A program made the position numbers and the translations under genes. 64,000 nt of DNA from Sphingopyxis panaciterrae (lineage in GTDB: Bacteria > Pseudomonadota > Alphaproteobacteria > Sphingomonadales > Sphingomonadaceae). The notes under the pieces are model-generated. The model saw nothing but the letters and a program-made list of their open reading frames with translations, made no database searches and was not told the origin of the DNA. The stretch spans positions 744,001 to 808,000 of the forward strand of contig NZ_JAASQN010000002.1 of NCBI RefSeq assembly GCF_011762125.1, given 5' to 3'. Shown here piece by piece: positions 1 to 64,000 of the stretch. The first letter of the stretch is position 1, and every line of letters starts with the position of its first letter.

Positions 1-225
1 GTTCAGCGCGAGCGTCGTCCATTCGTCGCGCAGCAAGCTGGCGGCGATCGCACCTCCCATCGTCAGATCGTAGAAATCGACGAACATCACTGCGCATATC
101 AACCAGAATATCCGCCGATGCGACGCGGCGGGTCGGGCATCGTTGAGGATTGCGCCGATAGCCGTCTGGATGCTGCAGCCTGTCTCTTCGCTATGTAGCC
201 CGCTGGGGAGCGCGATTGACGGCAC
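1..225 (-). CDS. MFS transporter, N-terminal fragment (runs off left edge)
   Basis: A leftward frame stays open from a GTG at 225 to the window edge (75 codons). It has a soluble N-terminus, then a hydrophobic stretch with FWLICAVMFVDFYDLTMGG, which resembles the first membrane helix and acidic motif of major facilitator transporters. A GGAAAGG sequence lies about ten bases before the GTG. An in-frame stop just upstream (near 258) limits other starts. The gene is transcribed in the same direction as the flavin monooxygenase ending at 253, so it is probably co-transcribed and may carry that pathway's substrate. The substrate cannot be read from 75 residues. Confidence 0.6.
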   Translation of the reverse strand, partial: MPSIALPSGLHSEETGCSIQTAIGAILNDARPAASHRRIFWLICAVMFVDFYDLTMGGAIAASLLRDEWTTLALN

Positions 226-252
226 CGGTTCGACCTTTCCGTCTTTCAGGCG

Positions 253-1578
253 TCAGCGCAAAGTTTCGCGGGCTTGCGCATGGCGGTTGGGAACGGCAGG
301 AAGCCCCAGATGACCACGGAAGGTGCTGGCCTCATAGTCCTCCTTGAACAATCCGCGCTTCTGCAAGATCGGGACGACCAAATCGTAGAAATCCTGTAAT
401 CGGCCAACCGATGCACTGAGAAGAAAACCGTCGACCGCGCCCGCTTCAAACCAGCGCTGGCATGAATCGGCTACCTTTTCGGCGCTGCCGATAAAATCGG
501 TGCGCGGAATGGCGAACCTGCGGGCGAGTTGACGCAGCGTAAGTTTTTCCTCTCTGGCGATACGTTTGAGATAGTCGGTCACGCTCCGATAGGAATTCTT
601 GCCGAGGTTCCCCAGCTCGGGAAAGGGCGCATCCGGGTCATATTGGTTGAAGTCATGATAGCTGAAGAAGAAGCTGATCCACCCCAAGCTCTCCTCGTAG
701 CTGACATAGGCGCAGGCTTCGGCATATTTGCGTTCTGCCTCTTCTTCTGTTTCCGCGACGATCGCGTCGAGGCCCGGCATGAAGACGATGTCGTCAGCGG
801 AGCGACCAAATCCGACCGCTCGCCGTTTGACGTCATCGCAATATTCCTTCGCGTCCTCGACCGTCCGCGCGAGGCCGAAAATGGCGTCTGCGGTCTTCGC
901 CGCGAGATCGCGCCCTCCGTCGGAAGCCCCCGCCTGGAACAGCACCGGATGACCTTGCGGCGAACGGGCGATGTTCAGCGGTCCGTCAACACGGAAAAAC
1001 TCGCCCTGGTGCATTAGCGGATGCAGCTTCGATGGGTCAAAAAACACGCCCGTCGCCTTGTCCGGAACGAAGGCGTCATCCTCCCAGCTATCCCAAAGCG
1101 CCTCGACGACCCGGACATGCTCAAGCGCGCGCCGGTACCTGTCTTCAACAGGGGGAAGATTTTCCTGGCTATGATTGTGGGCCGCCCCCTCGAGCGCCGA
1201 GGTAACGATATTCCAGCCCGCGCGGCCTTGGCTGATGCGATCGAGCGAAGCCAGTTGACGCGCAACGGTGAACGGTTCGGTAAAGGATGTCGACAGCGTG
1301 CCAACCAGCCCGATGTGCTTCGTATGCGAAGCCAGTGCTCCAAGCAGCGTCATCGGTTCGAGCCGGTTCAGGAAATGCGGCGACGATTTGGCCGTGATCG
1401 AGAGCGTGTCAGCAATGAAAAGAAAGTCGGCCTTGGCCGCCTCCGCACTTTGGGCTTCCGCGATAAAGGCGTCGATGTCGGTGCTGGCCTTTGGATCGAT
1501 ATGCGCTCTTCGCCAGCCCCAATGCGACCCGCCTATCCCGTCGAGCATCACGCCGAACTTCATTTGACCAGATCGCAT
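253..1578 (-). CDS. FMN-dependent monooxygenase, NtaA/SnaA/DszA-type luciferase-like family
   Basis: The 441-aa protein is a bacterial-luciferase-like flavin monooxygenase of the nitrilotriacetate monooxygenase component A group. It begins MRSGQMKFGVMLDGIGG and has the family motifs GRAGWNIVTSA, FQAGASDGGRDLAAKTADAIF and a C-terminal VDGFLL. Known members use FMNH2 from a separate reductase to oxidise C-N, C-S or similar bonds (NTA, EDTA, dimethyl sulfide, dibenzothiophene sulfone). No reductase gene lies next to it. The start at 1578 was chosen because AGAGGAGG sits just upstream; a longer frame to 1623 lacks such a site. A copy of the island's repeated operator lies at 1649-1668, so it is probably under the neighbouring XRE regulator. 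Substrate unknown. Confidence 0.85.
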   Translation of the reverse strand: MRSGQMKFGVMLDGIGGSHWGWRRAHIDPKASTDIDAFIAEAQSAEAAKADFLFIADTLSITAKSSPHFLNRLEPMTLLGALASHTKHIGLVGTLSTSFTEPFTVARQLASLDRISQGRAGWNIVTSALEGAAHNHSQENLPPVEDRYRRALEHVRVVEALWDSWEDDAFVPDKATGVFFDPSKLHPLMHQGEFFRVDGPLNIARSPQGHPVLFQAGASDGGRDLAAKTADAIFGLARTVEDAKEYCDDVKRRAVGFGRSADDIVFMPGLDAIVAETEEEAERKYAEACAYVSYEESLGWISFFFSYHDFNQYDPDAPFPELGNLGKNSYRSVTDYLKRIAREEKLTLRQLARRFAIPRTDFIGSAEKVADSCQRWFEAGAVDGFLLSASVGRLQDFYDLVVPILQKRGLFKEDYEASTFRGHLGLPAVPNRHAQARETLR

Positions 1579-1648
1579 CCGAACCTCCTCTGCAGGGAGA
1601 TGGATTGAAGGGGCAACCATCAATGCATCGATGGAGCTGAGTATGTCA

Positions 1649-1668
1649 ATACGGATCGGTAAGTCAAT
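1649..1668 (-). promoter_or_regulatory. Island operator, copy 1 (upstream of flavin monooxygenase)
   Basis: The + strand reads ATACGGATCGGTAAGTCAAT, about 70 bases before the monooxygenase start. The core TACGGATCGGTAA is a near-palindrome found about ten times in this window, only in the first 24 kb and only near gene starts. The repetition is seen directly; binding by the XRE-cupin protein encoded next door is inferred. Confidence 0.6.
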
Positions 1669-1827
1669 TGATATATAGTGAGCAAATTTCCTGCTGGAAT
1701 TTTACCACCATCCGCCCGCACATGCCCCACTTAGTGCGGACCTCAGGTCGAACTTAGTGGATGGCAGCAGCTTGCGCATCTTCCGGTTCGGTAACCGGCA
1801 GATCAAAAACCGCGTCGACCCACCGGG

Positions 1828-2604
1828 TCAGGGCACGCCGGCGAAATCGTCGGAAAAGCCGACCGGCGGCGCGGTAGCGGCGAGAGACTGGCGCAATGTG
1901 GAGATCAACGGTTTCATCTCGTCCGCGCCGCGCATTAAGGGATCGATCGCGTTGAACAGCAGCACGCGCGTCGGCCCCCGCCCCTTAGCCACATAAGCGT
2001 GCGGAATTTCGCCGTTGAATAGCACACTCGCACCGACCCCGAGCTCAGCCGGCGCGCGATCTACGAAATGCATGACCAAAATACCGGACAGGACATAGCA
2101 AAGCTCGGTGCCGCTGTGGCCTCTAAGTCCGCCCGCCTCCTCGACCGTCTTGCTGCTGATATCGAAGATTACGGGCTGGATCTGATGGTTAAGCCGGCTC
2201 GTGGCGTGAGGTACGGTATAGGTGTTTCCCTGTACGTCGATCACCTCTCCTTCGCCCGGCAAGGCAATGCTGATCTGGGATTCGTGCGGCTCTGGCGGCA
2301 GCGGCGCCATCAAGCCAGCCCATGTAATCCGCAGCCCCGCCATCAGCTTCAGTACGACCGGCATGGTTGGAGCCATGCGGTTGTTCTCGATACGCGAGAG
2401 CGTCGCGGCGGGAATTCCTGTCGCCTTGCTTGCCACCGCGAGCGACATTCCCATGGCCTCACGGTGTTGCCGGATCCGCTGACCCAACCGTGCACTGACA
2501 TCATGCGCAGCCGAATCGCGGCGCCAGGCACTCCGCTCGGACGGGCCTTCGTCGGGGGCACCGCCCAAGTCGCGCTTGTTGTCGGTTTCAGCTATTGAGG
2601 ACAT
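1828..2604 (-). CDS. XRE-family transcriptional regulator with C-terminal cupin domain
   Basis: This is a PuuR-like regulator of 258 aa from the ATG at 2604. After a charged N-terminal segment comes a helix-turn-helix domain (LGQRIRQHREAMGMSLAVASKATGIPAATLSRIENNRMAP, residues roughly 40-80). A cupin_2 sensor domain follows, with GHSGTELCYVLSGILVMH and GEIPHAY. Proteins of this design usually repress amine or amino-acid catabolism genes and sense a small ligand in the cupin. An in-frame ATG at 2682 would add 26 residues; the choice is open. The island operator occurs upstream of this gene (2716-2730) and of the divergent gene (2794-2814), as expected for autoregulation. It is the only local candidate to bind the repeated element. 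Confidence 0.85.
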   Translation of the reverse strand: MSSIAETDNKRDLGGAPDEGPSERSAWRRDSAAHDVSARLGQRIRQHREAMGMSLAVASKATGIPAATLSRIENNRMAPTMPVVLKLMAGLRITWAGLMAPLPPEPHESQISIALPGEGEVIDVQGNTYTVPHATSRLNHQIQPVIFDISSKTVEEAGGLRGHSGTELCYVLSGILVMHFVDRAPAELGVGASVLFNGEIPHAYVAKGRGPTRVLLFNAIDPLMRGADEMKPLISTLRQSLAATAPPVGFSDDFAGVP

Positions 2605-2715
2605 GTTTTCGACCTTGGTATGCTTGCCGTTCACTCGAGCGGATGCGATCGGCGAGATGCCGAGCCTCTCGCTTAGCAGCATCCCCTTTCAATGACGAGA
2701 AAAATCCCCCTCCTG

Positions 2716-2730
2716 CAACGGATCGGTAGC
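2716..2730. promoter_or_regulatory. Island operator, copy 2 (upstream of XRE-cupin gene)
   Basis: CAACGGATCGGTAGC matches the repeated core at most positions but has G instead of the final A of GTAA. It lies between the divergent regulator and the nitronate-monooxygenase-like gene, so autoregulation is likely. Confidence 0.45.
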
Positions 2731-2793
2731 GCCAGCGTGGATGATACGTACATTCTACGTCGATGGCAGGGCCAAGCGAGGCGACATGGAAAC

Positions 2794-2814
2794 ATTGACT
2801 TACGTATCGGTAAT
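2794..2814 (+). promoter_or_regulatory. Island operator, copy 3 (upstream of nitronate-monooxygenase-like gene)
   Basis: Here TTGACTTAC and ATCGGTAA abut, giving the symmetrical form of the element: the GTCAA extension is on the left, unlike copy 1 where it is on the right. It ends about 55 bases before the ATG at 2870, a normal promoter position. Confidence 0.55.
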
Positions 2815-2869
2815 ATCGATATGCGCTTTTGCACGAGTCCTTGAGGCCTGCCATTCGGAGAGTCTTTTC

Positions 2870-3889
2870 ATGCCCTTGCCTTCCGTCCTGCGCGACCGCC
2901 TCCGGTTGCCGGTAATTGCTTCCCCGCTTTTTATCGTCTCCGGTCCCGACCTCGTGATCGCCCAGTGCAAGGCGGGCATCGTGGGATCTTTCCCGTCGCT
3001 GAACGCGCGGCCGGTATCGCAGCTCGACGAGTGGCTGGCACGTATCGAGGAGGAACTGGCGGCTTGGGACCGCGACCATCCCGACACGCCATCGGCACCT
3101 TTCGCGGTCAACCAGATCGTTCACAAGACGAACAATCGGCTCGAGCAGGACATCGAGCTTTGCGTGAAATACAAGGTTCCGCTGGTCATCACCTCGCTCG
3201 GTGCACGAACCGAAGTGAACGACGCGATCCATTCCTATGGCGGCCTCGTGATGCACGATGTGATCACCGATAGCTTTGCCCGCAAAGCGATCGAGAAAGG
3301 CGCCGACGGCCTGATCGCGGTCGCGGCGGGTGCCGGCGGTCATGCGGGTACGCTGTCGCCCTTCGCGCTGATCCAGGAAATTCGCGCATGGTTCGAAGGC
3401 CCGCTAGCTCTTTCGGGCTCGATCGCCTCGGGCCGCGCCATCCTCGCCGCGCAGGCGATGGGCGCCGATCTCGCCTATGTCGGCTCGGCCTTCATTGCGA
3501 CGGTGGAGGCGAATGCCGTCGATGCCTATAAGGACATGATCGTCGAAAGTTCGGCGTCTGATGTTATCTATAGCAACCTCTTCACGGGCGTGCACGGCAA
3601 CTATCTGGCGCCGTCGATCATCCACGCGGGGCTCGATCCCAAGACCCTGCCCCAAAGTGATCCCTCGAAGATGGACTTTGGCACGAGCGGCAGCGGCTTT
3701 GGGTCGGGAGGCAACCAGAGCGCCAAGGTCTGGCGCGACATCTGGGGCTGCGGCCAAGGGATCGGCGCGGTGACTGCGCGCGAGTCCGCGGGGCAATTCA
3801 TCGCGCGCCTGGCCGACGGATATTGCGAGGCCTGCGCCGAACTGGCCCCCATGGCGGAGACGGCGCTTCGCCAGCCCGCGCGGAGCTGA
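2870..3889 (+). CDS. Nitronate monooxygenase / 2-nitropropane dioxygenase-like FMN enzyme
   Basis: The 339-aa TIM-barrel flavoprotein belongs to the NPD/NMO family, which oxidises alkyl nitronates with FMN and O2. Visible family signs are the N-terminal LRLPVIASPLFIVSGP, the central GADGLIAVAAGAGGHAGT (the His-Ala-Gly FMN-side motif) and ALSGSIASGRAILAAQAMGADLAYVGSAF for phosphate binding. The ATG at 2870 follows CGGAGAG at a good distance and lies beyond the operator at 2794-2814; a frame from 2741 would run through that operator. Many family members act on substrates other than nitro compounds, so the reaction here is not certain. The SnoaL-like gene after it (4024) may be co-transcribed. 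Confidence 0.85.
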   Translation: MPLPSVLRDRLRLPVIASPLFIVSGPDLVIAQCKAGIVGSFPSLNARPVSQLDEWLARIEEELAAWDRDHPDTPSAPFAVNQIVHKTNNRLEQDIELCVKYKVPLVITSLGARTEVNDAIHSYGGLVMHDVITDSFARKAIEKGADGLIAVAAGAGGHAGTLSPFALIQEIRAWFEGPLALSGSIASGRAILAAQAMGADLAYVGSAFIATVEANAVDAYKDMIVESSASDVIYSNLFTGVHGNYLAPSIIHAGLDPKTLPQSDPSKMDFGTSGSGFGSGGNQSAKVWRDIWGCGQGIGAVTARESAGQFIARLADGYCEACAELAPMAETALRQPARS

Positions 3890-4023
3890 CGGCCGCTAGT
3901 TCGCCGCGCAATCGCCCGCCAGATGCTCGAAATTGCCGGCGGGCCGCGCGGCCGAGCCGCGTCGAATTCCGACAGGGACGCACCCGACAGCACAGCCGCA
4001 ATTCATCCCCAAGGAGAAAAATC

Positions 4024-4469
4024 ATGACAGAATCCGTCCCAGCCTTCACAGCCATGTTGCGCAGCGTGTTGGGCGATCGCGTTCGCCCGGCAGGCGACGG
4101 TTTTTGGACCTCGTCGCCGACGATATCGTGTTCGAATTCCCCTTCGCTTTCCCCGGCGGCCCCTCGCGACTTGAGGGCGCAGCGAAAATTGCCGGGCACC
4201 TCGAAAGCCTGGCGGGCATGATAACGCTCGACCGCATGAGCACGCCGATCGTCCATGAGACCAAAGATCCTGAGACGATCATCATCGAAGTCAACGGCTA
4301 TGGAGAGGGAGTGCGGACCGGCGAGCCCTACGACCAGCGCTACATCTGCGTCATCCGGACGCGCAATGGCCGCATCGTCCACTATATCGACTATTGGAAC
4401 CCACTGACATTCCTTCGCGCGCTGAAGGGATCCGCCAAGGTCGATGCGTTTCTCGAGGCTCAAGGCTGA
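4024..4469 (+). pseudogene. SnoaL/NTF2-like protein, interrupted by a frameshift
   Basis: A well-placed AAGGAG precedes the ATG at 4024, and the first 27 codons read MTESVPAFTAMLRSVLG..RPAGDGF. At the TTTTT run (4101-4105) the frame changes: the continuation LDLVADDIVFEFPFAFPGGPSR, then a long NTF2-like domain ending DAFLEAQG, is in the next frame. One extra T would restore one protein of about 148 aa. So this is either a recent one-base loss or a homopolymer sequencing error. The intact protein would be a small cone-shaped-fold protein like limonene-epoxide hydrolase, ketosteroid isomerase or polyketide cyclase, all of which bind small hydrophobic molecules. Function unknown. Confidence 0.7.
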
Positions 4470-4552
4470 ACCGGACATCGCCGGGATTTCAGACCCTCGA
4501 TCGGCGAATAACGCCGGACGATTTTCCCAGAGATTTGACGCCCGCCATCACG

Positions 4553-4587
4553 GCCGACGTCCGAGCTGATAGGCGTCGGACGTCGGC
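4553..4587. terminator. Convergent hairpin between SnoaL-like gene and TonB receptor
   Basis: GCCGACGTCCGA (4553-4564) and TCGGACGTCGGC (4576-4587) form a perfect 12-bp stem with an 11-base loop. It lies between the ends of two convergent genes, so it probably terminates both. No strong T tract follows on either strand. Confidence 0.65.
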
Positions 4588-4612
4588 GCGTTAATGTCGG
4601 CGGCGGCTGTTT

Positions 4613-6835
4613 TTAGAACCCGGCGCGCAATTCGATGCCGTAGGTTCGTGGTTCGTCGGCTGAAAGCACCGTCCCCAGACCCTGGGCTTGCAGCGCCGTC
4701 GTGTAAAATTCGTTGAGCAGGTTGCGCCCCCATAGCGATACCGTGACCGCGTCGGACAATGGATAGGAAATACGGGCGTTGGCGATGTGATAGGCCTTCT
4801 GCCGCATATAATTGTCCGCCTCTGTGAAATAGCCGTCGTTGTAGCTGTAGGTCAGGTTCAGACGGACATCCCGATCGGCGGAGACCGGGAGAGCATAATC
4901 GAGCCCCACCGTGGCAGTAAGCCCCGGGGTGCGAGGCAGATCATTGCCCGTCGCCGATCCGGTGACGACGCTGTTGCCTCCCGCCGGGAGCGGACTGGCG
5001 AGATTGGCGTCGGGAAACGACGTATACTCGCCCTTCAGATATTCGGCCGCCACCGACAGACGGAGCCGATCCGTTACCAGCGCCTCAAAATCGAGATCGA
5101 CGCCGTACATTTCGGCCGCCGCCGCGTTCCGCGGGGTCTGGACGCCCAGCACGGCAACGCTGAGCTGGATATCCTTGAAGTCGTAATAGAAGCCCGACAG
5201 GTTCAGCTTGATGCGATTGCCGAAGAAATTGCTCTTCAGGCCCGCTTCGAGAGCATCAAGCACTTCGGGGCGAACCGGCGAGGTCTCGTTGGGCAATTGG
5301 GCGCCATTGAACCCGCCACTCTTGAAACCGCGGTTATAGCTCGCGAAGAGCATGACATCCTTCGCGATGTCGTAATCGACCGCGGCGCGCCAGGTGAGGC
5401 GCTGATAGTCGATGCGGCCAGGTGCGGGCGGGACCATGACCACGACCGACCCGTCGTTGAAGAACTGCGAGCGCATGGCGTCGAGCGTACGGTTTTCCCA
5501 CGTGTAGCGCAGGCCCCCGGTTATCCGCAACGCGGGCGCGACCGACCAGGTCGCCTGCCCGTAAAGCGAATAGGAGTTGGTGACCTGACGCGACTGTACT
5601 TGCTGAAGCCGCCGCGTCGGTACGATCGTTCCCGCCTGCGCGTTGAGCTGATCGCCCTTGTTGTAATAATAATAAGCGCCCGCGGTCCATTGCAGGCCGT
5701 CGCGCACGCCGCCGACAAGCTGCAGTTCCTGACTGAACTGCTTCTCCGCATTATGTCCGTCGAAATAGAGATAGGACTCCGGCGTCACGTCGCTGTCGAG
5801 AAGCAGATCGTAGCTGCCCTTGCGGAAAGCCGAGATCGAGACGAGATCGGCGAATGACAGATTTTGCTCGACCTTGAGCGACAGCCCGCCGGCGCGCGAT
5901 CGGAATGACGGATCGACATTAGCGTTGATATCATAGTCGCCCCCCGGAAACGGACGATTCCCATCTCGCGCGGGAGGAAGGCCGTCGACGGGCCGATAGG
6001 CCGTACCGATCGAGGATTCGGTCCAGCCGTAATCGCCAGCGAGCGCCATCCGCAGCGAATCATTCGGCGTCCAAAGCCATTTGCTGCGAAGGACGGCGAA
6101 ATCGCTCTGGTTGACGTCGGCGCCGGTCGCAACGTTCGTGCCCCAGCCCTCGTTCTGGCGTCGATAGGACATCGCAAGATCACCAGCGAGGCCCTCCGCG
6201 ATCCCGCCCGTGACATATCCGCTTGCCGTTACGGTATCGTAGTTCGCGAGCCCGACGGCAAAGTTCATCGCCGGCGCATCGCTCGGGTCGCGCGTTATGA
6301 TCTGCACGAGACCGCCTGTCGCATTGCGTCCGAAAAGCGTGCCCTGCGGCCCCTTCAGAACCTCGACCCTTTCGATGTTGTCGAGCGAAGTCAGCGACGC
6401 CGATTTGATGCCCTGGTAGACGCCGTCGACATAGGTGGCCACCGAGTTTTCGACGCCCGGACCGTTGATCGTCGAGCCAACCCCCCGCAGAAAGGGGGAG
6501 CCGAGACCGACGCCCTGCGTCAAGACGAAGCCCGGGGTTACGACCGCCAGATCGGACGTCCGCAAGATCCCCGCATTTGCAAGTTGCTCCCCGGTAAACG
6601 CGGAAATGACGATGGGGACGCTCTGAAGTCGCTCGCGCCGGCGCTGCGCGGTAACGACGATTTCCTCAAGCCCGCCTCCGGCTTCGATCGCTTCGCCGAT
6701 CTCCGGCTGCGCCGAATCGGGCTCCTGTGCCAATGCGGCTGCGGGCTGCGCGTCCTGCGACGAGGTCTCGGTCTGCGCGACCGCAAGCGATGGATATCCG
6801 TAGGTGAGCAAGAGCACGGTGGTCAAAAGCCGCAT
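4613..6835 (-). CDS. TonB-dependent outer membrane receptor
   Basis: The 740-aa protein starts with a signal peptide (MRLLTTVLLLTYGYPSLAVAQ). The segment EEIVVTAQRR, typical of sphingomonad receptors, follows, then a plug domain (VPIVISAFTGEQL, FLRGVGS, VEVLKGPQGTLFGRNATGG) and a 22-strand barrel ending in a terminal Phe. Such receptors import a ligand across the outer membrane using TonB energy. The start at 6835 keeps the signal peptide and has GGACG upstream. It lies 249 bases after the secreted cupin gene and in line with hyuAB, so it may be the last gene of that operon. The ligand is unknown; siderophore use is not implied. Confidence 0.9.
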   Translation of the reverse strand: MRLLTTVLLLTYGYPSLAVAQTETSSQDAQPAAALAQEPDSAQPEIGEAIEAGGGLEEIVVTAQRRRERLQSVPIVISAFTGEQLANAGILRTSDLAVVTPGFVLTQGVGLGSPFLRGVGSTINGPGVENSVATYVDGVYQGIKSASLTSLDNIERVEVLKGPQGTLFGRNATGGLVQIITRDPSDAPAMNFAVGLANYDTVTASGYVTGGIAEGLAGDLAMSYRRQNEGWGTNVATGADVNQSDFAVLRSKWLWTPNDSLRMALAGDYGWTESSIGTAYRPVDGLPPARDGNRPFPGGDYDINANVDPSFRSRAGGLSLKVEQNLSFADLVSISAFRKGSYDLLLDSDVTPESYLYFDGHNAEKQFSQELQLVGGVRDGLQWTAGAYYYYNKGDQLNAQAGTIVPTRRLQQVQSRQVTNSYSLYGQATWSVAPALRITGGLRYTWENRTLDAMRSQFFNDGSVVVMVPPAPGRIDYQRLTWRAAVDYDIAKDVMLFASYNRGFKSGGFNGAQLPNETSPVRPEVLDALEAGLKSNFFGNRIKLNLSGFYYDFKDIQLSVAVLGVQTPRNAAAAEMYGVDLDFEALVTDRLRLSVAAEYLKGEYTSFPDANLASPLPAGGNSVVTGSATGNDLPRTPGLTATVGLDYALPVSADRDVRLNLTYSYNDGYFTEADNYMRQKAYHIANARISYPLSDAVTVSLWGRNLLNEFYTTALQAQGLGTVLSADEPRTYGIELRAGF

Positions 6836-7083
6836 GTGATTTCGTCCTAGATTTGGCGTCCAGCGTGGACGCGGTTTTGCAGAAGATCGTCGCGGTCGAC
6901 CGGCACAAGGCGCAGGTCCCACGAAGGCACCCAAGGTGCTTTCAATCCGAAAAAATGTTGGTTGGAGACGGCGGTTACGCCGCCAGGACCGGGAGGTGCC
7001 GTCGTGCGGTCAGCTGGCATAGTTCCCGCAAGCCCAGCGCCTTCCTCTCGCCGCTGCCCGCTGCGCGACCAGCCCGGCCTTCT

Positions 7084-7947
7084 CTAGGCCCTGCCGGCCT
7101 CGAAGCAGATCAAACTACCCGGCGAAGTGGCCTCGATCAGCAGAGGCGCTGCACCTTTGGGACGGTAAATGAAGTCGGGGCTGGCCGCGGCAGCCCGGCC
7201 GCTTCCGGTCTCGACGAGATAGGTTCCGGATTCGACCCAGCAGATCTCGTCGCCAGGCGCCGCGCGCGCTGTCCGCCGGCTTCCCTTCTCGAACACGAAA
7301 TTCGTCACGCTGGCGTGCTGCGACCCGTCCTTTTCCGCCGACAGCAGTTCTCGGCGAGTCACGCCGCCGCTGCAATCGTCGCATGGACGGCCCGGCACAT
7401 TGTTCAGGTTGAAGAACCGAACGTGCGGACGCGATCCTTCGCTACCTTTCCACTGGCCGACCTGCTCGGGAGGGAGCCGATGCGACCACTGGTCCGCGCG
7501 TGCCGGGGCAAAGGCGCAGACCGTGACCGAGTCCTTGGTGGCGTGAATATTCTCGGTCGCGGCGGACGCGGGCCGCCACATGAGATAGCCCTGCCGCGCG
7601 ATCACTCTGATGCCGCTGCTTTCCATGTCGATTTCCCCACTGGGAAAGTAGCAAAGCTCGTCCTTGTTATAGGCATAGGGCTTATCCGTCCCGACGCCGG
7701 TCGCGTATACATTGTAGCCGATGTCGAGCCCCGTAGAGCCGTCGCGAACGGACGAAACAACACGACGGTGGACAGCGCGTCCCGAAGCCTGGTCCGCGTC
7801 TCCTGCCCGTACGGTCGGTTCGACCTCGGCAGGCCTGATCACGCGAACCGCGCGGTCGCCGGGGCTACCGGCGGGCGAAGCTGAGACTTCGGTTGCGATG
7901 TTTGCCGACAGCAGTGCCAACGGGATAAAAGCAATCCGCAAATACAT
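7084..7947 (-). CDS. Secreted double-cupin protein resembling EutQ-type cupins
   Basis: The 287-aa protein has an N-terminal signal peptide (MYLRIAFIPLALLSANIATEVSA). Two cupin-like units follow. The first reads KDELCYFPSGEIDMESSGIRVIARQGYLMWRPA and the second GDEICWVESGTYLVETGSG, both similar to the barrel of ethanolamine-utilisation EutQ-type cupins. A periplasmic location is expected from the signal peptide. The gene is 91 bases downstream of the SDR and probably belongs to the hyuA-hyuB-SDR transcript. Its role could be ligand binding or a metal-dependent reaction; few of the usual cupin histidines are obvious, so catalysis is uncertain. Confidence 0.6.
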   Translation of the reverse strand: MYLRIAFIPLALLSANIATEVSASPAGSPGDRAVRVIRPAEVEPTVRAGDADQASGRAVHRRVVSSVRDGSTGLDIGYNVYATGVGTDKPYAYNKDELCYFPSGEIDMESSGIRVIARQGYLMWRPASAATENIHATKDSVTVCAFAPARADQWSHRLPPEQVGQWKGSEGSRPHVRFFNLNNVPGRPCDDCSGGVTRRELLSAEKDGSQHASVTNFVFEKGSRRTARAAPGDEICWVESGTYLVETGSGRAAAASPDFIYRPKGAAPLLIEATSPGSLICFEAGRA

Positions 7948-8038
7948 GTCATATCCTCCCTTTTTTTTCCGATTGGTTCACGTCGAGGGACCGAATGCGC
8001 TCCCGCCCTCGCAACCGCTGACTCCGAACGTCTGGGTC

Positions 8039-8797
8039 TCAGGCACACCAGCCGTCATCAACGAGCATGATTAGACCGTGGACACCTTTGGCATCATCAC
8101 TGGCAAGGAACGCGACCGCGCCGACCATGTCCTCGGGATCCATGAATGCCCGGCCGGTCGGCGTGCGGCTGCTCATCAGTGCGACATAATCCTCGTGCCC
8201 GGGGCCCCGCAGATGTGCGTTGATCGGCGTCGCGACATTGCCTGGCGCAATGGCGTTGACGTTGATGCCCTCGCTCGCCAGCTCCGAAGCCAGCGCCTTG
8301 GTAAGGAGCGAAACGCCGCCCTTGGAAGCACAATATGCAGGGCAATTGGGAAAGGCATCGACCCCGGCGATCGACGAGAGGTTGATGATCTTTCCGCTCC
8401 CCCGTTTGCGGAACCAGGGCAAGACCGACTGCACCGCGAAGAATGTGCCCTTGAGGTTGAGATCGATTTGCGCGTCCCAGATCTCCTCGGTCGTATCGGC
8501 GACCGGAACGGTGAGAAAGGTACCGGCATTGTTCACCAGGATGTCGATGCGGCCGTATGCGTCGCCGACCTCATCGACAAAGCGCCGGATATCGGCCACT
8601 TTCGAGCAATCGCCGCGAAACGCCTTCGCCGTTCCGCCCGCCGTCTCGATGTCGGTGACGACCTTCTCGGCCGCCACATCGTTGCGGCTGTAGTTGACGG
8701 CGACTGTCGCCCCCTCCTTCGCCAGCCGCTTCGCGATCGCTTCGCCGATGCCCTGCGATCCGCCCGTTACGATCGCTATCTTGCTGTCCAGTCTCAT
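8039..8797 (-). CDS. Short-chain dehydrogenase/reductase (FabG-like)
   Basis: This classical SDR has 252 aa. The NAD(P) site is TGGSQGIGEA near residue 10, followed by NNAG near 90 and an active-site Ser with YCASK near 155. It ends VDDGW. ATG codons lie at 8800 and 8797 behind TAGGGAGC; the second has the more usual spacing. It follows hyuB by 13 bases and so belongs to the same transcript. In this setting it would oxidise or reduce a hydroxyl/keto group on the island's substrate. The exact substrate is not readable. Confidence 0.9.
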   Translation of the reverse strand: MRLDSKIAIVTGGSQGIGEAIAKRLAKEGATVAVNYSRNDVAAEKVVTDIETAGGTAKAFRGDCSKVADIRRFVDEVGDAYGRIDILVNNAGTFLTVPVADTTEEIWDAQIDLNLKGTFFAVQSVLPWFRKRGSGKIINLSSIAGVDAFPNCPAYCASKGGVSLLTKALASELASEGINVNAIAPGNVATPINAHLRGPGHEDYVALMSSRTPTGRAFMDPEDMVGAVAFLASDDAKGVHGLIMLVDDGWCA

Positions 8798-8810
8798 CAT
8801 GCGCTCCCTA

Positions 8811-10535
8811 TTATGCCGACATGCCGTAAATTTCCGCGGCCCGCTCCGGGCTGATCCAGCCCTCCGCGACATCGTGCCGAACCTTCGCCGGGTCACGATC
8901 GCGAGGGTCGCCGTAACCGCCGCCGCCGCAGGTGATGGAAATGATCACCTCGCCATCCTTGACGCGCTGGACGCTGACCTGATCGGTTTCGACGAGTGTT
9001 CCGTCGACCTTGCGGAGATATTGCCGCGATCGCCCCCCGGTACCGCCGCCTCGGACGCCGGTCGGCCCGTTGATTGTGCCGTCACTGACAAAGGCGACAT
9101 CGACATCGCAGCCGACCGGACCGAACGCGACCTCAAGGCTCGGCGCGCCGCGCTGACGCCCTGGCCCCTCGGTATCCCGGAGCAGGCGCCGGCTCTCGAC
9201 CAATATCGGTTGGCAAAGTTCGTCGAGCTCGACGCTGTCGATGAAGCACAAACCGCCGTTACCGGCATGAAGATAGGTCATCCACGCATCGTTGTGCGCG
9301 GTGGCACCGCCGCCGGTCGCGCCGAGGAACAACTGGTTGATGAACTTCTTTCCGGTGCGCGGATCCCTGCCCGAAATCACGCCGCTGGCGGGCGAAAGGC
9401 CGGCGCCGACTTCCGCCATTCCGACGCCGTCGGCAATCTGCGCCAGGGCGGATTGCGTCGCGGCGCACACCCGGTCTGCGAGATTCGTCGTCGCCGCCGA
9501 GCAGCTGGCCGGATGGACGGGGATGCCGCAGACGCTGCCTTCGCGCAGACGCACGTCCACCCGGCGAAAGGCGCCGGCATTTTTCGGAACCATATGGTCG
9601 ATCGAATTGAACACGCCGATCAGGGCGCTGGTCCGCGCGCAGGCTTCGCTGAGGTTGAGGCCGCACGGCAGGCTGTCGATATTGTCGAGCAAGTCGACGA
9701 CGATCCGGCCGCCTTCGGCATCAACCGTGACATCTGCCTTGATGACGATGCCTTCCGCCGGGGTTCCCGGGACCGGATCATGCGTGCTCGTCGCCGACAC
9801 GCAGCCCGACGGGAGCTTCGCGATCGCATCGATCATGCTCTTTTCGCTGTAGTCGAACCAGCGCTCTCGGAACGCGTCGAGCTGGTCCCAACCAATCTCG
9901 GCGGCGAGATCGAGGATCTCGCGCTCGCCGATCCGTGCAGCGCCGAGCATGGCGAGGAAGTCGCCTTTCCACTGTTCGGGAACGCGGATACGCATCTGGC
10001 ACATGCGCACGATGTCGTCGATGGTCTGATAGTCCTGCTGGACCTTGACCGCCGGGAAAATCAGCGCGCCTTCCTCATACACATCGCTAGCCGTGCCATG
10101 ATAGGTGGTCGGAATCGAATTGCCGATGTCGGCTTGGTGCGCCTTGGCGACCACGGTGAAGCGGTGCACCCCGTCATCGTCCATCACCGGCACGAGGATC
10201 GTGTGGTCGGCCGGGTGCGAACAGCCATGATAGGGCGAGTTGTGCAGGAAGGCGTCGCCCCGCTTCAGATCGGGATGAAACTGCCGCATCGATGCCGCCA
10301 TCAGGTCGGGCCCGGACAGGACATGGATCGGCAGGCTCTCGGCCGCCGCGAGCAGAAGATTGTCGGCGGTGACGATACAGGCGGAGAAATCGCGCGCGCG
10401 GTTCAGCACACCCGAGCGCCCGGCGCGGAGCAATGTGTTCGCCATCTTGCGCGCCACGCCTTCGAACCGGTTGTTGAGGATGGCAAGCTGCGCGCCGTCG
10501 AGCGGCTGCGGCGAGGCCAGCGGATCGGAGGTCAT
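8811..10535 (-). CDS. hyuB: Hydantoinase B / oxoprolinase-type subunit (ATP-dependent amidohydrolase or carboxylase, subunit B)
   Basis: The 574-aa protein is HyuB-like. It shows NRFEGVARKMANTLLRAGRSGVLNRARDFSACI near the N-terminus, then HNSPYHGCSHPADHTILVPV and the C-terminal ITCGGGGYGDP. Its start overlaps the hyuA stop by four bases (ATGA), typical of obligate partners. With HyuA it forms enzymes that use ATP to hydrolyse amide bonds in rings (5-oxoproline, N-methylhydantoin, caprolactam) or to carboxylate ketones (acetone and acetophenone carboxylases). The small third subunit of acetone carboxylase is not visible nearby, which favours the hydrolase reading. Substrate unknown. Confidence 0.9.
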   Translation of the reverse strand: MTSDPLASPQPLDGAQLAILNNRFEGVARKMANTLLRAGRSGVLNRARDFSACIVTADNLLLAAAESLPIHVLSGPDLMAASMRQFHPDLKRGDAFLHNSPYHGCSHPADHTILVPVMDDDGVHRFTVVAKAHQADIGNSIPTTYHGTASDVYEEGALIFPAVKVQQDYQTIDDIVRMCQMRIRVPEQWKGDFLAMLGAARIGEREILDLAAEIGWDQLDAFRERWFDYSEKSMIDAIAKLPSGCVSATSTHDPVPGTPAEGIVIKADVTVDAEGGRIVVDLLDNIDSLPCGLNLSEACARTSALIGVFNSIDHMVPKNAGAFRRVDVRLREGSVCGIPVHPASCSAATTNLADRVCAATQSALAQIADGVGMAEVGAGLSPASGVISGRDPRTGKKFINQLFLGATGGGATAHNDAWMTYLHAGNGGLCFIDSVELDELCQPILVESRRLLRDTEGPGRQRGAPSLEVAFGPVGCDVDVAFVSDGTINGPTGVRGGGTGGRSRQYLRKVDGTLVETDQVSVQRVKDGEVIISITCGGGGYGDPRDRDPAKVRHDVAEGWISPERAAEIYGMSA

Positions 10536-12616
10536 GCGTCGGCTCCCTGCGCGGCGATGTCAATGACGAGACTGCCGTCGATTGTCCGCCAGAAAACCGA
10601 GCCGGGATCCGCGACAACACTGCTGAACGGCGATTCGATAAGCGCGGGGCCGTTATGAATCCGGTCGACGGCAAGCGCGGAAAATGGCACCACGGCCGCG
10701 TCGCAAAAGCCCGAGCCACCGAAATAGACGCGGCGGGTTCCAGCCCTTTCGGCCTCTTTGGCATGCGGCTTCATCCGCCCGATGATGTGCTCGTGCACCC
10801 GGCAACTCGCGCGCGCCGACCAGCCGATGATCTCTATCGCTGAGCCTTCGTCGCGAAAGGCGAAGATGCGCTCGTGCGATTGGTGCACGGCTTCGGCGAG
10901 CTTCTTGATGTCGGCCTCGCTCGAAAAATGGTCGAACGACAGCGGGACCTCGATTTCCCACACCTGCTGCTCGTAACGCGCCTCGAGCGACAGCTCGATC
11001 TGTGGGGCGAAGCTCACGCCCGCGGTTTCGGCAAGAAAGGCCTCGCCCTTGCGCTGGAGACCCCTCAGAATTTTATTGGCGCGTGCCATATCGAAGTTCG
11101 TCGTCACCATATATTCGACGGCGCGATAATCGGCGGCCAGTTCGGACATCAGCGCGCCCGCGGCGCTGAGCGCTGCGCCGACCTCGGGGATCACGAGCCG
11201 GGGAATGTTCATGCGGCGGGCGATGAAGATCGAATTGAGTCCCGCCGCGCCGCCGCCGCCGATCAGCACTGAATGGCGCGGATCGATGCCTTGGTTGACA
11301 GTGATGTCGGCGATCGCGCTCGCCATATTCTCGGTAGCAAGCGTGACGATAGCTGCTGCGGCTTCCTCCACGCTCATGCCGAGCGGATCGGCGACCTTGT
11401 CCTTGATCGCTTGGCACGCCGCTTCGCGGTCGAGCCACATCTTGCCGCCGAGGAAATAATCTGGATCGACATAGCCCAGCGCCAAGCAGGCGTCTGTCAG
11501 GGTCGGCTCGGTACCCCCGCGCGCGTAGCAAACCGGCCCCGGCGTCGAGCCTGCGCTTTGCGGACCGACACGCAGAAGGCCGCCCTTGTCGACATGCGCG
11601 ATGCTACCGCCGCCGGCCCCGACGCTTTGGACATCGACCGATGGAAAGCCGGTCAGGTGGCCGCGAAAGGGTTGTCCGATCCAGGCATCGCGCGTGAGCG
11701 GAATCCGCCCGCCACGGACTAGGCTGACATCATAGGTCGTGCCGCCGGTATCGGCGACGACGATGTCGGCGCCCGGCTTCGTCAGTTCGCCGAAATATTT
11801 ACCCGCGATCGGCGCGAGCGAGGGTCCCGAATTGATCGCGCGGATCGGCGAGGCGGCGATTTCGTTAGCATCGACCATGCCACCCTGCGACGTCAGCACG
11901 AGCAGACGGCCCATGAAACCGGCGTCCTTGAGCCGCCGGGAGAGCGACCCAAGATAAGAAGCCATAAGCGGCTTCAACGATGCGTCGATCGCAGCCGAAG
12001 AGGCGCGGCGGAATTCGCGGATGGTAGGATTGAGTTCGCTGGAGAGCGTAACCGGTACCGCTGGCAGATGCTGGCGCAGAATCTCGCGAACGCGTTGCTC
12101 ATGCGCGTCATTGGCCACCGACCACAGCAGGGCCACGGCGACGGCTTCGACCTCGGCCTCGCGCAACTTTGCGCAGGTCGCGACAAGTGCCGTTTCATCC
12201 AGCGGCCGGACAATCTTGCCGTCGGCGCTTATCCGCTCGGGCACTTCATAGGTTAGCGCCCGCGGGATATAGGGCTCGGGATAGGCGATGGTAAAATTGA
12301 AAGGCTCGGCGCGCCCGCCCTCGCGCAGCACCAGCACATCGGGATGCCCCTGCGTCGTCAGCAAGGCGGTACGGGCGGTACGCCCGGTGACGACCGCATT
12401 GATCGCGTGAGTCGTACCGTGAATGAAGCTGTCGGCGCGCGCGAGATAGTCCCCAAGCGAAACCCCTTCATCATCGGCTGCCAGTTTCAGCGCGTCGATG
12501 ACGCCCTGCACCGGGTCGGCAGGAGTGGTCGAGGCCTTGTACATGCCAAGCTGACCCGACTCGTCCTCGACAATCAGATCCGTAAACGTGCCGCCGGTGT
12601 CGCATGCCAGTCGCAT
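10532..12616 (-). CDS. hyuA: Hydantoinase A / oxoprolinase-type subunit (ATPase subunit A)
   Basis: The 694-aa protein is HyuA-like. An actin-fold ATP site is visible at the very start (CDTGGTFTDLIVED) and again near residue 275 (ADTGGTTYDVSLV). FIHGTTHAINAVV and SVGAGGGSIAHVD are also family motifs, as is IGGGGAAGLNSIFIARRM. It phosphorylates or activates the amide or ketone substrate, and HyuB completes the reaction. It is the first gene of a leftward unit hyuA-hyuB-SDR-cupin-TonB receptor. Two operator copies lie 65-110 bases upstream, divergent from the kinase operon. The pairing with a kinase/phospho-lyase/ALDH operon suggests ring opening or amide hydrolysis before amine removal. Confidence 0.9.
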   Translation of the reverse strand: MRLACDTGGTFTDLIVEDESGQLGMYKASTTPADPVQGVIDALKLAADDEGVSLGDYLARADSFIHGTTHAINAVVTGRTARTALLTTQGHPDVLVLREGGRAEPFNFTIAYPEPYIPRALTYEVPERISADGKIVRPLDETALVATCAKLREAEVEAVAVALLWSVANDAHEQRVREILRQHLPAVPVTLSSELNPTIREFRRASSAAIDASLKPLMASYLGSLSRRLKDAGFMGRLLVLTSQGGMVDANEIAASPIRAINSGPSLAPIAGKYFGELTKPGADIVVADTGGTTYDVSLVRGGRIPLTRDAWIGQPFRGHLTGFPSVDVQSVGAGGGSIAHVDKGGLLRVGPQSAGSTPGPVCYARGGTEPTLTDACLALGYVDPDYFLGGKMWLDREAACQAIKDKVADPLGMSVEEAAAAIVTLATENMASAIADITVNQGIDPRHSVLIGGGGAAGLNSIFIARRMNIPRLVIPEVGAALSAAGALMSELAADYRAVEYMVTTNFDMARANKILRGLQRKGEAFLAETAGVSFAPQIELSLEARYEQQVWEIEVPLSFDHFSSEADIKKLAEAVHQSHERIFAFRDEGSAIEIIGWSARASCRVHEHIIGRMKPHAKEAERAGTRRVYFGGSGFCDAAVVPFSALAVDRIHNGPALIESPFSSVVADPGSVFWRTIDGSLVIDIAAQGADA

Positions 12617-12682
12617 TATCTAACCCGTTTCATGTTCGCTTTGCCGCGAGCGCCAACCAAAAGCGGCTGGACCCGAATGATA

Positions 12683-12723
12683 TTACCGATCCGCAATTGG
12701 CTCGTACGGTTCGGTAAGTCAAT
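12683..12723. promoter_or_regulatory. Tandem island operators, copies 4 and 5 (upstream of hyuA)
   Basis: ATTACCGATCCGCAAT (12682-12697) and TACGGTTCGGTAAGTCAAT (12705-12723) lie about two helical turns apart. They are in the divergent region between hyuA and the kinase gene, on the hyuA side. The pairing suggests cooperative binding. Confidence 0.6.
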
Positions 12724-12902
12724 AGTCGAATTGGACGATGAAGGACCTGCGAGTTTCCGATGCAGGCGTCCCTCGAATTTTTGTGACGGGATGGAGTGGG
12801 CCATTTCCCAATAGGCCACAGTTAGCGGCATGCCGGCCGTCGCTGGACCAAAAATTCGGCGCGATCCGCAATGCCGTTGACTTTGTGCCTGATAATCCAG
12901 AT

Positions 12903-12920
12903 AGTACGGATCGGTAATTT
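12903..12920 (+). promoter_or_regulatory. Island operator, copy 6 (upstream of kinase gene)
   Basis: AGTACGGATCGGTAATTTAT-type sequence ends only a few bases before the first ATG of the kinase frame (12927). That is close enough to block RNA polymerase, or it means the real start codon is further downstream. Confidence 0.55.
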
Positions 12921-12926
12921 ATCTAT

Positions 12927-13973
12927 ATGGGTCAAGATATGGCGAAGCTTGTTCAGGGACTCGCGGTAGAATCCGGTAATCTGGGCCATTCGGCTGCGGC
13001 GGGTATGAAATATGACGTCGCCGAGGCGGAGAAGCTGTGGCTGACCCAATATGGCTCCGCCGCGCGCGCTGAAAAGATTGCAAGCGAACTCGATGCGGTA
13101 TTCCGAGTGAAGGAAGTGCGCGACGGCAGGGAATATCTCCTCCGGATCGGGGACAATCGCGCTGGCATCGCCGATCTGCAAGTGGCGGTCCTTGACCATA
13201 TCGCAGCATCGGCGCCCGGGCTTCCCGTTGCGCGGGTCCATAAGAGCAGCGCGGCCAGCGCCGTCATTCCGCTCCCATCAGGGCAGGACGGGCGCTATGC
13301 TGCTTTTGCTACAACCTTCCTTTCTGGCAAGCCGCTTGCCGCGCTTCGATCCTTGTCCCAGCGCAACGAACTCTTCGAGCTTCTCGCAAAGCTGGACCGA
13401 TCGCTTGACGGCTTTTCTCATCCCGGAGCGAGGCGATCGCTCCTCTGGGACGTCTCGCGCGCCGACCAGGTCGCGCTGATGACAAAGGCCATTCCCTCAG
13501 CCGGGTTGCGCAACCTGGCGGACAGCGCGTTGGAAGACTGGCGCGCGCTGGCAGCCCCGAGGCTCGGCGCGTTACGGCGGCAGGTCATTCACAATGACTT
13601 CAATCCCTCGAACATCTTGGCGGCCCAAGATGGCGCGATTACCGGCATCATCGATTTCGGCGATGTCATCGACGCACCGCTGATTTGCGACCTCGCGACG
13701 GCGATAGCCTATCAGGAGCCGCAGCACGGCTTCGACACATTGCTGGCCACTGCGGTCGCCGCATATGGCCGCGATCTTCCCCTGCTGGAGGAAGAAATAG
13801 CAATCCTGCCGATACTGGTCCGGGCGCGCGCTGCCATGGTCGTCGCAATAACGCATTGGCGTGCGGCGCAGAATCCCGGTAACCGCGCCTATCTTCTGCG
13901 CAACGCCCCCCTCGCCTCACGCCTGCTTGAGTCAGCGACGCAGCGCCGCGGCGGGGCCTTTGCTTCCTTATGA
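12927..13973 (+). CDS. APH-family small-molecule kinase (hydroxylysine/amino-alcohol kinase type)
   Basis: The 348-aa protein has the aminoglycoside-phosphotransferase/choline-kinase fold. The catalytic loop is QVIHNDFNPSNIL (HxDxxxxN, near residue 220), followed by the metal-binding GIIDFGDVIDAPLICDLATAIAY. This last pattern is close to hydroxylysine kinase and bacterial ethanolamine-kinase-like proteins. It is followed after 10 bases by a phospho-lyase-type aminotransferase. A kinase that phosphorylates the hydroxyl of an amino alcohol is therefore the most likely role. ATG codons at 12927, 12939 and 13005 are all possible; 13005 lies just before the conserved domain and avoids the operator at 12903-12920. 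Confidence 0.8.
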   Translation: MGQDMAKLVQGLAVESGNLGHSAAAGMKYDVAEAEKLWLTQYGSAARAEKIASELDAVFRVKEVRDGREYLLRIGDNRAGIADLQVAVLDHIAASAPGLPVARVHKSSAASAVIPLPSGQDGRYAAFATTFLSGKPLAALRSLSQRNELFELLAKLDRSLDGFSHPGARRSLLWDVSRADQVALMTKAIPSAGLRNLADSALEDWRALAAPRLGALRRQVIHNDFNPSNILAAQDGAITGIIDFGDVIDAPLICDLATAIAYQEPQHGFDTLLATAVAAYGRDLPLLEEEIAILPILVRARAAMVVAITHWRAAQNPGNRAYLLRNAPLASRLLESATQRRGGAFASL

Positions 13974-13983
13974 GAGAACCATC

Positions 13984-15309
13984 ATGACGCGCGATTCCTC
14001 CGGCATGCTGAACGCCTATTCGGGCGGCGGCGATGTCGATCGCTCCACCGCTGCGTTGATCGAACGCAGGCGAACCTTGCTCGGTCCTGCCTACCGGCTC
14101 TTCTACGAGCAGCCGATCCATATGGTCCGTGGTGAAGGCCCGTGGCTTTTCGACACCAAGGGCGACCGCTACCTCGATGCCTATAATAATGTCGTGTCGG
14201 TCGGGCATTGCCATCCGCATATCGTCGAGGCGATCACGCGGCAGGCAAGCGTGCTGAACACGCACACGCGCTACCTCGGCGACCTGATACTGAACTATGC
14301 CGAGCGGATATTGGCAACCGTGCCCGACACGCTCGGCAACATCATGTTCACCTGCACCGGCAGCGAGGCCAACGATCTCGCGCTCCGGGCGGCGCGCCAT
14401 TGTACGGGCGCGAAGGGCATCATCGTGACGCAGCTCGCCTATCATGGCGTCACACTGGCGGTGTCCGAAGTCTCGCCTTCGCTGGGCTTCGGGGGCAAGC
14501 AGCCGCCCTATGTCCGTACGATTTCGGCGCCGGACACCTTCCGATCTTCCGGCGACATCGCGGGCGACCTCGCCGATCAGACGCGCGCGGCCATCGCCGA
14601 TCTCGAGGCAGCTGGCCATGGTGTTGCGGCGATACTCTGCGACACCATTTTCTCAAGCGACGGGGTGTTTACCGCGCGCGGTCTGTTCCAGGGCGCCGCA
14701 GCCGCCGTGCAGGCGGCCGGCGGCCTCTATATTGCCGATGAAGTCCAGGCGGGGTTCGGCCGCACCGGCGAAACGATGTGGGGATTTCAGCGCCATGGCG
14801 TTACACCCGATATCGTCACCATGGGCAAACCGATGGGCAATGGCCATCCCGTCGCCGCGGCGATCATGCGGCCCGAGCTACTCGCGCTGTTCGGCGAGTC
14901 CTCGCGCTACTTCAACACGTTCGGCGGCAATACGGTTTCCTGCGCCGCTGCGGCGGCCACTCTCGATGTCATTGAGCAGGAAGGACTACTGGCCAATGCC
15001 GACAGCGTTGGCGCCTATTTCAAAGAGAGGCTGAAAGCCCTCATGCCGCGGCATGAATGTATCGGCGACGTCCGCGGAGCAGGCCTGTTCCTCGGTCTCG
15101 AACTGGTCACCGACAGACACGGGAGAGTCGCCGACGCCGACCTAGCGCAGCGCGTCGTCAATGGTCTGCGCGCGAAGCGGATCCTGATCAGCACCACGGG
15201 GATCTATGGCAATGTCCTCAAGATCAGGCCCCCGCTGATCTGGGGAACCGAGCATGCCGATATGTTTGCCGACGCTCTCAACCTGCTGCTCTGCGAGCGG
15301 CGCACTTAG
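13984..15309 (+). CDS. PLP-dependent class III aminotransferase of the O-phosphoamine phospho-lyase type
   Basis: The 441-aa protein has the class III fold with the PLP-lysine motif TMGKPMGNGHPVAA. That exact style, with YLDAYNNVVSVGHCHPH near the N-terminus, YFNTFGGN and NVLKIRPPL, matches ethanolamine-phosphate phospho-lyase and 5-phosphohydroxylysine phospho-lyase rather than ordinary omega-transaminases. These enzymes remove phosphate and ammonia from an O-phosphorylated amino alcohol and leave an aldehyde. The upstream kinase would make the substrate and the downstream aldehyde dehydrogenase would take the product. Motif comparison is from memory; a standard transamination is the alternative. 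Confidence 0.8.
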   Translation: MTRDSSGMLNAYSGGGDVDRSTAALIERRRTLLGPAYRLFYEQPIHMVRGEGPWLFDTKGDRYLDAYNNVVSVGHCHPHIVEAITRQASVLNTHTRYLGDLILNYAERILATVPDTLGNIMFTCTGSEANDLALRAARHCTGAKGIIVTQLAYHGVTLAVSEVSPSLGFGGKQPPYVRTISAPDTFRSSGDIAGDLADQTRAAIADLEAAGHGVAAILCDTIFSSDGVFTARGLFQGAAAAVQAAGGLYIADEVQAGFGRTGETMWGFQRHGVTPDIVTMGKPMGNGHPVAAAIMRPELLALFGESSRYFNTFGGNTVSCAAAAATLDVIEQEGLLANADSVGAYFKERLKALMPRHECIGDVRGAGLFLGLELVTDRHGRVADADLAQRVVNGLRAKRILISTTGIYGNVLKIRPPLIWGTEHADMFADALNLLLCERRT

Positions 15310-15340
15310 CGCGCCAACCCCGGCGAGACGAAAGACCGAT

Positions 15341-16768
15341 ATGCTCAAGGATATTTACCCGCTCTATCTCAACAATCGGGCGCAGCAGCCCAACGCCGAC
15401 CTCGAGGTGACCGATAAATATACCGGCGCGGTAGCCTTTCGCGTGGCACAAGCCGACGCCGGCATCATCGACGAGGCGATTGCGGGCGCCGTCCGCGCGG
15501 CCGAGCCTATGGCAAGACTGGCAAGCTATGAGCGGCAAGCCGTGCTCGACCATTGCGTCAGGCGTTTTCGCGAACGTTTCGACGAGCTCGCCTACGCTCT
15601 TTGCGTCGAAGCAGGCAAACCCATTAAAGACGCGGAGGGCGAGGTGTCGCGTCTGATCGACACTTTCCGCATCGCCGCCGAAGAAGCGATGCGCATGTAT
15701 GGCGAAGTACAGCCGCTCGACATCAGCCCACGCGCGAAGGGCTATCAGGGGATGTGGAGACGCGTGCCGATCGGGCCCTGCTCCTTCATCTCCCCGTTCA
15801 ACTTCCCCCTCAACCTTGCCGCACACAAGATCGCGCCGGCGATCGCGGTCGGCTGCCCGTTCGTGATGAAGCCGGCAAGCCATACGCCGCTTGGAGCAAT
15901 CATCATCGGCGAGGTGCTCGCCGAAACGGACCTGCCCGTAGGCGCCTTTTCTATCTTACCCGCGCATCGCGACGGCGCCGACCTCTTCACAGAGGATGAC
16001 CGGCTGAAACTCCTCTCCTTCACTGGTTCTCCCGATGTCGGCTGGGCCTTGAAAGCGAAGTCCGGCAAGAAAAAGGTCGTGCTTGAGCTCGGCGGGAATG
16101 CCGCAGTGATCGTCGATCGGGACGCAGACCTCGACGATGCGCTCGAACGCATCGTCTTCGGCGCCTTCTACCAGTCAGGCCAGAGTTGCATCGGCGTCCA
16201 GCGCATCCTGATCCACGATACACTCTATGACCGCTTCCGAGGTATGCTCGTCGCGAGAACCGAGAGCCTCGTGCCGGGCGACCCGAAGGATCGCAGCACG
16301 GTCATCGGGCCCATGATCTCCGAAAGCGAAGCATCCAGGCTCGAAGAGTGGATCGGGCAAGCGGTCGCGAGCGGCGCCACACTTTTGTGTGGCGGCAGGC
16401 GCGAGGGCGCCATGCTCGAGGCAACACTACTGGAGAATGTTCCCCGCTCGGCCGCCGCCTATACCGAGGAAGCGTTCGGCCCGCTCGCGCTGCTTTCCAG
16501 ATTCTCGGACTTCGGCGCAGCGCTGGAAGAGGTTAACGACAGCAAATTCGGGTTGCAGGCAGGCATCTTCACCCGCGACCTGTTCAAGATGTTCGACGCC
16601 TGGGACCGGCTCGACGTCGGCGGCGTTGTCGTCAACGATGTGCCCTCATACCGCGTCGACAACATGCCTTATGGCGGCGTCAAGGATTCGGGTCTGGGCC
16701 GCGAAGGCATCCGCTTCGCGATGGAGGATATGACCGAGATCCGGAATCTCGTGATCAGGCGAGACTGA
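15341..16768 (+). CDS. NAD(P)-dependent aldehyde dehydrogenase
   Basis: The 475-aa protein belongs to the ALDH superfamily. It shows FISPFNFPLNLAAHKIAPA and KPASHTPLGA (cofactor site), FTGSPDVGW, the general base in VLELGGNAA, and the catalytic Cys in YQSGQSCIGVQR near residue 285. It is the third gene of the kinase/phospho-lyase operon, 31 bases after the phospho-lyase stop. Its expected role is to oxidise the aldehyde released by that enzyme to a carboxylic acid. The exact aldehyde is not known. Confidence 0.9.
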   Translation: MLKDIYPLYLNNRAQQPNADLEVTDKYTGAVAFRVAQADAGIIDEAIAGAVRAAEPMARLASYERQAVLDHCVRRFRERFDELAYALCVEAGKPIKDAEGEVSRLIDTFRIAAEEAMRMYGEVQPLDISPRAKGYQGMWRRVPIGPCSFISPFNFPLNLAAHKIAPAIAVGCPFVMKPASHTPLGAIIIGEVLAETDLPVGAFSILPAHRDGADLFTEDDRLKLLSFTGSPDVGWALKAKSGKKKVVLELGGNAAVIVDRDADLDDALERIVFGAFYQSGQSCIGVQRILIHDTLYDRFRGMLVARTESLVPGDPKDRSTVIGPMISESEASRLEEWIGQAVASGATLLCGGRREGAMLEATLLENVPRSAAAYTEEAFGPLALLSRFSDFGAALEEVNDSKFGLQAGIFTRDLFKMFDAWDRLDVGGVVVNDVPSYRVDNMPYGGVKDSGLGREGIRFAMEDMTEIRNLVIRRD

Positions 16769-16789
16769 GCGACGGCCGGCAGCGGTGCC

Positions 16790-17413
16790 TCAATGCACCG
16801 CATCGCCGAGGCCATGATCGCGCATCGCGCGCTGGACGGCTGGACGCGCCACGACACGCTCCATCCACGCATTGAGGCGCGGATATTCGATCTCGGGATC
16901 AAAGCCTTCAAACAGATGGATCGAGCCCCGAACCATGACCAGCAGATAGAGATCGGCGATCGTCAGCCGATTGCCGACAAGGAAATGCGACGTTTCCAGC
17001 GCCTTTTCGCTAGGCTCGAACCGTTCGATGACGCGGGTCCGTACCGCCAGTTTCGCGGTTTCATCGATATCCCAGAACAGCAAGGTCGCGAGCTTGTGCT
17101 GCTCGGACGCGAAAAAGACCATCCATTCGGTGATACGCATATGGTCTTCGCTATGGGCGGGCGCGGTCAGGCGCAATTGCGGATCCTGCGCGGCGAGCCA
17201 GTCGAGGATGACGGCCGTCTCGGTCAGGATCGATCCATCGTCCCGTTCAAGGACGGGCATGCAGTTTTTCGGATTGATCTGCGACAGCAGGAGGCCGTTC
17301 GGCATGCGCCGGCTCTCCATATCCATCGGCACGAGTTCGAGGGTCCGGTCCGTCTCATAAGCAAGGATCAGAACGGCGAGCGACGCCATGGGCGGTGCCC
17401 AGTAAAGCTTCAT
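16790..17413 (-). CDS. Glutathione S-transferase family protein
   Basis: The 207-aa protein has an N-terminal thioredoxin-fold domain (MKLYWAPPMASLAVLILAYE; NPKNCMPVLERDDGSILTETAVILDWLA, with the cis-Pro and the ESXA-like TETAVI segment). An all-helical C-terminal domain follows, with FLVGNRLTIADLYLLVMV. The ATG at 17413 follows TGAGGA. It converges on the ALDH gene and lies 39 bases downstream of the MFS gene, with which it is probably co-transcribed. It could conjugate or isomerise a reactive pathway product; detoxification is the broader alternative. Confidence 0.85.
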   Translation of the reverse strand: MKLYWAPPMASLAVLILAYETDRTLELVPMDMESRRMPNGLLLSQINPKNCMPVLERDDGSILTETAVILDWLAAQDPQLRLTAPAHSEDHMRITEWMVFFASEQHKLATLLFWDIDETAKLAVRTRVIERFEPSEKALETSHFLVGNRLTIADLYLLVMVRGSIHLFEGFDPEIEYPRLNAWMERVVARPAVQRAMRDHGLGDAVH

Positions 17414-17452
17414 GGATGATGTCCTCAAATGAGGATCGTGCCTTTCGGCCGA

Positions 17453-18796
17453 TCAATTCTCGATCAGTCTGGAAAACTGCTTTCGCGCCCGCATCCACAG
17501 CAGCACGGCGACCGGGCCCGCCACCAGTGCGACGCTCGCCATCGACCAGCCGACCATCGCGTCATCCCCGAAGAAATTATCGGTGATCACCGCGACGACG
17601 ACGGGCCCCACGGCATATCCCAGAACGGATATGGTCAGCAGATAGGCTGCATAGACCTGCCCGCGCATTTCATTGGGTATGACAATCGGGAGCGCAGCGG
17701 GCGCGAGCGCGATGGCAGAGGCGAAACCGAACACCGCCACGGCAGACAGCAGCAAGGACGCCGTAACGTCAGGCACCACCGGGGCCAGCGCAGCAGGAAT
17801 GAAGGCGAGCAATGTGCAGCCAAGCGCAACGATGATAGACGCGTCGCGGCGCCCTGCAGCGGCAAGGCGATTGGCAACCCATCCCGACGCGACGAGGCCC
17901 GAAATGCCCCCGATCAGCACCGCGAGACCATAGCCAAGTCCCGCTTCGCCCGGGGTAAGTCCGTAAGCCCGGTTCAGATAGGTCGGCATCCATGCAAGGG
18001 TCGACAGCAGGGCGAGCGCACTAGCTGCCGATGCGCAGAATTGCGGAATGAGGAACGGGCTCTTTTCCCGGAGCAATCCGATCGTGGCGCTTATCGGGAC
18101 GGTCCGGACGTCGCCCTCGACGAGGCGGCCGCGACGAGGCGGTTCTTTCACGAACAGGAAGGCTGCCGCGACGGCCAGTCCCGGAAGGCCCGCGACAAAG
18201 AAGGACGCCTGCCATGCGTGGATTTCGCCGAACAGCGGAACGGTGACTCGGCCAAGCCGGCTAACATAATCGACGATCGAGCCGCCAAAGATCAGCGCCA
18301 GTCCGCTTCCCGCAGAACCGCCGATCGAATAGAGCGTGATCGGGAGCGACAGGCGCGAGGAAGGAAAATAATCCGCGATCATCGAATGCGCCGCGGGGGA
18401 AATTCCGGCCTCGCCGATGCCCACTCCCATCCGCGCGAGAAACAGCTGGGTAAAATTTCCCGATACGCCGCATAAGGCGGTCATCAAGCTCCAGGCCGCA
18501 ACGCTGACCCCGGCAATCATGCGGCGGCTGTAGCGGTCGATCAACCATCCCATGGGAAGGCCCACGATGACATAAAGCATCGTGAAAGCCAGCCCGTGGA
18601 GGAGGCTGATCTGGGTGTCCGAGAGCAGGAAATCCGCCTTCAGCGGCCCCACGAGCAACGTCAGGATCATTCGGTCGATCATGGCAAAGGTAAAGGCGAC
18701 AATCAGCAACGCGACGACGCCCCATGCATAGGCCTCGCTTCGCCATGCGAAGTCGGAGACTTTACCTTCCACTGCCGCTTGCTTGCTGTCTTCCAT
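17453..18796 (-). CDS. MFS transporter (spinster-like family)
   Basis: The 447-aa inner-membrane protein has about twelve hydrophobic helices. The first is VVALLIVAFTFAMIDRMIL, and the MFS loop motif GWLIDRYSRRMIAG follows helix 2. RMGVGIGEAGISPAAHSMIADYFP in helix 4-5 is the pattern of the spinster/phthalate-permease-like group common in sphingomonad catabolic clusters. It sits between the TonB receptor and GST gene, all leftward. It probably moves the island's substrate or an intermediate across the inner membrane. No operator copy is seen right in front of it. Confidence 0.85.
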   Translation of the reverse strand: MEDSKQAAVEGKVSDFAWRSEAYAWGVVALLIVAFTFAMIDRMILTLLVGPLKADFLLSDTQISLLHGLAFTMLYVIVGLPMGWLIDRYSRRMIAGVSVAAWSLMTALCGVSGNFTQLFLARMGVGIGEAGISPAAHSMIADYFPSSRLSLPITLYSIGGSAGSGLALIFGGSIVDYVSRLGRVTVPLFGEIHAWQASFFVAGLPGLAVAAAFLFVKEPPRRGRLVEGDVRTVPISATIGLLREKSPFLIPQFCASAASALALLSTLAWMPTYLNRAYGLTPGEAGLGYGLAVLIGGISGLVASGWVANRLAAAGRRDASIIVALGCTLLAFIPAALAPVVPDVTASLLLSAVAVFGFASAIALAPAALPIVIPNEMRGQVYAAYLLTISVLGYAVGPVVVAVITDNFFGDDAMVGWSMASVALVAGPVAVLLWMRARKQFSRLIEN

Positions 18797-18858
18797 GTTT
18801 CTTCCTGCAACCCCGTCGTCGGATAGCGGTTACGACGATAATGTCCTGCCCGAAAAAT

Positions 18859-18881
18859 GGGGAGCGGATGGTCCGCTCCCC
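18859..18881 (-). terminator. Rho-independent terminator after TonB receptor
   Basis: Read leftward, GGGGAGCGGA and TCCGCTCCCC form a perfect 10-bp stem with a 3-base loop, followed directly by ATTTTTCG. It lies 16 bases past the stop of the TonB receptor, so it ends that transcript before the MFS gene. Confidence 0.8.
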
Positions 18882-18896
18882 AAGTTCGGGAGAGTG

Positions 18897-20969
18897 TCAG
18901 AACCGAACGGTGACCGATCCGACGATCAATCTCGGCTGGCCGCGGCGTGCGATCAGATCGGGATCGAATGGCTGAAGTTCGGTATGATATTTTTCGTTCA
19001 GCAGGTTATCGGCGCGGACAGCCAATTCCCATTTGTCGTCGACGGCACCTATCGCGATCCGTCCGCCGACGACATCGTAGGATTCCTGGCGCAGCGTGTT
19101 GGTCGTATTCCAGAAGAAACCCGAATTATGGGCCGCGTCCGCGCGCAGTGACAGCTTCAGGGCGGACGAAATATCGGTCGTGTAGTCGATGCTCGCACCG
19201 CCCGAGAAGCGCGGAGCATAGGGAACCCTGAAACCGTCGAACAGGCCCGCGGTGAATTTCGAATTCATATAGCCGCCGTTGGCGTTCAACGAGAGCTCGC
19301 GCGTGGGACGCAAGGTGAAGGAGAATTCCGCGCCCCAGGTACGCGCATCCCCGACATTACCGATCGCTTCGTTGGGAACACCGCTGTCGTCGAGGACAAG
19401 CGTCTCCAACTGTCGGTTTTTGCTCTCGATATAAAAGCCGGCAACTTCGTAGGACAGAAAGCCGCCATCGGTTTGCCCCTTGGCACCAAGTTCGAAGTTC
19501 CGCGCTTTTTCGGCCTTGTAGGGAAGGATCGACGTTTCGCCGAACAAGGTGAACCGCGCGGGCTCATAGCCTTCGGACGCGTTGAAATACAGCATCAGCG
19601 CCGGATCGACCTTGTAGGACAGCGTCAGCTTCGGCAAAACCACCGTGTCCTTCACATGCGCGCTGTCATCGATCACGCGATTGAGGCCAAAGAAGTCGCT
19701 GTGGTTGAGCCGCGCGCCGAGCGCGACCTCGAAGGCCCCCGACTTATAGGAGATATTGGCAAAACCGGCGTAGGTTTTCTCGACACTTTTGTTGTTGCTG
19801 AAATCGAACACGGTGGAGGGCCCGCCAAAATCGACGCCGAAGACCGCATCGGCAACGAGCGTGAGGCCGCGGTCGCGAACACGCGAATAATAGCCGCCAA
19901 CCAGCCAGTTGAAGCCTTCGCTATTGTCCGACTGCAGCCGGACCTCCTGCGTGAAGACGCGGGTCTTGATTGGGTCGCGCTGCGCGACGTACAGGCCGTC
20001 GAGCGCGCTATAGTCGAGGTCCCAAAGGATGCGGTTTCTGCGCTCGGTATAGGAGGTCAGCGAAGTCAGTGACAGATCGCCGATCTGCTGCTCGATGTTC
20101 AGGATGGTTCCGAAAATGCGGCGATGATTGTAGATATTCTGGTCGAGATCGGATTCGCCCCGGTACGACGTGTCGTTAGGGGTGATGTAATAGTCGTTGC
20201 CGCCATTGTTCAGATAGCTGTAGCGCACGCTGAGATTGATGTCGGTCATATCCGAGGGCATGAAGCGCAGCGCGCCGCGAAAGCCATATTCCTCGGACTT
20301 GTCGTTGTTGATCCGCGTGACCGGGTTTTTCATGAATCCATCGCCGGTATCGGCATAGCCCGAGACCCGGATCGCAAACATATCCGAGAGCGGCACATTA
20401 ACCGAAGCATTCACATTCAGGATGGATTGCTCGCCGACCTCACCCGAAATGCGCCCCTCGAATTTATCCGAGGGCTTTTTGGTGACATATTTCACCGCGC
20501 CGCCGATCGAGCTGCCGCCGTAGAGCGTGCCCTGCGGGCCCTTCAGAATTTCGACGCGCTCAAGGTCGATGATGCGGCTGGCCTGGTCGGTGAAATTCTG
20601 CACGTCATCGATGTAGAAACCGATGCCCTGAACATTGCCAAAGGAGCCGACGCCGCGGATCACAACATTCGGCTCATTGTCGCCGCGGCGGTTCAGCACG
20701 ATGTTCGGCACCGCCTGCCCCAGCTTGTCGAGATTGCCGATTCCGGCCTTTTGTAGCGAGGCGTCCGAGAAAGCAGAAATCGTCTCCGGAACGTCAATCA
20801 TGCGCTCGTTGCGCTTTCGCGCCGTGACGACGATATCGCCACCCTGACGATCTGTGGAATCTTCTGCTGCAGCCGCACCGCTATCCTGAGCGAATGCTGG
20901 CATAGGGATAGACGACAGCGTCGCGAGGATGGAGCCTGCCAGCAGCCCTAATTTCGAAGAACCCGTCAT
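18897..20969 (-). CDS. TonB-dependent outer membrane receptor
   Basis: The 690-aa protein has a signal peptide (MTGSSKLGLLAGSILATLSSIPMPAFAQ). The plug region reads GGDIVVTARKRNERMIDVPETISAF, VVIRGVGSFGN and VEILKGPQGTLYGGSSIGGAVKYV. A barrel domain follows and ends VTVRF with a terminal Phe. The ATG at 20969 has AAGGGGATC upstream and begins the signal peptide. Two operator copies (21029-21071) precede it, so it responds with the rest of the island. It probably brings the island's growth substrate through the outer membrane. Confidence 0.9.
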   Translation of the reverse strand: MTGSSKLGLLAGSILATLSSIPMPAFAQDSGAAAAEDSTDRQGGDIVVTARKRNERMIDVPETISAFSDASLQKAGIGNLDKLGQAVPNIVLNRRGDNEPNVVIRGVGSFGNVQGIGFYIDDVQNFTDQASRIIDLERVEILKGPQGTLYGGSSIGGAVKYVTKKPSDKFEGRISGEVGEQSILNVNASVNVPLSDMFAIRVSGYADTGDGFMKNPVTRINNDKSEEYGFRGALRFMPSDMTDINLSVRYSYLNNGGNDYYITPNDTSYRGESDLDQNIYNHRRIFGTILNIEQQIGDLSLTSLTSYTERRNRILWDLDYSALDGLYVAQRDPIKTRVFTQEVRLQSDNSEGFNWLVGGYYSRVRDRGLTLVADAVFGVDFGGPSTVFDFSNNKSVEKTYAGFANISYKSGAFEVALGARLNHSDFFGLNRVIDDSAHVKDTVVLPKLTLSYKVDPALMLYFNASEGYEPARFTLFGETSILPYKAEKARNFELGAKGQTDGGFLSYEVAGFYIESKNRQLETLVLDDSGVPNEAIGNVGDARTWGAEFSFTLRPTRELSLNANGGYMNSKFTAGLFDGFRVPYAPRFSGGASIDYTTDISSALKLSLRADAAHNSGFFWNTTNTLRQESYDVVGGRIAIGAVDDKWELAVRADNLLNEKYHTELQPFDPDLIARRGQPRLIVGSVTVRF

Positions 20970-21028
20970 CTTGATCCCCTTATCCTTCGTTCCGGTGTAT
21001 AAATCTCTGCATCTCGTCACCGGCCTGT

Positions 21029-21071
21029 TTCCGATCCGTAACAATTAGCCCTTACGGTTCGGTAAGTCAAT
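21029..21071 (-). promoter_or_regulatory. Tandem island operators, copies 7 and 8 (upstream of TonB receptor)
   Basis: TTTCCGATCCGTAAC (21028-21042) and TTACGGTTCGGTAAGTCAAT (21052-21071) are about 23 bases apart, 60-100 bases before the receptor start. Arrangement and spacing resemble the pair in front of hyuA. Confidence 0.6.
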
Positions 21072-21173
21072 CACATCCCATGTTGACAGGATGCGCGAAG
21101 ATCGGCCGTTTGTTCGGGCCAGTTTTGCGGATGCGTATGTTATTAGCCTGCTCCCCTCGATCTTCCCGGAACA

Positions 21174-22301
21174 TCAATCGCGCGTCGGGTCGATCAGGAA
21201 CTTCTGGCCCGTTGCCTTCAGCAAATAGGCTTGGAGGATGTCGGGCTGCAGCGCTTCGCCAAGCCCGATGGTTCGTGAATAGGTGCTGGCGAATGTCGTA
21301 GTGAGTTCGGCCACGACGCGCTGACGGAGCCGGTCCTCCACGTCTCGCCCGGCGCCTCTCAGGAACGTCCAGAGAAGCCAACCCGAGACACGCCATTGCC
21401 AGCCGAAGGCTAGGCAGTTGAGCCTCGTCGGCGCGGCGTTCAGGACACCATAAATGTACAGCTGCTTGAAGCTGTCCGAACCATAGCGTTCAAATCGGGT
21501 CATGCGCCGCGTCGCGGCCCGCTCCATGGCCTGCAGGATCATGCTGCCCAGTGCCCCGCCGCCCACCGAATCAAATGCGACGGTCGCGCCCGTTTCGGCA
21601 ATTAGATCGACGAGGCGGCCCGAAAAGCCCTCTTCCTCGCTATTGAGGATATGGGTCGCCCCGATATTTCTGAGGATTTCAACCTGTGCCGGAGAGCGCA
21701 CGATGTTAATGAGCGGGACGCCATCGGTGAGGCATATCTTCTGCAGCATCTGGCCAAGGTTCGAGGCGGCTGCGGTGTGGACGATCGCCTTATGACCTTC
21801 GCGGCGGGCCGTCTCGACGAAGCCAAGCGCAGTGAGCGGGTTGATGAACATCGAGGCGCCATCGACCGCAGACACGCCATCGGGGAGCTCAAGCACATCG
21901 GGGCGGCCAATACGCCGATAGTCGGCGTACATGCCGCCACCGATCATGCCGACCCGCTTGCCGAGAAGCGCAGTCGCGTTCCGGCCCGCGGCGACGACGG
22001 TGCCGGCGCCCTCATTGCCCACCGGAAGCGAATCCCCCAGCCGCCCCCTCACCCCGGCGAGCCGGGCCGTCGGGACATGAAATGTCAACGCCGGCTTTCC
22101 GGGAGTGCCGACTTCGGAAATCGAGGAAAGGTCTGCCGGTCCGAGGAGCAGGCCGAGGTCGCTGGGATTGATCGGTGCGGCCTCAACGCGGACGATGACT
22201 TCATCATCCCCCGGATCCGCGATCGTGACCGTTTCGAGCGAGAGAGTCAGTGTACCATTCTCGTCGATCCACGACCGCATCTCGCGCCCTGTCATGGCCA
22301 T
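21174..22301 (-). CDS. Zinc-type alcohol dehydrogenase / quinone oxidoreductase-like MDR protein
   Basis: This 375-aa medium-chain dehydrogenase/reductase has a GroES-like N-terminal domain (VIVRVEAAPINPSDLGLLLGP, VGNEGAGTVVAAG). The Rossmann domain shows IVHTAAASNLGQMLQKIC and AFDSVGGGALGSMILQAM. Zinc-ligand cysteines are not obvious, which favours the quinone oxidoreductase/enoyl reductase side of the family. GGAGG stands before the ATG at 22301. It lies 136 bases downstream of the hydrolase gene on the same strand, so it is probably the second gene of that operon. Confidence 0.85.
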   Translation of the reverse strand: MAMTGREMRSWIDENGTLTLSLETVTIADPGDDEVIVRVEAAPINPSDLGLLLGPADLSSISEVGTPGKPALTFHVPTARLAGVRGRLGDSLPVGNEGAGTVVAAGRNATALLGKRVGMIGGGMYADYRRIGRPDVLELPDGVSAVDGASMFINPLTALGFVETARREGHKAIVHTAAASNLGQMLQKICLTDGVPLINIVRSPAQVEILRNIGATHILNSEEEGFSGRLVDLIAETGATVAFDSVGGGALGSMILQAMERAATRRMTRFERYGSDSFKQLYIYGVLNAAPTRLNCLAFGWQWRVSGWLLWTFLRGAGRDVEDRLRQRVVAELTTTFASTYSRTIGLGEALQPDILQAYLLKATGQKFLIDPTRD

Positions 22302-22436
22302 ATTCGTTTCCTCCGCTAGTGCCGATGCTTCGCTCCGCTGGATCGCAGGCGCGCGTTCCGAAAATCTGCGATGCCGAGCACACGACAGAGCGATAGACAT
22401 CTGCTCCGTCGTGAGCGGGGTGATCGCTCGCTCTAG

Positions 22437-23630
22437 TCAGGTCTGAACAAGACCGAGCTTATCCGCGATCCAGTCACAGATATATTCCTGGCCGAGGGTC
22501 GGATTGTCCATCTGGCAGTGCGCAGCGCCGGTCTCTTCGGGAGTGAAGAGCTTATACGTCACGTCCACGCCTTTCGACCTGGCATAGTTGACGCTGTCCT
22601 CGGCGATGCTGGCGCCCAGAAAATCCTGTTCGCCATGGACAACCAGATAGGGACAGCGAATTTTGTCGATGACCCCCTCCAGCTTGAAATTCTTGAGCTT
22701 CTCGATCGTTTCGTCCCAGTTTTTGCCCCCCACCAGCCACATGAGCTGCCGTACGTTCAATGAGTCGGGATTGTTTTTTTCGAACGCCCGCAGGAAATCC
22801 TCTTCGGACAATCGGTTCCAGATCGCGCCGTCGCTGACAACGCAGGCGATCCGATGCTCGAAACTGGCTGCACGCGGGGCGTAAAAGCCGCCGAGGCTGG
22901 CACCATAAAGTGCGATACGCGCGCTATCGACGTCGCCGCGCGAGAGTAGATAATCGACGCAGGCACCGACCGGCTTTTCCGTTTCCACGCGAGCATGAAG
23001 CTGTCGGCGGCGGAGACTTCCACCCTGGCCGGGCAGGTCCACTAGCAGCAGCGAGAGGCCGCGCGTAAAGGCGTGCCGCGGCATTTCGTGCAGCAATTCA
23101 TCCTTATACTCGTCCGCCCCGCCAAAGCAGATGACGACGGGATAGGGCGCCACGGCGTCAGGCGCTCGCACGAAATAGGCGTCGAGATAGGAGTCTTCGA
23201 ACGGGATCTGCAGGACCTCACCGGCAGGCTTCATCAGCCGCAGAAAATGATGCGAGGAGTCTTCCACCTTGTCGAAAGCCGTGAGGCGTCGCGGATCGCT
23301 ATGCTCCATGAAATATTCGGCCGCCCGGTAATAGTTCGCTGCGCGCAGAAAATTCCCGCGAGCAGTCTCGGGATGACCTGCACCGAGAGCCTCTTCCGCG
23401 CGCGCCCGGCTCACATCGCCCATCCGGATCCACTCGACGTACCAGCTTTCGTCATCGCCGGGTTCAATCCGCGAGCCGACAAGGAAAGCCTCGCCCACGG
23501 TGCACGCGCCCTCATAGGCGCTAGCGAGCACACGGATGAAATTGAAGGATTTCTCGCTATGCTCCGGCCAGTGCAGCCACCCTTCCGGGCCATAGGCACC
23601 TGCATGAGCCTTTGTTTGAGAACCGGTCAA
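22437..23630 (-). CDS. Alpha/beta hydrolase, FrsA/2,6-dihydroxypseudooxynicotine-hydrolase-like
   Basis: The 397-aa enzyme has a helical N-terminal domain (RGNFLRAANYYRAAEYFM) and an alpha/beta-hydrolase core. The nucleophile is in GASLGG, the acid probably in VVHGEQDFLG, and the His in TGAAHCQMDNP. This layout matches C-C bond hydrolases such as 2,6-dihydroxypseudooxynicotine hydrolase, as well as FrsA-type esterases. I chose the TTG at 23630 because AAAGGAAACAAG sits directly before it. The ATG at 23684 has no comparable site and lies almost in the operator at 23689. The TTG start is an inference. Confidence 0.75.
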   Translation of the reverse strand: MTGSQTKAHAGAYGPEGWLHWPEHSEKSFNFIRVLASAYEGACTVGEAFLVGSRIEPGDDESWYVEWIRMGDVSRARAEEALGAGHPETARGNFLRAANYYRAAEYFMEHSDPRRLTAFDKVEDSSHHFLRLMKPAGEVLQIPFEDSYLDAYFVRAPDAVAPYPVVICFGGADEYKDELLHEMPRHAFTRGLSLLLVDLPGQGGSLRRRQLHARVETEKPVGACVDYLLSRGDVDSARIALYGASLGGFYAPRAASFEHRIACVVSDGAIWNRLSEEDFLRAFEKNNPDSLNVRQLMWLVGGKNWDETIEKLKNFKLEGVIDKIRCPYLVVHGEQDFLGASIAEDSVNYARSKGVDVTYKLFTPEETGAAHCQMDNPTLGQEYICDWIADKLGLVQT

Positions 23631-23688
23631 CTTGTTTCCTTTCCTATGAATTGCGATATGCCAAGGCACATACTTGATCCGCATCGTG

Positions 23689-23736
23689 ATACCGATCCGT
23701 AATATCAGCGCTGCTTCATACCGATCCGTAAGTCAA
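23689..23736 (-). promoter_or_regulatory. Tandem island operators, copies 9 and 10 (upstream of hydrolase)
   Basis: ATACCGATCCGTAA occurs twice exactly (23689-23702 and 23718-23731), the second extended by GTCAA. They are 29 bases apart and 60-100 bases before the TTG start, the cleanest repeat of the element. Confidence 0.65.
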
Positions 23737-23739
23737 GCC

Positions 23740-24756
23740 AAAGAATGAAGCCGTTGCCGGTCCTTTCGGGGCGTCCCAGTCCAAGCGATGATTGCAGGGC
23801 CAAGAAAAACGTTGATTTTTCTGCCATCGCCTTCCCCGGAACAATGTTGTTGAGGTAAGCTGCAAATGAGCGCGCACGCGCAACAGAACTGTACGCGTTA
23901 CAAATCTGCACGCAGAATATCCCCCCTCCGGAAGGGCGGACTTCCCCATGATCCCAGCAGGGGATCCGCGACGATACCGACCAAGCATTTGACGTCGGCG
24001 CGCCTAGCGCCGGCGACCGAGTTTATCTAAGTCGCCGACCCTCACAAGACCGGCGTCACGACGCTAGATGATGAATTGCGCATTCGACGATCCCGAAGTT
24101 TCTCCGGCGGTCAACGTCACGGCAGAGCTGCAGGCAAGACGACGCAATAGATATTTGTTCAAACGTCTGGGGAGAGTGGTCGATAAATTCAGACGTCTGC
24201 GCATTTCGGAAGCTGCCGACATCACAGGCAGCGAAAAGAGCATTCAAGTTCCAGCCGCTCACAGTCTGGCGGTCACGTAAAATATCGGCCGGACTGGGAA
24301 CGCCCACGCTGACGCGGAACGACTTCAATCGGGTGCAAAGCGGCAGCCCCGGCTTATCTCAACGATGGGTTTACGACGCCAAACACCTCCAGAATTTAGC
24401 GGACCATGGTGGCAATCCGCGTGTCCTGAAATAGCGACAGCGCTTGAGGCTCCCATTGCCAGCTTTCAACATATCGACCCGACGGTACTTTTTGGCTGCG
24501 ATAATGAGGGCGCAGATTCCAACTTGGGGCTAGAACTATCGAATGCCTTCGAAAACTCGCCCTCCAAAAAATCTGAAATTTTTCAATTACTTCAATGTTA
24601 TGGATTTATTTCAGTGTAAATTTCAGTATTTCCAATCAAAGTATTTTTTCTCTACTCCAGTCTCCTGGGAAGACGAGAATAATGAGTGGCAATGCGCGAT
24701 CGCATTCGCGTCGAGCGGCGCCGGCACAACCCATGTGCATCGACCACTCGCTTGAC
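23740..24756. other. About 1 kb without a recognisable gene, AT-richer than its surroundings
   Basis: Short open frames exist (for example leftward 24056-24328 and rightward 24365-24619) but none has a recognisable domain or a convincing ribosome site. The stretch around 24560-24665 is clearly richer in A and T than the genes on either side. The region leads into a decayed AraC gene, so it may be the remains of that gene or of transferred DNA. Confidence 0.4.
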
Positions 24757-24975
24757 GGACGTGGCCGATCCCTCTGCAACCTGCCATCGCCAAGATCATC
24801 AGGTTGGCAATCATCGACCAGCGCAGCCTGCTCGCAACGCAGCGCGCATTGCTCTATTCGACATTCCGTTAGCGAGATCGGCTATTCGCTCGGCCTCTCG
24901 GGCCCGGCCTATTTCTCGCTGTTCTAAACAAGCGTGCCGGTTGCTCCCACGCGCCTTTCGTAATCGCAATCGAGT
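24757..24975 (+). pseudogene. AraC/XylS-family regulator, degraded C-terminal fragment
   Basis: Three consecutive pieces in different frames together spell the end of an AraC-type DNA-binding domain. They are IDQRSLLATQRALLYSTF, then SVSEIGYSLGLSGPAYFSLF, then KQACRLLPRAFRNRNR. The shifts fall near 24864 and 24924. Assembled, the order and spacing match the second helix-turn-helix and tail of AraC proteins. No intact N-terminal domain is visible upstream. The gene is therefore not functional as read. Confidence 0.55.
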
Positions 24976-25017
24976 CCATCGGCTTTTAGTTTGCTGAGAG
25001 CAGGGCAAGCCAGCGCC

Positions 25018-25803
25018 CTAACGCCTCGGTCCGGGGCCGCGCGGCGTCGACGGCCCCGGAAGGCTGCTCGGCGGGGGACCCATTGGAGCGCTACGGGGGG
25101 CGCGCTCGGCTTCGCCGGGAAAAGAGGTCGCGCCTCCGACCGATCCCGCTATGCCGAGCCCGGTTGGCGCAGGGGGGCCATAGACGGGTACCAAGATCGG
25201 GCTGCCCGGCGAGGTTCCCTGCGGGCCAGCCTGCGGGCCGGTCTGCGCAAGTCTCTCCGGCTGGCTCACATCCTCGACGGGCTTCGCTGTCTCGGCCGGT
25301 TTTTCTTCCGATGCGAGTTCGGTCGGCGGCGGCGCGGCGGGGATCGGGAGGATCATCTTCGGGGCGGCAGCCGGCAAGCTCTTTTCAGCCGGTTGCGCCG
25401 CTTCGGCCGGACGCGGGGCGGCGTCGACAAGCTCGGCGGGGGCTTGCTGCTGCGAGCGCGGCAACGGCGCGACGTTTTTTTCCTCCGCGAGCGCGGGCTT
25501 GCTCTCCTCGCGGCCGTTCATCCCCGCGAGGATGCCGACGGGCAGGAGCACCGCCGCCGCCGAGGCCGCCGCATAGAAAGGCCAGCGCCGCAGCGCCGGA
25601 CGCGCAGGCTCGGCTGGAACCACCGCCTCGACGGGAAGCGGTACAACGACCTGAGAGAGCGGCGGCGCGATCGAACCGATCTGCGGCACCGCCGTGGCGC
25701 GCGCGGCGATACGCGCGGCCAGTCCTTCGGGGAGCGGCGGGTCGGGCAGGCGCGACAGCGCACGCGCCGCAAGTTCGTCCTTGCGGTTCTCGCTCGCGCT
25801 CAT
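25018..25803 (-). CDS. Probable anti-sigma factor, single-pass membrane protein
   Basis: The 261-aa protein starts MSASENRKDELAARALSRLPDPPLP. It has one hydrophobic segment near residues 95-115 (FYAAASAAAVLLPVGILAGM), followed by a long Pro/Ala-rich tail ending GPGPRR. Its ATG overlaps the stop of the ECF sigma factor by four bases (ATGA). A membrane protein translationally coupled to an ECF sigma is normally its anti-sigma factor, with the cytoplasmic N-terminus holding sigma. No zinc-binding HxxxCxxC motif is visible, so the assignment rests on position and topology. Confidence 0.6.
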   Translation of the reverse strand: MSASENRKDELAARALSRLPDPPLPEGLAARIAARATAVPQIGSIAPPLSQVVVPLPVEAVVPAEPARPALRRWPFYAAASAAAVLLPVGILAGMNGREESKPALAEEKNVAPLPRSQQQAPAELVDAAPRPAEAAQPAEKSLPAAAPKMILPIPAAPPPTELASEEKPAETAKPVEDVSQPERLAQTGPQAGPQGTSPGSPILVPVYGPPAPTGLGIAGSVGGATSFPGEAERAPRSAPMGPPPSSLPGPSTPRGPGPRR

Positions 25804-26627
25804 GCCAAAAGCTCCAGATCCTCGGCCGCCACGTCCATTCGCTCCAACTGTTCACGCAGGCTCCGCCGTGCCCTGAACAGCAGCGATTCCATGGCCTTCA
25901 GATTGAGACCAAGCATCTCCGCCGCGATCAGGTTCGGCAGACCTTCGAGATAGCATAGCACGAGTGCGGCGCGATGCCGATGCGGCAAAGCGCCGAGAGC
26001 CTCCTCGATGAGCCGTTCGAGGCGGCGGATGGCGAACTGCCGTTCGGGGCCCGGCGTCTCATCCTCGATTTCGGGGAGTTCGCCGTCGGCGACGACGCGA
26101 AACCGCCGCAGCCGATCGAGGCAGAGATTGACGGTGACCCGCTGCAGCCAGGTGAGAAGGCCGCCGCCGCGCGGTTCCCAGAGCGGCGCGTTCTGCCACA
26201 GGCGGGTGAAACAGTCCTGCACCGCGTCCTCGGCCTCCTGCGCATCGCAGAGCAGGCGGAGAGCCACCCGGTAGAGGCGACCGCTGTGTCGATCGACGAG
26301 CTTGCCAAAGGCTTCGACATCGCCGCACCCGGCACGTTCGATCAACAGATCGTCGGGGTCGTCGGCGAGCGGCGGAATCTCGGCGCGAAATTCCGCGCCG
26401 CCGCCAAAGGCCTGCGCATCTCCGGTCGGGGACAAGGGTTGCTGAAACGACACCGAAACCCGCCATTTTCTGGGGAAGAAAGGCCATCGGGCTATGGCGC
26501 GGCCGATGAACCGGAGATGTATCCGGAAAAATATCTGCAATGCGCGCGAAGGGTATCGGCCGGCCTCCCGTTTATCGATCGATGACGAATGCAATTCAGG
26601 CCCGCGCGAACGAAGCGATGGCTTCAT
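25800..26627 (-). CDS. RNA polymerase ECF-type sigma factor
   Basis: Region 2 is visible as VEAFGKLVDRHSGRLYRVALRLLCDAQEAEDAVQDCFTRLWQN, with LTWLQRVTVNLCLDRLRR after it. Region 4 is ALGALPHRHRAALVLCYLEGLPNLIAAEMLGLNLKAMESLLFRARRSLREQL. The recognisable protein begins about 75 residues into the 275-codon frame. The true start may therefore be a downstream codon such as GTG at 26453; no strong ribosome site decides it. It is coupled to the anti-sigma gene and divergent from the EF-hand gene, which is a natural target candidate. Confidence 0.85.
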   Translation of the reverse strand: MKPSLRSRGPELHSSSIDKREAGRYPSRALQIFFRIHLRFIGRAIARWPFFPRKWRVSVSFQQPLSPTGDAQAFGGGAEFRAEIPPLADDPDDLLIERAGCGDVEAFGKLVDRHSGRLYRVALRLLCDAQEAEDAVQDCFTRLWQNAPLWEPRGGGLLTWLQRVTVNLCLDRLRRFRVVADGELPEIEDETPGPERQFAIRRLERLIEEALGALPHRHRAALVLCYLEGLPNLIAAEMLGLNLKAMESLLFRARRSLREQLERMDVAAEDLELLA

Positions 26628-26745
26628 ACCGCCCTCCCGCCCGCGCTGGCCGACGCAGCATCATATCCGCAACGCGCGCGCCGGGTGCCATCGGACGCGC
26701 GGTGGAAAGACGCCTCTCGCTCTCCCCGGGTGACCCGTCTTTCCC

Positions 26746-26778
26746 GGACCGGGCGGTGCCTCCTCGACCGCCCGGTCC
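26746..26778. other. Perfect hairpin between ECF sigma and EF-hand genes
   Basis: GGACCGGGCGGT (26746-26757) and ACCGCCCGGTCC (26767-26778) form a 12-bp stem with a 9-base loop, 36 bases before the EF-hand ATG. It stands in a divergent intergenic region, where a terminator would have nothing to end. A leader structure or protein-binding site is possible. Confidence 0.5.
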
Positions 26779-26814
26779 GCTTCCATTTTCCTTACAGTGA
26801 CGAAGGATCCTTCG

Positions 26815-27135
26815 ATGAAGAAATTGCTGCTGGGCCTCTCGGCAATGCTGCTTGTCACACCAGTTGCGGCGCAGCAGGGTCCGCCGCAGGGCCGCGAAGG
26901 CGGAATGGGCCGCGGCCGCCCCCAGGAAGGCGGGCCACCGCGGATGCGCGCTATCGAGCCCGTCGGCCGTGAGAGGTTCGACCGGATCGTCACCGACATG
27001 TTCCGCGCCGCCGACAGCGACCGGAACAAGGCGATCTCGATCGACGAAGCGCCGCGCCGCGAAGGGCGGCTGCCGGGCGGCGGCGTCACCGGCCTGCCCG
27101 AGGGCCGTCCGTCCGAGCCACCGCCGGGCGAATGA
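26815..27135 (+). CDS. Small secreted EF-hand protein
   Basis: The 106-aa protein has a signal peptide (MKKLLLGLSAMLLVTPVAAQ) and a Gly/Pro/Arg-rich linker. One EF-hand loop (DSDRNKAISIDE, with Asp, Asp, Asn and Glu at calcium-ligand positions) lies near residue 67. GAAGGA precedes the ATG at 26815. It is divergent from the ECF sigma gene and close to an autotransporter with acidic calcium-like repeats. It probably binds calcium in the periplasm or outside the cell; a role in signalling to the sigma/anti-sigma pair is speculation. Confidence 0.7.
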   Translation: MKKLLLGLSAMLLVTPVAAQQGPPQGREGGMGRGRPQEGGPPRMRAIEPVGRERFDRIVTDMFRAADSDRNKAISIDEAPRREGRLPGGGVTGLPEGRPSEPPPGE

Positions 27136-27147
27136 TCCGCGCACGGG

Positions 27148-28086
27148 CTAGAGCCTGATCGTCGCGAGGCGCCCCGCGGCGCCGAGCGAAACGAGTTCTC
27201 CGTCGCCGAAAAAGGCGCCGAGACCGCGCCAGGCGACCGCCAGAAAATCATCCGAGGATCCGGCAACCAGAATGTGCCCGCCCTCGCCCATAGCGGTGCC
27301 CACCTGGCCGCGCTGCGCTTCCAGTGCCCGGGCCAGTATAGCCGCATCGACGAGCCGCGGCGCCATTCTGACCGTACCATCGCGCCACCACCGGTTCGGG
27401 AAAATGGCTTCGGACAGGAGCGACGGGTCTCCTCGCCCCCGTTCGATCAGGACGAGGCGCGGATGCCGCTCATCCTCCTGGAGGATCGCGCGCGCCAGCG
27501 CCGCGGCGGTGCGGTCGCCGACAAACAGGAGCGGGCCGCGGGGTGCGCGATGCAAATATGATCCGACGATACGCAAATCGATTGTCGTTCCGGAAAGCAG
27601 GCGCCCGCATAGATCGCTGTCGAGCGCCGGGCCCGAAGGACTACCTGCGAAAATCAGAAGATCGAGGGTTTCCGAAGCCGCGGCCGAGGCAATGGGCAGG
27701 CGTATCCTTGCCCCGTTCCGGCGGAAACAGCCGTCGCCGACCGGCCATCCGCCGGGAAGCAGGCTCACCGCACCGTGCCGCGGGCCGGGAAGAAGCCGGG
27801 CCATGGCTTCGAATGCCGCATCGGCGCGCGATATATCCCCAAGCTCGACCAGATCGCCGGGCCGCCAATGCGGCCGTGTGCCGTCGGCCGGCTCGAGGCG
27901 GAGGAGGCATTCGACGCCAGCCTTGCGCGCCGACGACAGAAGTTTCCTCTCGACGAGGCTCCAGCACGCTAGGTCGCCGGCAAAATCGCTCTCGCCGGGA
28001 GGCGGGGGCACGATCCGCGCCGACCGGCGAAGGGGAAATCCCGCGAAGCTCACATCACGTCCGTTTCGGAGAAGCGGGGCAGGCAT
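27148..28086 (-). CDS. Unknown protein with faint ferredoxin-NADP-reductase (FNR) resemblance
   Basis: The frame is open far upstream, but that part is a shadow of BamA. From the ATG at 28086 it gives 312 aa. WSLVERKLLSS..ECLLRLEPADGTRPHWRPGDLVELG resembles the FAD-domain start of sulfite-reductase-type flavoproteins, and GPLLFVGDRTAAALARAIL resembles an NADP-domain strand. The RxYS flavin motif and a clear nucleotide loop are missing. It may be a divergent or degenerate FNR-fold protein, or a siderophore-interacting-like protein. It lies 100 bases downstream of bamA and ends 12 bases from the convergent EF-hand gene. Confidence 0.45.
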   Translation of the reverse strand: MPAPLLRNGRDVSFAGFPLRRSARIVPPPPGESDFAGDLACWSLVERKLLSSARKAGVECLLRLEPADGTRPHWRPGDLVELGDISRADAAFEAMARLLPGPRHGAVSLLPGGWPVGDGCFRRNGARIRLPIASAAASETLDLLIFAGSPSGPALDSDLCGRLLSGTTIDLRIVGSYLHRAPRGPLLFVGDRTAAALARAILQEDERHPRLVLIERGRGDPSLLSEAIFPNRWWRDGTVRMAPRLVDAAILARALEAQRGQVGTAMGEGGHILVAGSSDDFLAVAWRGLGAFFGDGELVSLGAAGRLATIRL

Positions 28087-28186
28087 GATTGCGATAGCTG
28101 ATTTCCGATTACGGGCGACCATGGAGTCGTCCGTCCGGGCGCCGGTACCGGACCGGCATCCCGCATCGCTGCAAGCCGACGCAGCA

Positions 28187-30811
28187 TCAGAACTGGGTTC
28201 CGACATTGAAAGAGAAGCGCTTGGTATCGTCGCCCTCCTCCTTGCGAAGGGCGTAAGCAAAATCGATACGGAAAGGACCGAACGGCGAGTTCCAATTGAC
28301 CCCGACGCCGAGCGCGACGCGCGGTTTCCAGCTGTTGCCATAATAGCGTTCCTCGAATGGTGCGAGCGAGGAGAAGCCGGTAGGACAGGCGGAATAGCTG
28401 CCCGACGGTGTTCCGTCCGATCCGATCGTCTGCGTCGCAAACTGCTGCGTGCCGGTCGTGGCATTCCGGCAGAGATATTTGGTGAGGCCGTCGGTCGGAT
28501 CGCGAAAATCGGTGAGCGTCGTGAGCGCGGGCGTGCGAAGCCCGAAGACAGCGCCGACATCGAGGAAGATCGAGGGTCTGAGACCCAGCTCCTTGGCGCC
28601 GGTACCCAGCGGAAGATCGAGTTCGAGGCGGCCCTGATAATAAGCGCCGCCACCGAGCGCATCGTCGACCTGCGAGCTGGTGCTCGTGTCGAGCACCGGG
28701 CTGCCCGGATTGGTGAGGTCGACCGTGCTGTAGCGGATGACGCGCGGACCGATGCCGCGGATATCGAAGCCGCGCATCTGCGGTTCGCCGAGGAAGAAGC
28801 GATCGGTAAGGAGCACATCATTGCCTTCGAGTGGATGGATATATCCACCCTCAGCCGAGGCGTTGAGAATGAAGCGGCTGCCGAGATTGAAATGCTTGCT
28901 GCCCTGGAGACGGGTGCGGACATATTTGGCGCTGCCGCCGAGCCCCGCGAAATCGCCGCTGAGCGAGAGCGACTGGCCGCGCGTCGGGCGGAGGCGATTG
29001 TCGCGGTCGTCATAGGCGAGTGTGAAGCCGAGGATCGAAGATGTGCGCTTGCCGATGGCGTCGCAAAGATAGCGCCCGGCGACGAGCGGGTCGCACGCGT
29101 CGCCGAAATAATAGAGCGACTCGTCGAGCGTCACATCGTCGAAATTCAGCGTATAGCGGCCGAAGAAGGACATGAACTCGGTCAGCGGGACACCGACATT
29201 GATCTGCGCGCCCGTCGTCGTCTGCTGGAACGTCGTCTGCTCCTCATTGTCGATGATATTGTAGCTATCGAGGTCGCGGCGATAGATGCTGCCGCCGATC
29301 GAGATGTTGCGGTCGAACAGATAGGGCTCGGTGAAGCCGAGTTCGACCGACTTCGAATAGCTCGAATAGCTCACCGACGCCTGCAGCGTCTGGCCGAGCC
29401 CGCGGAAGTTTCGCTGGCGGATCGAGCCCTGGAGCAGCATATTCTCGACCGACGAATAGCCCGCCGAAAGCGAGAGTTCACCCGTCGGTTTTTCCTCGAC
29501 ATTGGTTTCGAGGACAATGCGGCCGGGCGCGCTGCCTTCCTTGCGTTCGATCTCCAGATTTTCCTGGAAATAGCCGAGGCTGTTGATGCGGTTCTCGGTG
29601 CGCTTGATCCCGAAGCTGTTGAAGGCGTCGCCTTCATTGAGACGGAATTCGCGGCGCACGACCTTGTCATGCGTCAGCGTGTTGCCGTTGACGTCGATGC
29701 GCTCGACGTAGGTACGCGGGCTTTCGGCGACGTTGAAGGTGATCCCCATCGTGCGCGTTTCGGGGTCGCGGCGGAATTCGGGGCTGATGTCGGCAAAGGC
29801 GTAACCGAACAGGCCGGCGGTTTCGCTGAGGCTTTCGACCGTATCCTCGACCTGCTTGGCGTCATACCAAGCGCCGGTCTTCATCGGTAGCAGCCGCTTC
29901 AGCGTTTCGGGCTGGAAGTCACGAATCTCGCTCTTCACATCGACGTCGGAAAATTTATAACGCTCACCCTCCTCGACGACATAGGTGATGATGAAGTCCT
30001 GCTTGTTGCTGGTGAGTTCGGCGACCGCCGAAATCACGCGGAAATCGGCGTAGCCGTTGGTAAGGTAGAAGAGGCGCAGCTTCTGCTGGTCATAGGCAAG
30101 ACGATCGGGGTCGTAGCTCGTGTTCGACGAGAGCATCGTCATGAACCGCGACTCCTTCGTCGCCATTTCGCTGAGGAGTTGCTTGTCGCGGAACTTCTCG
30201 TTGCCGATGATGTTGATCCGCCGGACCTTCGATTTCGGCCCTTCGTTGATTTCGAAGACGACATCGACGCGGTTCTGGTCGAGCGACACCATCTTGGGTT
30301 CGACCGTCGCGGCGAAGCGGCCCTGCCGCTTGTAAAGCTCGATGATGCGCGCAACGTCGGCGCGGACCTTGGAACGGGTGAATATCTGGCGCGGGGCGAG
30401 CTTGATCTCGGGCCTGATCTTGTCTTCCTTGAGGCGCTTGTTGCCCTCCAGCATGACCCGGTTGATCACCGGGTTTTCGGTGACCTCGATCGTCAGCGCC
30501 CCCTTGTCGTCGGTGATCTGATAATCCTTGAACAATTCGGTCGCAGCGAGATCCTTCAATGCCTGATCGAGTGCGCCCCTGTCATAGGCTTGCCCGACAC
30601 GCAGGCGCAGATAGGAAAGGATTGTTTGCGCCTCGAGCCGCTGGTTGCCCACGACAGCGATCGACACGATCTTGTCTGCGCTTTCCGCTCCCGGCGCGGC
30701 TGGCTGCCCCTGTCCGCTCGGCAGCTGCTGCGCCAGCGCGGGCGAAAGGACATGGAGGGACAGAATGACCGCGACGAGCGAACATCCGGTTCGAAGTTCG
30801 GGAAAGCGCAT
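28187..30811 (-). CDS. bamA: BamA / Omp85 outer-membrane protein assembly factor (paralogue, coupled to autotransporter)
   Basis: The 874-aa protein has a signal peptide (MRFPELRTGCSLVAVILSLHVLSPALAQ). Five POTRA domains follow, for example IVSIAVVGNQRLEAQTILSYL and VERIDVNGNTLTHDKVVRREF. The 16-strand barrel has the conserved loop-6 motif MRGFDIRGIGPR and a C-terminal Phe. It is full length and typical of BamA, which inserts beta-barrel proteins. The ATG at 30811 shares a base with the autotransporter stop (TGATG), so the two are translationally coupled. None of the usual bamA neighbours (rseP, skp, lpxD, fabZ) is present. It is therefore probably a second, dedicated copy. Confidence 0.85.
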   Translation of the reverse strand: MRFPELRTGCSLVAVILSLHVLSPALAQQLPSGQGQPAAPGAESADKIVSIAVVGNQRLEAQTILSYLRLRVGQAYDRGALDQALKDLAATELFKDYQITDDKGALTIEVTENPVINRVMLEGNKRLKEDKIRPEIKLAPRQIFTRSKVRADVARIIELYKRQGRFAATVEPKMVSLDQNRVDVVFEINEGPKSKVRRINIIGNEKFRDKQLLSEMATKESRFMTMLSSNTSYDPDRLAYDQQKLRLFYLTNGYADFRVISAVAELTSNKQDFIITYVVEEGERYKFSDVDVKSEIRDFQPETLKRLLPMKTGAWYDAKQVEDTVESLSETAGLFGYAFADISPEFRRDPETRTMGITFNVAESPRTYVERIDVNGNTLTHDKVVRREFRLNEGDAFNSFGIKRTENRINSLGYFQENLEIERKEGSAPGRIVLETNVEEKPTGELSLSAGYSSVENMLLQGSIRQRNFRGLGQTLQASVSYSSYSKSVELGFTEPYLFDRNISIGGSIYRRDLDSYNIIDNEEQTTFQQTTTGAQINVGVPLTEFMSFFGRYTLNFDDVTLDESLYYFGDACDPLVAGRYLCDAIGKRTSSILGFTLAYDDRDNRLRPTRGQSLSLSGDFAGLGGSAKYVRTRLQGSKHFNLGSRFILNASAEGGYIHPLEGNDVLLTDRFFLGEPQMRGFDIRGIGPRVIRYSTVDLTNPGSPVLDTSTSSQVDDALGGGAYYQGRLELDLPLGTGAKELGLRPSIFLDVGAVFGLRTPALTTLTDFRDPTDGLTKYLCRNATTGTQQFATQTIGSDGTPSGSYSACPTGFSSLAPFEERYYGNSWKPRVALGVGVNWNSPFGPFRIDFAYALRKEEGDDTKRFSFNVGTQF

Positions 30812-33800
30812 CAAAACGCGACACTCAGCGATACCCGCGCCGAATAGGCGATATCGCTGTTCGTCGCCTTTTCCGCCCCGGCAGCGATCTTCCACAGATA
30901 ATCCCAGCCGCCCGCGAGCAGACGCGCCTCGCCGAGCCAGGCGTCATCGACCGGATCGGCGCGAATCGTGAAGGGATCGCCGGCTATGCCGTCCTCGTCA
31001 GTGAAGCTCGCGGTGGTCGCGCCAAGCTTGCCCGACAGATTGGTTCGCCGCCCTGCCTCAAGCTCGAACGTCAGCGGGCGATAATCGGCGTTGCGCGTGC
31101 CGAAAGCGTAGGAAAGCGACACGCTGCCGATGGCATTGAGCGCGGAACTGTTCCGCTTCGCGACGGTCAGGTCGATCGCCTCGCCGCCGCCGCTTTCGGT
31201 ATAGCCGTCCTCGCTGAGCCGGTACCATTCGAGCACGGCCTTCGGACGTATCGTGAAGCGGCTCGTTGCCTCGACGGTATAGGATGCCCCGCCCATGCCC
31301 GAGAAGAGCCAGCCGTCCCAATCGGCGCTGGTCGAATAAGTGGATTCGACCTCGTTCGCGGTGACCGTGACGTCGCGCGTGCTCGAGAAGGATGTCAGCG
31401 CCGCGCCGATGCGCGCGAAGGCATAGAAGGGCCCGGGACCGGCGGTCCGCCAGAAGGCGGCAAGATCATGCTGCGAGGTATCGATCTTGCCGGTGCCGCC
31501 ATTATTCTCGACCGAACCGCTGAGCCAGGCATAGGAGCCTCCGACATATCCGATGCCGGTCAGCCATTCGGAGCCGCCCGACAGACCCCAGCCATTCGTC
31601 TTGTAGCTGCTGGTGGCGGTCGCGTTGCGATTGCCGCGCCAGAAGACCGGCTCGAGCCAGATCGACATGTCACCTGTTTCGGTGATGTCGAAATTGGCAT
31701 CGCCGTCCATGACATGCCGGGCGGCGAGGCGCGAGGCGCTGGTGACCTGTTCGAAGAGCCCGCCCGCATGGTCGGGAAGCATCTGCGAGACCTGCCCCTG
31801 CAGCGTACCCTGATCCATGATGTCGAGGAAACTTTGCGCGATCACATCGTCGCTTCGCGCGGCCGTCAGGATCGCGTCATAGCCGCTGGTCGCCGCGCCG
31901 GTCAGGCCGACCTCGACCGCGGTCTTGCGGCGGATATCGAGCACCAGATCATTGCCGTCGACATCGATCGAGCCCGCGAAAATATAGGGAAGCTCGGTGG
32001 TCGTCTCGTCGAAGACCGGATCGCCTGCGAGATTGGCCGCCGTGAGAATCACATAGCTGCCTTCGGCCGAGAGCGAGTCGACGGTGGCCGATATCTTCGC
32101 CCCGCTTTCGAACACGGCGGTGTCGGCGATGATGAGCGAGACCGTCTGCGCGCCCGTGTCGAGATAGGCGTTGAGTGTCCCGCCCGATCTCACCGTCAGC
32201 GAGCCGATCGGAATCGTCTTGGCGCCGTCGAGACCGAAAGTCCCGCCATCGACGATCACCGACGCGGCCGTACCGCCGGAGATGGTGCCCGAAAAGATCG
32301 CATTGTCGGTGATCGACAGCGTGCCGTCCAGGCTGCCGAAATCCATATTGCCGGCAAAATAGGCCTCGTCCGACAGCTCGGCGAGCGCATTCCCGTCGCC
32401 GAAGAAGACCTTGCCCGAATATTGCGCCTCGCCCGACAGCAGGAGCCGGTCGTTGCCGCCGTTGAAATAGGTATTGCCGATAATCTGCCCGGCATTGGCC
32501 GACAGCGTGTCGTTGCCCGAGCCCGTCACGATGTCGCCCGTGATCCGCGTATAGACCGTCGTGTCGGTCTCGCCTTCCTCGAGATCCTCCTCGATCTCGG
32601 CGCGGGTCGCGAGATCGTCCGCGTTCATATATTGGGTGATGGTGACGTCGTCGGTCGCGCTGGCGAGATTGATCGCCTGCCGGACGTCGGTGCTCGATCC
32701 CGATGCGGTAATGAAACCGGTATTCTCGATCGTCGTCAGCGATCCCGACAGGTCGCGGATCGCATAGGCCGCCCCCTCGCCCGGCGAGCTGATCGTCGCC
32801 GAGATCGTGCCGCTGTTGGTGAGTGCGGACACGCTCGCCCCCGCGTTCAGGAGAAGCGCGGTCGCCGTCTCGTCATAGGTCGTCGCCGAAACCGTTCCCG
32901 TGACGCCGATGCCGCCGGTCAGATCGACCGCGCCTCCCTCCCCGCCGATGACGATCCCGTAGGCATCGGTGTTGCTGTAATTGGCTGCGCCCGAAACGGT
33001 GCCCTCGATGAGCAGCGAGTAATCGCTCCCGGCGAGCTTGCCGATCGTGATATCCTCGTCGCCGGCAATCCGCATCGCCGGCCCGTTTCCGTAGGAATAG
33101 ACATTGCCGGTGCCTTCCTCGCTGTCGTCGACACCGTCATTGTCCTCGTCCTCGTCATCGTCGTCCTCGTTCACCGGCTGCGCCGCGACGATGATGCCGC
33201 CCGCGACATCGCCCGCGATCGAGGCGGCGGGCGCGCCGAGCCGCAGGTCGAAGCGCGACAGCGACACGCTGCTGCCATCATCGTCATAAGCGAAGCTCGT
33301 CGATTGCCCGACGATGCCCTGGATGCGGATCGACCCGCCGATATCGCCCTCGACCGAGAGCGCCGTGGCGCCGCGCCCCGTGACGAGCGTCGATCCCTCC
33401 ATCACGAGATTGCCCGACACGTCGCCGGTTCTGACGCCTACCGAATTGTCGCCGACCACGCGGATCGTGCCGTTCTGGACCAGCGTGCCGTCGAGCGCGG
33501 AAACGACGACGATGCCGCCCGAGTTCGCGCCCTCGACCGTGATCGTCCCGTTGTTTTCGATCGTTCCCGTAACGGTCCCGCCGCCCTCGACATAAATCCC
33601 GTAACGACTGCCTGCCGCAGTCAGCGCGCCCTCGACGATGCCGTCGCCGTCTTCATCCTCGGGTTCGAAATCCTCGATGACCGAGATCGTCCCGCTATTG
33701 GCAATAGTCGTCGTAACGCCGGGCTTCACCGATATGCCCGCCGCGCCATCGCCCTCGCCCGCGACGACCTGCCCTTCGACATCATCGGTGTCATCCTCAT

Positions 33801-34020
33801 CGTCATCCTCGATGGTCACGTCATTGTTGCTGTCGACGGTTATTGCGGCGCCCGCCCCGACCTCGAGCGTCGCATCGGTGCGGATTATGATGTCGCCTGC
33901 GCTCGATGTGACGAGCGGCGTGCTGCTGTCACCCGTCACCGTCGTATCGGCGGCGGCGGGCACAGCAGCCAGGGCAAGCGACGTGATGCAGGTAGTGCCG
34001 AGCAGGCTGCTCAATTTCAT
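30811..34020 (-). CDS. Type V autotransporter with acidic repeat-bearing passenger
   Basis: The 1069-aa protein begins with a signal peptide (MKLSSLLGTTCITSLALAAVPAAA). A long passenger of beta-helix-like repeats follows (NSGTISV, NNGTITV, NTGFITA, GNDTLSANAGQIIGN). About residues 780-1069 form an autotransporter barrel (GDMSIWLEPVFWRGNRNAT... ending SLSVAF). The passenger carries three strongly acidic Asp/Glu clusters, including EDEDGDG and DEDNDGVDD, that look like calcium-binding loops. GAGG precedes the ATG at 34020. The passenger is probably exposed on or released from the surface; adhesion is plausible but not shown. The downstream, coupled BamA may be its dedicated assembly factor. Confidence 0.85.
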   Translation of the reverse strand: MKLSSLLGTTCITSLALAAVPAAADTTVTGDSSTPLVTSSAGDIIIRTDATLEVGAGAAITVDSNNDVTIEDDDEDDTDDVEGQVVAGEGDGAAGISVKPGVTTTIANSGTISVIEDFEPEDEDGDGIVEGALTAAGSRYGIYVEGGGTVTGTIENNGTITVEGANSGGIVVVSALDGTLVQNGTIRVVGDNSVGVRTGDVSGNLVMEGSTLVTGRGATALSVEGDIGGSIRIQGIVGQSTSFAYDDDGSSVSLSRFDLRLGAPAASIAGDVAGGIIVAAQPVNEDDDDEDEDNDGVDDSEEGTGNVYSYGNGPAMRIAGDEDITIGKLAGSDYSLLIEGTVSGAANYSNTDAYGIVIGGEGGAVDLTGGIGVTGTVSATTYDETATALLLNAGASVSALTNSGTISATISSPGEGAAYAIRDLSGSLTTIENTGFITASGSSTDVRQAINLASATDDVTITQYMNADDLATRAEIEEDLEEGETDTTVYTRITGDIVTGSGNDTLSANAGQIIGNTYFNGGNDRLLLSGEAQYSGKVFFGDGNALAELSDEAYFAGNMDFGSLDGTLSITDNAIFSGTISGGTAASVIVDGGTFGLDGAKTIPIGSLTVRSGGTLNAYLDTGAQTVSLIIADTAVFESGAKISATVDSLSAEGSYVILTAANLAGDPVFDETTTELPYIFAGSIDVDGNDLVLDIRRKTAVEVGLTGAATSGYDAILTAARSDDVIAQSFLDIMDQGTLQGQVSQMLPDHAGGLFEQVTSASRLAARHVMDGDANFDITETGDMSIWLEPVFWRGNRNATATSSYKTNGWGLSGGSEWLTGIGYVGGSYAWLSGSVENNGGTGKIDTSQHDLAAFWRTAGPGPFYAFARIGAALTSFSSTRDVTVTANEVESTYSTSADWDGWLFSGMGGASYTVEATSRFTIRPKAVLEWYRLSEDGYTESGGGEAIDLTVAKRNSSALNAIGSVSLSYAFGTRNADYRPLTFELEAGRRTNLSGKLGATTASFTDEDGIAGDPFTIRADPVDDAWLGEARLLAGGWDYLWKIAAGAEKATNSDIAYSARVSLSVAF

Positions 34021-34928
34021 GGCATGATCCTCATTGAAAAGCGGAGACGGCAACGCGAACGGGGCCCGCGAATGCGGCCTCGGAAGACCGGAGAGGTCGC
34101 TGTCGAAGATTGCTCATCGACTGATAAACGGGAGCAGCGCCGGGACCCTTCGCGCCCGAACAAAGTTTTTCCGAGAGTTCCGCTTCGCGAATCGAAACGG
34201 CTTTTGCCGGAACGGGCGGTCGGTATCGTCGCGCTTGAAGCTGCCGGAACAGGATGGAACGGCCTCAGCCAGCTGGCCTGGAGACGGCCTCCCATCCGCT
34301 CGGCGGGCTTCCAAATGCGCCGCGATCCTCCGCGCCGATGGCGGCGCGTCCGCGCCTTTCGGTCGATATCCCGACCGGAAAGCGGAGGATATCAGGAAGC
34401 GTCAAGGCTGCGGGTCGATACGGACCGATTGCTCCGCCTAGTCGCTTGCCGGAGCTACTCTGCCACCCCTGTCACGATCAGGCCGTCGCTGGCGCGAACC
34501 GGCCAGGGCGTCAGCCGCGCCCCAACGCACGGACCACCGACACACAGGCCGGCATCGATCTCGAACAATCGACGGGCTTTGAATGTCCGCTTTCAGGGCT
34601 ACTCGACTGCTGTCCGACAGGACGATACCGGGCGCATTTTTGACGCAATATGTCAGTGCAGGTTGTAGAGGCGAATGCACGCGTTGCTTCGAAGCCGCTT
34701 CGTTTCGAAAAAGGGAAGCGTGACTCATATTTTCTGTTGGCCGTTCATATAGCAGCGCACATTTTCTGGGCGAAACGATGCGCCATCGTCGTGGAGATGG
34801 AATGATCGAAGCTTGCTGTCCGTCAACGCCGCCAAACTTATCACGCCATCGTCGTCCCGACCTCGCGGCCAAAGCACTTTGTCCCCAGCCTCCCGTCATC
34901 GGCATCCAACCGTTTCCTTGGCCTTTCT
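34021..34928. other. About 900 bases without a supported gene
   Basis: This stretch lies upstream of the autotransporter and beyond the end of leucine dehydrogenase. Open frames on both strands show no domains and no good ribosome sites. It should hold the autotransporter promoter near its left end. The middle (34600-34930) looks non-coding or decayed. Confidence 0.4.
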
Positions 34929-35978
34929 CTATGACCGGGACAGCCGCTGCAGCGCGAGCGTGTCGGCTGCTCGCCCCGGCGGCATAAGATGTTTTCGAGC
35001 ATAATCCAAAACACTCTTGGTCGTATTTCCGATGTTCCGGGCGCGCTCCAGCGCCGCTGTTAGTTCGAATGCCGATCCGCGATCCGGCACGCAAAGCACC
35101 CCGCCCGCGTTCACGACGAAGTCCGGACAGTACAGGATGTCCCGCTCGGCAAGGTGCGCATCTTCGCCCGCTACGCTTAATTGATTATTGGCAGCCCCCG
35201 CGATCACTCTGGCGCGGATATCCGGTATCGTCTGGGGGTTGAGAACGGCCCCGAGCGCGCATGGTGCGTAGACATCCGCTTCAGCCCGGTGGATGGTACC
35301 CGGTTCCGCGACCTGCGCATCGAAACGCTGCCGGGCCGCTTCTACTCGCGCCGGATCGACATCACACACGACCATCCGCCCGCCGCTCTCGTGAACAAGC
35401 TGGCAAAGCATCATACCCACTTTACCCAACCCTTCGACGGCTATGACACGCCCCCGAAGCTCAGAAATACCCGCAAACTCGAGCCCGGCCTTCATGCCAT
35501 GAAAGACGCCGATGGCGGTGCAAAGCGCGATTTCCCCGTTATCATCCATCGGAAGGTCGCGAACATAGCGCGTCGCTGTACTCATCAGGCGCACATCGGC
35601 CGTTTCGATCCCGGCATCTTCGGCGGTTACATACAAGCCGCCCAGTCGCTCAAGATATTTGGCGAAAGCGAGCAGCCGCTCGGACCGCGTTCTCGCGTCG
35701 CGGTTATCGATGATGACGGCCTTCGCGCCGCCATAGTCGAGGCCGCTGATGGCATATTTGTACGACATCGCGCGCGATAGCCGCAACGCATCGCTGAGAG
35801 CTTCCTGCTCGCTTTCGTAATGTTTCATGCGACATCCGCCCAAGCCGGGCCCAAGCGTCGTGTTATGGATCGCGATGAACGCGCGCAGTCCAGTAGCCGT
35901 GTCGTTGCAATAGATCACCATTTCGTGACCATCGAAATCGGGATGGGCGCTAATATCCTGCATCGGCAAATTGCTCAT
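34929..35978 (-). CDS. ldh: Leucine dehydrogenase (Glu/Leu/Phe/Val dehydrogenase family)
   Basis: The 349-aa NAD-dependent enzyme deaminates leucine and other branched-chain amino acids to 2-oxo acids. GPGLGGCRMKHY and AMSYKYAISGLDYGGAKAVI contain the substrate-binding glycines and the catalytic lysines. TAEDAG follows. The Rossmann domain shows VAVEGLGKVGMMLCQLV with VVCDVDP, and PCALGAVLN and GAANNQL come later. It is divergent from an Lrp-type regulator with only 73 bases between the two starts, so that regulator probably controls it. Confidence 0.9.
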   Translation of the reverse strand: MSNLPMQDISAHPDFDGHEMVIYCNDTATGLRAFIAIHNTTLGPGLGGCRMKHYESEQEALSDALRLSRAMSYKYAISGLDYGGAKAVIIDNRDARTRSERLLAFAKYLERLGGLYVTAEDAGIETADVRLMSTATRYVRDLPMDDNGEIALCTAIGVFHGMKAGLEFAGISELRGRVIAVEGLGKVGMMLCQLVHESGGRMVVCDVDPARVEAARQRFDAQVAEPGTIHRAEADVYAPCALGAVLNPQTIPDIRARVIAGAANNQLSVAGEDAHLAERDILYCPDFVVNAGGVLCVPDRGSAFELTAALERARNIGNTTKSVLDYARKHLMPPGRAADTLALQRLSRS

Positions 35979-36051
35979 GAGAACTCCGTATCTTGTTCGC
36001 CTTGATGCGGAATGTGCCTAATGATATTCAGGATTGACAGGGGGATCGCGA

Positions 36052-36543
36052 ATGTCAGGGAAAGAAACGAATGATGATCGGCACCCTGCTCGCAAGGGCC
36101 GGGGTGTTGATCCAGTCGACCGAAAAATATTAGGCTTACTCGCCGAAAATGCGGATCGCAGCTTCGCGGAACTCGGCTCTTTGCTCCACCTCTCACCGCC
36201 CGCGGTGCACGAACGCGTCAAACGGATGAAGCGGGACGGCACAATAAAGCGCACCGTTGCCATAATAGATGGCGAGAAGGTCGGGCGCGACCTGCTCGCC
36301 TTCGTGCATCTGGAAACCAGCAACTGGGAGACATCGCGGCGCGTTCTTGGCATGGCCTCTCTCGACGCCGTCGAAGAGATTCACACCGTTGCGGGCGACA
36401 CCGCCATGATCCTCAAGGTCCGGATGACATCGCCGGGTGCGCTTGAAGAGTTTCTCGGCGAGCTGCATCAGATGGAGGGTTTCAAACGTGTGAAAACCTT
36501 CGTCGTCCTCGGCACCTATGCAGAGCGGGGGCCTTACCCATAA
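36052..36543 (+). CDS. Lrp/AsnC-family transcriptional regulator
   Basis: The 163-aa protein has the AsnC helix-turn-helix (VDPVDRKILGLLAENADRSFAELGSLLHLSPPAVHERVKRM) and a RAM ligand domain with KVGRDLLAFVHLETSN, AGDTAMILKVRM and FVVLGTYAE. The ATG at 36052 follows CAGGGGGAT. It is divergent from leucine dehydrogenase. A leucine-sensing regulator of that gene is the straightforward reading; whether it activates or represses is not visible. Confidence 0.9.
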   Translation: MSGKETNDDRHPARKGRGVDPVDRKILGLLAENADRSFAELGSLLHLSPPAVHERVKRMKRDGTIKRTVAIIDGEKVGRDLLAFVHLETSNWETSRRVLGMASLDAVEEIHTVAGDTAMILKVRMTSPGALEEFLGELHQMEGFKRVKTFVVLGTYAERGPYP

Positions 36544-37014
36544 GGTCCGCCTCTTATTGATAGAGCATGACCCTTATTGCTCGACCGAAGCTAGCCCGGG
36601 ATCTTGATCACTGCGGTGCCGGTAACCCCGGGGCGTCGGACGCCTCGCTTTCTAGCTGTTATGCGTCCATCGGTCCGACATAGGTTTTTAGCGTCCGATC
36701 CGGGACATTCGACGCGGCTTGGCCGCAATGGGTCTTGCCACGAAGGCTCGCTGGCCTCCGGCGGAAGGCCGACCTCTGATCGCCGGGCGCGGCGCACGCT
36801 ACCAGTGCCGAGAAATGCCAGCAACCGATCTTGTGGTTCCAATTATCGAGACTGTAGTAAATATGCGGCCCGAGCCAGGCGAGCGACCCTCACGCGGACG
36901 ATCCGGCGCTGCTTGCCGGATAATCGATACGACGCCCGATCGGCCATCATTCCCGGCCGCGGGAGGCCCCTTCCCCGCGCATGCAGGAGCGAGTCTGCCC
37001 CTATGCTGCAGCGG
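36544..37014. other. About 470 bases without a supported gene
   Basis: Between the end of the Lrp gene and the end of the YczE-like gene only short shadow-like frames are seen. No hairpin terminator or repeat stood out. Nothing recognisable. Confidence 0.4.
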
Positions 37015-37623
37015 TCAGGCTCGCACCGACGTCTTCGCCGAGGCGCCGAATGCCATCGCCTGAAACAGCGGGAGCGTCATGTCGATGATCATGCCGATGG
37101 CCAACGCGTATAATATCGTTCCCATTCCAATCGTCCCCCCGAGTAACCAGCCAAACCCCAGCACGAGAATTTCAATGCCGGTGCGCGCACGGCGAATTGA
37201 CCAGCCGGTTCGTCCGGCGAGCCCCGTCATCAACCCGTCACGTGGGCCCGGGCCCAGTCCAGCACCGATATACATCCCGCTCGCGATCCCGTTGAGAATG
37301 ACTGCCGCGACCAGCATTCCGGCCCGCGCGGCAAGGGAGACCGGCTGGGGAAGGAACATCAGTGCCGCGTCAGCGGCGAGGCCGATGAGGAGCACATTGC
37401 TGATCGTCCCGATACCCGGACGTTGGCGCAGGGGAATCCAGAGCAGCATAAGCAGGGCGCCGACCCCGATGATCACCGTTCCGAAACTCAAGTGCAAGCG
37501 CAGCGAAAGGCCTTCGTGGAGAGCGTTCCACGGGTCGAGGCCGAGACCAGCGCGCACCATCATGGCGGATGAGAGGCCGTAGAGGACTAAGCCGCTATAA
37601 AGCAGGGCGAGACGACGAAGCAT
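37015..37623 (-). CDS. YczE/YitT-type integral membrane protein
   Basis: From the ATG at 37623 the protein has 202 aa and about five membrane helices. It shows the family pattern SAMMVRAGLGLDPWNALHEGLS near the start and GMYIGAGLGPGPRDGLMTGLAGRTGWSIRRARTGIE in the middle. Function is unknown; YczE-type proteins are often found next to MocR regulators and may transport a vitamin-related or other small compound. An ATG at 37665 would add 14 residues. It is divergent from the MocR gene at 37684. Confidence 0.8.
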   Translation of the reverse strand: MLRRLALLYSGLVLYGLSSAMMVRAGLGLDPWNALHEGLSLRLHLSFGTVIIGVGALLMLLWIPLRQRPGIGTISNVLLIGLAADAALMFLPQPVSLAARAGMLVAAVILNGIASGMYIGAGLGPGPRDGLMTGLAGRTGWSIRRARTGIEILVLGFGWLLGGTIGMGTILYALAIGMIIDMTLPLFQAMAFGASAKTSVRA

Positions 37624-37682
37624 TGGACCGATATCGATAAAAATGGCATTTAAATAAAGAGCCACTTTTTTCGGATTGGACC
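37622..37682. promoter_or_regulatory. Direct repeat ATTGGACC flanking the YczE/MocR divergent region
   Basis: ATTGGACC occurs at 37622-37629, touching the YczE start codon, and again at 37675-37682, touching the MocR start codon. Only 60 bases separate the two divergent starts, so both promoters lie here. Tandem direct repeats are the usual binding sites of MocR regulators. Confidence 0.5.
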
Positions 37683-37683
37683 A

Positions 37684-39099
37684 ATGATCGCACGCAGAAC
37701 GGGACCGGCCTCCCTCCTCAGGCTGCTCGGAAACTGGCGCCTGAACGGATCGCGCGACCCCGCTTACAGGTCACTTGCCAACGCGCTGCGCCGTTTGATT
37801 CTCGACGGCAGCCTCGGGCTCGAGACGCGGTTGCCCGGCGAACGCGAGCTGGCTGCGGCGCTCGGGCTCAGCCGCGGCACGATCGCGGCCGCCTTCGCCG
37901 AACTGCGCGCCGACGGCTTCTTAGCAAGCCGCCAAGGCTCGGGCTCGCTTGTCACGCTCCCGTCCGGCCTGTCGTCGCGACGAGAACCGGCAACAAAGAT
38001 AGACTTCTCGGTCGCCGCCAGTCCGGCCGGACCGGCAATCCATCAGGCATATGTCGAGGCGCTCTCCGCGCTCCCGGCACATTTGTCCTCAACGGGCTAT
38101 GATCCGCTCGGCATTCCGGAGCTGCGGAGCAAAATTGCTGCGCATTATACGGCGCGCGGATTGCCGACCTTCGCCGACGAAATCATGGTGGTCAACGGTG
38201 CGCTCGCCGGATTTGGCCTCGTGCTGCGACTTCTGACGGGCCCGGGCGACCGGGTGGTCATCGATCATCCGACTTATCCTCTCGCCATCGCCGCGATCCG
38301 TGCTGCCGGCTGCCGGCCGGTGCCCGTACCGCTTCCCCCGACAGGCTGGGACATCGACGGCCTGGCGGCGGCAATTGGCCAGACGGCACCGCGCCTTGCC
38401 TATCTGTTACCCGATCATCACAACCCGACCGGACGCTGCATGGATGCCGAGACGCGTGCTGCCGTGGTCTCGATAGCCCAGCGAACCCGGACGATAATCG
38501 TCGCGGACGAGACGATGGTCGATCTTTGGTACGAACGCAAACCCCCTCCCCCGCTCGCAGCCTATGGTCGCGACGCTCAGGTTATCACGCTGGGCTCGAC
38601 CGCCAAAAGCTTCTGGGGCGGGCTCAGGATCGGCTGGATCCGGGCCCCCGGCCCGATCATCGCTTCTCTGGCCGGAGTTCGAGAAACAGTCGATCCAGGT
38701 ACGCCTGTGGTCGAACAGCTTGCCGCGGCCCGGCTTCTTGTCGATGCGGACACGCATCTTCCCGAACGCCGCCGGGAATTGCGCGATCGCCTCGATATGC
38801 TGGTTACGGCCGGCGAAGCCATCTTGCCCGAGTGGAATTTTCCTCGCCCTGCGGGAGGTCTCAGCTGCTGGATCGAGTTACCGCGGCCCATCGCGACCCG
38901 CCTCGCCATCGAAGCGGAGGCAATCGGCGTGCGCATCGTCGCCGGGCCGAGCTTCGGGATCGATGGCGCTTTCGAACGCCACATCCGGATACCTTTCACC
39001 GCGGAAGTAGCCGATCTTCGCGGCGCCCTCGAACTGCTTGCCCCCCTCGGTCGCCGGCTGGCCCGGGAGGGAGCGCCCCGGTTTCGAACGGCGTCATAG
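37684..39099 (+). CDS. MocR-family transcriptional regulator (GntR HTH + aminotransferase domain), YczR-like
   Basis: The 471-aa protein has an N-terminal GntR winged helix (YRSLANALRRLILDGSLGLETRLPGERELAAALGLSRGTIAAAFAELRADGFL). A fold-type I PLP domain follows, with YLLPDHHNPTG, ADETMVDL and the PLP-lysine site LGSTAKSFWGGLRIGW. MocR proteins are PLP-sensing regulators derived from aminotransferases. The divergent YczE-type gene is the usual partner of the YczR subgroup. No ribosome site is visible, so the message may be leaderless. Confidence 0.9.
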   Translation: MIARRTGPASLLRLLGNWRLNGSRDPAYRSLANALRRLILDGSLGLETRLPGERELAAALGLSRGTIAAAFAELRADGFLASRQGSGSLVTLPSGLSSRREPATKIDFSVAASPAGPAIHQAYVEALSALPAHLSSTGYDPLGIPELRSKIAAHYTARGLPTFADEIMVVNGALAGFGLVLRLLTGPGDRVVIDHPTYPLAIAAIRAAGCRPVPVPLPPTGWDIDGLAAAIGQTAPRLAYLLPDHHNPTGRCMDAETRAAVVSIAQRTRTIIVADETMVDLWYERKPPPPLAAYGRDAQVITLGSTAKSFWGGLRIGWIRAPGPIIASLAGVRETVDPGTPVVEQLAAARLLVDADTHLPERRRELRDRLDMLVTAGEAILPEWNFPRPAGGLSCWIELPRPIATRLAIEAEAIGVRIVAGPSFGIDGAFERHIRIPFTAEVADLRGALELLAPLGRRLAREGAPRFRTAS

Positions 39100-39250
39100 A
39101 CGCAGGACGCCATGAAGACAGACGCGACGTCCGCGTCACTTCATGATCATTAAAGAGGCGCGCGTCGATTACAGCGTTGCGGCCGCGCAACGGGACTCTC
39201 CTCGCGCGCTTCGGCCGTCAGCGGACGCGGCGAGCCATGCGGCCGGCTAA

Positions 39251-39715
39251 CTAATACATTGCCTCGACCAGTTTGCGCATCAGGCGCACGAGATCGTCGA
39301 AGTCCTTCCGCTCCCAATCCGCGAACATGCCGATTGCCATCTCCTCCCGCGCCGCGTCGAGGGCGCCGGTCGCTTCCTTGCCCGCCGCGGTGACAAGCGC
39401 CTCACGTATCCGCTTATCGGTCGAGCCTGCCCGGCGCGTGACCAGTCCGAGCTCTTCCAGGCGCGCGACCTGGCGGCTCACAGTCGTATAGTCGCGGCCG
39501 ACCCGGCCAGCGAGATCGACGACGCCGATCGGGCCGAACCGCTCGATAAGCACCAGCAGCGGGAACAGCGCTCGTTCGAGCGACAGGCCCGCCTTGGCGA
39601 GCAATTCCACGTCCCGTTCGGGCTGATTCATGATGACGGTGATGTCGATCAGCGAGCGATGCAGTTCGGGCAACAACGCCCTAATATGTGCATTATGCAC
39701 TTTTTTAATTGACAT
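39251..39715 (-). CDS. MarR-family transcriptional regulator
   Basis: The 154-aa protein has a winged helix with LIERFGPIGVVDLAGRVGRDYTTVSRQVARLEELGLVTRR and the wing segment STDKRIREALVT. From the ATG at 39715 it starts MSIKKVHNAHIRALL. It is divergent from a flavin hydroxylase. A perfect palindrome lies between them and a second partial copy lies inside this gene's first codons, so it probably represses itself and the hydroxylase until a phenolic ligand binds. Confidence 0.88.
   Translation of the reverse strand: MSIKKVHNAHIRALLPELHRSLIDITVIMNQPERDVELLAKAGLSLERALFPLLVLIERFGPIGVVDLAGRVGRDYTTVSRQVARLEELGLVTRRAGSTDKRIREALVTAAGKEATGALDAAREEMAIGMFADWERKDFDDLVRLMRKLVEAMY
39685..39702. promoter_or_regulatory. 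Partial MarR operator inside the marR 5' coding region
   Basis: TATGTGCATTATGCAC (39685-39700) repeats 16 of the 19 bases of the full palindrome at 39734-39752. It lies within codons for VHNAHI, so protein binding here could act as a roadblock. Confidence 0.6.
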
Positions 39716-39733
39716 TGGCCACCCCCTTCCGGA

Positions 39734-39752
39734 TATGTGCATTATGCACATA
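39734..39752. promoter_or_regulatory. Perfect 19-bp palindromic MarR operator
   Basis: TATGTGCATTATGCACATA is symmetrical around one central T. It lies between the divergent marR and hydroxylase genes, a few bases before the hydroxylase ribosome site (TAGGAG). Confidence 0.75.
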
Positions 39753-39762
39753 GGAGTTCCAT

Positions 39763-41328
39763 ATGAAAGAGCGAACTGAAATCGACGTCCTGATTTGCGG
39801 CGCAGGCGCTGCCGGGCTCACGCTCGCGATCGAACTCGCGCGGCGCGGCGTATCCTTTCGCATCCTTGACCGGCTCGAGCGCCCGTTTGGCGGGTCGCGC
39901 GGAAAGGGCATCCAGCCGCGCACACAGGAGATATTCGAAGATCTCGGTATCATCGATCGCGTCATGGCGGCGGGCGGTATCTATCCGCCGATGCGGGTGT
40001 ATAGCGCGGACGGCAGCTACACCGTAAAGAATATGTTGGACGCGCAGGATCCGTCGCCCGGCATGCCTTATCTAATCCCGCTCATGATCCCCCAATTCCT
40101 CACCGAGACGATCATGCGCGAGCAGCTCGGTGAGCTTGGACATCAGGTAGAGTTCGGCAGCAGGCTGACCGATTTCGAAGCTGGCGAGGACAGCGTTTTC
40201 GCCCGCGTCGTGTCCGCGCAAGGTGAAGAGCAAATCATTGCCCGCTATTTGATCGGCGCGGACGGGGGCCGCAGCTCGATACGGAGCGCGCTCGGGGTCG
40301 AGTTTTCGGGCAAGACGCTGGGCGTCCGCGCGATCGTCGCGGACGTCGATTTGGGCGGGCTCGACCGCGATGCGTGGCATCAATTCAACGACGGGGACAT
40401 GGAACGCCTCGTCGCCATCTGCCCGCTCGCCGGCACCGACCTGTTTCAGGTGCAGGCGCCAATTCCACTGGAGGGCGATCCCGACCTCTCGGCCCAAGGC
40501 ATCGAAAGGCTGATCGCGGAGCGAACCGGCCGCACCGATGTCAAGCTTCGCTCGGTGGCATGGGCGTCGGCTTATGCGATGAATGCGCGGTTGGCCGAGC
40601 GCTACCGGGTCGGCCGGGTGTTCCTGACCGGCGATGCCGCTCATATCCACCCACCGACCGGCGGACAGGGCCTGAACACCAGCGTCCAGGACGCGTACAA
40701 CCTCGGCTGGAAGTTGGCCGCGGTTCTGGCCGGCGCTCCTGACACGCTGCTTGACACCTATGAGGAGGAGCGGCGCCCCGTTGCGGCTGATGTGCTCGGC
40801 CTTTCGACGAGGTTACTGAAGGACCAGCAGGAGCAGGGCGGGATGCGACGCGGCCGCGACACGCATCAACTCGATATCGGCTATCCGAACTCATCGCTTT
40901 CGCACCAGGAAACCGCCCGGACGCCTGGCCCGCGCGCCGGCGATCGAATGCCGGACGCCGCTCTGGCCGGCGCTGCCGGACAGCCCCGCCGGCTGTTCGA
41001 CGTTTTGACCGGCACGCATTGGACCTGGCTTATGTCGGCCTCTCACTATCGGCCGACGGCGGCTGCGCGTGAGGGCGTGAGAGTGGTCACTGTCGGCGCG
41101 GGCGCGGAACTGCGCGATCCGTCCAATCAGCTTGGCCTGGCCGATGGAGGCTGCCTGCTTATCCGGCCGGACGGATATGTCGGCGCCGTCTTCGATACGG
41201 CGAGCATCGGCCTTATCGGCGATTATCTGGCAAGGGTGAGTCCCCCTCCGCCGCCTGAGCGTCTTGGTGACGGAGACCCTGGCTTTGACAAGGACGCGGC
41301 GTTCGTGCCCCCCGCCCGAGCCGCGTGA
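39763..41328 (+). CDS. FAD-dependent aromatic hydroxylase (PheA/TfdB/MhpA-like, group A)
   Basis: The 521-aa enzyme has the FAD dinucleotide motif GAGAAGLTLAIELARRG and the DG motif LIGADGGRSSIRSALG. The GD motif is FLTGDAAHIHPPTGGQGLNTSVQDAYNLGWKL. A C-terminal thioredoxin-like region with DGYVGAVF is typical of phenol-hydroxylase relatives. Such enzymes use NADPH and O2 to hydroxylate phenolic rings. AGGAG precedes the ATG at 39763. It is probably induced when the divergent MarR protein binds its ligand. Some relatives act on antibiotics or non-phenolic rings. Confidence 0.88.
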   Translation: MKERTEIDVLICGAGAAGLTLAIELARRGVSFRILDRLERPFGGSRGKGIQPRTQEIFEDLGIIDRVMAAGGIYPPMRVYSADGSYTVKNMLDAQDPSPGMPYLIPLMIPQFLTETIMREQLGELGHQVEFGSRLTDFEAGEDSVFARVVSAQGEEQIIARYLIGADGGRSSIRSALGVEFSGKTLGVRAIVADVDLGGLDRDAWHQFNDGDMERLVAICPLAGTDLFQVQAPIPLEGDPDLSAQGIERLIAERTGRTDVKLRSVAWASAYAMNARLAERYRVGRVFLTGDAAHIHPPTGGQGLNTSVQDAYNLGWKLAAVLAGAPDTLLDTYEEERRPVAADVLGLSTRLLKDQQEQGGMRRGRDTHQLDIGYPNSSLSHQETARTPGPRAGDRMPDAALAGAAGQPRRLFDVLTGTHWTWLMSASHYRPTAAAREGVRVVTVGAGAELRDPSNQLGLADGGCLLIRPDGYVGAVFDTASIGLIGDYLARVSPPPPPERLGDGDPGFDKDAAFVPPARAA

Positions 41329-41406
41329 CATCCACGCGGAGCAGGATTTCGAACGCCCAATCCCTGATGGTTCTGTTACGACCTTGAGAGGCAGGATCTC
41401 GTAAAG

Positions 41407-42636
41407 TCAGACCGAAAGCAGCTCTTTTAGCGGCGTCTCGATGTCGGCGAGCTGTTCAGGGCCTGCCTCGAGCCCGGCGGAGACGACCATCCGGCCCTGA
41501 ACATAATCCCTGGTGGCGTTGACGCAGTCAAGCGCGATGACCTTCCCGGCCTTAAGGTAAACGACCGAGAAGCTTCGCGTTGCCGGATCACCGCGCAGCA
41601 CCGCCTGATCGTGCCCGGTCGAGAGGCCGGCGGTCTGGAGTTTGAGGTCATACTGGTTCGACCAGAACCAGGGGATCGCATGATAGGGTGCCTCGTCGCC
41701 GACGATGCCCTTGGCGACGACATTCGCCTGGTCATTGGCATTCTGCACTGATTCAAGCCTGACTTCTGCGCCTTCGGCGAAGTCGTTCACATGCGCAGCG
41801 CAGTCGCCGATCGCATAGACGTCGGGCAGGCTCGTCTTGCAGAGGCGGTCGACGCGCACGCCGTTGGCGCAGTCAGCGCCCGCGGCGATCAGCGGTGCGA
41901 CCGCGGGTATGATACCGATGCCGACAATGACGAGATCGGCGGGAATCACTTCTCCGTCCGACAGACGCACACCGGTGACGCGGGTGTCGCCCTCGATCGC
42001 ATCGACGCACACGCCGAGGTGCAGTTCGACGCCATGATCGCGGTGCTCTTTCTCGTAGAAGCGCGAGAGTTCCTCGCCCGCGACACGCGCGAGCACGCGG
42101 TTCTGCGCTTCGAGCAGTACGACCTTCTTGCCCGCCTTGTTGAGCACCGCGGCGGCTTCGAGCCCGATATAGCCGCCACCGACGACGACGATCTGCCCGG
42201 CGGTTTCAGACGCGGCCTTCATCGCGTCGGCGTCGGCGTCGGCGCGCGTCCGCACGCCCTGCACGCCGGGAAGGTCGCCGCCCGGGATCGGCAGCACGCG
42301 CGGATGACCGCCGGTTGCCCAGACGAGCTTGCCGTACCCGATCGTCTCGCCGCCGTCGGTGGCGACCGTATGCGCCGCCGGATCGACCGCGACGACGCGC
42401 TTGCCGAGCAGCATCGTCACCTCGCGCTCGTCCCAATATCTGGCGGGGCGCAACTGGATGCGTTCGAATTCCTTCTCGCCCGCGAAATATTCCTTCGACA
42501 AGGGCGGGCGCTCATAGGGGAGCTCGGACTCTTCGCCGATGATCGCGATGCTGCCCTCGAACTTCTGTGTCCGCAACATCACCGCAACCTGTGCGCCGCC
42601 ATGCCCCGCGCCCACGATCACAACGTCGAACTGCAT
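41407..42636 (-). CDS. Ferredoxin/putidaredoxin reductase-type FAD oxidoreductase
   Basis: The 409-aa protein has FAD motif [18 protein letters not shown], then [16 protein letters not shown], which is characteristic of rubredoxin, ferredoxin and putidaredoxin reductases. The NAD site is [17 protein letters not shown], followed by [10 protein letters not shown]. It passes electrons from NADH to a small ferredoxin that feeds a P450 or Rieske oxygenase. The [2Fe-2S] ferredoxin at 45000-45323 is a likely partner. No oxygenase is found in the window. Confidence 0.9.
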
Positions 42637-42640
42637 CGTC

Positions 42641-43567
42641 TCAGCTTTCGGCTGATTGGCTCGGTGGAAGGTCTGGCCAGTCCAGCCATTTTCGCGCGCT
42701 CCCTCCCAGGATATTTTCGCGCTCTTCGACCGAGAGATCGGGATTGTCCTTTATCGCATAAAGCAGCTCTGCCCATGTTTCACCGGTCGGATTGACCGTC
42801 ACGTCGCTTGCCCACATGATGCGCCCGGCACCGAATGCGTTGATTGCCTTTCGCAGGAACGGGCGTGCCGCACTGTTCGGATAGCCTGCCGCGTCAAGGC
42901 GCGAGGGCGCGTGAGCCCATTTGAGCGCCACGTTCGCCCAAGTTGCCATTCGAAGAACTTTCTCGAAAGATTCCTCGCGCGGCGCGCCGGCAAGCGTCGA
43001 CCAATATTGCTTGCTATCGGGCAAGCCTTCAAGCTGCGCGATCATCGGCACCATCGACATGTTGGGAGGCATGCCGCAGTGATCGATGATGACTTTCACG
43101 CCCGGAAATTTTTCGAGGTAGCGGGTGAGCAACTCCGAATGCCCCAGCAGCGATACGAAAATCGGCACGCCGAATTCGGCGGCCGCCGCGAACACGCTGT
43201 CATAATCACCTTCGGCAAAGGCGGTTAGTTCCGAACGCGGCAACGGTGTTGCAATCCGAAGCGCTCGTGCAAAGTTGCTGTCGCGCGCAAACCGAACGAC
43301 ACTGCGAATCTCCGGGTCCTTCGGGTCGACACGGACCAGATAGGAAAACCGGCCGGGATAAGTCCATGAAGCGAGTTCGGCCGTAGGCGAGGTCGTCCGG
43401 ATCCCCCCGTCTCCGACCCGATAGGCCGGCTCGCCGGGCCTGGTTCCCCACCATCCGCCCCACCATTCGTCGACAAGCACCGACTTGATACCCAGAGCAT
43501 CCATTGCCGCCAGTTTTTCCGCAGCCCCGCCGGGCCCAAGGTGCACCTGAGTGTCAACAATATCCAT
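42641..43567 (-). CDS. Amidohydrolase_2 family metal-dependent hydrolase
   Basis: The 308-aa TIM-barrel protein starts [14 protein letters not shown], with the first His ligand in [17 protein letters not shown] in the middle probably supplies another His, and [10 protein letters not shown] near the end gives the catalytic Asp. The family includes lactonases and decarboxylases such as ACMSD and gamma-resorcylate decarboxylase. Its stop is four bases before the reductase start at 42636, so the two are in one transcript. It differs clearly from the larger amidohydrolase next to it. Confidence 0.85.
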
Positions 43568-43689
43568 GTGCATCCATCCAGAGCTTGCCGTGGCCAACGG
43601 GCGCTCGGCTTATTGATCTTCGTCTCAAGCCGGCAATCCCGGAACCCTTGCCTCCCCAGGCTTACAGAACCGAGATTGCCGGACAGGAG

Positions 43690-44832
43690 CCCCTAGAATC
43701 CGTAGAGTTCGGCGGCGTTGTGATAGACGATCTTGTCGCGGACTTTTTCGTCGACGCCTTGGAACATGGCGTCGCACATGGCGCGCGAGTTGGGGTAGGT
43801 GCTGATGCCGTGCGGGAAGTCGGTCTGGAACATCAGCGTTTCGGCGCCGAGCAGGTCGTGGGTGCGGATGGCGACGGTGTCGCGCAGGAAGGTGAGCTTG
43901 ATGTTGCGCTTGAAATAGTCGCTCGGCTTTTCGGGGATACGGCCCTCGAAGTCCTTGACCTGGACATTCTGGTAGCGCTGCCACTCGAAGTCCGCGCGCT
44001 CGAGGATGTGCGTCGCCCAGCCGGCCTCATTCTCCGCCGAGATGAACTTGAGCTTCGGGTGGCGCTCGAAGACGCCTCCGAAGATCATGTTCAGCATCGG
44101 CTTCACGAACACCTCATATTTCAGCGGCGACTTGGTCGGATTGCGGCCGCCCGAGGCCTGGATGAGGTTGGTCTTCTTGTTGCGCTCGCGCGCGGTGCCG
44201 GCATGGATGTTGACCGACATGTCGTTGGCGACCGCCGCCTCCCACAAAAGGTCCATGCCGCGCTCGTGATATTGCGGCACGCCCTCGCCCGCGACCGTCG
44301 GGATCATCACCCCGACAAAGCCCAGCTTCTTCGCGCGCTCCAGTTCCTGCACCGCCAGCGCCGGATCGTCGTTGGCGAGCATCGCGATGCCCTTGAACCG
44401 GTTGGGATGCGCCGCACAGAACTCCGCCAGCCAGTCGTTATACGCACGCAGCAGCGCCCATTTGAACTCGGCGTCGTCGATCCCGTAAAAGCCGAGGCCA
44501 AAGGTCGGGTACATCACCTCGCCCCAGATCGTGTCGCGGTCGATCTCCTTGATCCGCGCATCGGGGTCATAAGCCGACGGCGGGATATCCTCTTCCCAGC
44601 GCCCCGTCTGGCGCACTTCGCTGTTGCCGCGAAACACGCCCGCCGCCGTGCCGATCGGCGGCATCTCGATATCCTCGCACACCAGGCGGTCGCTGCCGTC
44701 GTCGTTGCGCACCAGACGCGGCGCCCGGTCCCGATACTCCGCCGGCAAACGCTCCTGCCACAAAAACCACGGCTCGATCACGTGCGAATCCGACGATATG
44801 ATCTTGTAATCACTGCTCATAATTCTACCTCT
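43690..44832. repeat. 1,143-bp near-identical repeat, copy 1
   Basis: This stretch recurs in the same orientation at 56599-57741, a constant offset of 12,909. It spans exactly one amidohydrolase gene with its ribosome site and a few bases past the stop. Only one differing base was noticed (A at 44378, C in copy 2). Confidence 0.9.
43693..44820 (-). CDS. Amidohydrolase_2 family enzyme (ACMSD/decarboxylase-like), copy 1
   Basis: The 375-aa protein starts MSSDYKIISSDSHVIEPWFLW; DSHVIEP supplies the first metal His. NIHAGTARERN in the middle and MFQTDFPHGIS near the end (catalytic Asp and nearby His) complete a typical ACMSD-like site. Many relatives decarboxylate or hydrolyse aromatic or ring-cleavage products. 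AGAGGTAGAATT precedes the ATG at 44820. An almost identical gene lies at 56602-57729; here residue 148 or so is Leu (AMLAND), there Arg. It follows a ferredoxin and precedes another amidohydrolase on the same strand. Confidence 0.88.
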   Translation of the reverse strand: MSSDYKIISSDSHVIEPWFLWQERLPAEYRDRAPRLVRNDDGSDRLVCEDIEMPPIGTAAGVFRGNSEVRQTGRWEEDIPPSAYDPDARIKEIDRDTIWGEVMYPTFGLGFYGIDDAEFKWALLRAYNDWLAEFCAAHPNRFKGIAMLANDDPALAVQELERAKKLGFVGVMIPTVAGEGVPQYHERGMDLLWEAAVANDMSVNIHAGTARERNKKTNLIQASGGRNPTKSPLKYEVFVKPMLNMIFGGVFERHPKLKFISAENEAGWATHILERADFEWQRYQNVQVKDFEGRIPEKPSDYFKRNIKLTFLRDTVAIRTHDLLGAETLMFQTDFPHGISTYPNSRAMCDAMFQGVDEKVRDKIVYHNAAELYGF

Positions 44833-44908
44833 CATTTTACGTCGTCACCATTTCAAGCAACTTTGCAGTACAGAATATTTATATTCACTAATAATGACAA
44901 TATTATCC

Positions 44909-44970
44909 TATAGTTTCAGAATATTGAATCGAATATATCATATTCGTGAAGACGCATTTCTGAAACTATA
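44909..44970. promoter_or_regulatory. AT-rich 13-bp inverted repeat upstream of amidohydrolase copy 1
   Basis: TATAGTTTCAGAA (44909-44921) and TTCTGAAACTATA (44958-44970) are exact reverse complements 36 bases apart. GAATAT and ATATTC form a smaller inner dyad. The region is very AT-rich. It stands 90-150 bases before the amidohydrolase start and just after the ferredoxin stop, so it could be an operator or a terminator-like hairpin. Confidence 0.55.
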
Positions 44971-44999
44971 TTTCCGGATCGTGGGCAGCTTTTTTATGC

Positions 45000-45323
45000 C
45001 TAGAAGCCTTGCGCCTCCGGCATTCTCACAATCAATCCGTCCATTTCATGAGAGATGTCGATCTGGCAGCTCAAACGGCTTTCTTCGCACCGGCCCTCAA
45101 CCATTTCGAGAAGTTCTCGCTCTACCCGGTCCGCCGCGCCTGACACGGCGACCCATTCCTGATCGATATAGACGTGGCAGGTGGCGCAGGACCCGACGCC
45201 GCCGCATTCGGCCTCGATGCCGGGCACATCATGATCCCGGGCCGCTTCCATGAGCGACAGGCCATTGCTGGCGTCGACCGGATGTTCGGTACCGTCAAAC
45301 TCGACGAAAATGATTCTAGGCAT
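45000..45323 (-). CDS. [2Fe-2S] ferredoxin (putidaredoxin/adrenodoxin type)
   Basis: The 107-aa protein starts MPRIIFVEFDGTEHPV. Cluster cysteines are in ECGGVGSCATCHVYI (C-x5-C-x2-C) with the fourth in SRLSCQI, the spacing of putidaredoxin-type ferredoxins. The ATG at 45323 was chosen because homology begins there; upstream codons are a shadow. It would carry electrons from the reductase at 41407-42636 to a P450 or Rieske oxygenase encoded elsewhere. It is leftward like the amidohydrolases and reductase after it. Confidence 0.9.
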   Translation of the reverse strand: MPRIIFVEFDGTEHPVDASNGLSLMEAARDHDVPGIEAECGGVGSCATCHVYIDQEWVAVSGAADRVERELLEMVEGRCEESRLSCQIDISHEMDGLIVRMPEAQGF

Positions 45324-45567
45324 GCGAGCGCTTTTCCACTGTATAAAGATCCTGCGGCATCTGTGAGCACGGCGAACCGCGCGATGGGCTCGGTGCCGGC
45401 GATACCCGCCATCGCCGCCCGGAAAGATGCCCTCGGCGCGTGCCTTGGCGGATGATCGGGTCGTACATTCACACTCCGTGCAATATCGAGATGGCCGGAC
45501 GAACGGAGCCGGAGAACCCGGCCTAACGAAACGCAGACGCGTCCACATTCGCCCTCACCCATGGAGC

Positions 45568-46359
45568 TCAGGCCTGCGCCTCCACTGCCAGATTCTTGAG
45601 CAATTCCGCGTAGTTCAGCGCCTGGTTCTCCGACATCGAACCCTTTGTCTCGATTCCGATCGACAGCAGTTGCTGCTTTCGATCGAGCATGACCGCGACG
45701 CCGGACTGCGAACTGTCGGCCCCCTCGCCGACAAACCAGCCGAGTTTGCGGCCGCGCTCCAGTTCGGCAAGGAGGTCGGGCGCCGCGATAAGCGGCTCAT
45801 GCTCCGACCGCTCGCTGTTAATGCGCCAGGCGAGTTGGGACACATGCTTGTCGCTATGACCGGCGAGCAGCGCCTTGCCGAGCGCGGTGCGCGCGAGCGG
45901 GCAATGCACGCCGGCATGAAAAGCATCGAAACCAGCGGGCTCCTTTTCCGGCCGGTTCACATAGATATATTGCGCTCGCAGACCGTTGATCGTCGCGATA
46001 ACGATCGTCTGCCCCGTCCGGGCCGCCAGTTCGTCAGCATACATAAGCAGCTCGCCCTGACGGACGATGGCGGGATCGACCCAATTGCCCAACAAGGGCA
46101 CTCGGCGCGTCGGAAAATAGGTGCGGCGATAGCGGTCGTTCTGAAGGTAACCGAGATGGACCAGGCTTCGCAGCAGCACCGAGGTGCTCGACTGCGGACA
46201 CTGAAGCGCCCGCGATATTTCCGTGACACAGGCCTCGCGCTGAACGGAATCGAAATATTCCAGGATCTGCAACGCCCGGCCGGCCGATTTGACCACCGAA
46301 GCGTCCGGGCCCGCGGCGCGCGGCGATACCGAAGCAGGGAGCGCGTGCACATTCGCCAT
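45568..46359 (-). CDS. IclR-family transcriptional regulator
   Basis: The 263-aa protein has an IclR winged helix (VVKSAGRALQILEYFDSVQREACVTEISRALQCPQSSTSVLLRSLVHLGYL) and an effector domain with HCPLARTALGKALLAG, and GVAVMLDRK. It lies upstream of the ferredoxin-amidohydrolase-reductase series on the same strand and is a good candidate to control it. A dyad at 46397-46437 in front of its own start may be its autoregulatory site. Confidence 0.9.
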   Translation of the reverse strand: MANVHALPASVSPRAAGPDASVVKSAGRALQILEYFDSVQREACVTEISRALQCPQSSTSVLLRSLVHLGYLQNDRYRRTYFPTRRVPLLGNWVDPAIVRQGELLMYADELAARTGQTIVIATINGLRAQYIYVNRPEKEPAGFDAFHAGVHCPLARTALGKALLAGHSDKHVSQLAWRINSERSEHEPLIAAPDLLAELERGRKLGWFVGEGADSSQSGVAVMLDRKQQLLSIGIETKGSMSENQALNYAELLKNLAVEAQA

Positions 46360-46396
46360 GAACTTTCCTCTCCAATCGACTCCAGCGGAGCTCTCA

Positions 46397-46437
46397 TTTA
46401 CAAGAAAAACCTACTCGTTAGAATGTTTTCTGTAAAG
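46397..46437. promoter_or_regulatory. Imperfect dyad upstream of iclR gene
   Basis: TTTACAAGAAAA (46397-46408) faces TTTTCTGTAAAG (46426-46437), matching with a one-base offset. It lies 38-78 bases before the IclR start. Confidence 0.4.
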
Positions 46438-46719
46438 CGCAGTTTCTGGCGAGCGGAAAGCCCGATCCTACCCGCGCTGCCGACTGAGAAACGCCCCGAA
46501 AAATCGGCATTAACTAGCTGCAATAACGATATATTTCTTGGAACGAGAATGTACCGGCAACGGCGCAGCCTAGCTGCAGAGGCCCGATCCGGTCATTCGG
46601 TCAAATCGAGATGAATTTCGTGTCGCGGGTCGTAATCGGGATGTGCATCGGGGCGATTCGCACCCGGTCGAGCATGCCCGGGCGTGGCGGGCTGCCGAGC
46701 AGAACGCAGCCGCGAGCGC

Positions 46720-47391
46720 TCAGCCGCGCGTCAAACCGCGCACGCAATAATCGGCGAGAGCTGCGGCGATATCGTCCACCGTGCCAAGCGAGCTCGCGCT
46801 ATCCTCGTCATACCAATTGGCCACGTAATTGAGCGCGCCGAGTAGGGGCTTGGTGGCGAAACGCGGTTCCACGCGGCGAAACTCGCCCGTTTCGACGCCT
46901 TCTGCAACGACCGCGACAAACAGGTTTTCATACTCGTCGCGCAGGTCATTGACACGCTGCCGCGCAGCGTCCTGGTAGGGTGCCGAAACCGAGAGCAGAA
47001 AGCGGTTGAGACCGAGCATCGTCGCCTTCTGATAATTGATCCGCGTCATGACGACGACGGCGTGCGCCAAACACATTTCGCGAACGCGCTGCGTCGGGGG
47101 CAGATCGGCCCGGCTGGCAATGCTGCTCACCCGTTCGTTCAAGACACGCAGCGACTCCAGGTGAAGATCCAGAAAAATATCCGTTTTAGATCGGTAATAA
47201 TGGTAGATTCGTCCCTTGCTCGCTCCAAGCACGTCAGCAACATCGTCGATAGAGGTCGCGTCGTAACCGCGCTCGTTGAAAGCGGTCGCTGCCGCCTTGA
47301 GGATGTCCCCGCGCGCTTCATCGGATGCACCCGGCCGCTTGACCAGCAGCGACGAGACTAGGCTCTTTCCGATATCTGATTGTTCGGTCAT
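46720..47391 (-). CDS. TetR-family transcriptional regulator
   Basis: The 223-aa protein has the TetR helix-turn-helix (RGDILKAAATAFNERGYDATSIDDVADVLGASKGRIYHYYRSKTDIF) and a helical C-terminal domain. The DNA-binding part is much like that of the divergent TetR at 47699, so the two may be duplicates that recognise related sites. The 46360-46719 gap to its left holds only the iclR dyad. Confidence 0.9.
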   Translation of the reverse strand: MTEQSDIGKSLVSSLLVKRPGASDEARGDILKAAATAFNERGYDATSIDDVADVLGASKGRIYHYYRSKTDIFLDLHLESLRVLNERVSSIASRADLPPTQRVREMCLAHAVVVMTRINYQKATMLGLNRFLLSVSAPYQDAARQRVNDLRDEYENLFVAVVAEGVETGEFRRVEPRFATKPLLGALNYVANWYDEDSASSLGTVDDIAAALADYCVRGLTRG

Positions 47392-47698
47392 AATTAATTA
47401 CAGAGCCCCCGTCCCTATTGACGTTATATTTTTCCGCTCTCGCGTCAACTTACAGGCTCCAATCTCCAGGGTGCCGCAACGCAATTCGCCACAAATGTGA
47501 TGTCTGCCTGGCGCACGGCGCGAACAACCGCCGAAGCTTCAGCCGTTTCGCCGACATGGTGGCTTCCGCCGCGGAACATCGGTTGCATGCCAACAGGGCC
47601 GAATATAGGAAGCGTCATCAAAGCTGGTTTCGGGCCGGAGCAACCAAAACGCGCCGAACGACTGCGTTCGGCCACGATCATCGCCTGCCTATGGAGAT
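47392..47698. promoter_or_regulatory. 307-bp divergent region between two TetR genes
   Basis: It contains a short dyad TTGACG (47418-47423) / CGTCAA (47443-47448) near the leftward start. A leftward frame 47445-47771 is open but overlaps the neighbouring gene start and has no known domain. Both TetR promoters should lie here. Confidence 0.4.
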
Positions 47699-48448
47699 AT
47701 GATGCGATCTGCTGCGCCGCGCAAGAAAAAGAACAGGGCGGCCTTGACCCCCTTATGGGAATCCGAGGCACGATCCACTCCCAAAATGGAAGGCAGGGCG
47801 CGCGTACTCGAAGCCGCCGCGACGGCTTTCATGGAGCGCGGTTACGCGGCCACCACGCTCGACGATGTTGCCATTTTACTCGGAACCACCAAGGGTCAAA
47901 TCTACCATTATTATCGCAGCAAGCTCGATCTCTACTTCGACGTCGCGGTCGGATCCTTCTTCATGATCAACGAGCGCATCAATTTCCTGGCCGAAGCGAA
48001 GGACGTGCCGGCGGTGGAGCGCCTGCACGATGTTTTTCGCGCATTCGCGGCCGAGATCATGGACCATTATCCGTTCCACCGGGTGGCATTGGAGGCGACC
48101 CAGTTCCAGTTGATCGGCCGCGGTTCGGCCGCGCAGGTACGGCCACTTGCGCGGATCTCCGCCCTGCGGCAGGATCTTGAGACGAAGCTCAACGCGCTGG
48201 CCAACGAGGCCGCGTCCGACGGAAACTGGCAGGTCTCCTCCATTCCGCTTGCAATGAAGGGAGCGGTCGGGTCACTTGCCTGGCTGATCGTCTGGTTCGA
48301 CCCCAAGCGCTCGACCAGCGCAAGTGAGCGCGATGCGATCGCGACCCAGATAGCGGATTTCGTCATCGCAGGCCTTGGAAACCCCGGGCCCTTCAAGCAC
48401 GGTAGTGCGTTTCATCCCTCGTCCGAGACAGGCCCACGCACGCCCTGA
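47699..48448 (+). CDS. TetR-family transcriptional regulator
   Basis: The 249-aa protein has a Lys/Arg-rich leader, then the TetR domain GRARVLEAAATAFMERGYAATTLDDVAILLGTTKGQIYHYYRSKLDLYFDV and a C-terminal ligand domain with a hydrophobic segment near MKGAVGSLAWLIVWF. A later ATG at residue 30 (MEGRARVL) may be the real start. It resembles the divergent TetR and probably controls a nearby catabolic unit; the target is not identified. Confidence 0.88.
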   Translation: MMRSAAPRKKKNRAALTPLWESEARSTPKMEGRARVLEAAATAFMERGYAATTLDDVAILLGTTKGQIYHYYRSKLDLYFDVAVGSFFMINERINFLAEAKDVPAVERLHDVFRAFAAEIMDHYPFHRVALEATQFQLIGRGSAAQVRPLARISALRQDLETKLNALANEAASDGNWQVSSIPLAMKGAVGSLAWLIVWFDPKRSTSASERDAIATQIADFVIAGLGNPGPFKHGSAFHPSSETGPRTP

Positions 48449-48487
48449 CGAACGGCCGCGCCGGGCCGCCGTTTTCCCGCAATGGCG

Positions 48488-49033
48488 TCACGCAACGGTT
48501 CGCGGCAGGAATTGCAGCACCGGTGGCGGCTTGTCCACAACGACCCCGCATCCGGCCTTGCAGGCCCATCGTCCGTTATCGGCGCCATATCCGCCTTCGA
48601 GCTGCCACCATCCCTGGTTGTGCTTGCAGCAGCGATCGCAGACACACAGCCGATCTTCGCCGCATCGATACACGCCGGCGCCGCCGCATTTGATGCAATC
48701 CAGATCGGCATTCATCGCAGCGCTCGCATAGACATCAGGCGCCGGCGCGCGGCTGCGATGTTGGAGAATGAAAGCCTCGGGATCGACAGCATCACCGGGG
48801 GGCATCTGAAGCTCCGGTCCCAGGAGCGCATAATAATTGTTGCGGGTCTGGGCGATCTTGAAGCCGCCATGTTCGACGATCTCGAGGATGCCCGAGGTAT
48901 GCAGAATGTTGCCTGAAAATTCCGGATGCGACAGGTGAACGATGCAGTCGCCCCAGAGGACCGGCAACGCCCCGTGACGCGCATGCCGGACACGTGTCCA
49001 TGTACGAAAAATTCCGTTGAACTGCTTCGTCAT
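48488..49033 (-). CDS. Unknown cysteine-rich protein with zinc-ribbon-like C-terminal half
   Basis: The 181-aa protein starts MTKQFNGIFRTWTRVRHARHG. Its first half reads like a compact domain with ILHTSGILEIVEHGGFKIAQTRNNYYALLG. Its second half has a dense cysteine cluster, CIKCGGAGVYRCGEDRLCVCDRCCKH, then a further pair in WACKAGCG. This suggests binding of two zinc ions or another metal. Upstream codons in the same frame belong to a shadow of the nitroreductase. I do not recognise a family. Its start has only a weak ribosome site. Confidence 0.5.
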   Translation of the reverse strand: MTKQFNGIFRTWTRVRHARHGALPVLWGDCIVHLSHPEFSGNILHTSGILEIVEHGGFKIAQTRNNYYALLGPELQMPPGDAVDPEAFILQHRSRAPAPDVYASAAMNADLDCIKCGGAGVYRCGEDRLCVCDRCCKHNQGWWQLEGGYGADNGRWACKAGCGVVVDKPPPVLQFLPRTVA

Positions 49034-49085
49034 TTTTCTGCTTGCCGATGCCCGGTGCCGCACGAGTTTCCCCCTGCGGTAGCTT

Positions 49086-49667
49086 CTACTGCGCCCGGCT
49101 CCGCTCATACTGCACGACCGCGTCGAGCGTGGCGCGCGGAAGCGGCGAAGGCTGCGGCTCAGAGCCGACATAGAACAGCCCGACGATCGTATCGTCCTCC
49201 CCCAGCCCGAGCCCGGTGCGAACCGCGGGATGATAAGCCGCGGCTCCGGTTTTCCATGCCGCGCCGAAACCGAGCGCGTTGGCGGCCAGCATGAGCTGCG
49301 CTCCGGCTGCGGCAACCGCCGCTTGCTGTTCGATCACCGGGACCTTGTGGCCCACCTTGGGCTTGCAAATGAGTGCGATCACGGTCGGTGCACGCAAAGC
49401 CTTGGCACGCGCCTTATCCCAATCCTTGGCCTCCGCTTCCGGCTTGTCGGCGCGGACCTGCTCGGCCATCAAATCACCCAGCCTTTCGCGGCCGCTGCCT
49501 TCGAACACGACGAACCGCCATGGCCGCAGCCGCCCATGATCAGCCGCCGTAACCGCGGCGGCGAGGATTTTTTCGAGCTGTGCTTCGGTGGGACCCGGCT
49601 CCGCGAACTGGACCGCCGACGTACGGCGAAGCAGAAGGTCGAGCCCTGCCGGCGACGCTATACTCAT
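49086..49667 (-). CDS. Nitroreductase family flavoprotein (YdjA-like)
   Basis: The 193-aa FMN protein starts MSIASPAGLDLLLRRTSAVQF. It has AADHGRLRPWRFVVFEGSGRERL (FMN-binding Arg region), AAGAQLMLAANALGFGAAWKTG and EDDTIVGLFYVG, which are the patterns of the small YdjA-type nitroreductases. It would reduce nitro, quinone or similar groups with NAD(P)H. Its ATG overlaps the stop of the small gene upstream (ATGA), so translation is coupled. Confidence 0.9.
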   Translation of the reverse strand: MSIASPAGLDLLLRRTSAVQFAEPGPTEAQLEKILAAAVTAADHGRLRPWRFVVFEGSGRERLGDLMAEQVRADKPEAEAKDWDKARAKALRAPTVIALICKPKVGHKVPVIEQQAAVAAAGAQLMLAANALGFGAAWKTGAAAYHPAVRTGLGLGEDDTIVGLFYVGSEPQPSPLPRATLDAVVQYERSRAQ

Positions 49668-49879
49668 TGGCTCGCCTCCTTGCGGGCGGCCAGCGCGGCA
49701 TCCACCTCTTCGAGCGTAAAGCTTCGGGCATCGGGCGTCGTGATCCGTACATTGGTCCGGCCGATCCGGGCAAATTGCTTTCCGTATGAAACGGCATCGT
49801 CCGGGGTGCGCGCCATCACAAATGTCGAGCCGCATCCGTCGAAAGTAACATTATAATAGTTGAGCCCCATCACATTCAT
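49664..49879 (-). CDS. Small protein of unknown function, coupled to nitroreductase
   Basis: About 71 aa from the ATG at 49879; ATGs at 49870, 49897 and 49918 are also possible. It reads MNVMGLNYYNVTFDGCGSTF and on, with a likely beta-strand start and helical end (TLEEVDAALAARK). The stop overlaps the nitroreductase start, which supports a real gene. No known domain. Confidence 0.5.
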   Translation of the reverse strand: MNVMGLNYYNVTFDGCGSTFVMARTPDDAVSYGKQFARIGRTNVRITTPDARSFTLEEVDAALAARKEASQ

Positions 49880-50057
49880 AATCCCGTCCGTGTGCATGAT
49901 AGCTGATGCCCACCACATATAATTTCACGCTGCTCAAGGCTATGCGCGGCGCACATACTCGCGCAGAAAACACACTTCTGATGCTTTTACAGCCGCGATT
50001 GTTGGGAAGCTTTTCGGCAGTTAGCTAGCCGCCGAATCTCAGGAGTGAAATTCCCAC

Positions 50058-50846
50058 ATGGATGCCCAGTCGAACCCCGATCCCGGTCGCCCGAATCCCA
50101 TGTCCCTTTCGGGTCGGACCATCATCATTACCGGCGGCGCCCAGGGGATCGGCCTCGCGGCGGCAAAGCTGGTGGCGGATCTCGGCGGCAATCTTGTCCT
50201 GGTCGACATGAATGCCGAAAATCTCGGCGCCGCGCGCGACGCGATCGGAACGGACACTTGCCTGACCGTGGCGGGCAATGTTTCGGACCCCGCCTTCGCG
50301 CCCTATGCCGTCGCGCAGGCAGTCGCCCGGTTCGGCGCAGTCGACGGCCTCGTCAACAACGCCGGTATCACGCGCACCGCGATGGCCGACAAGATGACAC
50401 TGGAGCAGTGGCAGCAGGTGATCGAGGTCCACCTGACCGGATCCTTCCTGTTCCTGCAGGCGGCGGGACGCCGGATGATCGAACAGGCAAAACCTGGCGC
50501 GATCGTCAACATCTCGTCGGATGCCGGTGTGCAGGGCACCATCGGCCAGATCAATTACGGCACGGCCAAAAGCGGGATATTGGGCATGACGATGAGCGCG
50601 GCGCGCGAATGGGCGCGCCACGGCATCAACGTCAATTGCGTCGCTTTTGGCGTGGTCGAGACGCAGATGACCGAAACGCTGCGCGGTGAGAAATTTCGCG
50701 ACACCATGCTGTCGAAGATTCCGCTGCGCCGGTGGAGCAGCGCCGAAGAGGCCGCGATGCCGATCTGCTTCCTGCTCTCCGGCGCCGCCTCCTACATCAC
50801 CGGACAACGCCTGTCGGCGAACGGTGGCCACCAGATGAGCGCGTGA
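50058..50846 (+). CDS. Short-chain dehydrogenase/reductase (FabG-like)
   Basis: The 262-aa SDR has TGGAQGIGLAAAK near residue 25, then NNAGITR, and the active-site Ser in NISSDAG with YGTAKSG. It ends GQRLSANGGHQMSA. AGGAG lies upstream of the ATG at 50058, though further away than usual; an ATG at 50100 is the alternative. It is 11 bases before two acyl-CoA dehydrogenases and would oxidise a 3-hydroxyacyl or similar intermediate in the same pathway. Confidence 0.9.
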   Translation: MDAQSNPDPGRPNPMSLSGRTIIITGGAQGIGLAAAKLVADLGGNLVLVDMNAENLGAARDAIGTDTCLTVAGNVSDPAFAPYAVAQAVARFGAVDGLVNNAGITRTAMADKMTLEQWQQVIEVHLTGSFLFLQAAGRRMIEQAKPGAIVNISSDAGVQGTIGQINYGTAKSGILGMTMSAAREWARHGINVNCVAFGVVETQMTETLRGEKFRDTMLSKIPLRRWSSAEEAAMPICFLLSGAASYITGQRLSANGGHQMSA

Positions 50847-50857
50847 GGATATTGTCG

Positions 50858-51997
50858 ATGTGGCGCCACGAGGATGAACTGCAATCGATGCTGCGGGACA
50901 GTGTCGATCGTTATGCGGTCGCCAACGACACGCTGGTTCGCTTTCGCGACAAGCGCGGATCGGCGGATGGCTTCGATACGCAAAGCTGGCGGGACATGGC
51001 CGCGCTCGGCTGGACCGGCGCGCTACTGCCGGAGGAAGCGGGAGGAGCCGGACTGGATTTTCTGCCGGTGCTATCGCTTGCGGAAGCGATAGGCCGCAAC
51101 CTGATCCCCGAACCCTTCGTGGCGAGCGCGATCATTGCCGCGACGGTTCTGGGCGCGTCGAACGCTCCCGCCGCGCGGAAGCTGGCACGGGCGCTGGTCG
51201 CCGGCGAGGATGTCATCGCACTCGCCGATCAGGAAGACATCGCCGCTATCGAACCGGCGGCACCGCATACCGCGCTCCAGCCGCTCGATAGCGGCGGTTT
51301 TGCGCTCACCGGAAGCAAGATTTTCGTACCGGCGTGGACGAGCGAGACCCGGTTGCTCGTCTCCGCGACGCTTGAAGGCGATCCGGTCGTCATCGCCGTT
51401 GATGCCCGAGCCCCGGGCGTCGCGGCAGAAACGCACCGCATGACCGACGGCACGATTTGCGCCCATCTCACTTTCGACAAGGCCGCACTCGACAGCGATG
51501 CGCTCATTCTGCGAGGAGACGATGCCACGGATGCCATCCGCCTCGCCCTCGCGCGCGGAACGATCGCGCTCGCCGCGCAGCTTGAGGGCGCGGCGCGGCG
51601 CCTTCTGTCAATGACCGGCAATTATCTCAATCAAAGGGCGCAGTTCGAAAAGCCGCTCGCAAGCTTCCAATCCGTCCGGCACGGTCTGGTCAGCCAGCAT
51701 CTGCAGATCGAGCTCGCCGGCGCGTCGTGGCGCTCCGCCGCAGCTTCGCTCCAGCAGGGCCTGACCGGGGAGGCAGCGATGCGCATCAGCGCGGCCAAGG
51801 CCCGGTGCGCCGACGCCGCACAGGGGATGAGCAAAGCCGCGATCCACTATCACGGCGCCTTCGGCTTTACCGAGGAAGCCGACATCGGCCTCTATGCAAA
51901 CGCGATCCTCCGCTGGGCCTCATGGCTCGGCAATGCCGATGCGCATCGCGGGCGCGCGCTGAACCTGTCGAGGGAGCAACAACCGACATGCAACTGA
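50858..51997 (+). CDS. Acyl-CoA dehydrogenase, subunit 1 of a probable pair
   Basis: The 379-aa protein has an acyl-CoA dehydrogenase fold (DMAALGWTGALLPEEAGGAGLDF, RAQFEKPLASFQSVRHGL, YHGAFGFTEEADIGLY). It lacks the usual central W-x-T-N segment and the C-terminal GTSE motif, so it looks like the atypical partner of a two-subunit dehydrogenase as in steroid side-chain FadE pairs. GAGGA precedes the ATG at 50858. Its end overlaps the next gene by 10 bases. Confidence 0.85.
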   Translation: MWRHEDELQSMLRDSVDRYAVANDTLVRFRDKRGSADGFDTQSWRDMAALGWTGALLPEEAGGAGLDFLPVLSLAEAIGRNLIPEPFVASAIIAATVLGASNAPAARKLARALVAGEDVIALADQEDIAAIEPAAPHTALQPLDSGGFALTGSKIFVPAWTSETRLLVSATLEGDPVVIAVDARAPGVAAETHRMTDGTICAHLTFDKAALDSDALILRGDDATDAIRLALARGTIALAAQLEGAARRLLSMTGNYLNQRAQFEKPLASFQSVRHGLVSQHLQIELAGASWRSAAASLQQGLTGEAAMRISAAKARCADAAQGMSKAAIHYHGAFGFTEEADIGLYANAILRWASWLGNADAHRGRALNLSREQQPTCN

Positions 51998-53160
51998 CCC
52001 CCCCGACCGGCACCGCCGACCTCGATGTGCTTTCCGTCCCGGAATTTCGCGCCCGGTTCCGGAACTGGCTCGAAGAACATTATCCGCCCGAGTGGCGAAA
52101 GCCGATCGTTCTGCGGCTGCGCGGCGAGCAGGAGAAACGCTGGCTCCGCTTGCTCGATGATCATGGCTGGCGCCTCCCGGCCTGGCCGCGCGAGCATGGC
52201 GGCCTGGGCCTGCCGCTCGCCAAACAGCTCGTCTATCATGAGGAGCTGGCGCGCTTCGGCGCGGCTCGCTTCCTCGATTCAGGCGGGACGATGCTTGGCC
52301 CGATCCTGATCCGGTTCGGCACCGCGGCGCAGCAAGCGAAATATCTGCCGTCGATCCTGCGCGGAGAGACCTTGTGGTGCCAGGGCTATTCGGAACCCAA
52401 TGCGGGTTCCGACCTTGCAAGCCTCAAGACCATCGCCGTGCGCGACGGTGATCATTATGTCGTCAACGGGTCGAAGATATGGACGACGATGGCCATGGAC
52501 GCGAGCCACATGTTCCTGCTCGCCCGGACCCAGCAGGGTCTGCGCAAACAACAGGGGATTTCATTCTTTCTGATGAAGATGAATACGCCCGGCGTGACGA
52601 TCCGGCCGATCGAGAACCTCGCCGGCGAAAGCGAGTTCGGGCAGGTTTTTTTCGACGACGCCAGGATTCCGGCCGGCGATCTCGTCGGGGTCGAGGGGGA
52701 CGGCTGGGGTATCGCCAAGGCGCTGCTCGGCGTCGAGCGCATCTTCGTCGGTAGTCCCGGCCTGCCCCGTGACGCCTATGCGGTTTTCCGTCAGGTCGCC
52801 GACCAGCTCGGCTTGAACGGCGGATCGTTCGATGCGCTCAACGCCAGCCTCTTTTGCGACCTGAACGACCTGGTCGCGCTATATGAGATGGTGGCTGCGG
52901 CGGCCGTGGCCGGCACCGCGGAGGACCATGATTACTCGCTCCTGAAGTTGGCCGTGTCGGAGCTGTTTCAGCGGATCAGCGAGGCGAATTTACAGATCGC
53001 GTCGGACTATGCCGGCATTCACGGGCCCGCGGAGATCGGCACGCTGAAGCTGCAGCTCCACCAGATTTACATGCTGGCGCGCGCGGCAACGATCTATAGC
53101 GGCACGAGCGAGGTCCAGCGCGACATCATTGCCCGCGCGCTGCTCGGCAAGGCGGGATGA
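51988..53160 (+). CDS. Acyl-CoA dehydrogenase, subunit 2 of a probable pair
   Basis: The 390-aa protein keeps the main motifs: CQGYSEPNAGSDLASLKT, YVVNGSKIWTTMA (flavin/substrate region), NLAGESEFGQVFFDDARIP and a C-terminal YSGTSEVQRDIIAR. The residue usually Glu before GTSE is Ser, as in FadE26-type subunits, so its base may lie elsewhere (for example GVERI). The 10-base overlap with the preceding dehydrogenase suggests a heteromer. It probably oxidises a CoA-linked side chain or ring-derived acid. Confidence 0.88.
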   Translation: MQLTPPTGTADLDVLSVPEFRARFRNWLEEHYPPEWRKPIVLRLRGEQEKRWLRLLDDHGWRLPAWPREHGGLGLPLAKQLVYHEELARFGAARFLDSGGTMLGPILIRFGTAAQQAKYLPSILRGETLWCQGYSEPNAGSDLASLKTIAVRDGDHYVVNGSKIWTTMAMDASHMFLLARTQQGLRKQQGISFFLMKMNTPGVTIRPIENLAGESEFGQVFFDDARIPAGDLVGVEGDGWGIAKALLGVERIFVGSPGLPRDAYAVFRQVADQLGLNGGSFDALNASLFCDLNDLVALYEMVAAAAVAGTAEDHDYSLLKLAVSELFQRISEANLQIASDYAGIHGPAEIGTLKLQLHQIYMLARAATIYSGTSEVQRDIIARALLGKAG

Positions 53161-53326
53161 AGCACGCACGGCAACCAGGCCGGCACTAGCCTGATCCGGG
53201 ACCAGTCAGTTCGTGCTCCAACCGCCGCCATCGACCCTGCCCGCAGACAATATGCCCTTGCCTGCCTCGAACCGCCTTAACCCTCTGCCAGGCGGGTCGG
53301 CCGAACTGCGCGGATCACGCCATGCC

Positions 53327-53368
53327 ATTACGGGCGCGCCATTCTGCGAAAGACGGCGCGCCCGTAAT
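53327..53368. terminator. Convergent hairpin terminator
   Basis: ATTACGGGCGCGCC (53327-53340) and GGCGCGCCCGTAAT (53355-53368) make a perfect 14-bp stem with a 14-base loop. It lies between the acyl-CoA dehydrogenase end and the TonB receptor end, so it can serve both strands. Confidence 0.75.
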
Positions 53369-53373
53369 CGATG

Positions 53374-55692
53374 TCAGAAGGACGCGCCGAACTTCACGCC
53401 CCACAGGCGCGGATCGCCTTCGAACGAATTGATCGCCCCGTAGACGCCGAGGACAGCATCGCGATTGACCAGCAAATATCGCCGGTTGAAGGCGTTGGTC
53501 ACAAATGCCTGAGCATTGAAGCGGCCGTCGTCGGACTTCCACATGACACGGAAATTCACCACCAGCTTGGCCAGATCCTTCGCGAGCGGATGGTTGGTGA
53601 TCGAGAAGTGCATCGCACTTCTCGCCGTCGCTTCGGACTGGAACGTCAATGTTCCCGCACCGCCCAGCGGGACATGATGGGCGATGACGCCATTGGCGGT
53701 CCATTTCGGCGCCTGGGTCAGTTCCATGCCTTCGAGCGCGATGCCGGTCCCCGGCGCGCGGTGGTCCCGGACCACCACATCGGAATCGACGATCTTCGTC
53801 CGCAGCAATCCGCCCCCGAGCGTCAAGTCCCAGCGGCTGCTGGGCGCATAGTTCAGCTCCAGTTCGGCGCCATACATTCGGGCGTCGCCCGAATTGATGA
53901 ACACATTGGATGTGGTCAATGTGGCTTGATCGAAGCTGGTCACCGACTGCTGCTTGCCTTGATACAGGTAAAGGAAGGCCGCGCCGCTGAGTCTGAGTTT
54001 ATTGTCCAGTAGCTGGTGCTTGGCCCCAATTTCGAATGAATCGAGCGTCTCCTGACCCACCGGTCCCGTCGTGATCACATTGGCTTGTACCGCTCCCGGA
54101 TTCCAGGTGGCGTTGAAACCGCCGCTCTTGGCGCCTCTGGAATAGCTGGCGTACCAGAGATGCCCCCTCGCCGGGGCATATTCAACACCGAATTTGCCGG
54201 TCAGGTCGCGCGTGTCGATCTTCGGTTGCGGCAAGGCCGCATGAACATCCTGGAATTCACCGGTCGATAGATTGCTGAAGGTGCCGCGGGTCAGTTCGCG
54301 GCTTTCCTTGTTGAAGCGGACGCCCAGAATCAGGCTGACATCGTCCGAGACATGCGCGTTGACCTGGCCGAATGCCGCATAGGATCTGGTCTCGACCGCG
54401 GCGTCGACCACCGTCACCCGCGATACCGAGACGAAATCTTCCAGCTTTCGATAGGATTTGTCGTCCGCGTAGAAATAGATGCCCGTGACCCAGTCGAGCG
54501 TGTCGGTCGAGCCGTTCAGCCGCAACTCCTGGCTGAACTGCTTCGCCTTGTTGTCGATCTCCACGAACTGGACGAGACCTGGGCCGAACTCCGACGTATG
54601 AAAGCCGTTATCGCCGTCGAGTTCGTAGCGGAAATCGTTGCGCGAGTAGTTGGTTATCGAGGTGAGCGTAGCCCAGTCGAGGTCGGCCTCCAGCTTGGCC
54701 GTCAGCGAATAGAACTTCTGCTTCAGATCCAGCCTTTCGCTCGGAAGGTCGGTATTTCCCTGGCCGGCCTTCCGGCTCGTGATCGGCCCGTTCGCAGAGA
54801 GCGTGTTGACGCATTTCGCGTCGAGCACGTCCTTGAGCGTGCAAAATGCGTTCGGCCAGTCCGCCGGACTGAGGCTGCCACCGGGTTTCAGCGCGCCATA
54901 GCTGTTGCCGGGGATCGTCTCGCCATCACCGTTCGAATAGGTGCCGATAAGTGTCAGCAGGGCATCCTCGCCGACGTCGAACTCGAGCGTACCGCGCAAT
55001 CCCCATGTATTCGCTGCGCCCAGACGCTGGTCGGCGCCGGGCGTCTTGTTGATATTGTCGCGATGCCCGTCGTGACGGTCCCACTTGCCCGCGAGACGCG
55101 CGCGGACATTGTCGCTCAGCGGGCCGCTGATCGCTCCTTCGAGCATGACCCAATTGTCCGACCCATATTGAACATTGCCATAGCCGGTCAGATCACGGGT
55201 CGGCCGCGACGAAATATAATGGACGAGTCCGCCCGTCGTATTGCGTCCGAACAGCGTTCCCTGAGGTCCGCGCAGAACTTCCACGCGCTCGACATCGAAC
55301 GTCTGTCCGGCCAATGCCGTCTCGTCGCCGAGATAGACCTCATCGACATAGACGGCGATCGAGCTTTCGTTGAGCCGGCTCACATTGCCATCGCCGCTCA
55401 CGCCGCGAATGTTGAAATCGGGAATGGCGCCGCGCGATATCGAAACGGTGAAATTGGGAACCTGCTCGGCAACGGCTGCGAAGCTCTGCATTCCCTGATC
55501 TCTGAGGTCTCCGCCCGACATGGCGGTAACGGCGACACCGACATCCATGATTGATTGTTCGCGTTTCTGCGCGGTGACGATGATCTCTCCGTCCTGCGCG
55601 AACGCAGGCCCTACCGTCGCCACGAGCGTGCTCGCCGCGAGGCTCGCGCGTAAGAAAAACCGCCGGCGCGGCGCATGTATCTTATCCTTCAT
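53374..55692 (-). CDS. TonB-dependent outer membrane receptor
   Basis: The 772-aa protein has a signal peptide (MKDKIHAPRRRFFLRASLAASTLVATVGPAFAQ). The plug reads GEIIVTAQKREQSIMDVGVAVTAM, FNIRGVSGDGNV and VEVLRGPQGTLFGRNTTGGLV. A barrel follows and ends KFGASF. GGAGGGGAAGG precedes the ATG at 55692, which settles the start. It lies downstream of the cupin-amidohydrolase-cupin genes on the same strand and is probably the importer for that unit's substrate. Confidence 0.9.
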   Translation of the reverse strand: MKDKIHAPRRRFFLRASLAASTLVATVGPAFAQDGEIIVTAQKREQSIMDVGVAVTAMSGGDLRDQGMQSFAAVAEQVPNFTVSISRGAIPDFNIRGVSGDGNVSRLNESSIAVYVDEVYLGDETALAGQTFDVERVEVLRGPQGTLFGRNTTGGLVHYISSRPTRDLTGYGNVQYGSDNWVMLEGAISGPLSDNVRARLAGKWDRHDGHRDNINKTPGADQRLGAANTWGLRGTLEFDVGEDALLTLIGTYSNGDGETIPGNSYGALKPGGSLSPADWPNAFCTLKDVLDAKCVNTLSANGPITSRKAGQGNTDLPSERLDLKQKFYSLTAKLEADLDWATLTSITNYSRNDFRYELDGDNGFHTSEFGPGLVQFVEIDNKAKQFSQELRLNGSTDTLDWVTGIYFYADDKSYRKLEDFVSVSRVTVVDAAVETRSYAAFGQVNAHVSDDVSLILGVRFNKESRELTRGTFSNLSTGEFQDVHAALPQPKIDTRDLTGKFGVEYAPARGHLWYASYSRGAKSGGFNATWNPGAVQANVITTGPVGQETLDSFEIGAKHQLLDNKLRLSGAAFLYLYQGKQQSVTSFDQATLTTSNVFINSGDARMYGAELELNYAPSSRWDLTLGGGLLRTKIVDSDVVVRDHRAPGTGIALEGMELTQAPKWTANGVIAHHVPLGGAGTLTFQSEATARSAMHFSITNHPLAKDLAKLVVNFRVMWKSDDGRFNAQAFVTNAFNRRYLLVNRDAVLGVYGAINSFEGDPRLWGVKFGASF

Positions 55693-55989
55693 ATCGGCCT
55701 TCCCCTCCATTTTGTTTGTGTTTTTTCTCCGCGCGCGGTGGACGCAGCCGCCCGTTCGGGTCACACGCGAAGTGCCCGTTCCATGCGGTTCGAACCGCGG
55801 CGCATTCATGCTCTGGCGGCGTTGTGTTCGCTGGGTCCGCCCGTTTTTCGGTCAGGCCTTGGGGCTTTTCGCAGCGACGCGGCCATCCGTCCCGCTGCCT
55901 TTATGCGTCCGCCAGCTTCTTCCTGGCCCTATTCGCGGCGGCCTCGAACCCGCGGTCCGTCGTTCGCGGACTGTCGAGGTTCACGATTG

Positions 55990-56547
55990 CTACCATTCGG
56001 TTCCGGTTTCTGTCCGATACTGCTGAACCGCCTCGAGCGTCCGGAAGACGACCGCGCGGCCCTTCGTGTACGCATCACGCAGCGGAAGGAGGGCGACCGA
56101 TCTTTCGCTTCTGCCCGCCGCGACGGCTTCGACGTCGGCCCTCAGCGTCTCGTCGAACCGGGCCTGATCGCCGGCATCGACGAATTTGGGAATGATGCCG
56201 GAACGATTGTCGAAGATGATGAACAGGACCGCCCCTTCGGAGCCAAACACAAGATCGCCGTTCACGTCATTGGGCGGCGCGACGTAGAAGTCACCCGGCT
56301 TCATCCAACGGCCGTCATGCATGACCGAGCCCGACAGGAGGACGGTCATCGTCGTCGTGTCAAAAGACCGCCTGCCGGCGACATGATCGCCGATCTCGCG
56401 ATCCGCCTTGATGGCGACCCCGACCGGAGAGCCGGGGCTGTTTTTCTCCCCGATGAAAACGCATCTCGTCCAAAGACCGCCGGTCTGCACCCAGCTATCG
56501 TCAAGCTCGTTGAACCTGGCGACGTCGATGCCTTTTTCGAAAGCCAT
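55990..56547 (-). CDS. Cupin-fold protein of unknown function
   Basis: The 185-aa protein starts MAFEKGIDVARFNELDDSW. The central TVLLSGSVMHDGRWMKPGDFYVAPPNDVNGDLVFG has the shape of a cupin barrel, but the usual paired His ligands are missing apart from isolated ones. It may be a non-catalytic or atypical cupin. It follows amidohydrolase copy 2 by about 55 bases and ends about 300 bases before the TonB receptor start. Confidence 0.6.
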   Translation of the reverse strand: MAFEKGIDVARFNELDDSWVQTGGLWTRCVFIGEKNSPGSPVGVAIKADREIGDHVAGRRSFDTTTMTVLLSGSVMHDGRWMKPGDFYVAPPNDVNGDLVFGSEGAVLFIIFDNRSGIIPKFVDAGDQARFDETLRADVEAVAAGRSERSVALLPLRDAYTKGRAVVFRTLEAVQQYRTETGTEW

Positions 56548-56598
56548 GCCTACCCCTTTCCGATTGATTTCCGGCGCGCGCAATGGCGGGCCTGAGCC

Positions 56599-57741
56599 CC
56601 CCTAGAATCCGTAGAGTTCGGCGGCGTTGTGATAGACGATCTTGTCGCGGACTTTTTCGTCGACGCCTTGGAACATGGCGTCGCACATGGCGCGCGAGTT
56701 GGGGTAGGTGCTGATGCCGTGCGGGAAGTCGGTCTGGAACATCAGCGTTTCGGCGCCGAGCAGGTCGTGGGTGCGGATGGCGACGGTGTCGCGCAGGAAG
56801 GTGAGCTTGATGTTGCGCTTGAAATAGTCGCTCGGCTTTTCGGGGATACGGCCCTCGAAGTCCTTGACCTGGACATTCTGGTAGCGCTGCCACTCGAAGT
56901 CCGCGCGCTCGAGGATGTGCGTCGCCCAGCCGGCCTCATTCTCCGCCGAGATGAACTTGAGCTTCGGGTGGCGCTCGAAGACGCCTCCGAAGATCATGTT
57001 CAGCATCGGCTTCACGAACACCTCATATTTCAGCGGCGACTTGGTCGGATTGCGGCCGCCCGAGGCCTGGATGAGGTTGGTCTTCTTGTTGCGCTCGCGC
57101 GCGGTGCCGGCATGGATGTTGACCGACATGTCGTTGGCGACCGCCGCCTCCCACAAAAGGTCCATGCCGCGCTCGTGATATTGCGGCACGCCCTCGCCCG
57201 CGACCGTCGGGATCATCACCCCGACAAAGCCCAGCTTCTTCGCGCGCTCCAGTTCCTGCACCGCCAGCGCCGGATCGTCGTTGGCGCGCATCGCGATGCC
57301 CTTGAACCGGTTGGGATGCGCCGCACAGAACTCCGCCAGCCAGTCGTTATACGCACGCAGCAGCGCCCATTTGAACTCGGCGTCGTCGATCCCGTAAAAG
57401 CCGAGGCCAAAGGTCGGGTACATCACCTCGCCCCAGATCGTGTCGCGGTCGATCTCCTTGATCCGCGCATCGGGGTCATAAGCCGACGGCGGGATATCCT
57501 CTTCCCAGCGCCCCGTCTGGCGCACTTCGCTGTTGCCGCGAAACACGCCCGCCGCCGTGCCGATCGGCGGCATCTCGATATCCTCGCACACCAGGCGGTC
57601 GCTGCCGTCGTCGTTGCGCACCAGACGCGGCGCCCGGTCCCGATACTCCGCCGGCAAACGCTCCTGCCACAAAAACCACGGCTCGATCACGTGCGAATCC
57701 GACGATATGATCTTGTAATCACTGCTCATAATTCTACCTCT
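56599..57741. repeat. 1,143-bp near-identical repeat, copy 2
   Basis: Same sequence and orientation as 43690-44832. The flanks differ completely beyond the ends CCCCTAG and CTACCTCT. One base difference was noticed (C at 57287). Confidence 0.9.
56602..57729 (-). CDS. Amidohydrolase_2 family enzyme (ACMSD/decarboxylase-like), copy 2
   Basis: This 375-aa protein matches copy 1 at 43693-44820 except for an Arg in place of Leu in AMRAND. Metal motifs are DSHVIEP, NIHAG and MFQTDFPH. It sits between two cupin genes on the same strand, a setting quite unlike that of copy 1. The promoter regions differ, so the two copies are probably expressed under different conditions. The changed residue is not one of the metal motifs. 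Confidence 0.88.
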   Translation of the reverse strand: MSSDYKIISSDSHVIEPWFLWQERLPAEYRDRAPRLVRNDDGSDRLVCEDIEMPPIGTAAGVFRGNSEVRQTGRWEEDIPPSAYDPDARIKEIDRDTIWGEVMYPTFGLGFYGIDDAEFKWALLRAYNDWLAEFCAAHPNRFKGIAMRANDDPALAVQELERAKKLGFVGVMIPTVAGEGVPQYHERGMDLLWEAAVANDMSVNIHAGTARERNKKTNLIQASGGRNPTKSPLKYEVFVKPMLNMIFGGVFERHPKLKFISAENEAGWATHILERADFEWQRYQNVQVKDFEGRIPEKPSDYFKRNIKLTFLRDTVAIRTHDLLGAETLMFQTDFPHGISTYPNSRAMCDAMFQGVDEKVRDKIVYHNAAELYGF

Positions 57742-57812
57742 GCCAGTTGGATAATGCCTCTCCGCCGATCGCGGATGGTCATGAAATCACGGTATAAATT
57801 CACAGTTCGGCG

Positions 57813-58259
57813 CTATTGCTTGAGCAGCCCGCCGTGCACTTCGTCCCAATAGGCCATCTCGTCGGGCTCGTCGTAATCGGGCTTGGCGCCGTGATGATCG
57901 CCGAACAGTTCGATAAAGATGCATCCGCCACCGGTGACGACGGCGTCGCCATAGTTGGTGCCCGAGGGGACGATTTTCGCCTGGCCGGGGCGCAGCCAGA
58001 TCCCGTCCATGTACATCGCGCCTTGCACGACCAGATTGATCGCGTCGCAGGAATGCGAATGGCGCCCTCGCAAGGGATCGCCAGGCCCTTCGTTCAGCCA
58101 GACGAGCGCCGCGACGGGCGCGTCCTTGTCGCCATCGGGTCCCAATGAAATCGTGCAGGTTCGCGCGTTCAACCCGCGCTTCGACCATGGCAGATCCGGA
58201 TCGCTGACATTGGAATACCAGCCGCGTCCTTCTTTTTTGGCTTTCTCGATTTCGCTCAC
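57813..58259 (-). CDS. Small single-domain cupin protein
   Basis: The 148-aa protein has a cupin barrel with RGRHSHSCDAINLVVQGAMYMDGIWLRPGQAKIVPSGTNYG; HSH provides two likely metal ligands. It ends WDEVHGGLLKQ. It is the first gene of the leftward unit cupin, amidohydrolase copy 2, cupin, TonB receptor. It may be a metal-dependent isomerase, a dioxygenase-like enzyme or a ligand-binding protein; nothing decides this. Confidence 0.75.
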   Translation of the reverse strand: MSEIEKAKKEGRGWYSNVSDPDLPWSKRGLNARTCTISLGPDGDKDAPVAALVWLNEGPGDPLRGRHSHSCDAINLVVQGAMYMDGIWLRPGQAKIVPSGTNYGDAVVTGGGCIFIELFGDHHGAKPDYDEPDEMAYWDEVHGGLLKQ

Positions 58260-58637
58260 CGAACCCTACTCCCGGTACATGGACGTTACATCGGTGCGAT
58301 GCTCATCCCTATCTGGACCTGGCCGCATCCTGCTGGCCTCGGGCATCTGTAGAACCAATTGCCCCGTTTCGTCAGGGGGACGCCGGCGAAATTAGATATG
58401 TGATGGCGGACGAATCAAAGCCATCGATCCTAATATCGCGCAATCCGTCGCCACCCTTAGAGAAAAGACGCCGATCCACGTCAGTGGACTAGCGATAATA
58501 GTGTAATTCAATCTCGTTCTCGAACTGTCACAGAGATCACTCCATCACATACATGATCTTATTCCGCCTCGGGTTACAGGCGAGAATTACATGATAGATG
58601 GCAAATCACTGGTTGATTCTTATGAAAGTGACGGCGG
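58260..58637. promoter_or_regulatory. 378-bp divergent control region
   Basis: It separates the cupin unit from the MaoC operon and must hold both promoters. I saw no clear palindrome shared with other regions and no gene. Confidence 0.4.
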
Positions 58638-59135
58638 ATGAGCGACAGCGCGACGCATATAAAAGACTTTCCGATACGGCTGCGGGGCCATTCATTCGAC
58701 GACTTTGCCGTCGACATGGTGTTCGATCACCATTGGGGCCGCACGATCGAACAGTCGGACAATATCCTGTTCTCGCTGACGACGCTCCAGTTCAATCCCC
58801 TCTTCTTCAATCGCGAATATGCCAGGGCCGATGGCCACGCGGATATTGTCGTCGCTCCGATGCTGGTTTTCGCGACGGTGTTTGGCCTGTCGGTCGAGGA
58901 CCTGAGCGAACGCGGCGGCGCGTTTCTGGGCGTCGACGACCTGTCGTTCGAAGCGCCGGTGCATGTCGGAGATACGCTCACCGCGCGCTCGACCGTGCGA
59001 GCGCTGCGCCCGTCGAAGAGCGATGCCAACTACGGCATCGCCACCTGGCTGACCGAAGGCTTCAACCAGCGCGGCGACCGCGTGATCGTCTTCACGAGAA
59101 GCAATCTCGTACCTCGCAGGGATGCCAGCTTATGA
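58638..59135 (+). CDS. MaoC-like hydratase, resembles N-terminal half of mesaconyl-CoA hydratase
   Basis: The 165-aa hot-dog protein reads HSFDDFAVDMVFDHHWGRTI near the start and LVFATVFGLSVEDLS in the middle. It ends with EAPVHVGDTLTARSTVRAL and GFNQRGDRVIVFTRSNLV. The middle and end resemble the first half of the two-domain mesaconyl-CoA hydratase (recalled pattern LVFHIVFGKTVPDIS). The Asp/His pair of active MaoC hydratases is absent here (TLQFNPLFFN), so it may need the second MaoC (60283) to be active. ATGA overlaps link it to the dehydrogenase. Confidence 0.8.
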   Translation: MSDSATHIKDFPIRLRGHSFDDFAVDMVFDHHWGRTIEQSDNILFSLTTLQFNPLFFNREYARADGHADIVVAPMLVFATVFGLSVEDLSERGGAFLGVDDLSFEAPVHVGDTLTARSTVRALRPSKSDANYGIATWLTEGFNQRGDRVIVFTRSNLVPRRDASL

Positions 59136-60286
59136 GCTTCTCGCTAACCGACGAGCAATCGATGATCCAGAGCGCGGCGCGCGACTTCGCGATGAACGAA
59201 GTGCTGCCGATCGCCAATGAATATGATCCCGAACGGCGCGACATCCCGCAGTCGCTGCTCGCCAAACTTTCGGAAATGGGCTTTTTCGGCATCACCATTC
59301 CGCAGGAATATGGCGGGCTGGGGCTTGGCTGCCTTGAATATTGCCTCGTCACCGAAGAATTGTCGCGGGCGTGGATGAGCGTCAGCAGCATCATTCGCCC
59401 GATGCTCGGCTATCAGGCGATGACCGAAGCGCAGAAGCGCACTTACCTCCCCAAGATGGCGACCGGGGAAATGCTCTTCGCCTTTTCGATGTCCGAGCCC
59501 GGCACGGGATCCGATATATCGGGCCTGTCGACGCGGGCGGAGCGTGACGGCGATGACTGGCTGATCACGGGCAATAAATATTGGTGCACCAACGCCGACG
59601 GTTCCGACGCAATTCTTGTGCTCGCCCGAACCGAGTCGGTTGACAAGGCGAAGCCACATCAGGGCATTTCGGCTTTCGTGGTCGAAAAACCGCGCGGCGA
59701 ACTGCCCCAGGGTTGTGCCGGCGCGCCGATCCCCAAAATCGGATATTTCGGGTGGAAGACCTGGGAACTGGCGCTCGACCAGTGCCGCGTGCCGCACGCC
59801 AATATGGTGAGCGAGCCCGGACGTGCTTTCTACCTCGCGACCAGCGGTCTCGAAGTCGCCCGCGCGCACACCGCCGCACGGGCGATCGGCCTGGCCCGCG
59901 GCGGGCTTGAAGATGCGATGCGATACGCGCTCGAGCGCGTGCAGTTTGGCCGGCCGATCGGCGAATTTCAGGCAATCCGCTTCAAGATCGCGCAGATGGC
60001 CACCGATATCGAGGCGGCGCGCCAACTGCTCTATTCGGTGTGCAGCAAGATCGATACCGGCGTCCGCTGCGATGTCGAGGCGGCGATGGTGAAGCTGTTC
60101 GCGACCGAGATGGCGGAACGTGTGACGTCGGAGGCGCTGCAGATTCACGGCGGCGCCGGATATACGACGCACCATGCCGTCGAACGCTATTGGCGCGACG
60201 CGCGCCTTACCAAGATTTTCGAGGGCACGTCGGAGATTCAGCTCCGCGTGATCTCTGACCGCCTGTTGGGGAAGCCAGCCGCATGA
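59132..60286 (+). CDS. Acyl-CoA dehydrogenase (short-chain/glutaryl-like type)
   Basis: The 384-aa enzyme has FAFSMSEPGTGSDISGLST, then WLITGNKYWCTNADGSDAI, and a C-terminal LTKIFEGTSEIQLRVISDRLLG. The Glu in FEGTSE is the usual catalytic base. RVQFGRPIGEFQAIRFKIAQMATDIEAA is the standard helix. It starts at 59132 overlapping the MaoC stop and overlaps the next MaoC by four bases. Given its neighbours, a methylsuccinyl-CoA-like or other branched dicarboxylyl-CoA substrate is likely. FAD is the cofactor. Confidence 0.88.
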   Translation: MSFSLTDEQSMIQSAARDFAMNEVLPIANEYDPERRDIPQSLLAKLSEMGFFGITIPQEYGGLGLGCLEYCLVTEELSRAWMSVSSIIRPMLGYQAMTEAQKRTYLPKMATGEMLFAFSMSEPGTGSDISGLSTRAERDGDDWLITGNKYWCTNADGSDAILVLARTESVDKAKPHQGISAFVVEKPRGELPQGCAGAPIPKIGYFGWKTWELALDQCRVPHANMVSEPGRAFYLATSGLEVARAHTAARAIGLARGGLEDAMRYALERVQFGRPIGEFQAIRFKIAQMATDIEAARQLLYSVCSKIDTGVRCDVEAAMVKLFATEMAERVTSEALQIHGGAGYTTHHAVERYWRDARLTKIFEGTSEIQLRVISDRLLGKPAA

Positions 60287-60756
60287 CCATCGTAACACTT
60301 ACCAGTCCCGACAGCTATTTCGAGGACTTCGCACCCGGCCAGCGCATGCGCCACGTCCGCGGAAAAACGATCGGCGAGAATGAGACTGTCATTCTGGCGC
60401 ATCTGACGATGAATACCGCGCAGGGTCATTTCAATGCGCACGACATGGCGGTTTCCAAGTTCGGGAGGCGCATCACCTATGGCGGCGTGACCGCATCGAT
60501 CGTTGTCGGCCTCGCCAGCGAGGACACATCGGAAAACGCGCTGACGGACGTGGCGCTCGACAAATTGCGGCTCAAAACACCCGTCGTCGAAGGTGACACG
60601 CTCTACAGCGCGACCGAGGTCTTGTCTTGCGGCCCATCCGACCGGGCCGATGCGGGGCTTGTCACCTTCAAGCACTACGGCTTCAATCAGCGCGACGAGT
60701 TGGTGTGCGAGGTCGAGCGCACCGTCCTTCTGCGCCGCCGCCCGAACGCGGCCTGA
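60283..60756 (+). CDS. MaoC-like hydratase, resembles C-terminal half of mesaconyl-CoA hydratase
   Basis: The 157-aa protein reads YFEDFAPGQRMRHVRGKTI, then LTMNTAQGHFNAHDMAVSKFGRRITYGGV. NTA..HFNAH..FGRR..YGG is like the active half of mesaconyl-CoA hydratase. It ends TVLLRRRPNAA. It is linked to its neighbours by 4-base and 1-base overlaps. Together with the MaoC at 58638 it could form a heteromeric enoyl-CoA-type hydratase adding water to a C5 unsaturated diacyl-CoA. Confidence 0.82.
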   Translation: MTIVTLTSPDSYFEDFAPGQRMRHVRGKTIGENETVILAHLTMNTAQGHFNAHDMAVSKFGRRITYGGVTASIVVGLASEDTSENALTDVALDKLRLKTPVVEGDTLYSATEVLSCGPSDRADAGLVTFKHYGFNQRDELVCEVERTVLLRRRPNAA

Positions 60757-61979
60757 TGCAGCCCTTTCCGCCAGGCGCTTTGGACGGCGTAAGGGTGATC
60801 GACCTCACCCAAGTGCTGGCGGGTCCGTTCTGCACGCAGATCCTGGCGGACCACGGCGCGGAGGTCCTGAAGGTCGAGCCGCTCAGGGGCGACGAGACGC
60901 GCAGGCTCGGCCCCTATCGCGCCGACGACGAATTACGCGCGATCAGCGGCTATTATCAGAGCGTCAACCGCAACAAGAAAAGCATCGCGCTCGACCTGAA
61001 ATCTCCCGAGGGCCGCCAGGTTCTGCTTGACCTTATCGATGGCGCCGATGCGGTGGTCGAAAATTCGCGCGGCGGCGTGATGGAGCGGCTTGACCTCTCT
61101 TATGAGCTGTTGTCGTCGCGTAATCCCAAGCTCGTATACGCGGCAATCCGCGGCTTTGGCGACCCGCGCTCGGGCGAAAGCCCCTACGCCGCTTGGCCGG
61201 CCTTCGACATCGTGGGACAGGCGATGGGCGGGATGATGGGGATCACGGGTCCGGACGCCGACACGCCCATCAAGGTGGGGCCCGGCGTCGGCGATCTCAT
61301 TCCGGGTCTGTTCGCCGTCATCGGCATCGTGATGGCGTTGATGAACGCCAGGCAGTCGGGTGCCGGGCAGTTCGTCGATGTCAGCATGGTGGACTGCGTC
61401 CTTGCGACCAGCGAACGCATCATCAACCAGTATAGCTATACTGGCCGCATCCCCTGCCCCGAAGGCAACAGGCACCCGCTCTTATGTCCCTATGGTGTCG
61501 TGCGCGCGGCGGATGGCTGGCTGACGCTGAGCGCACCGACCGATGCCTTCTGGCGCAAGCTGCTGACGCTGATCGCGCGGCACGATCTGGTGGACGATGC
61601 GCGATATGCGGCCAATGAGGCCCGACTCGCCAGGCAGGACGAAGTCTATGCGCTCGTCGAGGAGTTTACGCGTACGAAAACCAAGGCCGAACTGACCGAA
61701 TTGTTCGGCGGTGTCATTCCCTTCGGCCCGATCTACGACGTGTCGGACATTTTCGCCGATCCGCATTTCCGCATTCGTGACATGCTCGTCGATGTCGACC
61801 AGCCGGGCTCGGCCACGCCTGTCACCGTCGCAGGTGTGCCGATCAAAATGAGCCTGACGCCGGGCCGCGTCCGGCACAGGGCTCCCCTGCTCGGCGAACA
61901 TACGCGCGAGATACTCCGGACCGCCGGCTACGCCGGCGCTGCCGCCGACCGCCTCTTCCACAACAATATCGTCAAATAG
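60756..61979 (+). CDS. Class III (CaiB/BaiF) CoA-transferase
   Basis: The 407-aa protein has VRVIDLTQVLAGPFCTQILADHGAEVLKVEPL, then YYQSVNRNKKSIALDLKSPEG and the region KLVYAAIRGFG. The catalytic Asp is probably in AFDIVGQAMGGMMGITG. The start TGATG overlaps the MaoC stop by one base. Class III enzymes move CoA between acids, or within a molecule as in mesaconyl-CoA C1-C4 transferase. It probably activates the acid substrate or recycles CoA for this operon. Confidence 0.9.
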   Translation: MQPFPPGALDGVRVIDLTQVLAGPFCTQILADHGAEVLKVEPLRGDETRRLGPYRADDELRAISGYYQSVNRNKKSIALDLKSPEGRQVLLDLIDGADAVVENSRGGVMERLDLSYELLSSRNPKLVYAAIRGFGDPRSGESPYAAWPAFDIVGQAMGGMMGITGPDADTPIKVGPGVGDLIPGLFAVIGIVMALMNARQSGAGQFVDVSMVDCVLATSERIINQYSYTGRIPCPEGNRHPLLCPYGVVRAADGWLTLSAPTDAFWRKLLTLIARHDLVDDARYAANEARLARQDEVYALVEEFTRTKTKAELTELFGGVIPFGPIYDVSDIFADPHFRIRDMLVDVDQPGSATPVTVAGVPIKMSLTPGRVRHRAPLLGEHTREILRTAGYAGAAADRLFHNNIVK

Positions 61980-61987
61980 GAACCATC

Positions 61988-62902
61988 ATGACCTACCAGC
62001 GCCCTGTCCGTCGCCGCCGCGTGCAGCTTGCCGTTCCGGCCTCCAGCGAAAAGATGCTCGCCAAGGCGGCAGCGTCAAATGCCGATCATGTCTTTCTCGA
62101 CCTCGAAGATGCGGTGACGCCGCGCGAGAAGGTGTCGGCCCGCGCAAAAGTGATCGATGCGCTGAACAACCTCGACTGGGGCGACAAGACGCGGTGCGTG
62201 CGGATCAACGATCTCGGCACCGAATGGTGTTATGAGGACATCATCCAGGTGGCCGAGCAGGCGCATGACCATCTCGACACGATCATGCTGCCCAAGGCGC
62301 GCTGCGCGTCCGATCTGCTGTTTGTCGATACGCTGCTGTCGCAGATCGAGAAGCGGCTGAAACTCGAAAAGAAGATCGGGCTCGAAGTCCTGATCGAGGA
62401 AGTCGACGGTATGCGCAACGTGAACGAGATTGCGTTCGCCACGCCGCGCCTGGAAGCCCTGATCTTCGGTTTCGGCGATTATTCGGCATCGATGGGGATG
62501 GATCCGGTCATCCTTTATGGAAAGAGCAGTTATCCCGGCGACCCGTGGCATTACGGCCGGTGGCAGCTGGCGATTGCTGCGCGCGCGGCTGGCGTGGATG
62601 CGATCGACGGTCCCTTCCCGGGCCTGAAAGATACCGAGACCTATCGCGAGGAATGCATTCGCTCGCAGCTGCTCGGCTTCATCGGCAAATGGGCCCTCCA
62701 TCCGGTCCAGATCGACGTCGCGCTCGACGTCTACACTCCCGATGCCGAAGCTGTCCGCAAGGCGCGCGCCATGATGGAAGCCTATGCCGAGGCCGAGGCC
62801 CAGGGGTTGGGCACGATTTCGATCGATGGCCAGATGGTCGATGCCGGGACCGTCCGCATGCAGCAGGTCATCCTGCAACGCGCGCTGCGGGCGGGTGTTT
62901 AG
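61988..62902 (+). CDS. HpcH/HpaI-CitE family lyase, L-malyl-CoA/beta-methylmalyl-CoA lyase-like
   Basis: The 304-aa TIM-barrel lyase has HVFLDLEDAVTPREK (Mg-binding Glu/Asp region), NNLDWGDKTRCVRIND, TIMLPKARCASDL, FGFGDYSASMGM and GKWALHPVQIDV. Together with DPWHYGRWQ and VDAIDGPFPGLKD these are closer to Mcl1-type malyl/methylmalyl-CoA lyase than to plain CitE. It would cleave a hydroxyacyl-CoA to a keto acid and an acyl-CoA, for example glyoxylate plus propionyl-CoA. Eight bases separate it from the CoA-transferase. Confidence 0.87.
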   Translation: MTYQRPVRRRRVQLAVPASSEKMLAKAAASNADHVFLDLEDAVTPREKVSARAKVIDALNNLDWGDKTRCVRINDLGTEWCYEDIIQVAEQAHDHLDTIMLPKARCASDLLFVDTLLSQIEKRLKLEKKIGLEVLIEEVDGMRNVNEIAFATPRLEALIFGFGDYSASMGMDPVILYGKSSYPGDPWHYGRWQLAIAARAAGVDAIDGPFPGLKDTETYREECIRSQLLGFIGKWALHPVQIDVALDVYTPDAEAVRKARAMMEAYAEAEAQGLGTISIDGQMVDAGTVRMQQVILQRALRAGV

Positions 62903-62953
62903 ACCCCGCCGGCGTCACCGCCCCCAAGCTGCTCTTCCCATGCGAGGTGTCCG

Positions 62954-64000
62954 ATGGGCGAACTGACAAGAAGCGCGGGACGTTTCGCCGCCGAACTGCG
63001 CTACGACGACCTTCCGCCCGGCGCGGCGGCGACGGCGATGACCGGTATCGCCGATTGCGTATCGGTGATCCTGCTCGGCCTCGACGAGCCGGTGACTGCG
63101 ATAGTCGCCGCGGGAGCGCCCCGGGGGGATGCGGCAAGCGCATTATGGGGAAAGCTGCGGACGACCGCCGACTATGCCGCGCTGATCAACGCGACGTCGG
63201 CGCATTCGCTCGACTATGACGATACCAGCGGCGAAAGCCATCCGAGTGCCGTGCTGTTCCCCGCCATTCTCGCGGTGGGCGAACCATTCGCCAGCGGCCA
63301 GGACATACTCGCCGCCTATGTTGCAGGCTATGAAATCTGGTGCGAACTTGTTTCGAGGGACCGGGACAAGCATCACGTAAAGGGTTTTCACCCCTCCGGT
63401 ATTTTCGGTGCGATCGGGGCCGCCGCTGCCTGTGCGAACCTCTTGCGCCTCGATGCGCGGCAGACCTCCGCCGCCTTGGCGATCGCCGCCTCGATGTCGG
63501 CGGGCCTCGTTGCCAATTTCGGTACGATGACCAAGCCTTACCAACTTGGCCGCGCGGCGCAGAGCGGGGTGCTGGCGGCGCAAATGGCGGCCCGCGGCAT
63601 GACCGCGGGGATGGACGCGCTCGAGCATCCCGGCGGCTTCCTTTCTGCCTTTTCGCCCGCCGGCCGGATTACCCACGAAACCGCGCCGCGCTTCGGCGAC
63701 GAATGGCGCATTCTGAACGAAGGGCTGAACATAAAACTCTATCCCGTCTGCTATGCGGCGCATCGGCTGATCAATTCCGCGACGGCAATCGACGGGCTGG
63801 CGGGCCGCGTCGAGGCGATCCGGTCGATCCGTGTGCATCTGGGGAAAATCCAGTCCGGAATCCTGCGCTATCGCGAGCCAGGCGATGCGCTCGAAGCGAA
63901 ATTCAGCGCTGAATTTGCCGTTGCGGCAGCTCTACTGGCTGGAAATGTCGGCCTTCGCGAACTCGACGACAGCTTTGTCAGGCGAGCCGATGTCCTCCGG
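62954..64000 (+). CDS. MmgE/PrpD family protein (partial at right edge)
   Basis: The frame is open from ATG 62954 to the end of the window (349 codons). It starts MGELTRSAGRFAAELRYDDLP. NATSAHSLDYDDTSGESHPS is the family's conserved substrate loop, and KGFHPSGIFGAIGAAAA and GTMTKPYQLGRAAQSGVLAAQMA follow. The family includes 2-methylcitrate dehydratase and cis-aconitate decarboxylase. It is 51 bases after the lyase, so it probably belongs to the operon and handles a branched tricarboxylate or similar acid. The C-terminus is missing. Confidence 0.9.
   Translation, partial: MGELTRSAGRFAAELRYDDLPPGAAATAMTGIADCVSVILLGLDEPVTAIVAAGAPRGDAASALWGKLRTTADYAALINATSAHSLDYDDTSGESHPSAVLFPAILAVGEPFASGQDILAAYVAGYEIWCELVSRDRDKHHVKGFHPSGIFGAIGAAAACANLLRLDARQTSAALAIAASMSAGLVANFGTMTKPYQLGRAAQSGVLAAQMAARGMTAGMDALEHPGGFLSAFSPAGRITHETAPRFGDEWRILNEGLNIKLYPVCYAAHRLINSATAIDGLAGRVEAIRSIRVHLGKIQSGILRYREPGDALEAKFSAEFAVAAALLAGNVGLRELDDSFVRRADVLR

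Follow-up and report, generated by a model that had tools for sequence, protein, structure and literature searches.

Here we describe a catabolic island of about 30 kb in Sphingopyxis panaciterrae, in which some 20 genes for uptake and breakdown are served by eight promoters carrying 13 operators, and in which a single sensor protein encoded by the island, an XRE-cupin regulator, is likely to be the master switch, judging by comparison with its relatives. It is very probable that this protein binds the operator and acts as a local repressor of the island. We point to the XRE-cupin because it is conserved in a second Sphingopyxis, because no other DNA-binding regulator was recognised among the proteins scanned in the conserved block and because the same operator core is found beside related XRE-cupins.

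The first-pass annotation of the window (the whole stretch of 64,000 nucleotides analysed) had listed ten copies of the operator in its first 24 kb, and all ten are present at positions right to within a few bases, their 14-mers starting at 1649, 2716, 2800, 12683, 12704, 12904, 21028, 21052, 23689 and 23718. The position 2794 given there is close to the start of a fused TTGAC (2795), the palindrome itself starting at 2800. The operator is a near-palindrome with a TTAC-N6-GTAA core and an asymmetric centre, lopsided in that one half is TTACCGA and the other usually nTACGGA/T; close tandem sites are spaced 21, 24, 26 and 29 bases apart, with no fixed helical phase. Absent from the earlier list were a site at 1781 (TTCCGGTTCGGTAA), conserved in the relative, and an operator pair before a TonB receptor about 2 kb ahead of the window start (window positions -2009 and -1983; C2:741991 and 742017 of the genome). 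The proposal of one regulon across the first 24 kb holds as regards the joint operator, the real extent reaching about 6 kb further, beyond the window start.

Searched with at most one mismatch, TACSGATCSGTAA gave 22 matches in the 4.84-Mb genome, 21 of them between C2:741991 and 767731 (26 kb), where they represent 11 distinct places, most being counted on both strands; the reversed pattern gave seven matches genome-wide at the same stringency. The scattering over the genome that had been named beforehand as the observation speaking against a regulon was thus not found. The sole match outside the cluster (C2:906702) lies within a thiolase gene and was rejected as a likely operator, as was a match at 1270, which falls in coding sequence in a stretch missing in the relative and is maybe due to chance. 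Among the matches listed for 60 genomes of the genus, the same search found the pattern in 59, with 0 to 15 matches in each of the 58 genomes besides this one and the relative; the match count by itself is not special, the clustering is. Exact copies of TACGGWTCGGTAW numbered 15 in 80 genus genomes: seven in this genome, every one inside the island, two in the relative, both within its island, and one in each of six others (reversed control: 12 matches in the 80 genomes, none in this one). A weight matrix, trained on the same sites that it then finds, gave 14 matches in 48 kb, 13 of them falling between genes when gene starts are placed at codons preceded by a ribosome site (sites 2800 and 21028 would lie within the longest open frames), and none at 24-64 kb, in agreement with the earlier remark that copies are absent later in the window. 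With a matrix built from the relative alone, all 13 sites of this genome scored 15.2-22.5.

The relative, a second Sphingopyxis, is a metagenome-assembled genome, 87% complete, and its two gaps are perhaps partly assembly effects. It holds 11 sites at matching places although the surrounding intergenic DNA has diverged, and 14 of its 17 one-mismatch matches are within its island; two of the 11 counterparts have drifted, with 2 and 3 mismatches to TTACSGATCSGTAA as against 1 and 2 here. That a dispersed repeat or an artefact of promoter composition, devoid of any regulatory role, accounts for the sites is extremely improbable: every TTGAC is a promoter element and some sequence is hence common to promoters anyway, but the palindromes stand in tandem, are conserved amid diverged DNA and recur no more than once, at one mismatch, in the rest of the genome. 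Both the genome-wide counts and the conservation in the relative already contradict such a reading. Homology to the relative ends at 23752, by the outermost operator pair, and because it stops there the island and the regulon nearly coincide. Among plasmids, ten records matched the island, with a query coverage of at most 4%; the scan of the species collection detects close relatives only, and the family-wide ortholog search scored no more than six candidates per genome.

The operators are situated in the core promoters of nearby genes for enzymes and transporters. Out of the eight promoters carrying them, six have a -35 element TTGAC fused to an operator, and in the kinase promoter it lies upstream (by eye); a clear -10 box could be made out by eye in some promoters only. 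The monooxygenase promoter has one operator at 1649..1662, fused to TTGAC on the minus strand, and a second at 1781..1794 (weight-matrix score 20.2). The copy reported upstream of the regulator gene is present at 2716..2729 (CAACGGATCGGTAG), identical in both genomes and the weakest of the set (15.7). The operator of the NMO/FabK-like gene (2800..2813) is also identical in the relative and has TTGAC fused to it at 2795-2799. Before HyuA, an inner operator (12683..12696) is accompanied by an outer one (12704..12717) fused to TTGAC, whose counterpart in the relative is the one drifted to three mismatches. A putative kinase promoter was placed by eye on the plus strand at 12877..12905 (-35 TTGACT, 17-base spacer, -10 GATAGT), its elements being aligned and kept in the relative as TTGACT/GATAAT, and the operator of the kinase, phospho-lyase and aldehyde dehydrogenase operon (12904..12917) overlaps the end of the -10. 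Tandem operators precede TonB receptor C (inner 21028..21041, outer 21052..21065) and the FrsA-like hydrolase (inner 23689..23702, outer 23718..23731), the outer copy being fused to TTGAC in both cases. The GTCAA extension ascribed earlier to the motif does exist, but it is most likely the -35 box TTGAC and not part of the operator: it occupies a single side of the palindrome, invariably oriented as a -35 towards the downstream gene (six of six sites carrying it), and in the kinase promoter TTGACT stands apart from the operator. These positions also bear on the direction of control. It is unlikely that the XRE-cupin binds the sites as an activator, or as activator and repressor together; an XRE-family activator, NceR, has been reported (termed an XRE-cupin in an excerpt of PMC12724383) and some sites overlap the -35 region, whereas the operators occupy the spacer between -35 and -10 or cover the start site, and every P. 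aeruginosa XRE-cupin whose regulon has been determined is an inhibitor (PMC7901475).

The same site stands at all the operons that had been proposed to be joined by it, namely those of the monooxygenase, the NMO-like enzyme, HyuAB, the kinase set, a TonB receptor and the hydrolase; the TonB receptors number three in all, and the set further takes in two MFS transporters, a glutathione transferase, a SnoaL-like protein, an AMP-ligase and two EutQ-like cupins. On the minus strand, 253..1578 encodes an FMN monooxygenase of the NtaA/DmoA family (TIGR03860, 506 bits against a cut-off of 280; nearest PDB entry MoxC/YtnJ), its start being an ATG with a ribosome site placed by eye. The NMO/FabK-like flavoprotein (2870..3889, plus strand; Pfam NMO, 5e-19) is probably in one operon with the SnoaL-like gene (3933..4469, plus; SnoaL_2, 1e-10). 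On the minus strand follow TonB-dependent receptor B (4613..6934, longest ORF; Pfam), a EutQ-like cupin protein (7084..7947) with a weak, below-cut-off Cupin_3 match (E 0.03) and, by eye, a probable signal peptide, a short-chain dehydrogenase (8039..8896; Pfam), and HyuB (8811..10535; Pfam, 2.5e-116) and HyuA (10532..12616), the subunits of an ATP-dependent lactamase/hydantoinase-type enzyme. The plus-strand operon comprises an APH-fold small-molecule kinase (12927..13973; Pfam APH, 4e-24), a PLP enzyme (13861..15309) and an aldehyde dehydrogenase (15254..16768; Pfam, 2e-135). The PLP enzyme is a candidate phospho-lyase by its closest solved relatives (PDB 5g4i, 6e-112; 6tor, ethanolamine-phosphate phospho-lyase, 6e-106), which are phospho-lyases and not transaminases (378 and 358 bits as against 174 for the best other enzyme). 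A glutathione transferase (16790..17428, minus; GST_C, 1e-13) lies downstream of an MFS transporter gene (17453..18796, minus; Pfam) and is likely the true gene opposite the plus-strand open frame 16793-17419, which was rejected. TonB-dependent receptor C (18897..21044 as longest ORF, minus; Pfam) likely starts near 20971 on reading its promoter, and beyond it on the minus strand are a zinc/quinone-type alcohol dehydrogenase (21174..22400; Pfam) and an FrsA-like alpha/beta hydrolase (22437..23684; Pfam FrsA-like, 1e-9) with a likely TTG start near 23633, matched in the PDB by 3fnb (acylaminoacyl peptidase SMU_737, 2e-19) and 2jbw (2,6-dihydroxypseudooxynicotine hydrolase, 3e-18). A plausible substrate for the island is an amide or a lactam containing an amino-alcohol moiety.

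The XRE-cupin regulator (1828..2682, minus strand; 284 aa) has an N-terminal HTH at about residues 65-122 (Pfam HTH_3, 8e-11) and a C-terminal cupin at 186-242 (Cupin_2, 5.5e-12) in which H189, E193 and H228 are conserved, and its ortholog in the relative is 85% identical. Just as the first-pass annotation had it, scanning proteins of the conserved block revealed no recognisable DNA-binding regulator besides this one. A repressor encoded elsewhere, of the TetR family or another, that binds the sites with the XRE-cupin gene merely as one of its targets is quite improbable. Palindromes like TACCGATCGGTA do occur in other Sphingopyxis, at a TetR gene as well as elsewhere (among the matches listed), a TetR gene there having a similar TTGACTTACCGATCGGTAG at its start, and such palindromes are not exclusive to XRE-cupins. 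A homolog of that TetR is, however, absent at E<=1e-10 from both island-bearing genomes, and TetR matches are absent from the island in either. When 50 TetR matches of this genome were scanned over +/-1.2 kb, one exceeded the threshold with 0.6 expected, by eye in an upstream coding region, and none did among the eight scanned of the relative's 12. In Burkholderia (unannotated stretches) and Phyllobacterium the operator core adjoins XRE-cupin genes, a TetR gene being about 14 kb away in the Phyllobacterium stretch.

Four plasmid records encode a hydrolase 53-56% identical to that of the island, and in three of them an XRE-cupin 35-39% identical lies nearby. All three XRE-cupin loci carry exact TTAC-N6-GTAA sites, which in Burkholderia and Phyllobacterium stand at regulator and hydrolase promoters; these loci are not independent, the Phyllobacterium regulator being 56-57% identical to two from one B. 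arboris strain. Locus L135 has two exact sites (0.03 expected; shuffle maximum 1), L139 three (0.017; maximum 1) and L140 two (0.12; maximum 2, equalled by one shuffle); of these last two, one falls inside a coding gene and one in the stretch that separates the regulator gene from the hydrolase gene. Exact sites precede the XRE genes of L139 and L140, and the site at L139:17601 of B. arboris matches the 14-mer of site 2800 in all 14 bases, as reverse complement. In the fourth record (Variovorax), which has a GntR regulator, a single exact match was found, within a coding gene (0.05 expected). Because one shuffle equals L140 and the Variovorax control has an exact site, the argument rests on position. 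None of 29 other XRE-cupin loci, taken as +/-1.5 kb stretches, has an exact site (eight one-mismatch matches among them); they comprise 18 from other Sphingopyxis, a large share of which are nearly identical orthologs, three from this genome and eight from plasmids, drawn from 12 records without the hydrolase after leaving out four near-duplicates. The upstream palindromes of the other Sphingopyxis XRE-cupins are other repeats, without TTAC-N6-GTAA, and a repeat search of L135 did not return the operator among the 20 families listed. In the HTH, PxATxSRIE is common to the four regulators with the operator and STxSK[IV]E occurs in the eight plasmid controls. The sites, their positions, their conservation and their recurrence beside related XRE-cupins are direct observations on the DNA.

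Binding, repression, inducer and operon groupings are what we infer from them. A dimer of the XRE-cupin would bind the lopsided palindrome nTACGGWTCGGTAA (family core TTAC-N6-GTAA), and the bound operators, which lie within or beside the -35/-10 region of the eight promoters, would block RNA polymerase. Binding of a nutrient or pathway intermediate by the cupin domain would release the protein, and the roughly 20 genes would be switched on together: on the uptake side those of three TonB receptors and two MFS transporters, and for breakdown those of the flavin monooxygenase, the ATP-dependent lactamase of HyuAB type, the kinase, phospho-lyase and aldehyde dehydrogenase set, the FrsA-like hydrolase, dehydrogenases and an AMP-ligase. 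Through its weaker site at 2716 the regulator may limit its own synthesis, a possible autoregulation. Such a regulator-operator pair, readable across three genera and two classes, is a candidate inducible-promoter system for sphingomonads, and it gives a handle on the breakdown pathway, as repression is expected to be relieved by that pathway's substrate or one of its early products.

Placing these results among known systems, the best explanation is that an XRE-cupin repressor of a catabolic island is a known kind of system of which this instance is new. No title or opening of an abstract retrieved with the operator letters concerned a regulator of such a site. Among the titles and abstract openings listed for the pathway, none dealt with a hydrolase/HyuAB/kinase/phospho-lyase cluster. 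Caprolactamase CapAB provides the best NCBIfam models for HyuA and HyuB (554.9 bits for alpha and 240.5 for beta, both below cut-offs of 1000), and unlike CapAB, HyuAB here is accompanied by a kinase and a phospho-lyase; caprolactam is treated in PMC6061476 and PMC8453981. Plasmid clusters of Burkholderia arboris (pla_2) and Variovorax paradoxus VAI-C likewise combine HyuA, HyuB, kinase, phospho-lyase, SDR and FrsA-like hydrolase within a single stretch; a TonB receptor homolog is absent at E<=1e-12 from the stretches compared, and in VAI-C a GntR gene replaces the XRE-cupin, between HyuA and the hydrolase side. We lean towards a distinct XRE-cupin subfamily (PxATxSRIE; TTAC-N6-GTAA) that would travel across alpha- and betaproteobacteria with a catabolic pathway that is new to description (the FrsA-like hydrolase, joined at some loci by HyuAB, kinase and phospho-lyase) and that in Sphingopyxis may have captured a whole transferable island of 30 kb, three TonB receptors included, under one repressor, the island approximating the regulon.

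Among characterised regulators, Escherichia coli PuuR is the XRE-cupin's best NCBIfam match, yet at 34.1 bits against a cut-off of 211. Pseudomonas putida DbuR is likewise an XRE-cupin, with a footprint that covers the -10 and contains a palindrome; it controls one operon, and its palindrome AATTCTCATATATTAGAATT, the one published XRE-cupin operator compared here, is unlike TTAC-N6-GTAA (excerpts of PMC12724383). According to the portions of PMC7901475 available, P. aeruginosa XRE-cupins are local repressors acting at core promoters through palindromic sites, the studied ones having one or two neighbouring targets apart from PauR, an XRE-cupin with 29 genes at 12 places. The present system resembles PauR in being an XRE-cupin with a multi-operon catabolic regulon, palindromic core-promoter sites and a site before its own gene, repression here being proposed; where PauR acts on targets dispersed across the chromosome, all those proposed here share a single 30-kb island, which suggests an XRE-cupin with a large local regulon.

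The first-pass annotation had joined several operons by one operator, a near-palindrome, at ten places in the window, all of which were recovered when TACSGATCSGTAA was searched with up to three mismatches (66 matches against 40.6 expected, a number reached in 0 of 100 shuffles). With at most one mismatch the whole 4.84-Mb genome contains 22 matches, 21 of them within C2:741991-767731 in contig coordinates, which is -2009 to 23731 of the window (negative positions being upstream of its start), so that the motif is not scattered at random across the genome. These 21 matches represent 11 distinct places, ten counted on both strands, and the remaining match (C2:906702) lies within a thiolase gene; the reversed control pattern gave 7 matches genome-wide. 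Because the other genomes of the genus have between 0 and 15 one-mismatch matches each, among the matches listed, it is the clustering rather than the number of matches that is unusual in S. panaciterrae. The exact asymmetric form TACGGWTCGGTAW occurs 15 times among 80 genus genomes, with seven occurrences in S. panaciterrae and two in G059, a Sphingopyxis metagenome-assembled genome (MAG), all in the island of genes around the operators, and six singles in six other genomes, while its reversed control gave 12 matches in the 80 genomes, none in S. panaciterrae.

Examination of the intergenic regions confirmed and enlarged the proposed set of operons to 13 predicted operators serving eight promoters, with operon groupings taken from gene order. 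An operator pair at -2009/-1983 precedes the gene of a TonB receptor that lies shortly before the window start, followed by an AMP-ligase; operators 1649 and 1781 precede the LLM monooxygenase gene, followed by genes for an MFS protein and an EutQ-like cupin; 2716 precedes the XRE-cupin gene; and 2800 the NMO gene, followed by a SnoaL-like gene. Operators 12683 and 12704 serve HyuA (then HyuB, SDR, EutQ-like cupin and TonB receptor B), 12904 the kinase (then phospho-lyase and aldehyde dehydrogenase), 21028 and 21052 TonB receptor C (then MFS and GST), and 23689 and 23718 the FrsA-like hydrolase (then alcohol dehydrogenase). Weight-matrix matches in 48 kb were intergenic in 13 of 14 cases, the exception being 1270, inside the LLM gene. 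With start codons chosen by eye, the noncoding 7.4% of the 29.7-kb island holds 13 of 13 sites; with the longest open frames instead, 2800 and 21028 would fall within genes. A three-mismatch block at 21125 is unchanged in G059 and could be an additional weak operator. The two EutQ-like cupin proteins of the island (window 7084-7947 and 14055-14795 of the fetched stretch L023) are alike by eye, one having a probable signal peptide, and to the left of the island lies a large autotransporter-like protein of 2343 aa with PATR repeats (L023:245-7276).

The GTCAA extension reported earlier, the reverse complement of TTGAC, is present at six sites. TTGAC is always directed to the downstream gene, whichever orientation the asymmetric operator has, so that it is likely to be a -35 element rather than part of the operator. 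At the kinase promoter, TTGACT (12877-12882) is separated by a 17-base spacer from GATAGT (12900-12905), at the end of which the operator begins, and the G059 counterpart keeps TTGACT and GATAAT. A clear -10 was seen for some, not all, of the eight promoters. Given the orientation of TTGAC and this -35/-10 arrangement, the operators would overlap or adjoin the likely binding site of the polymerase, as would be expected of a repressor.

The island is shared with G059 (contig JAIXHQ010000005.1, 87% complete), whose XRE-cupin is 85% identical. In the stretches compared, nucleotide homology runs from -5961 (the AMP-ligase stop) to 23752, just beyond the outermost operator, with two segments absent from the MAG: -4416..1396, at one end, with one TonB receptor, the MFS, an EutQ-like cupin and the greater part of the LLM gene, and about 4691..8029, in the middle, with TonB receptor B and the other EutQ-like cupin. 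One gap junction (L048-L050) fuses the first 60-80 LLM codons to the AMP-ligase region. Operators stand out as conserved islands in the intergenic alignments: 11 G059 sites have counterparts in S. panaciterrae, nine with equal or fewer mismatches and two drifted, and 14 of the 17 one-mismatch matches in G059 are in the island, the other three being on another contig. A close XRE-cupin ortholog was found in just these two of 60 genus genomes (others being at most 38% identical); in a family search of 397 genomes, a sample not showing G059, S. panaciterrae alone passed E 1e-30, and the MAG contig was the sole match in an 84,980-species collection, in a scan that finds close relatives only. At the right-hand end homology stops just past the outermost operators (window 23752; L048:9517-9590), about 430 bases from a tRNA-Cys gene in G059, and this may be where a mobile island inserted.

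Of the proteins scanned in the conserved block, only the XRE-cupin (1828..2682, minus strand) has a recognised DNA-binding domain; a two-component system sits beyond the block, on the left. A TetR protein was regarded as a serious rival for binding the operator, since a TetR gene of another Sphingopyxis begins with TTGACTTACCGATCGGTAG. This gene (L066:3996-4664, genome G006) neighbours those of a Rieske oxygenase and a TonB receptor, its product is 98% identical to a TetR at G014:C1:388683, and the start of the gene in both genomes resembles a -35-fused operator in a different regulator family. Neither island-bearing genome, however, has a homolog of this TetR at E<=1e-10. Scanning +/-1.2 kb around all 50 TetR matches of S. 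panaciterrae gave one with a site above the threshold, where shuffling predicts 0.6; judged by eye, this site falls in an upstream coding region. The 8 of 12 MAG matches scanned had no site. Sequence comparison supports instead the original reading of the XRE-cupin as regulator.

The deciding comparison is that with plasmid loci, which would link the operator core to XRE-cupin genes. Searching 72,556 plasmid records with the hydrolase (E<=1e-80) yielded four relatives, 53-56% identical, all four of which were examined. On Burkholderia arboris pla_1 (L139) the hydrolase adjoins an XRE-cupin, with no HyuAB in the stretch, and exact TTAC-N6-GTAA occurs three times (0.017 expected, shuffle maximum 1), twice before the hydrolase, the first site being the exact reverse complement of window site 2800, and once directly before the XRE gene. 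B. arboris pla_2 (L135) carries HyuA, HyuB, kinase, phospho-lyase, hydrolase, SDR and XRE-cupin within 34 kb and has two exact sites (0.03 expected, shuffle maximum 1): one precedes the hydrolase, and the other lies some 320 bases ahead of the XRE gene, right before a divergent open frame; one-mismatch sites stand closer to the XRE gene. In Phyllobacterium sp. 628 (L140) the hydrolase again adjoins an XRE-cupin, with no HyuAB in the stretch, and of two exact sites (0.12 expected, shuffle maximum 2) one lies between these genes and one within an unrelated coding gene, a one-mismatch site being immediately before the hydrolase. In the Variovorax paradoxus stretch (L141) the HyuAB/kinase/phospho-lyase/hydrolase set is accompanied by a GntR gene, and the XRE-cupin has no match there; its one exact site (0.05 expected) is within the phospho-lyase coding sequence. 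One-mismatch counts on the plasmid stretches, taken alone, do not exceed shuffles. Another 29 XRE-cupin loci, 102 kb in all, yielded eight one-mismatch sites and no exact one. Regulators with the operator have in common the HTH signature PxATxSRIE; eight plasmid control XRE-cupins read STxSK[IV]E and 18 other aligned Sphingopyxis XRE-cupins STxSKIE, the cupin H/E/H positions being kept across the aligned Sphingopyxis proteins.

Other palindromes were observed in the genus. TACCGATCGGTA-like sites occur at a GST/CoA-transferase locus in two genomes (L051:12670 and 12821 in G059; L067:4085 in G051), and an isochorismatase-family gene is preceded by two TACCGATCGGTA palindromes spaced 23 bases apart (L064:3996-4032 in G006), an arrangement repeated at L065:4071-4107 in G014. 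Three further XRE-cupin genes of Sphingopyxis (L035, L040, L042) have in their upstream regions a near-identical 35-base inverted repeat with 15-base arms starting TACGGAATTGGCATA, perhaps the own operator of those genes.

As to function, the PLP enzyme is nearest to the phospho-lyases 5g4i and 6tor, and its gene is grouped with those of an APH-fold kinase and an aldehyde dehydrogenase. This combination suggests a route in which an amino alcohol would first be phosphorylated and then converted by elimination to an aldehyde, which would be oxidised. HyuAB is similar to ATP-dependent lactamases, and the FrsA-like hydrolase to an acylaminoacyl peptidase (3fnb) and a nicotine-pathway hydrolase (2jbw). 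An amide or lactam with an amino-alcohol unit would employ all these enzymes and is our guess at a candidate substrate.

In the open-licence papers searched we found no description of such a system or pathway. XRE-cupins of P. aeruginosa are described as local, specialised repressors acting at core promoters through palindromic sites, most with one or two targets and PauR with 29 genes at 12 places (PMC7901475), and the DbuR footprint is reported to span the -10 (PMC12724383). The proposed system, ordinary in kind and well evidenced by comparison, fits this class of local repressor. Within the class it is set apart by its large, wholly local predicted regulon, by an operator core common to three genera and by its pathway.
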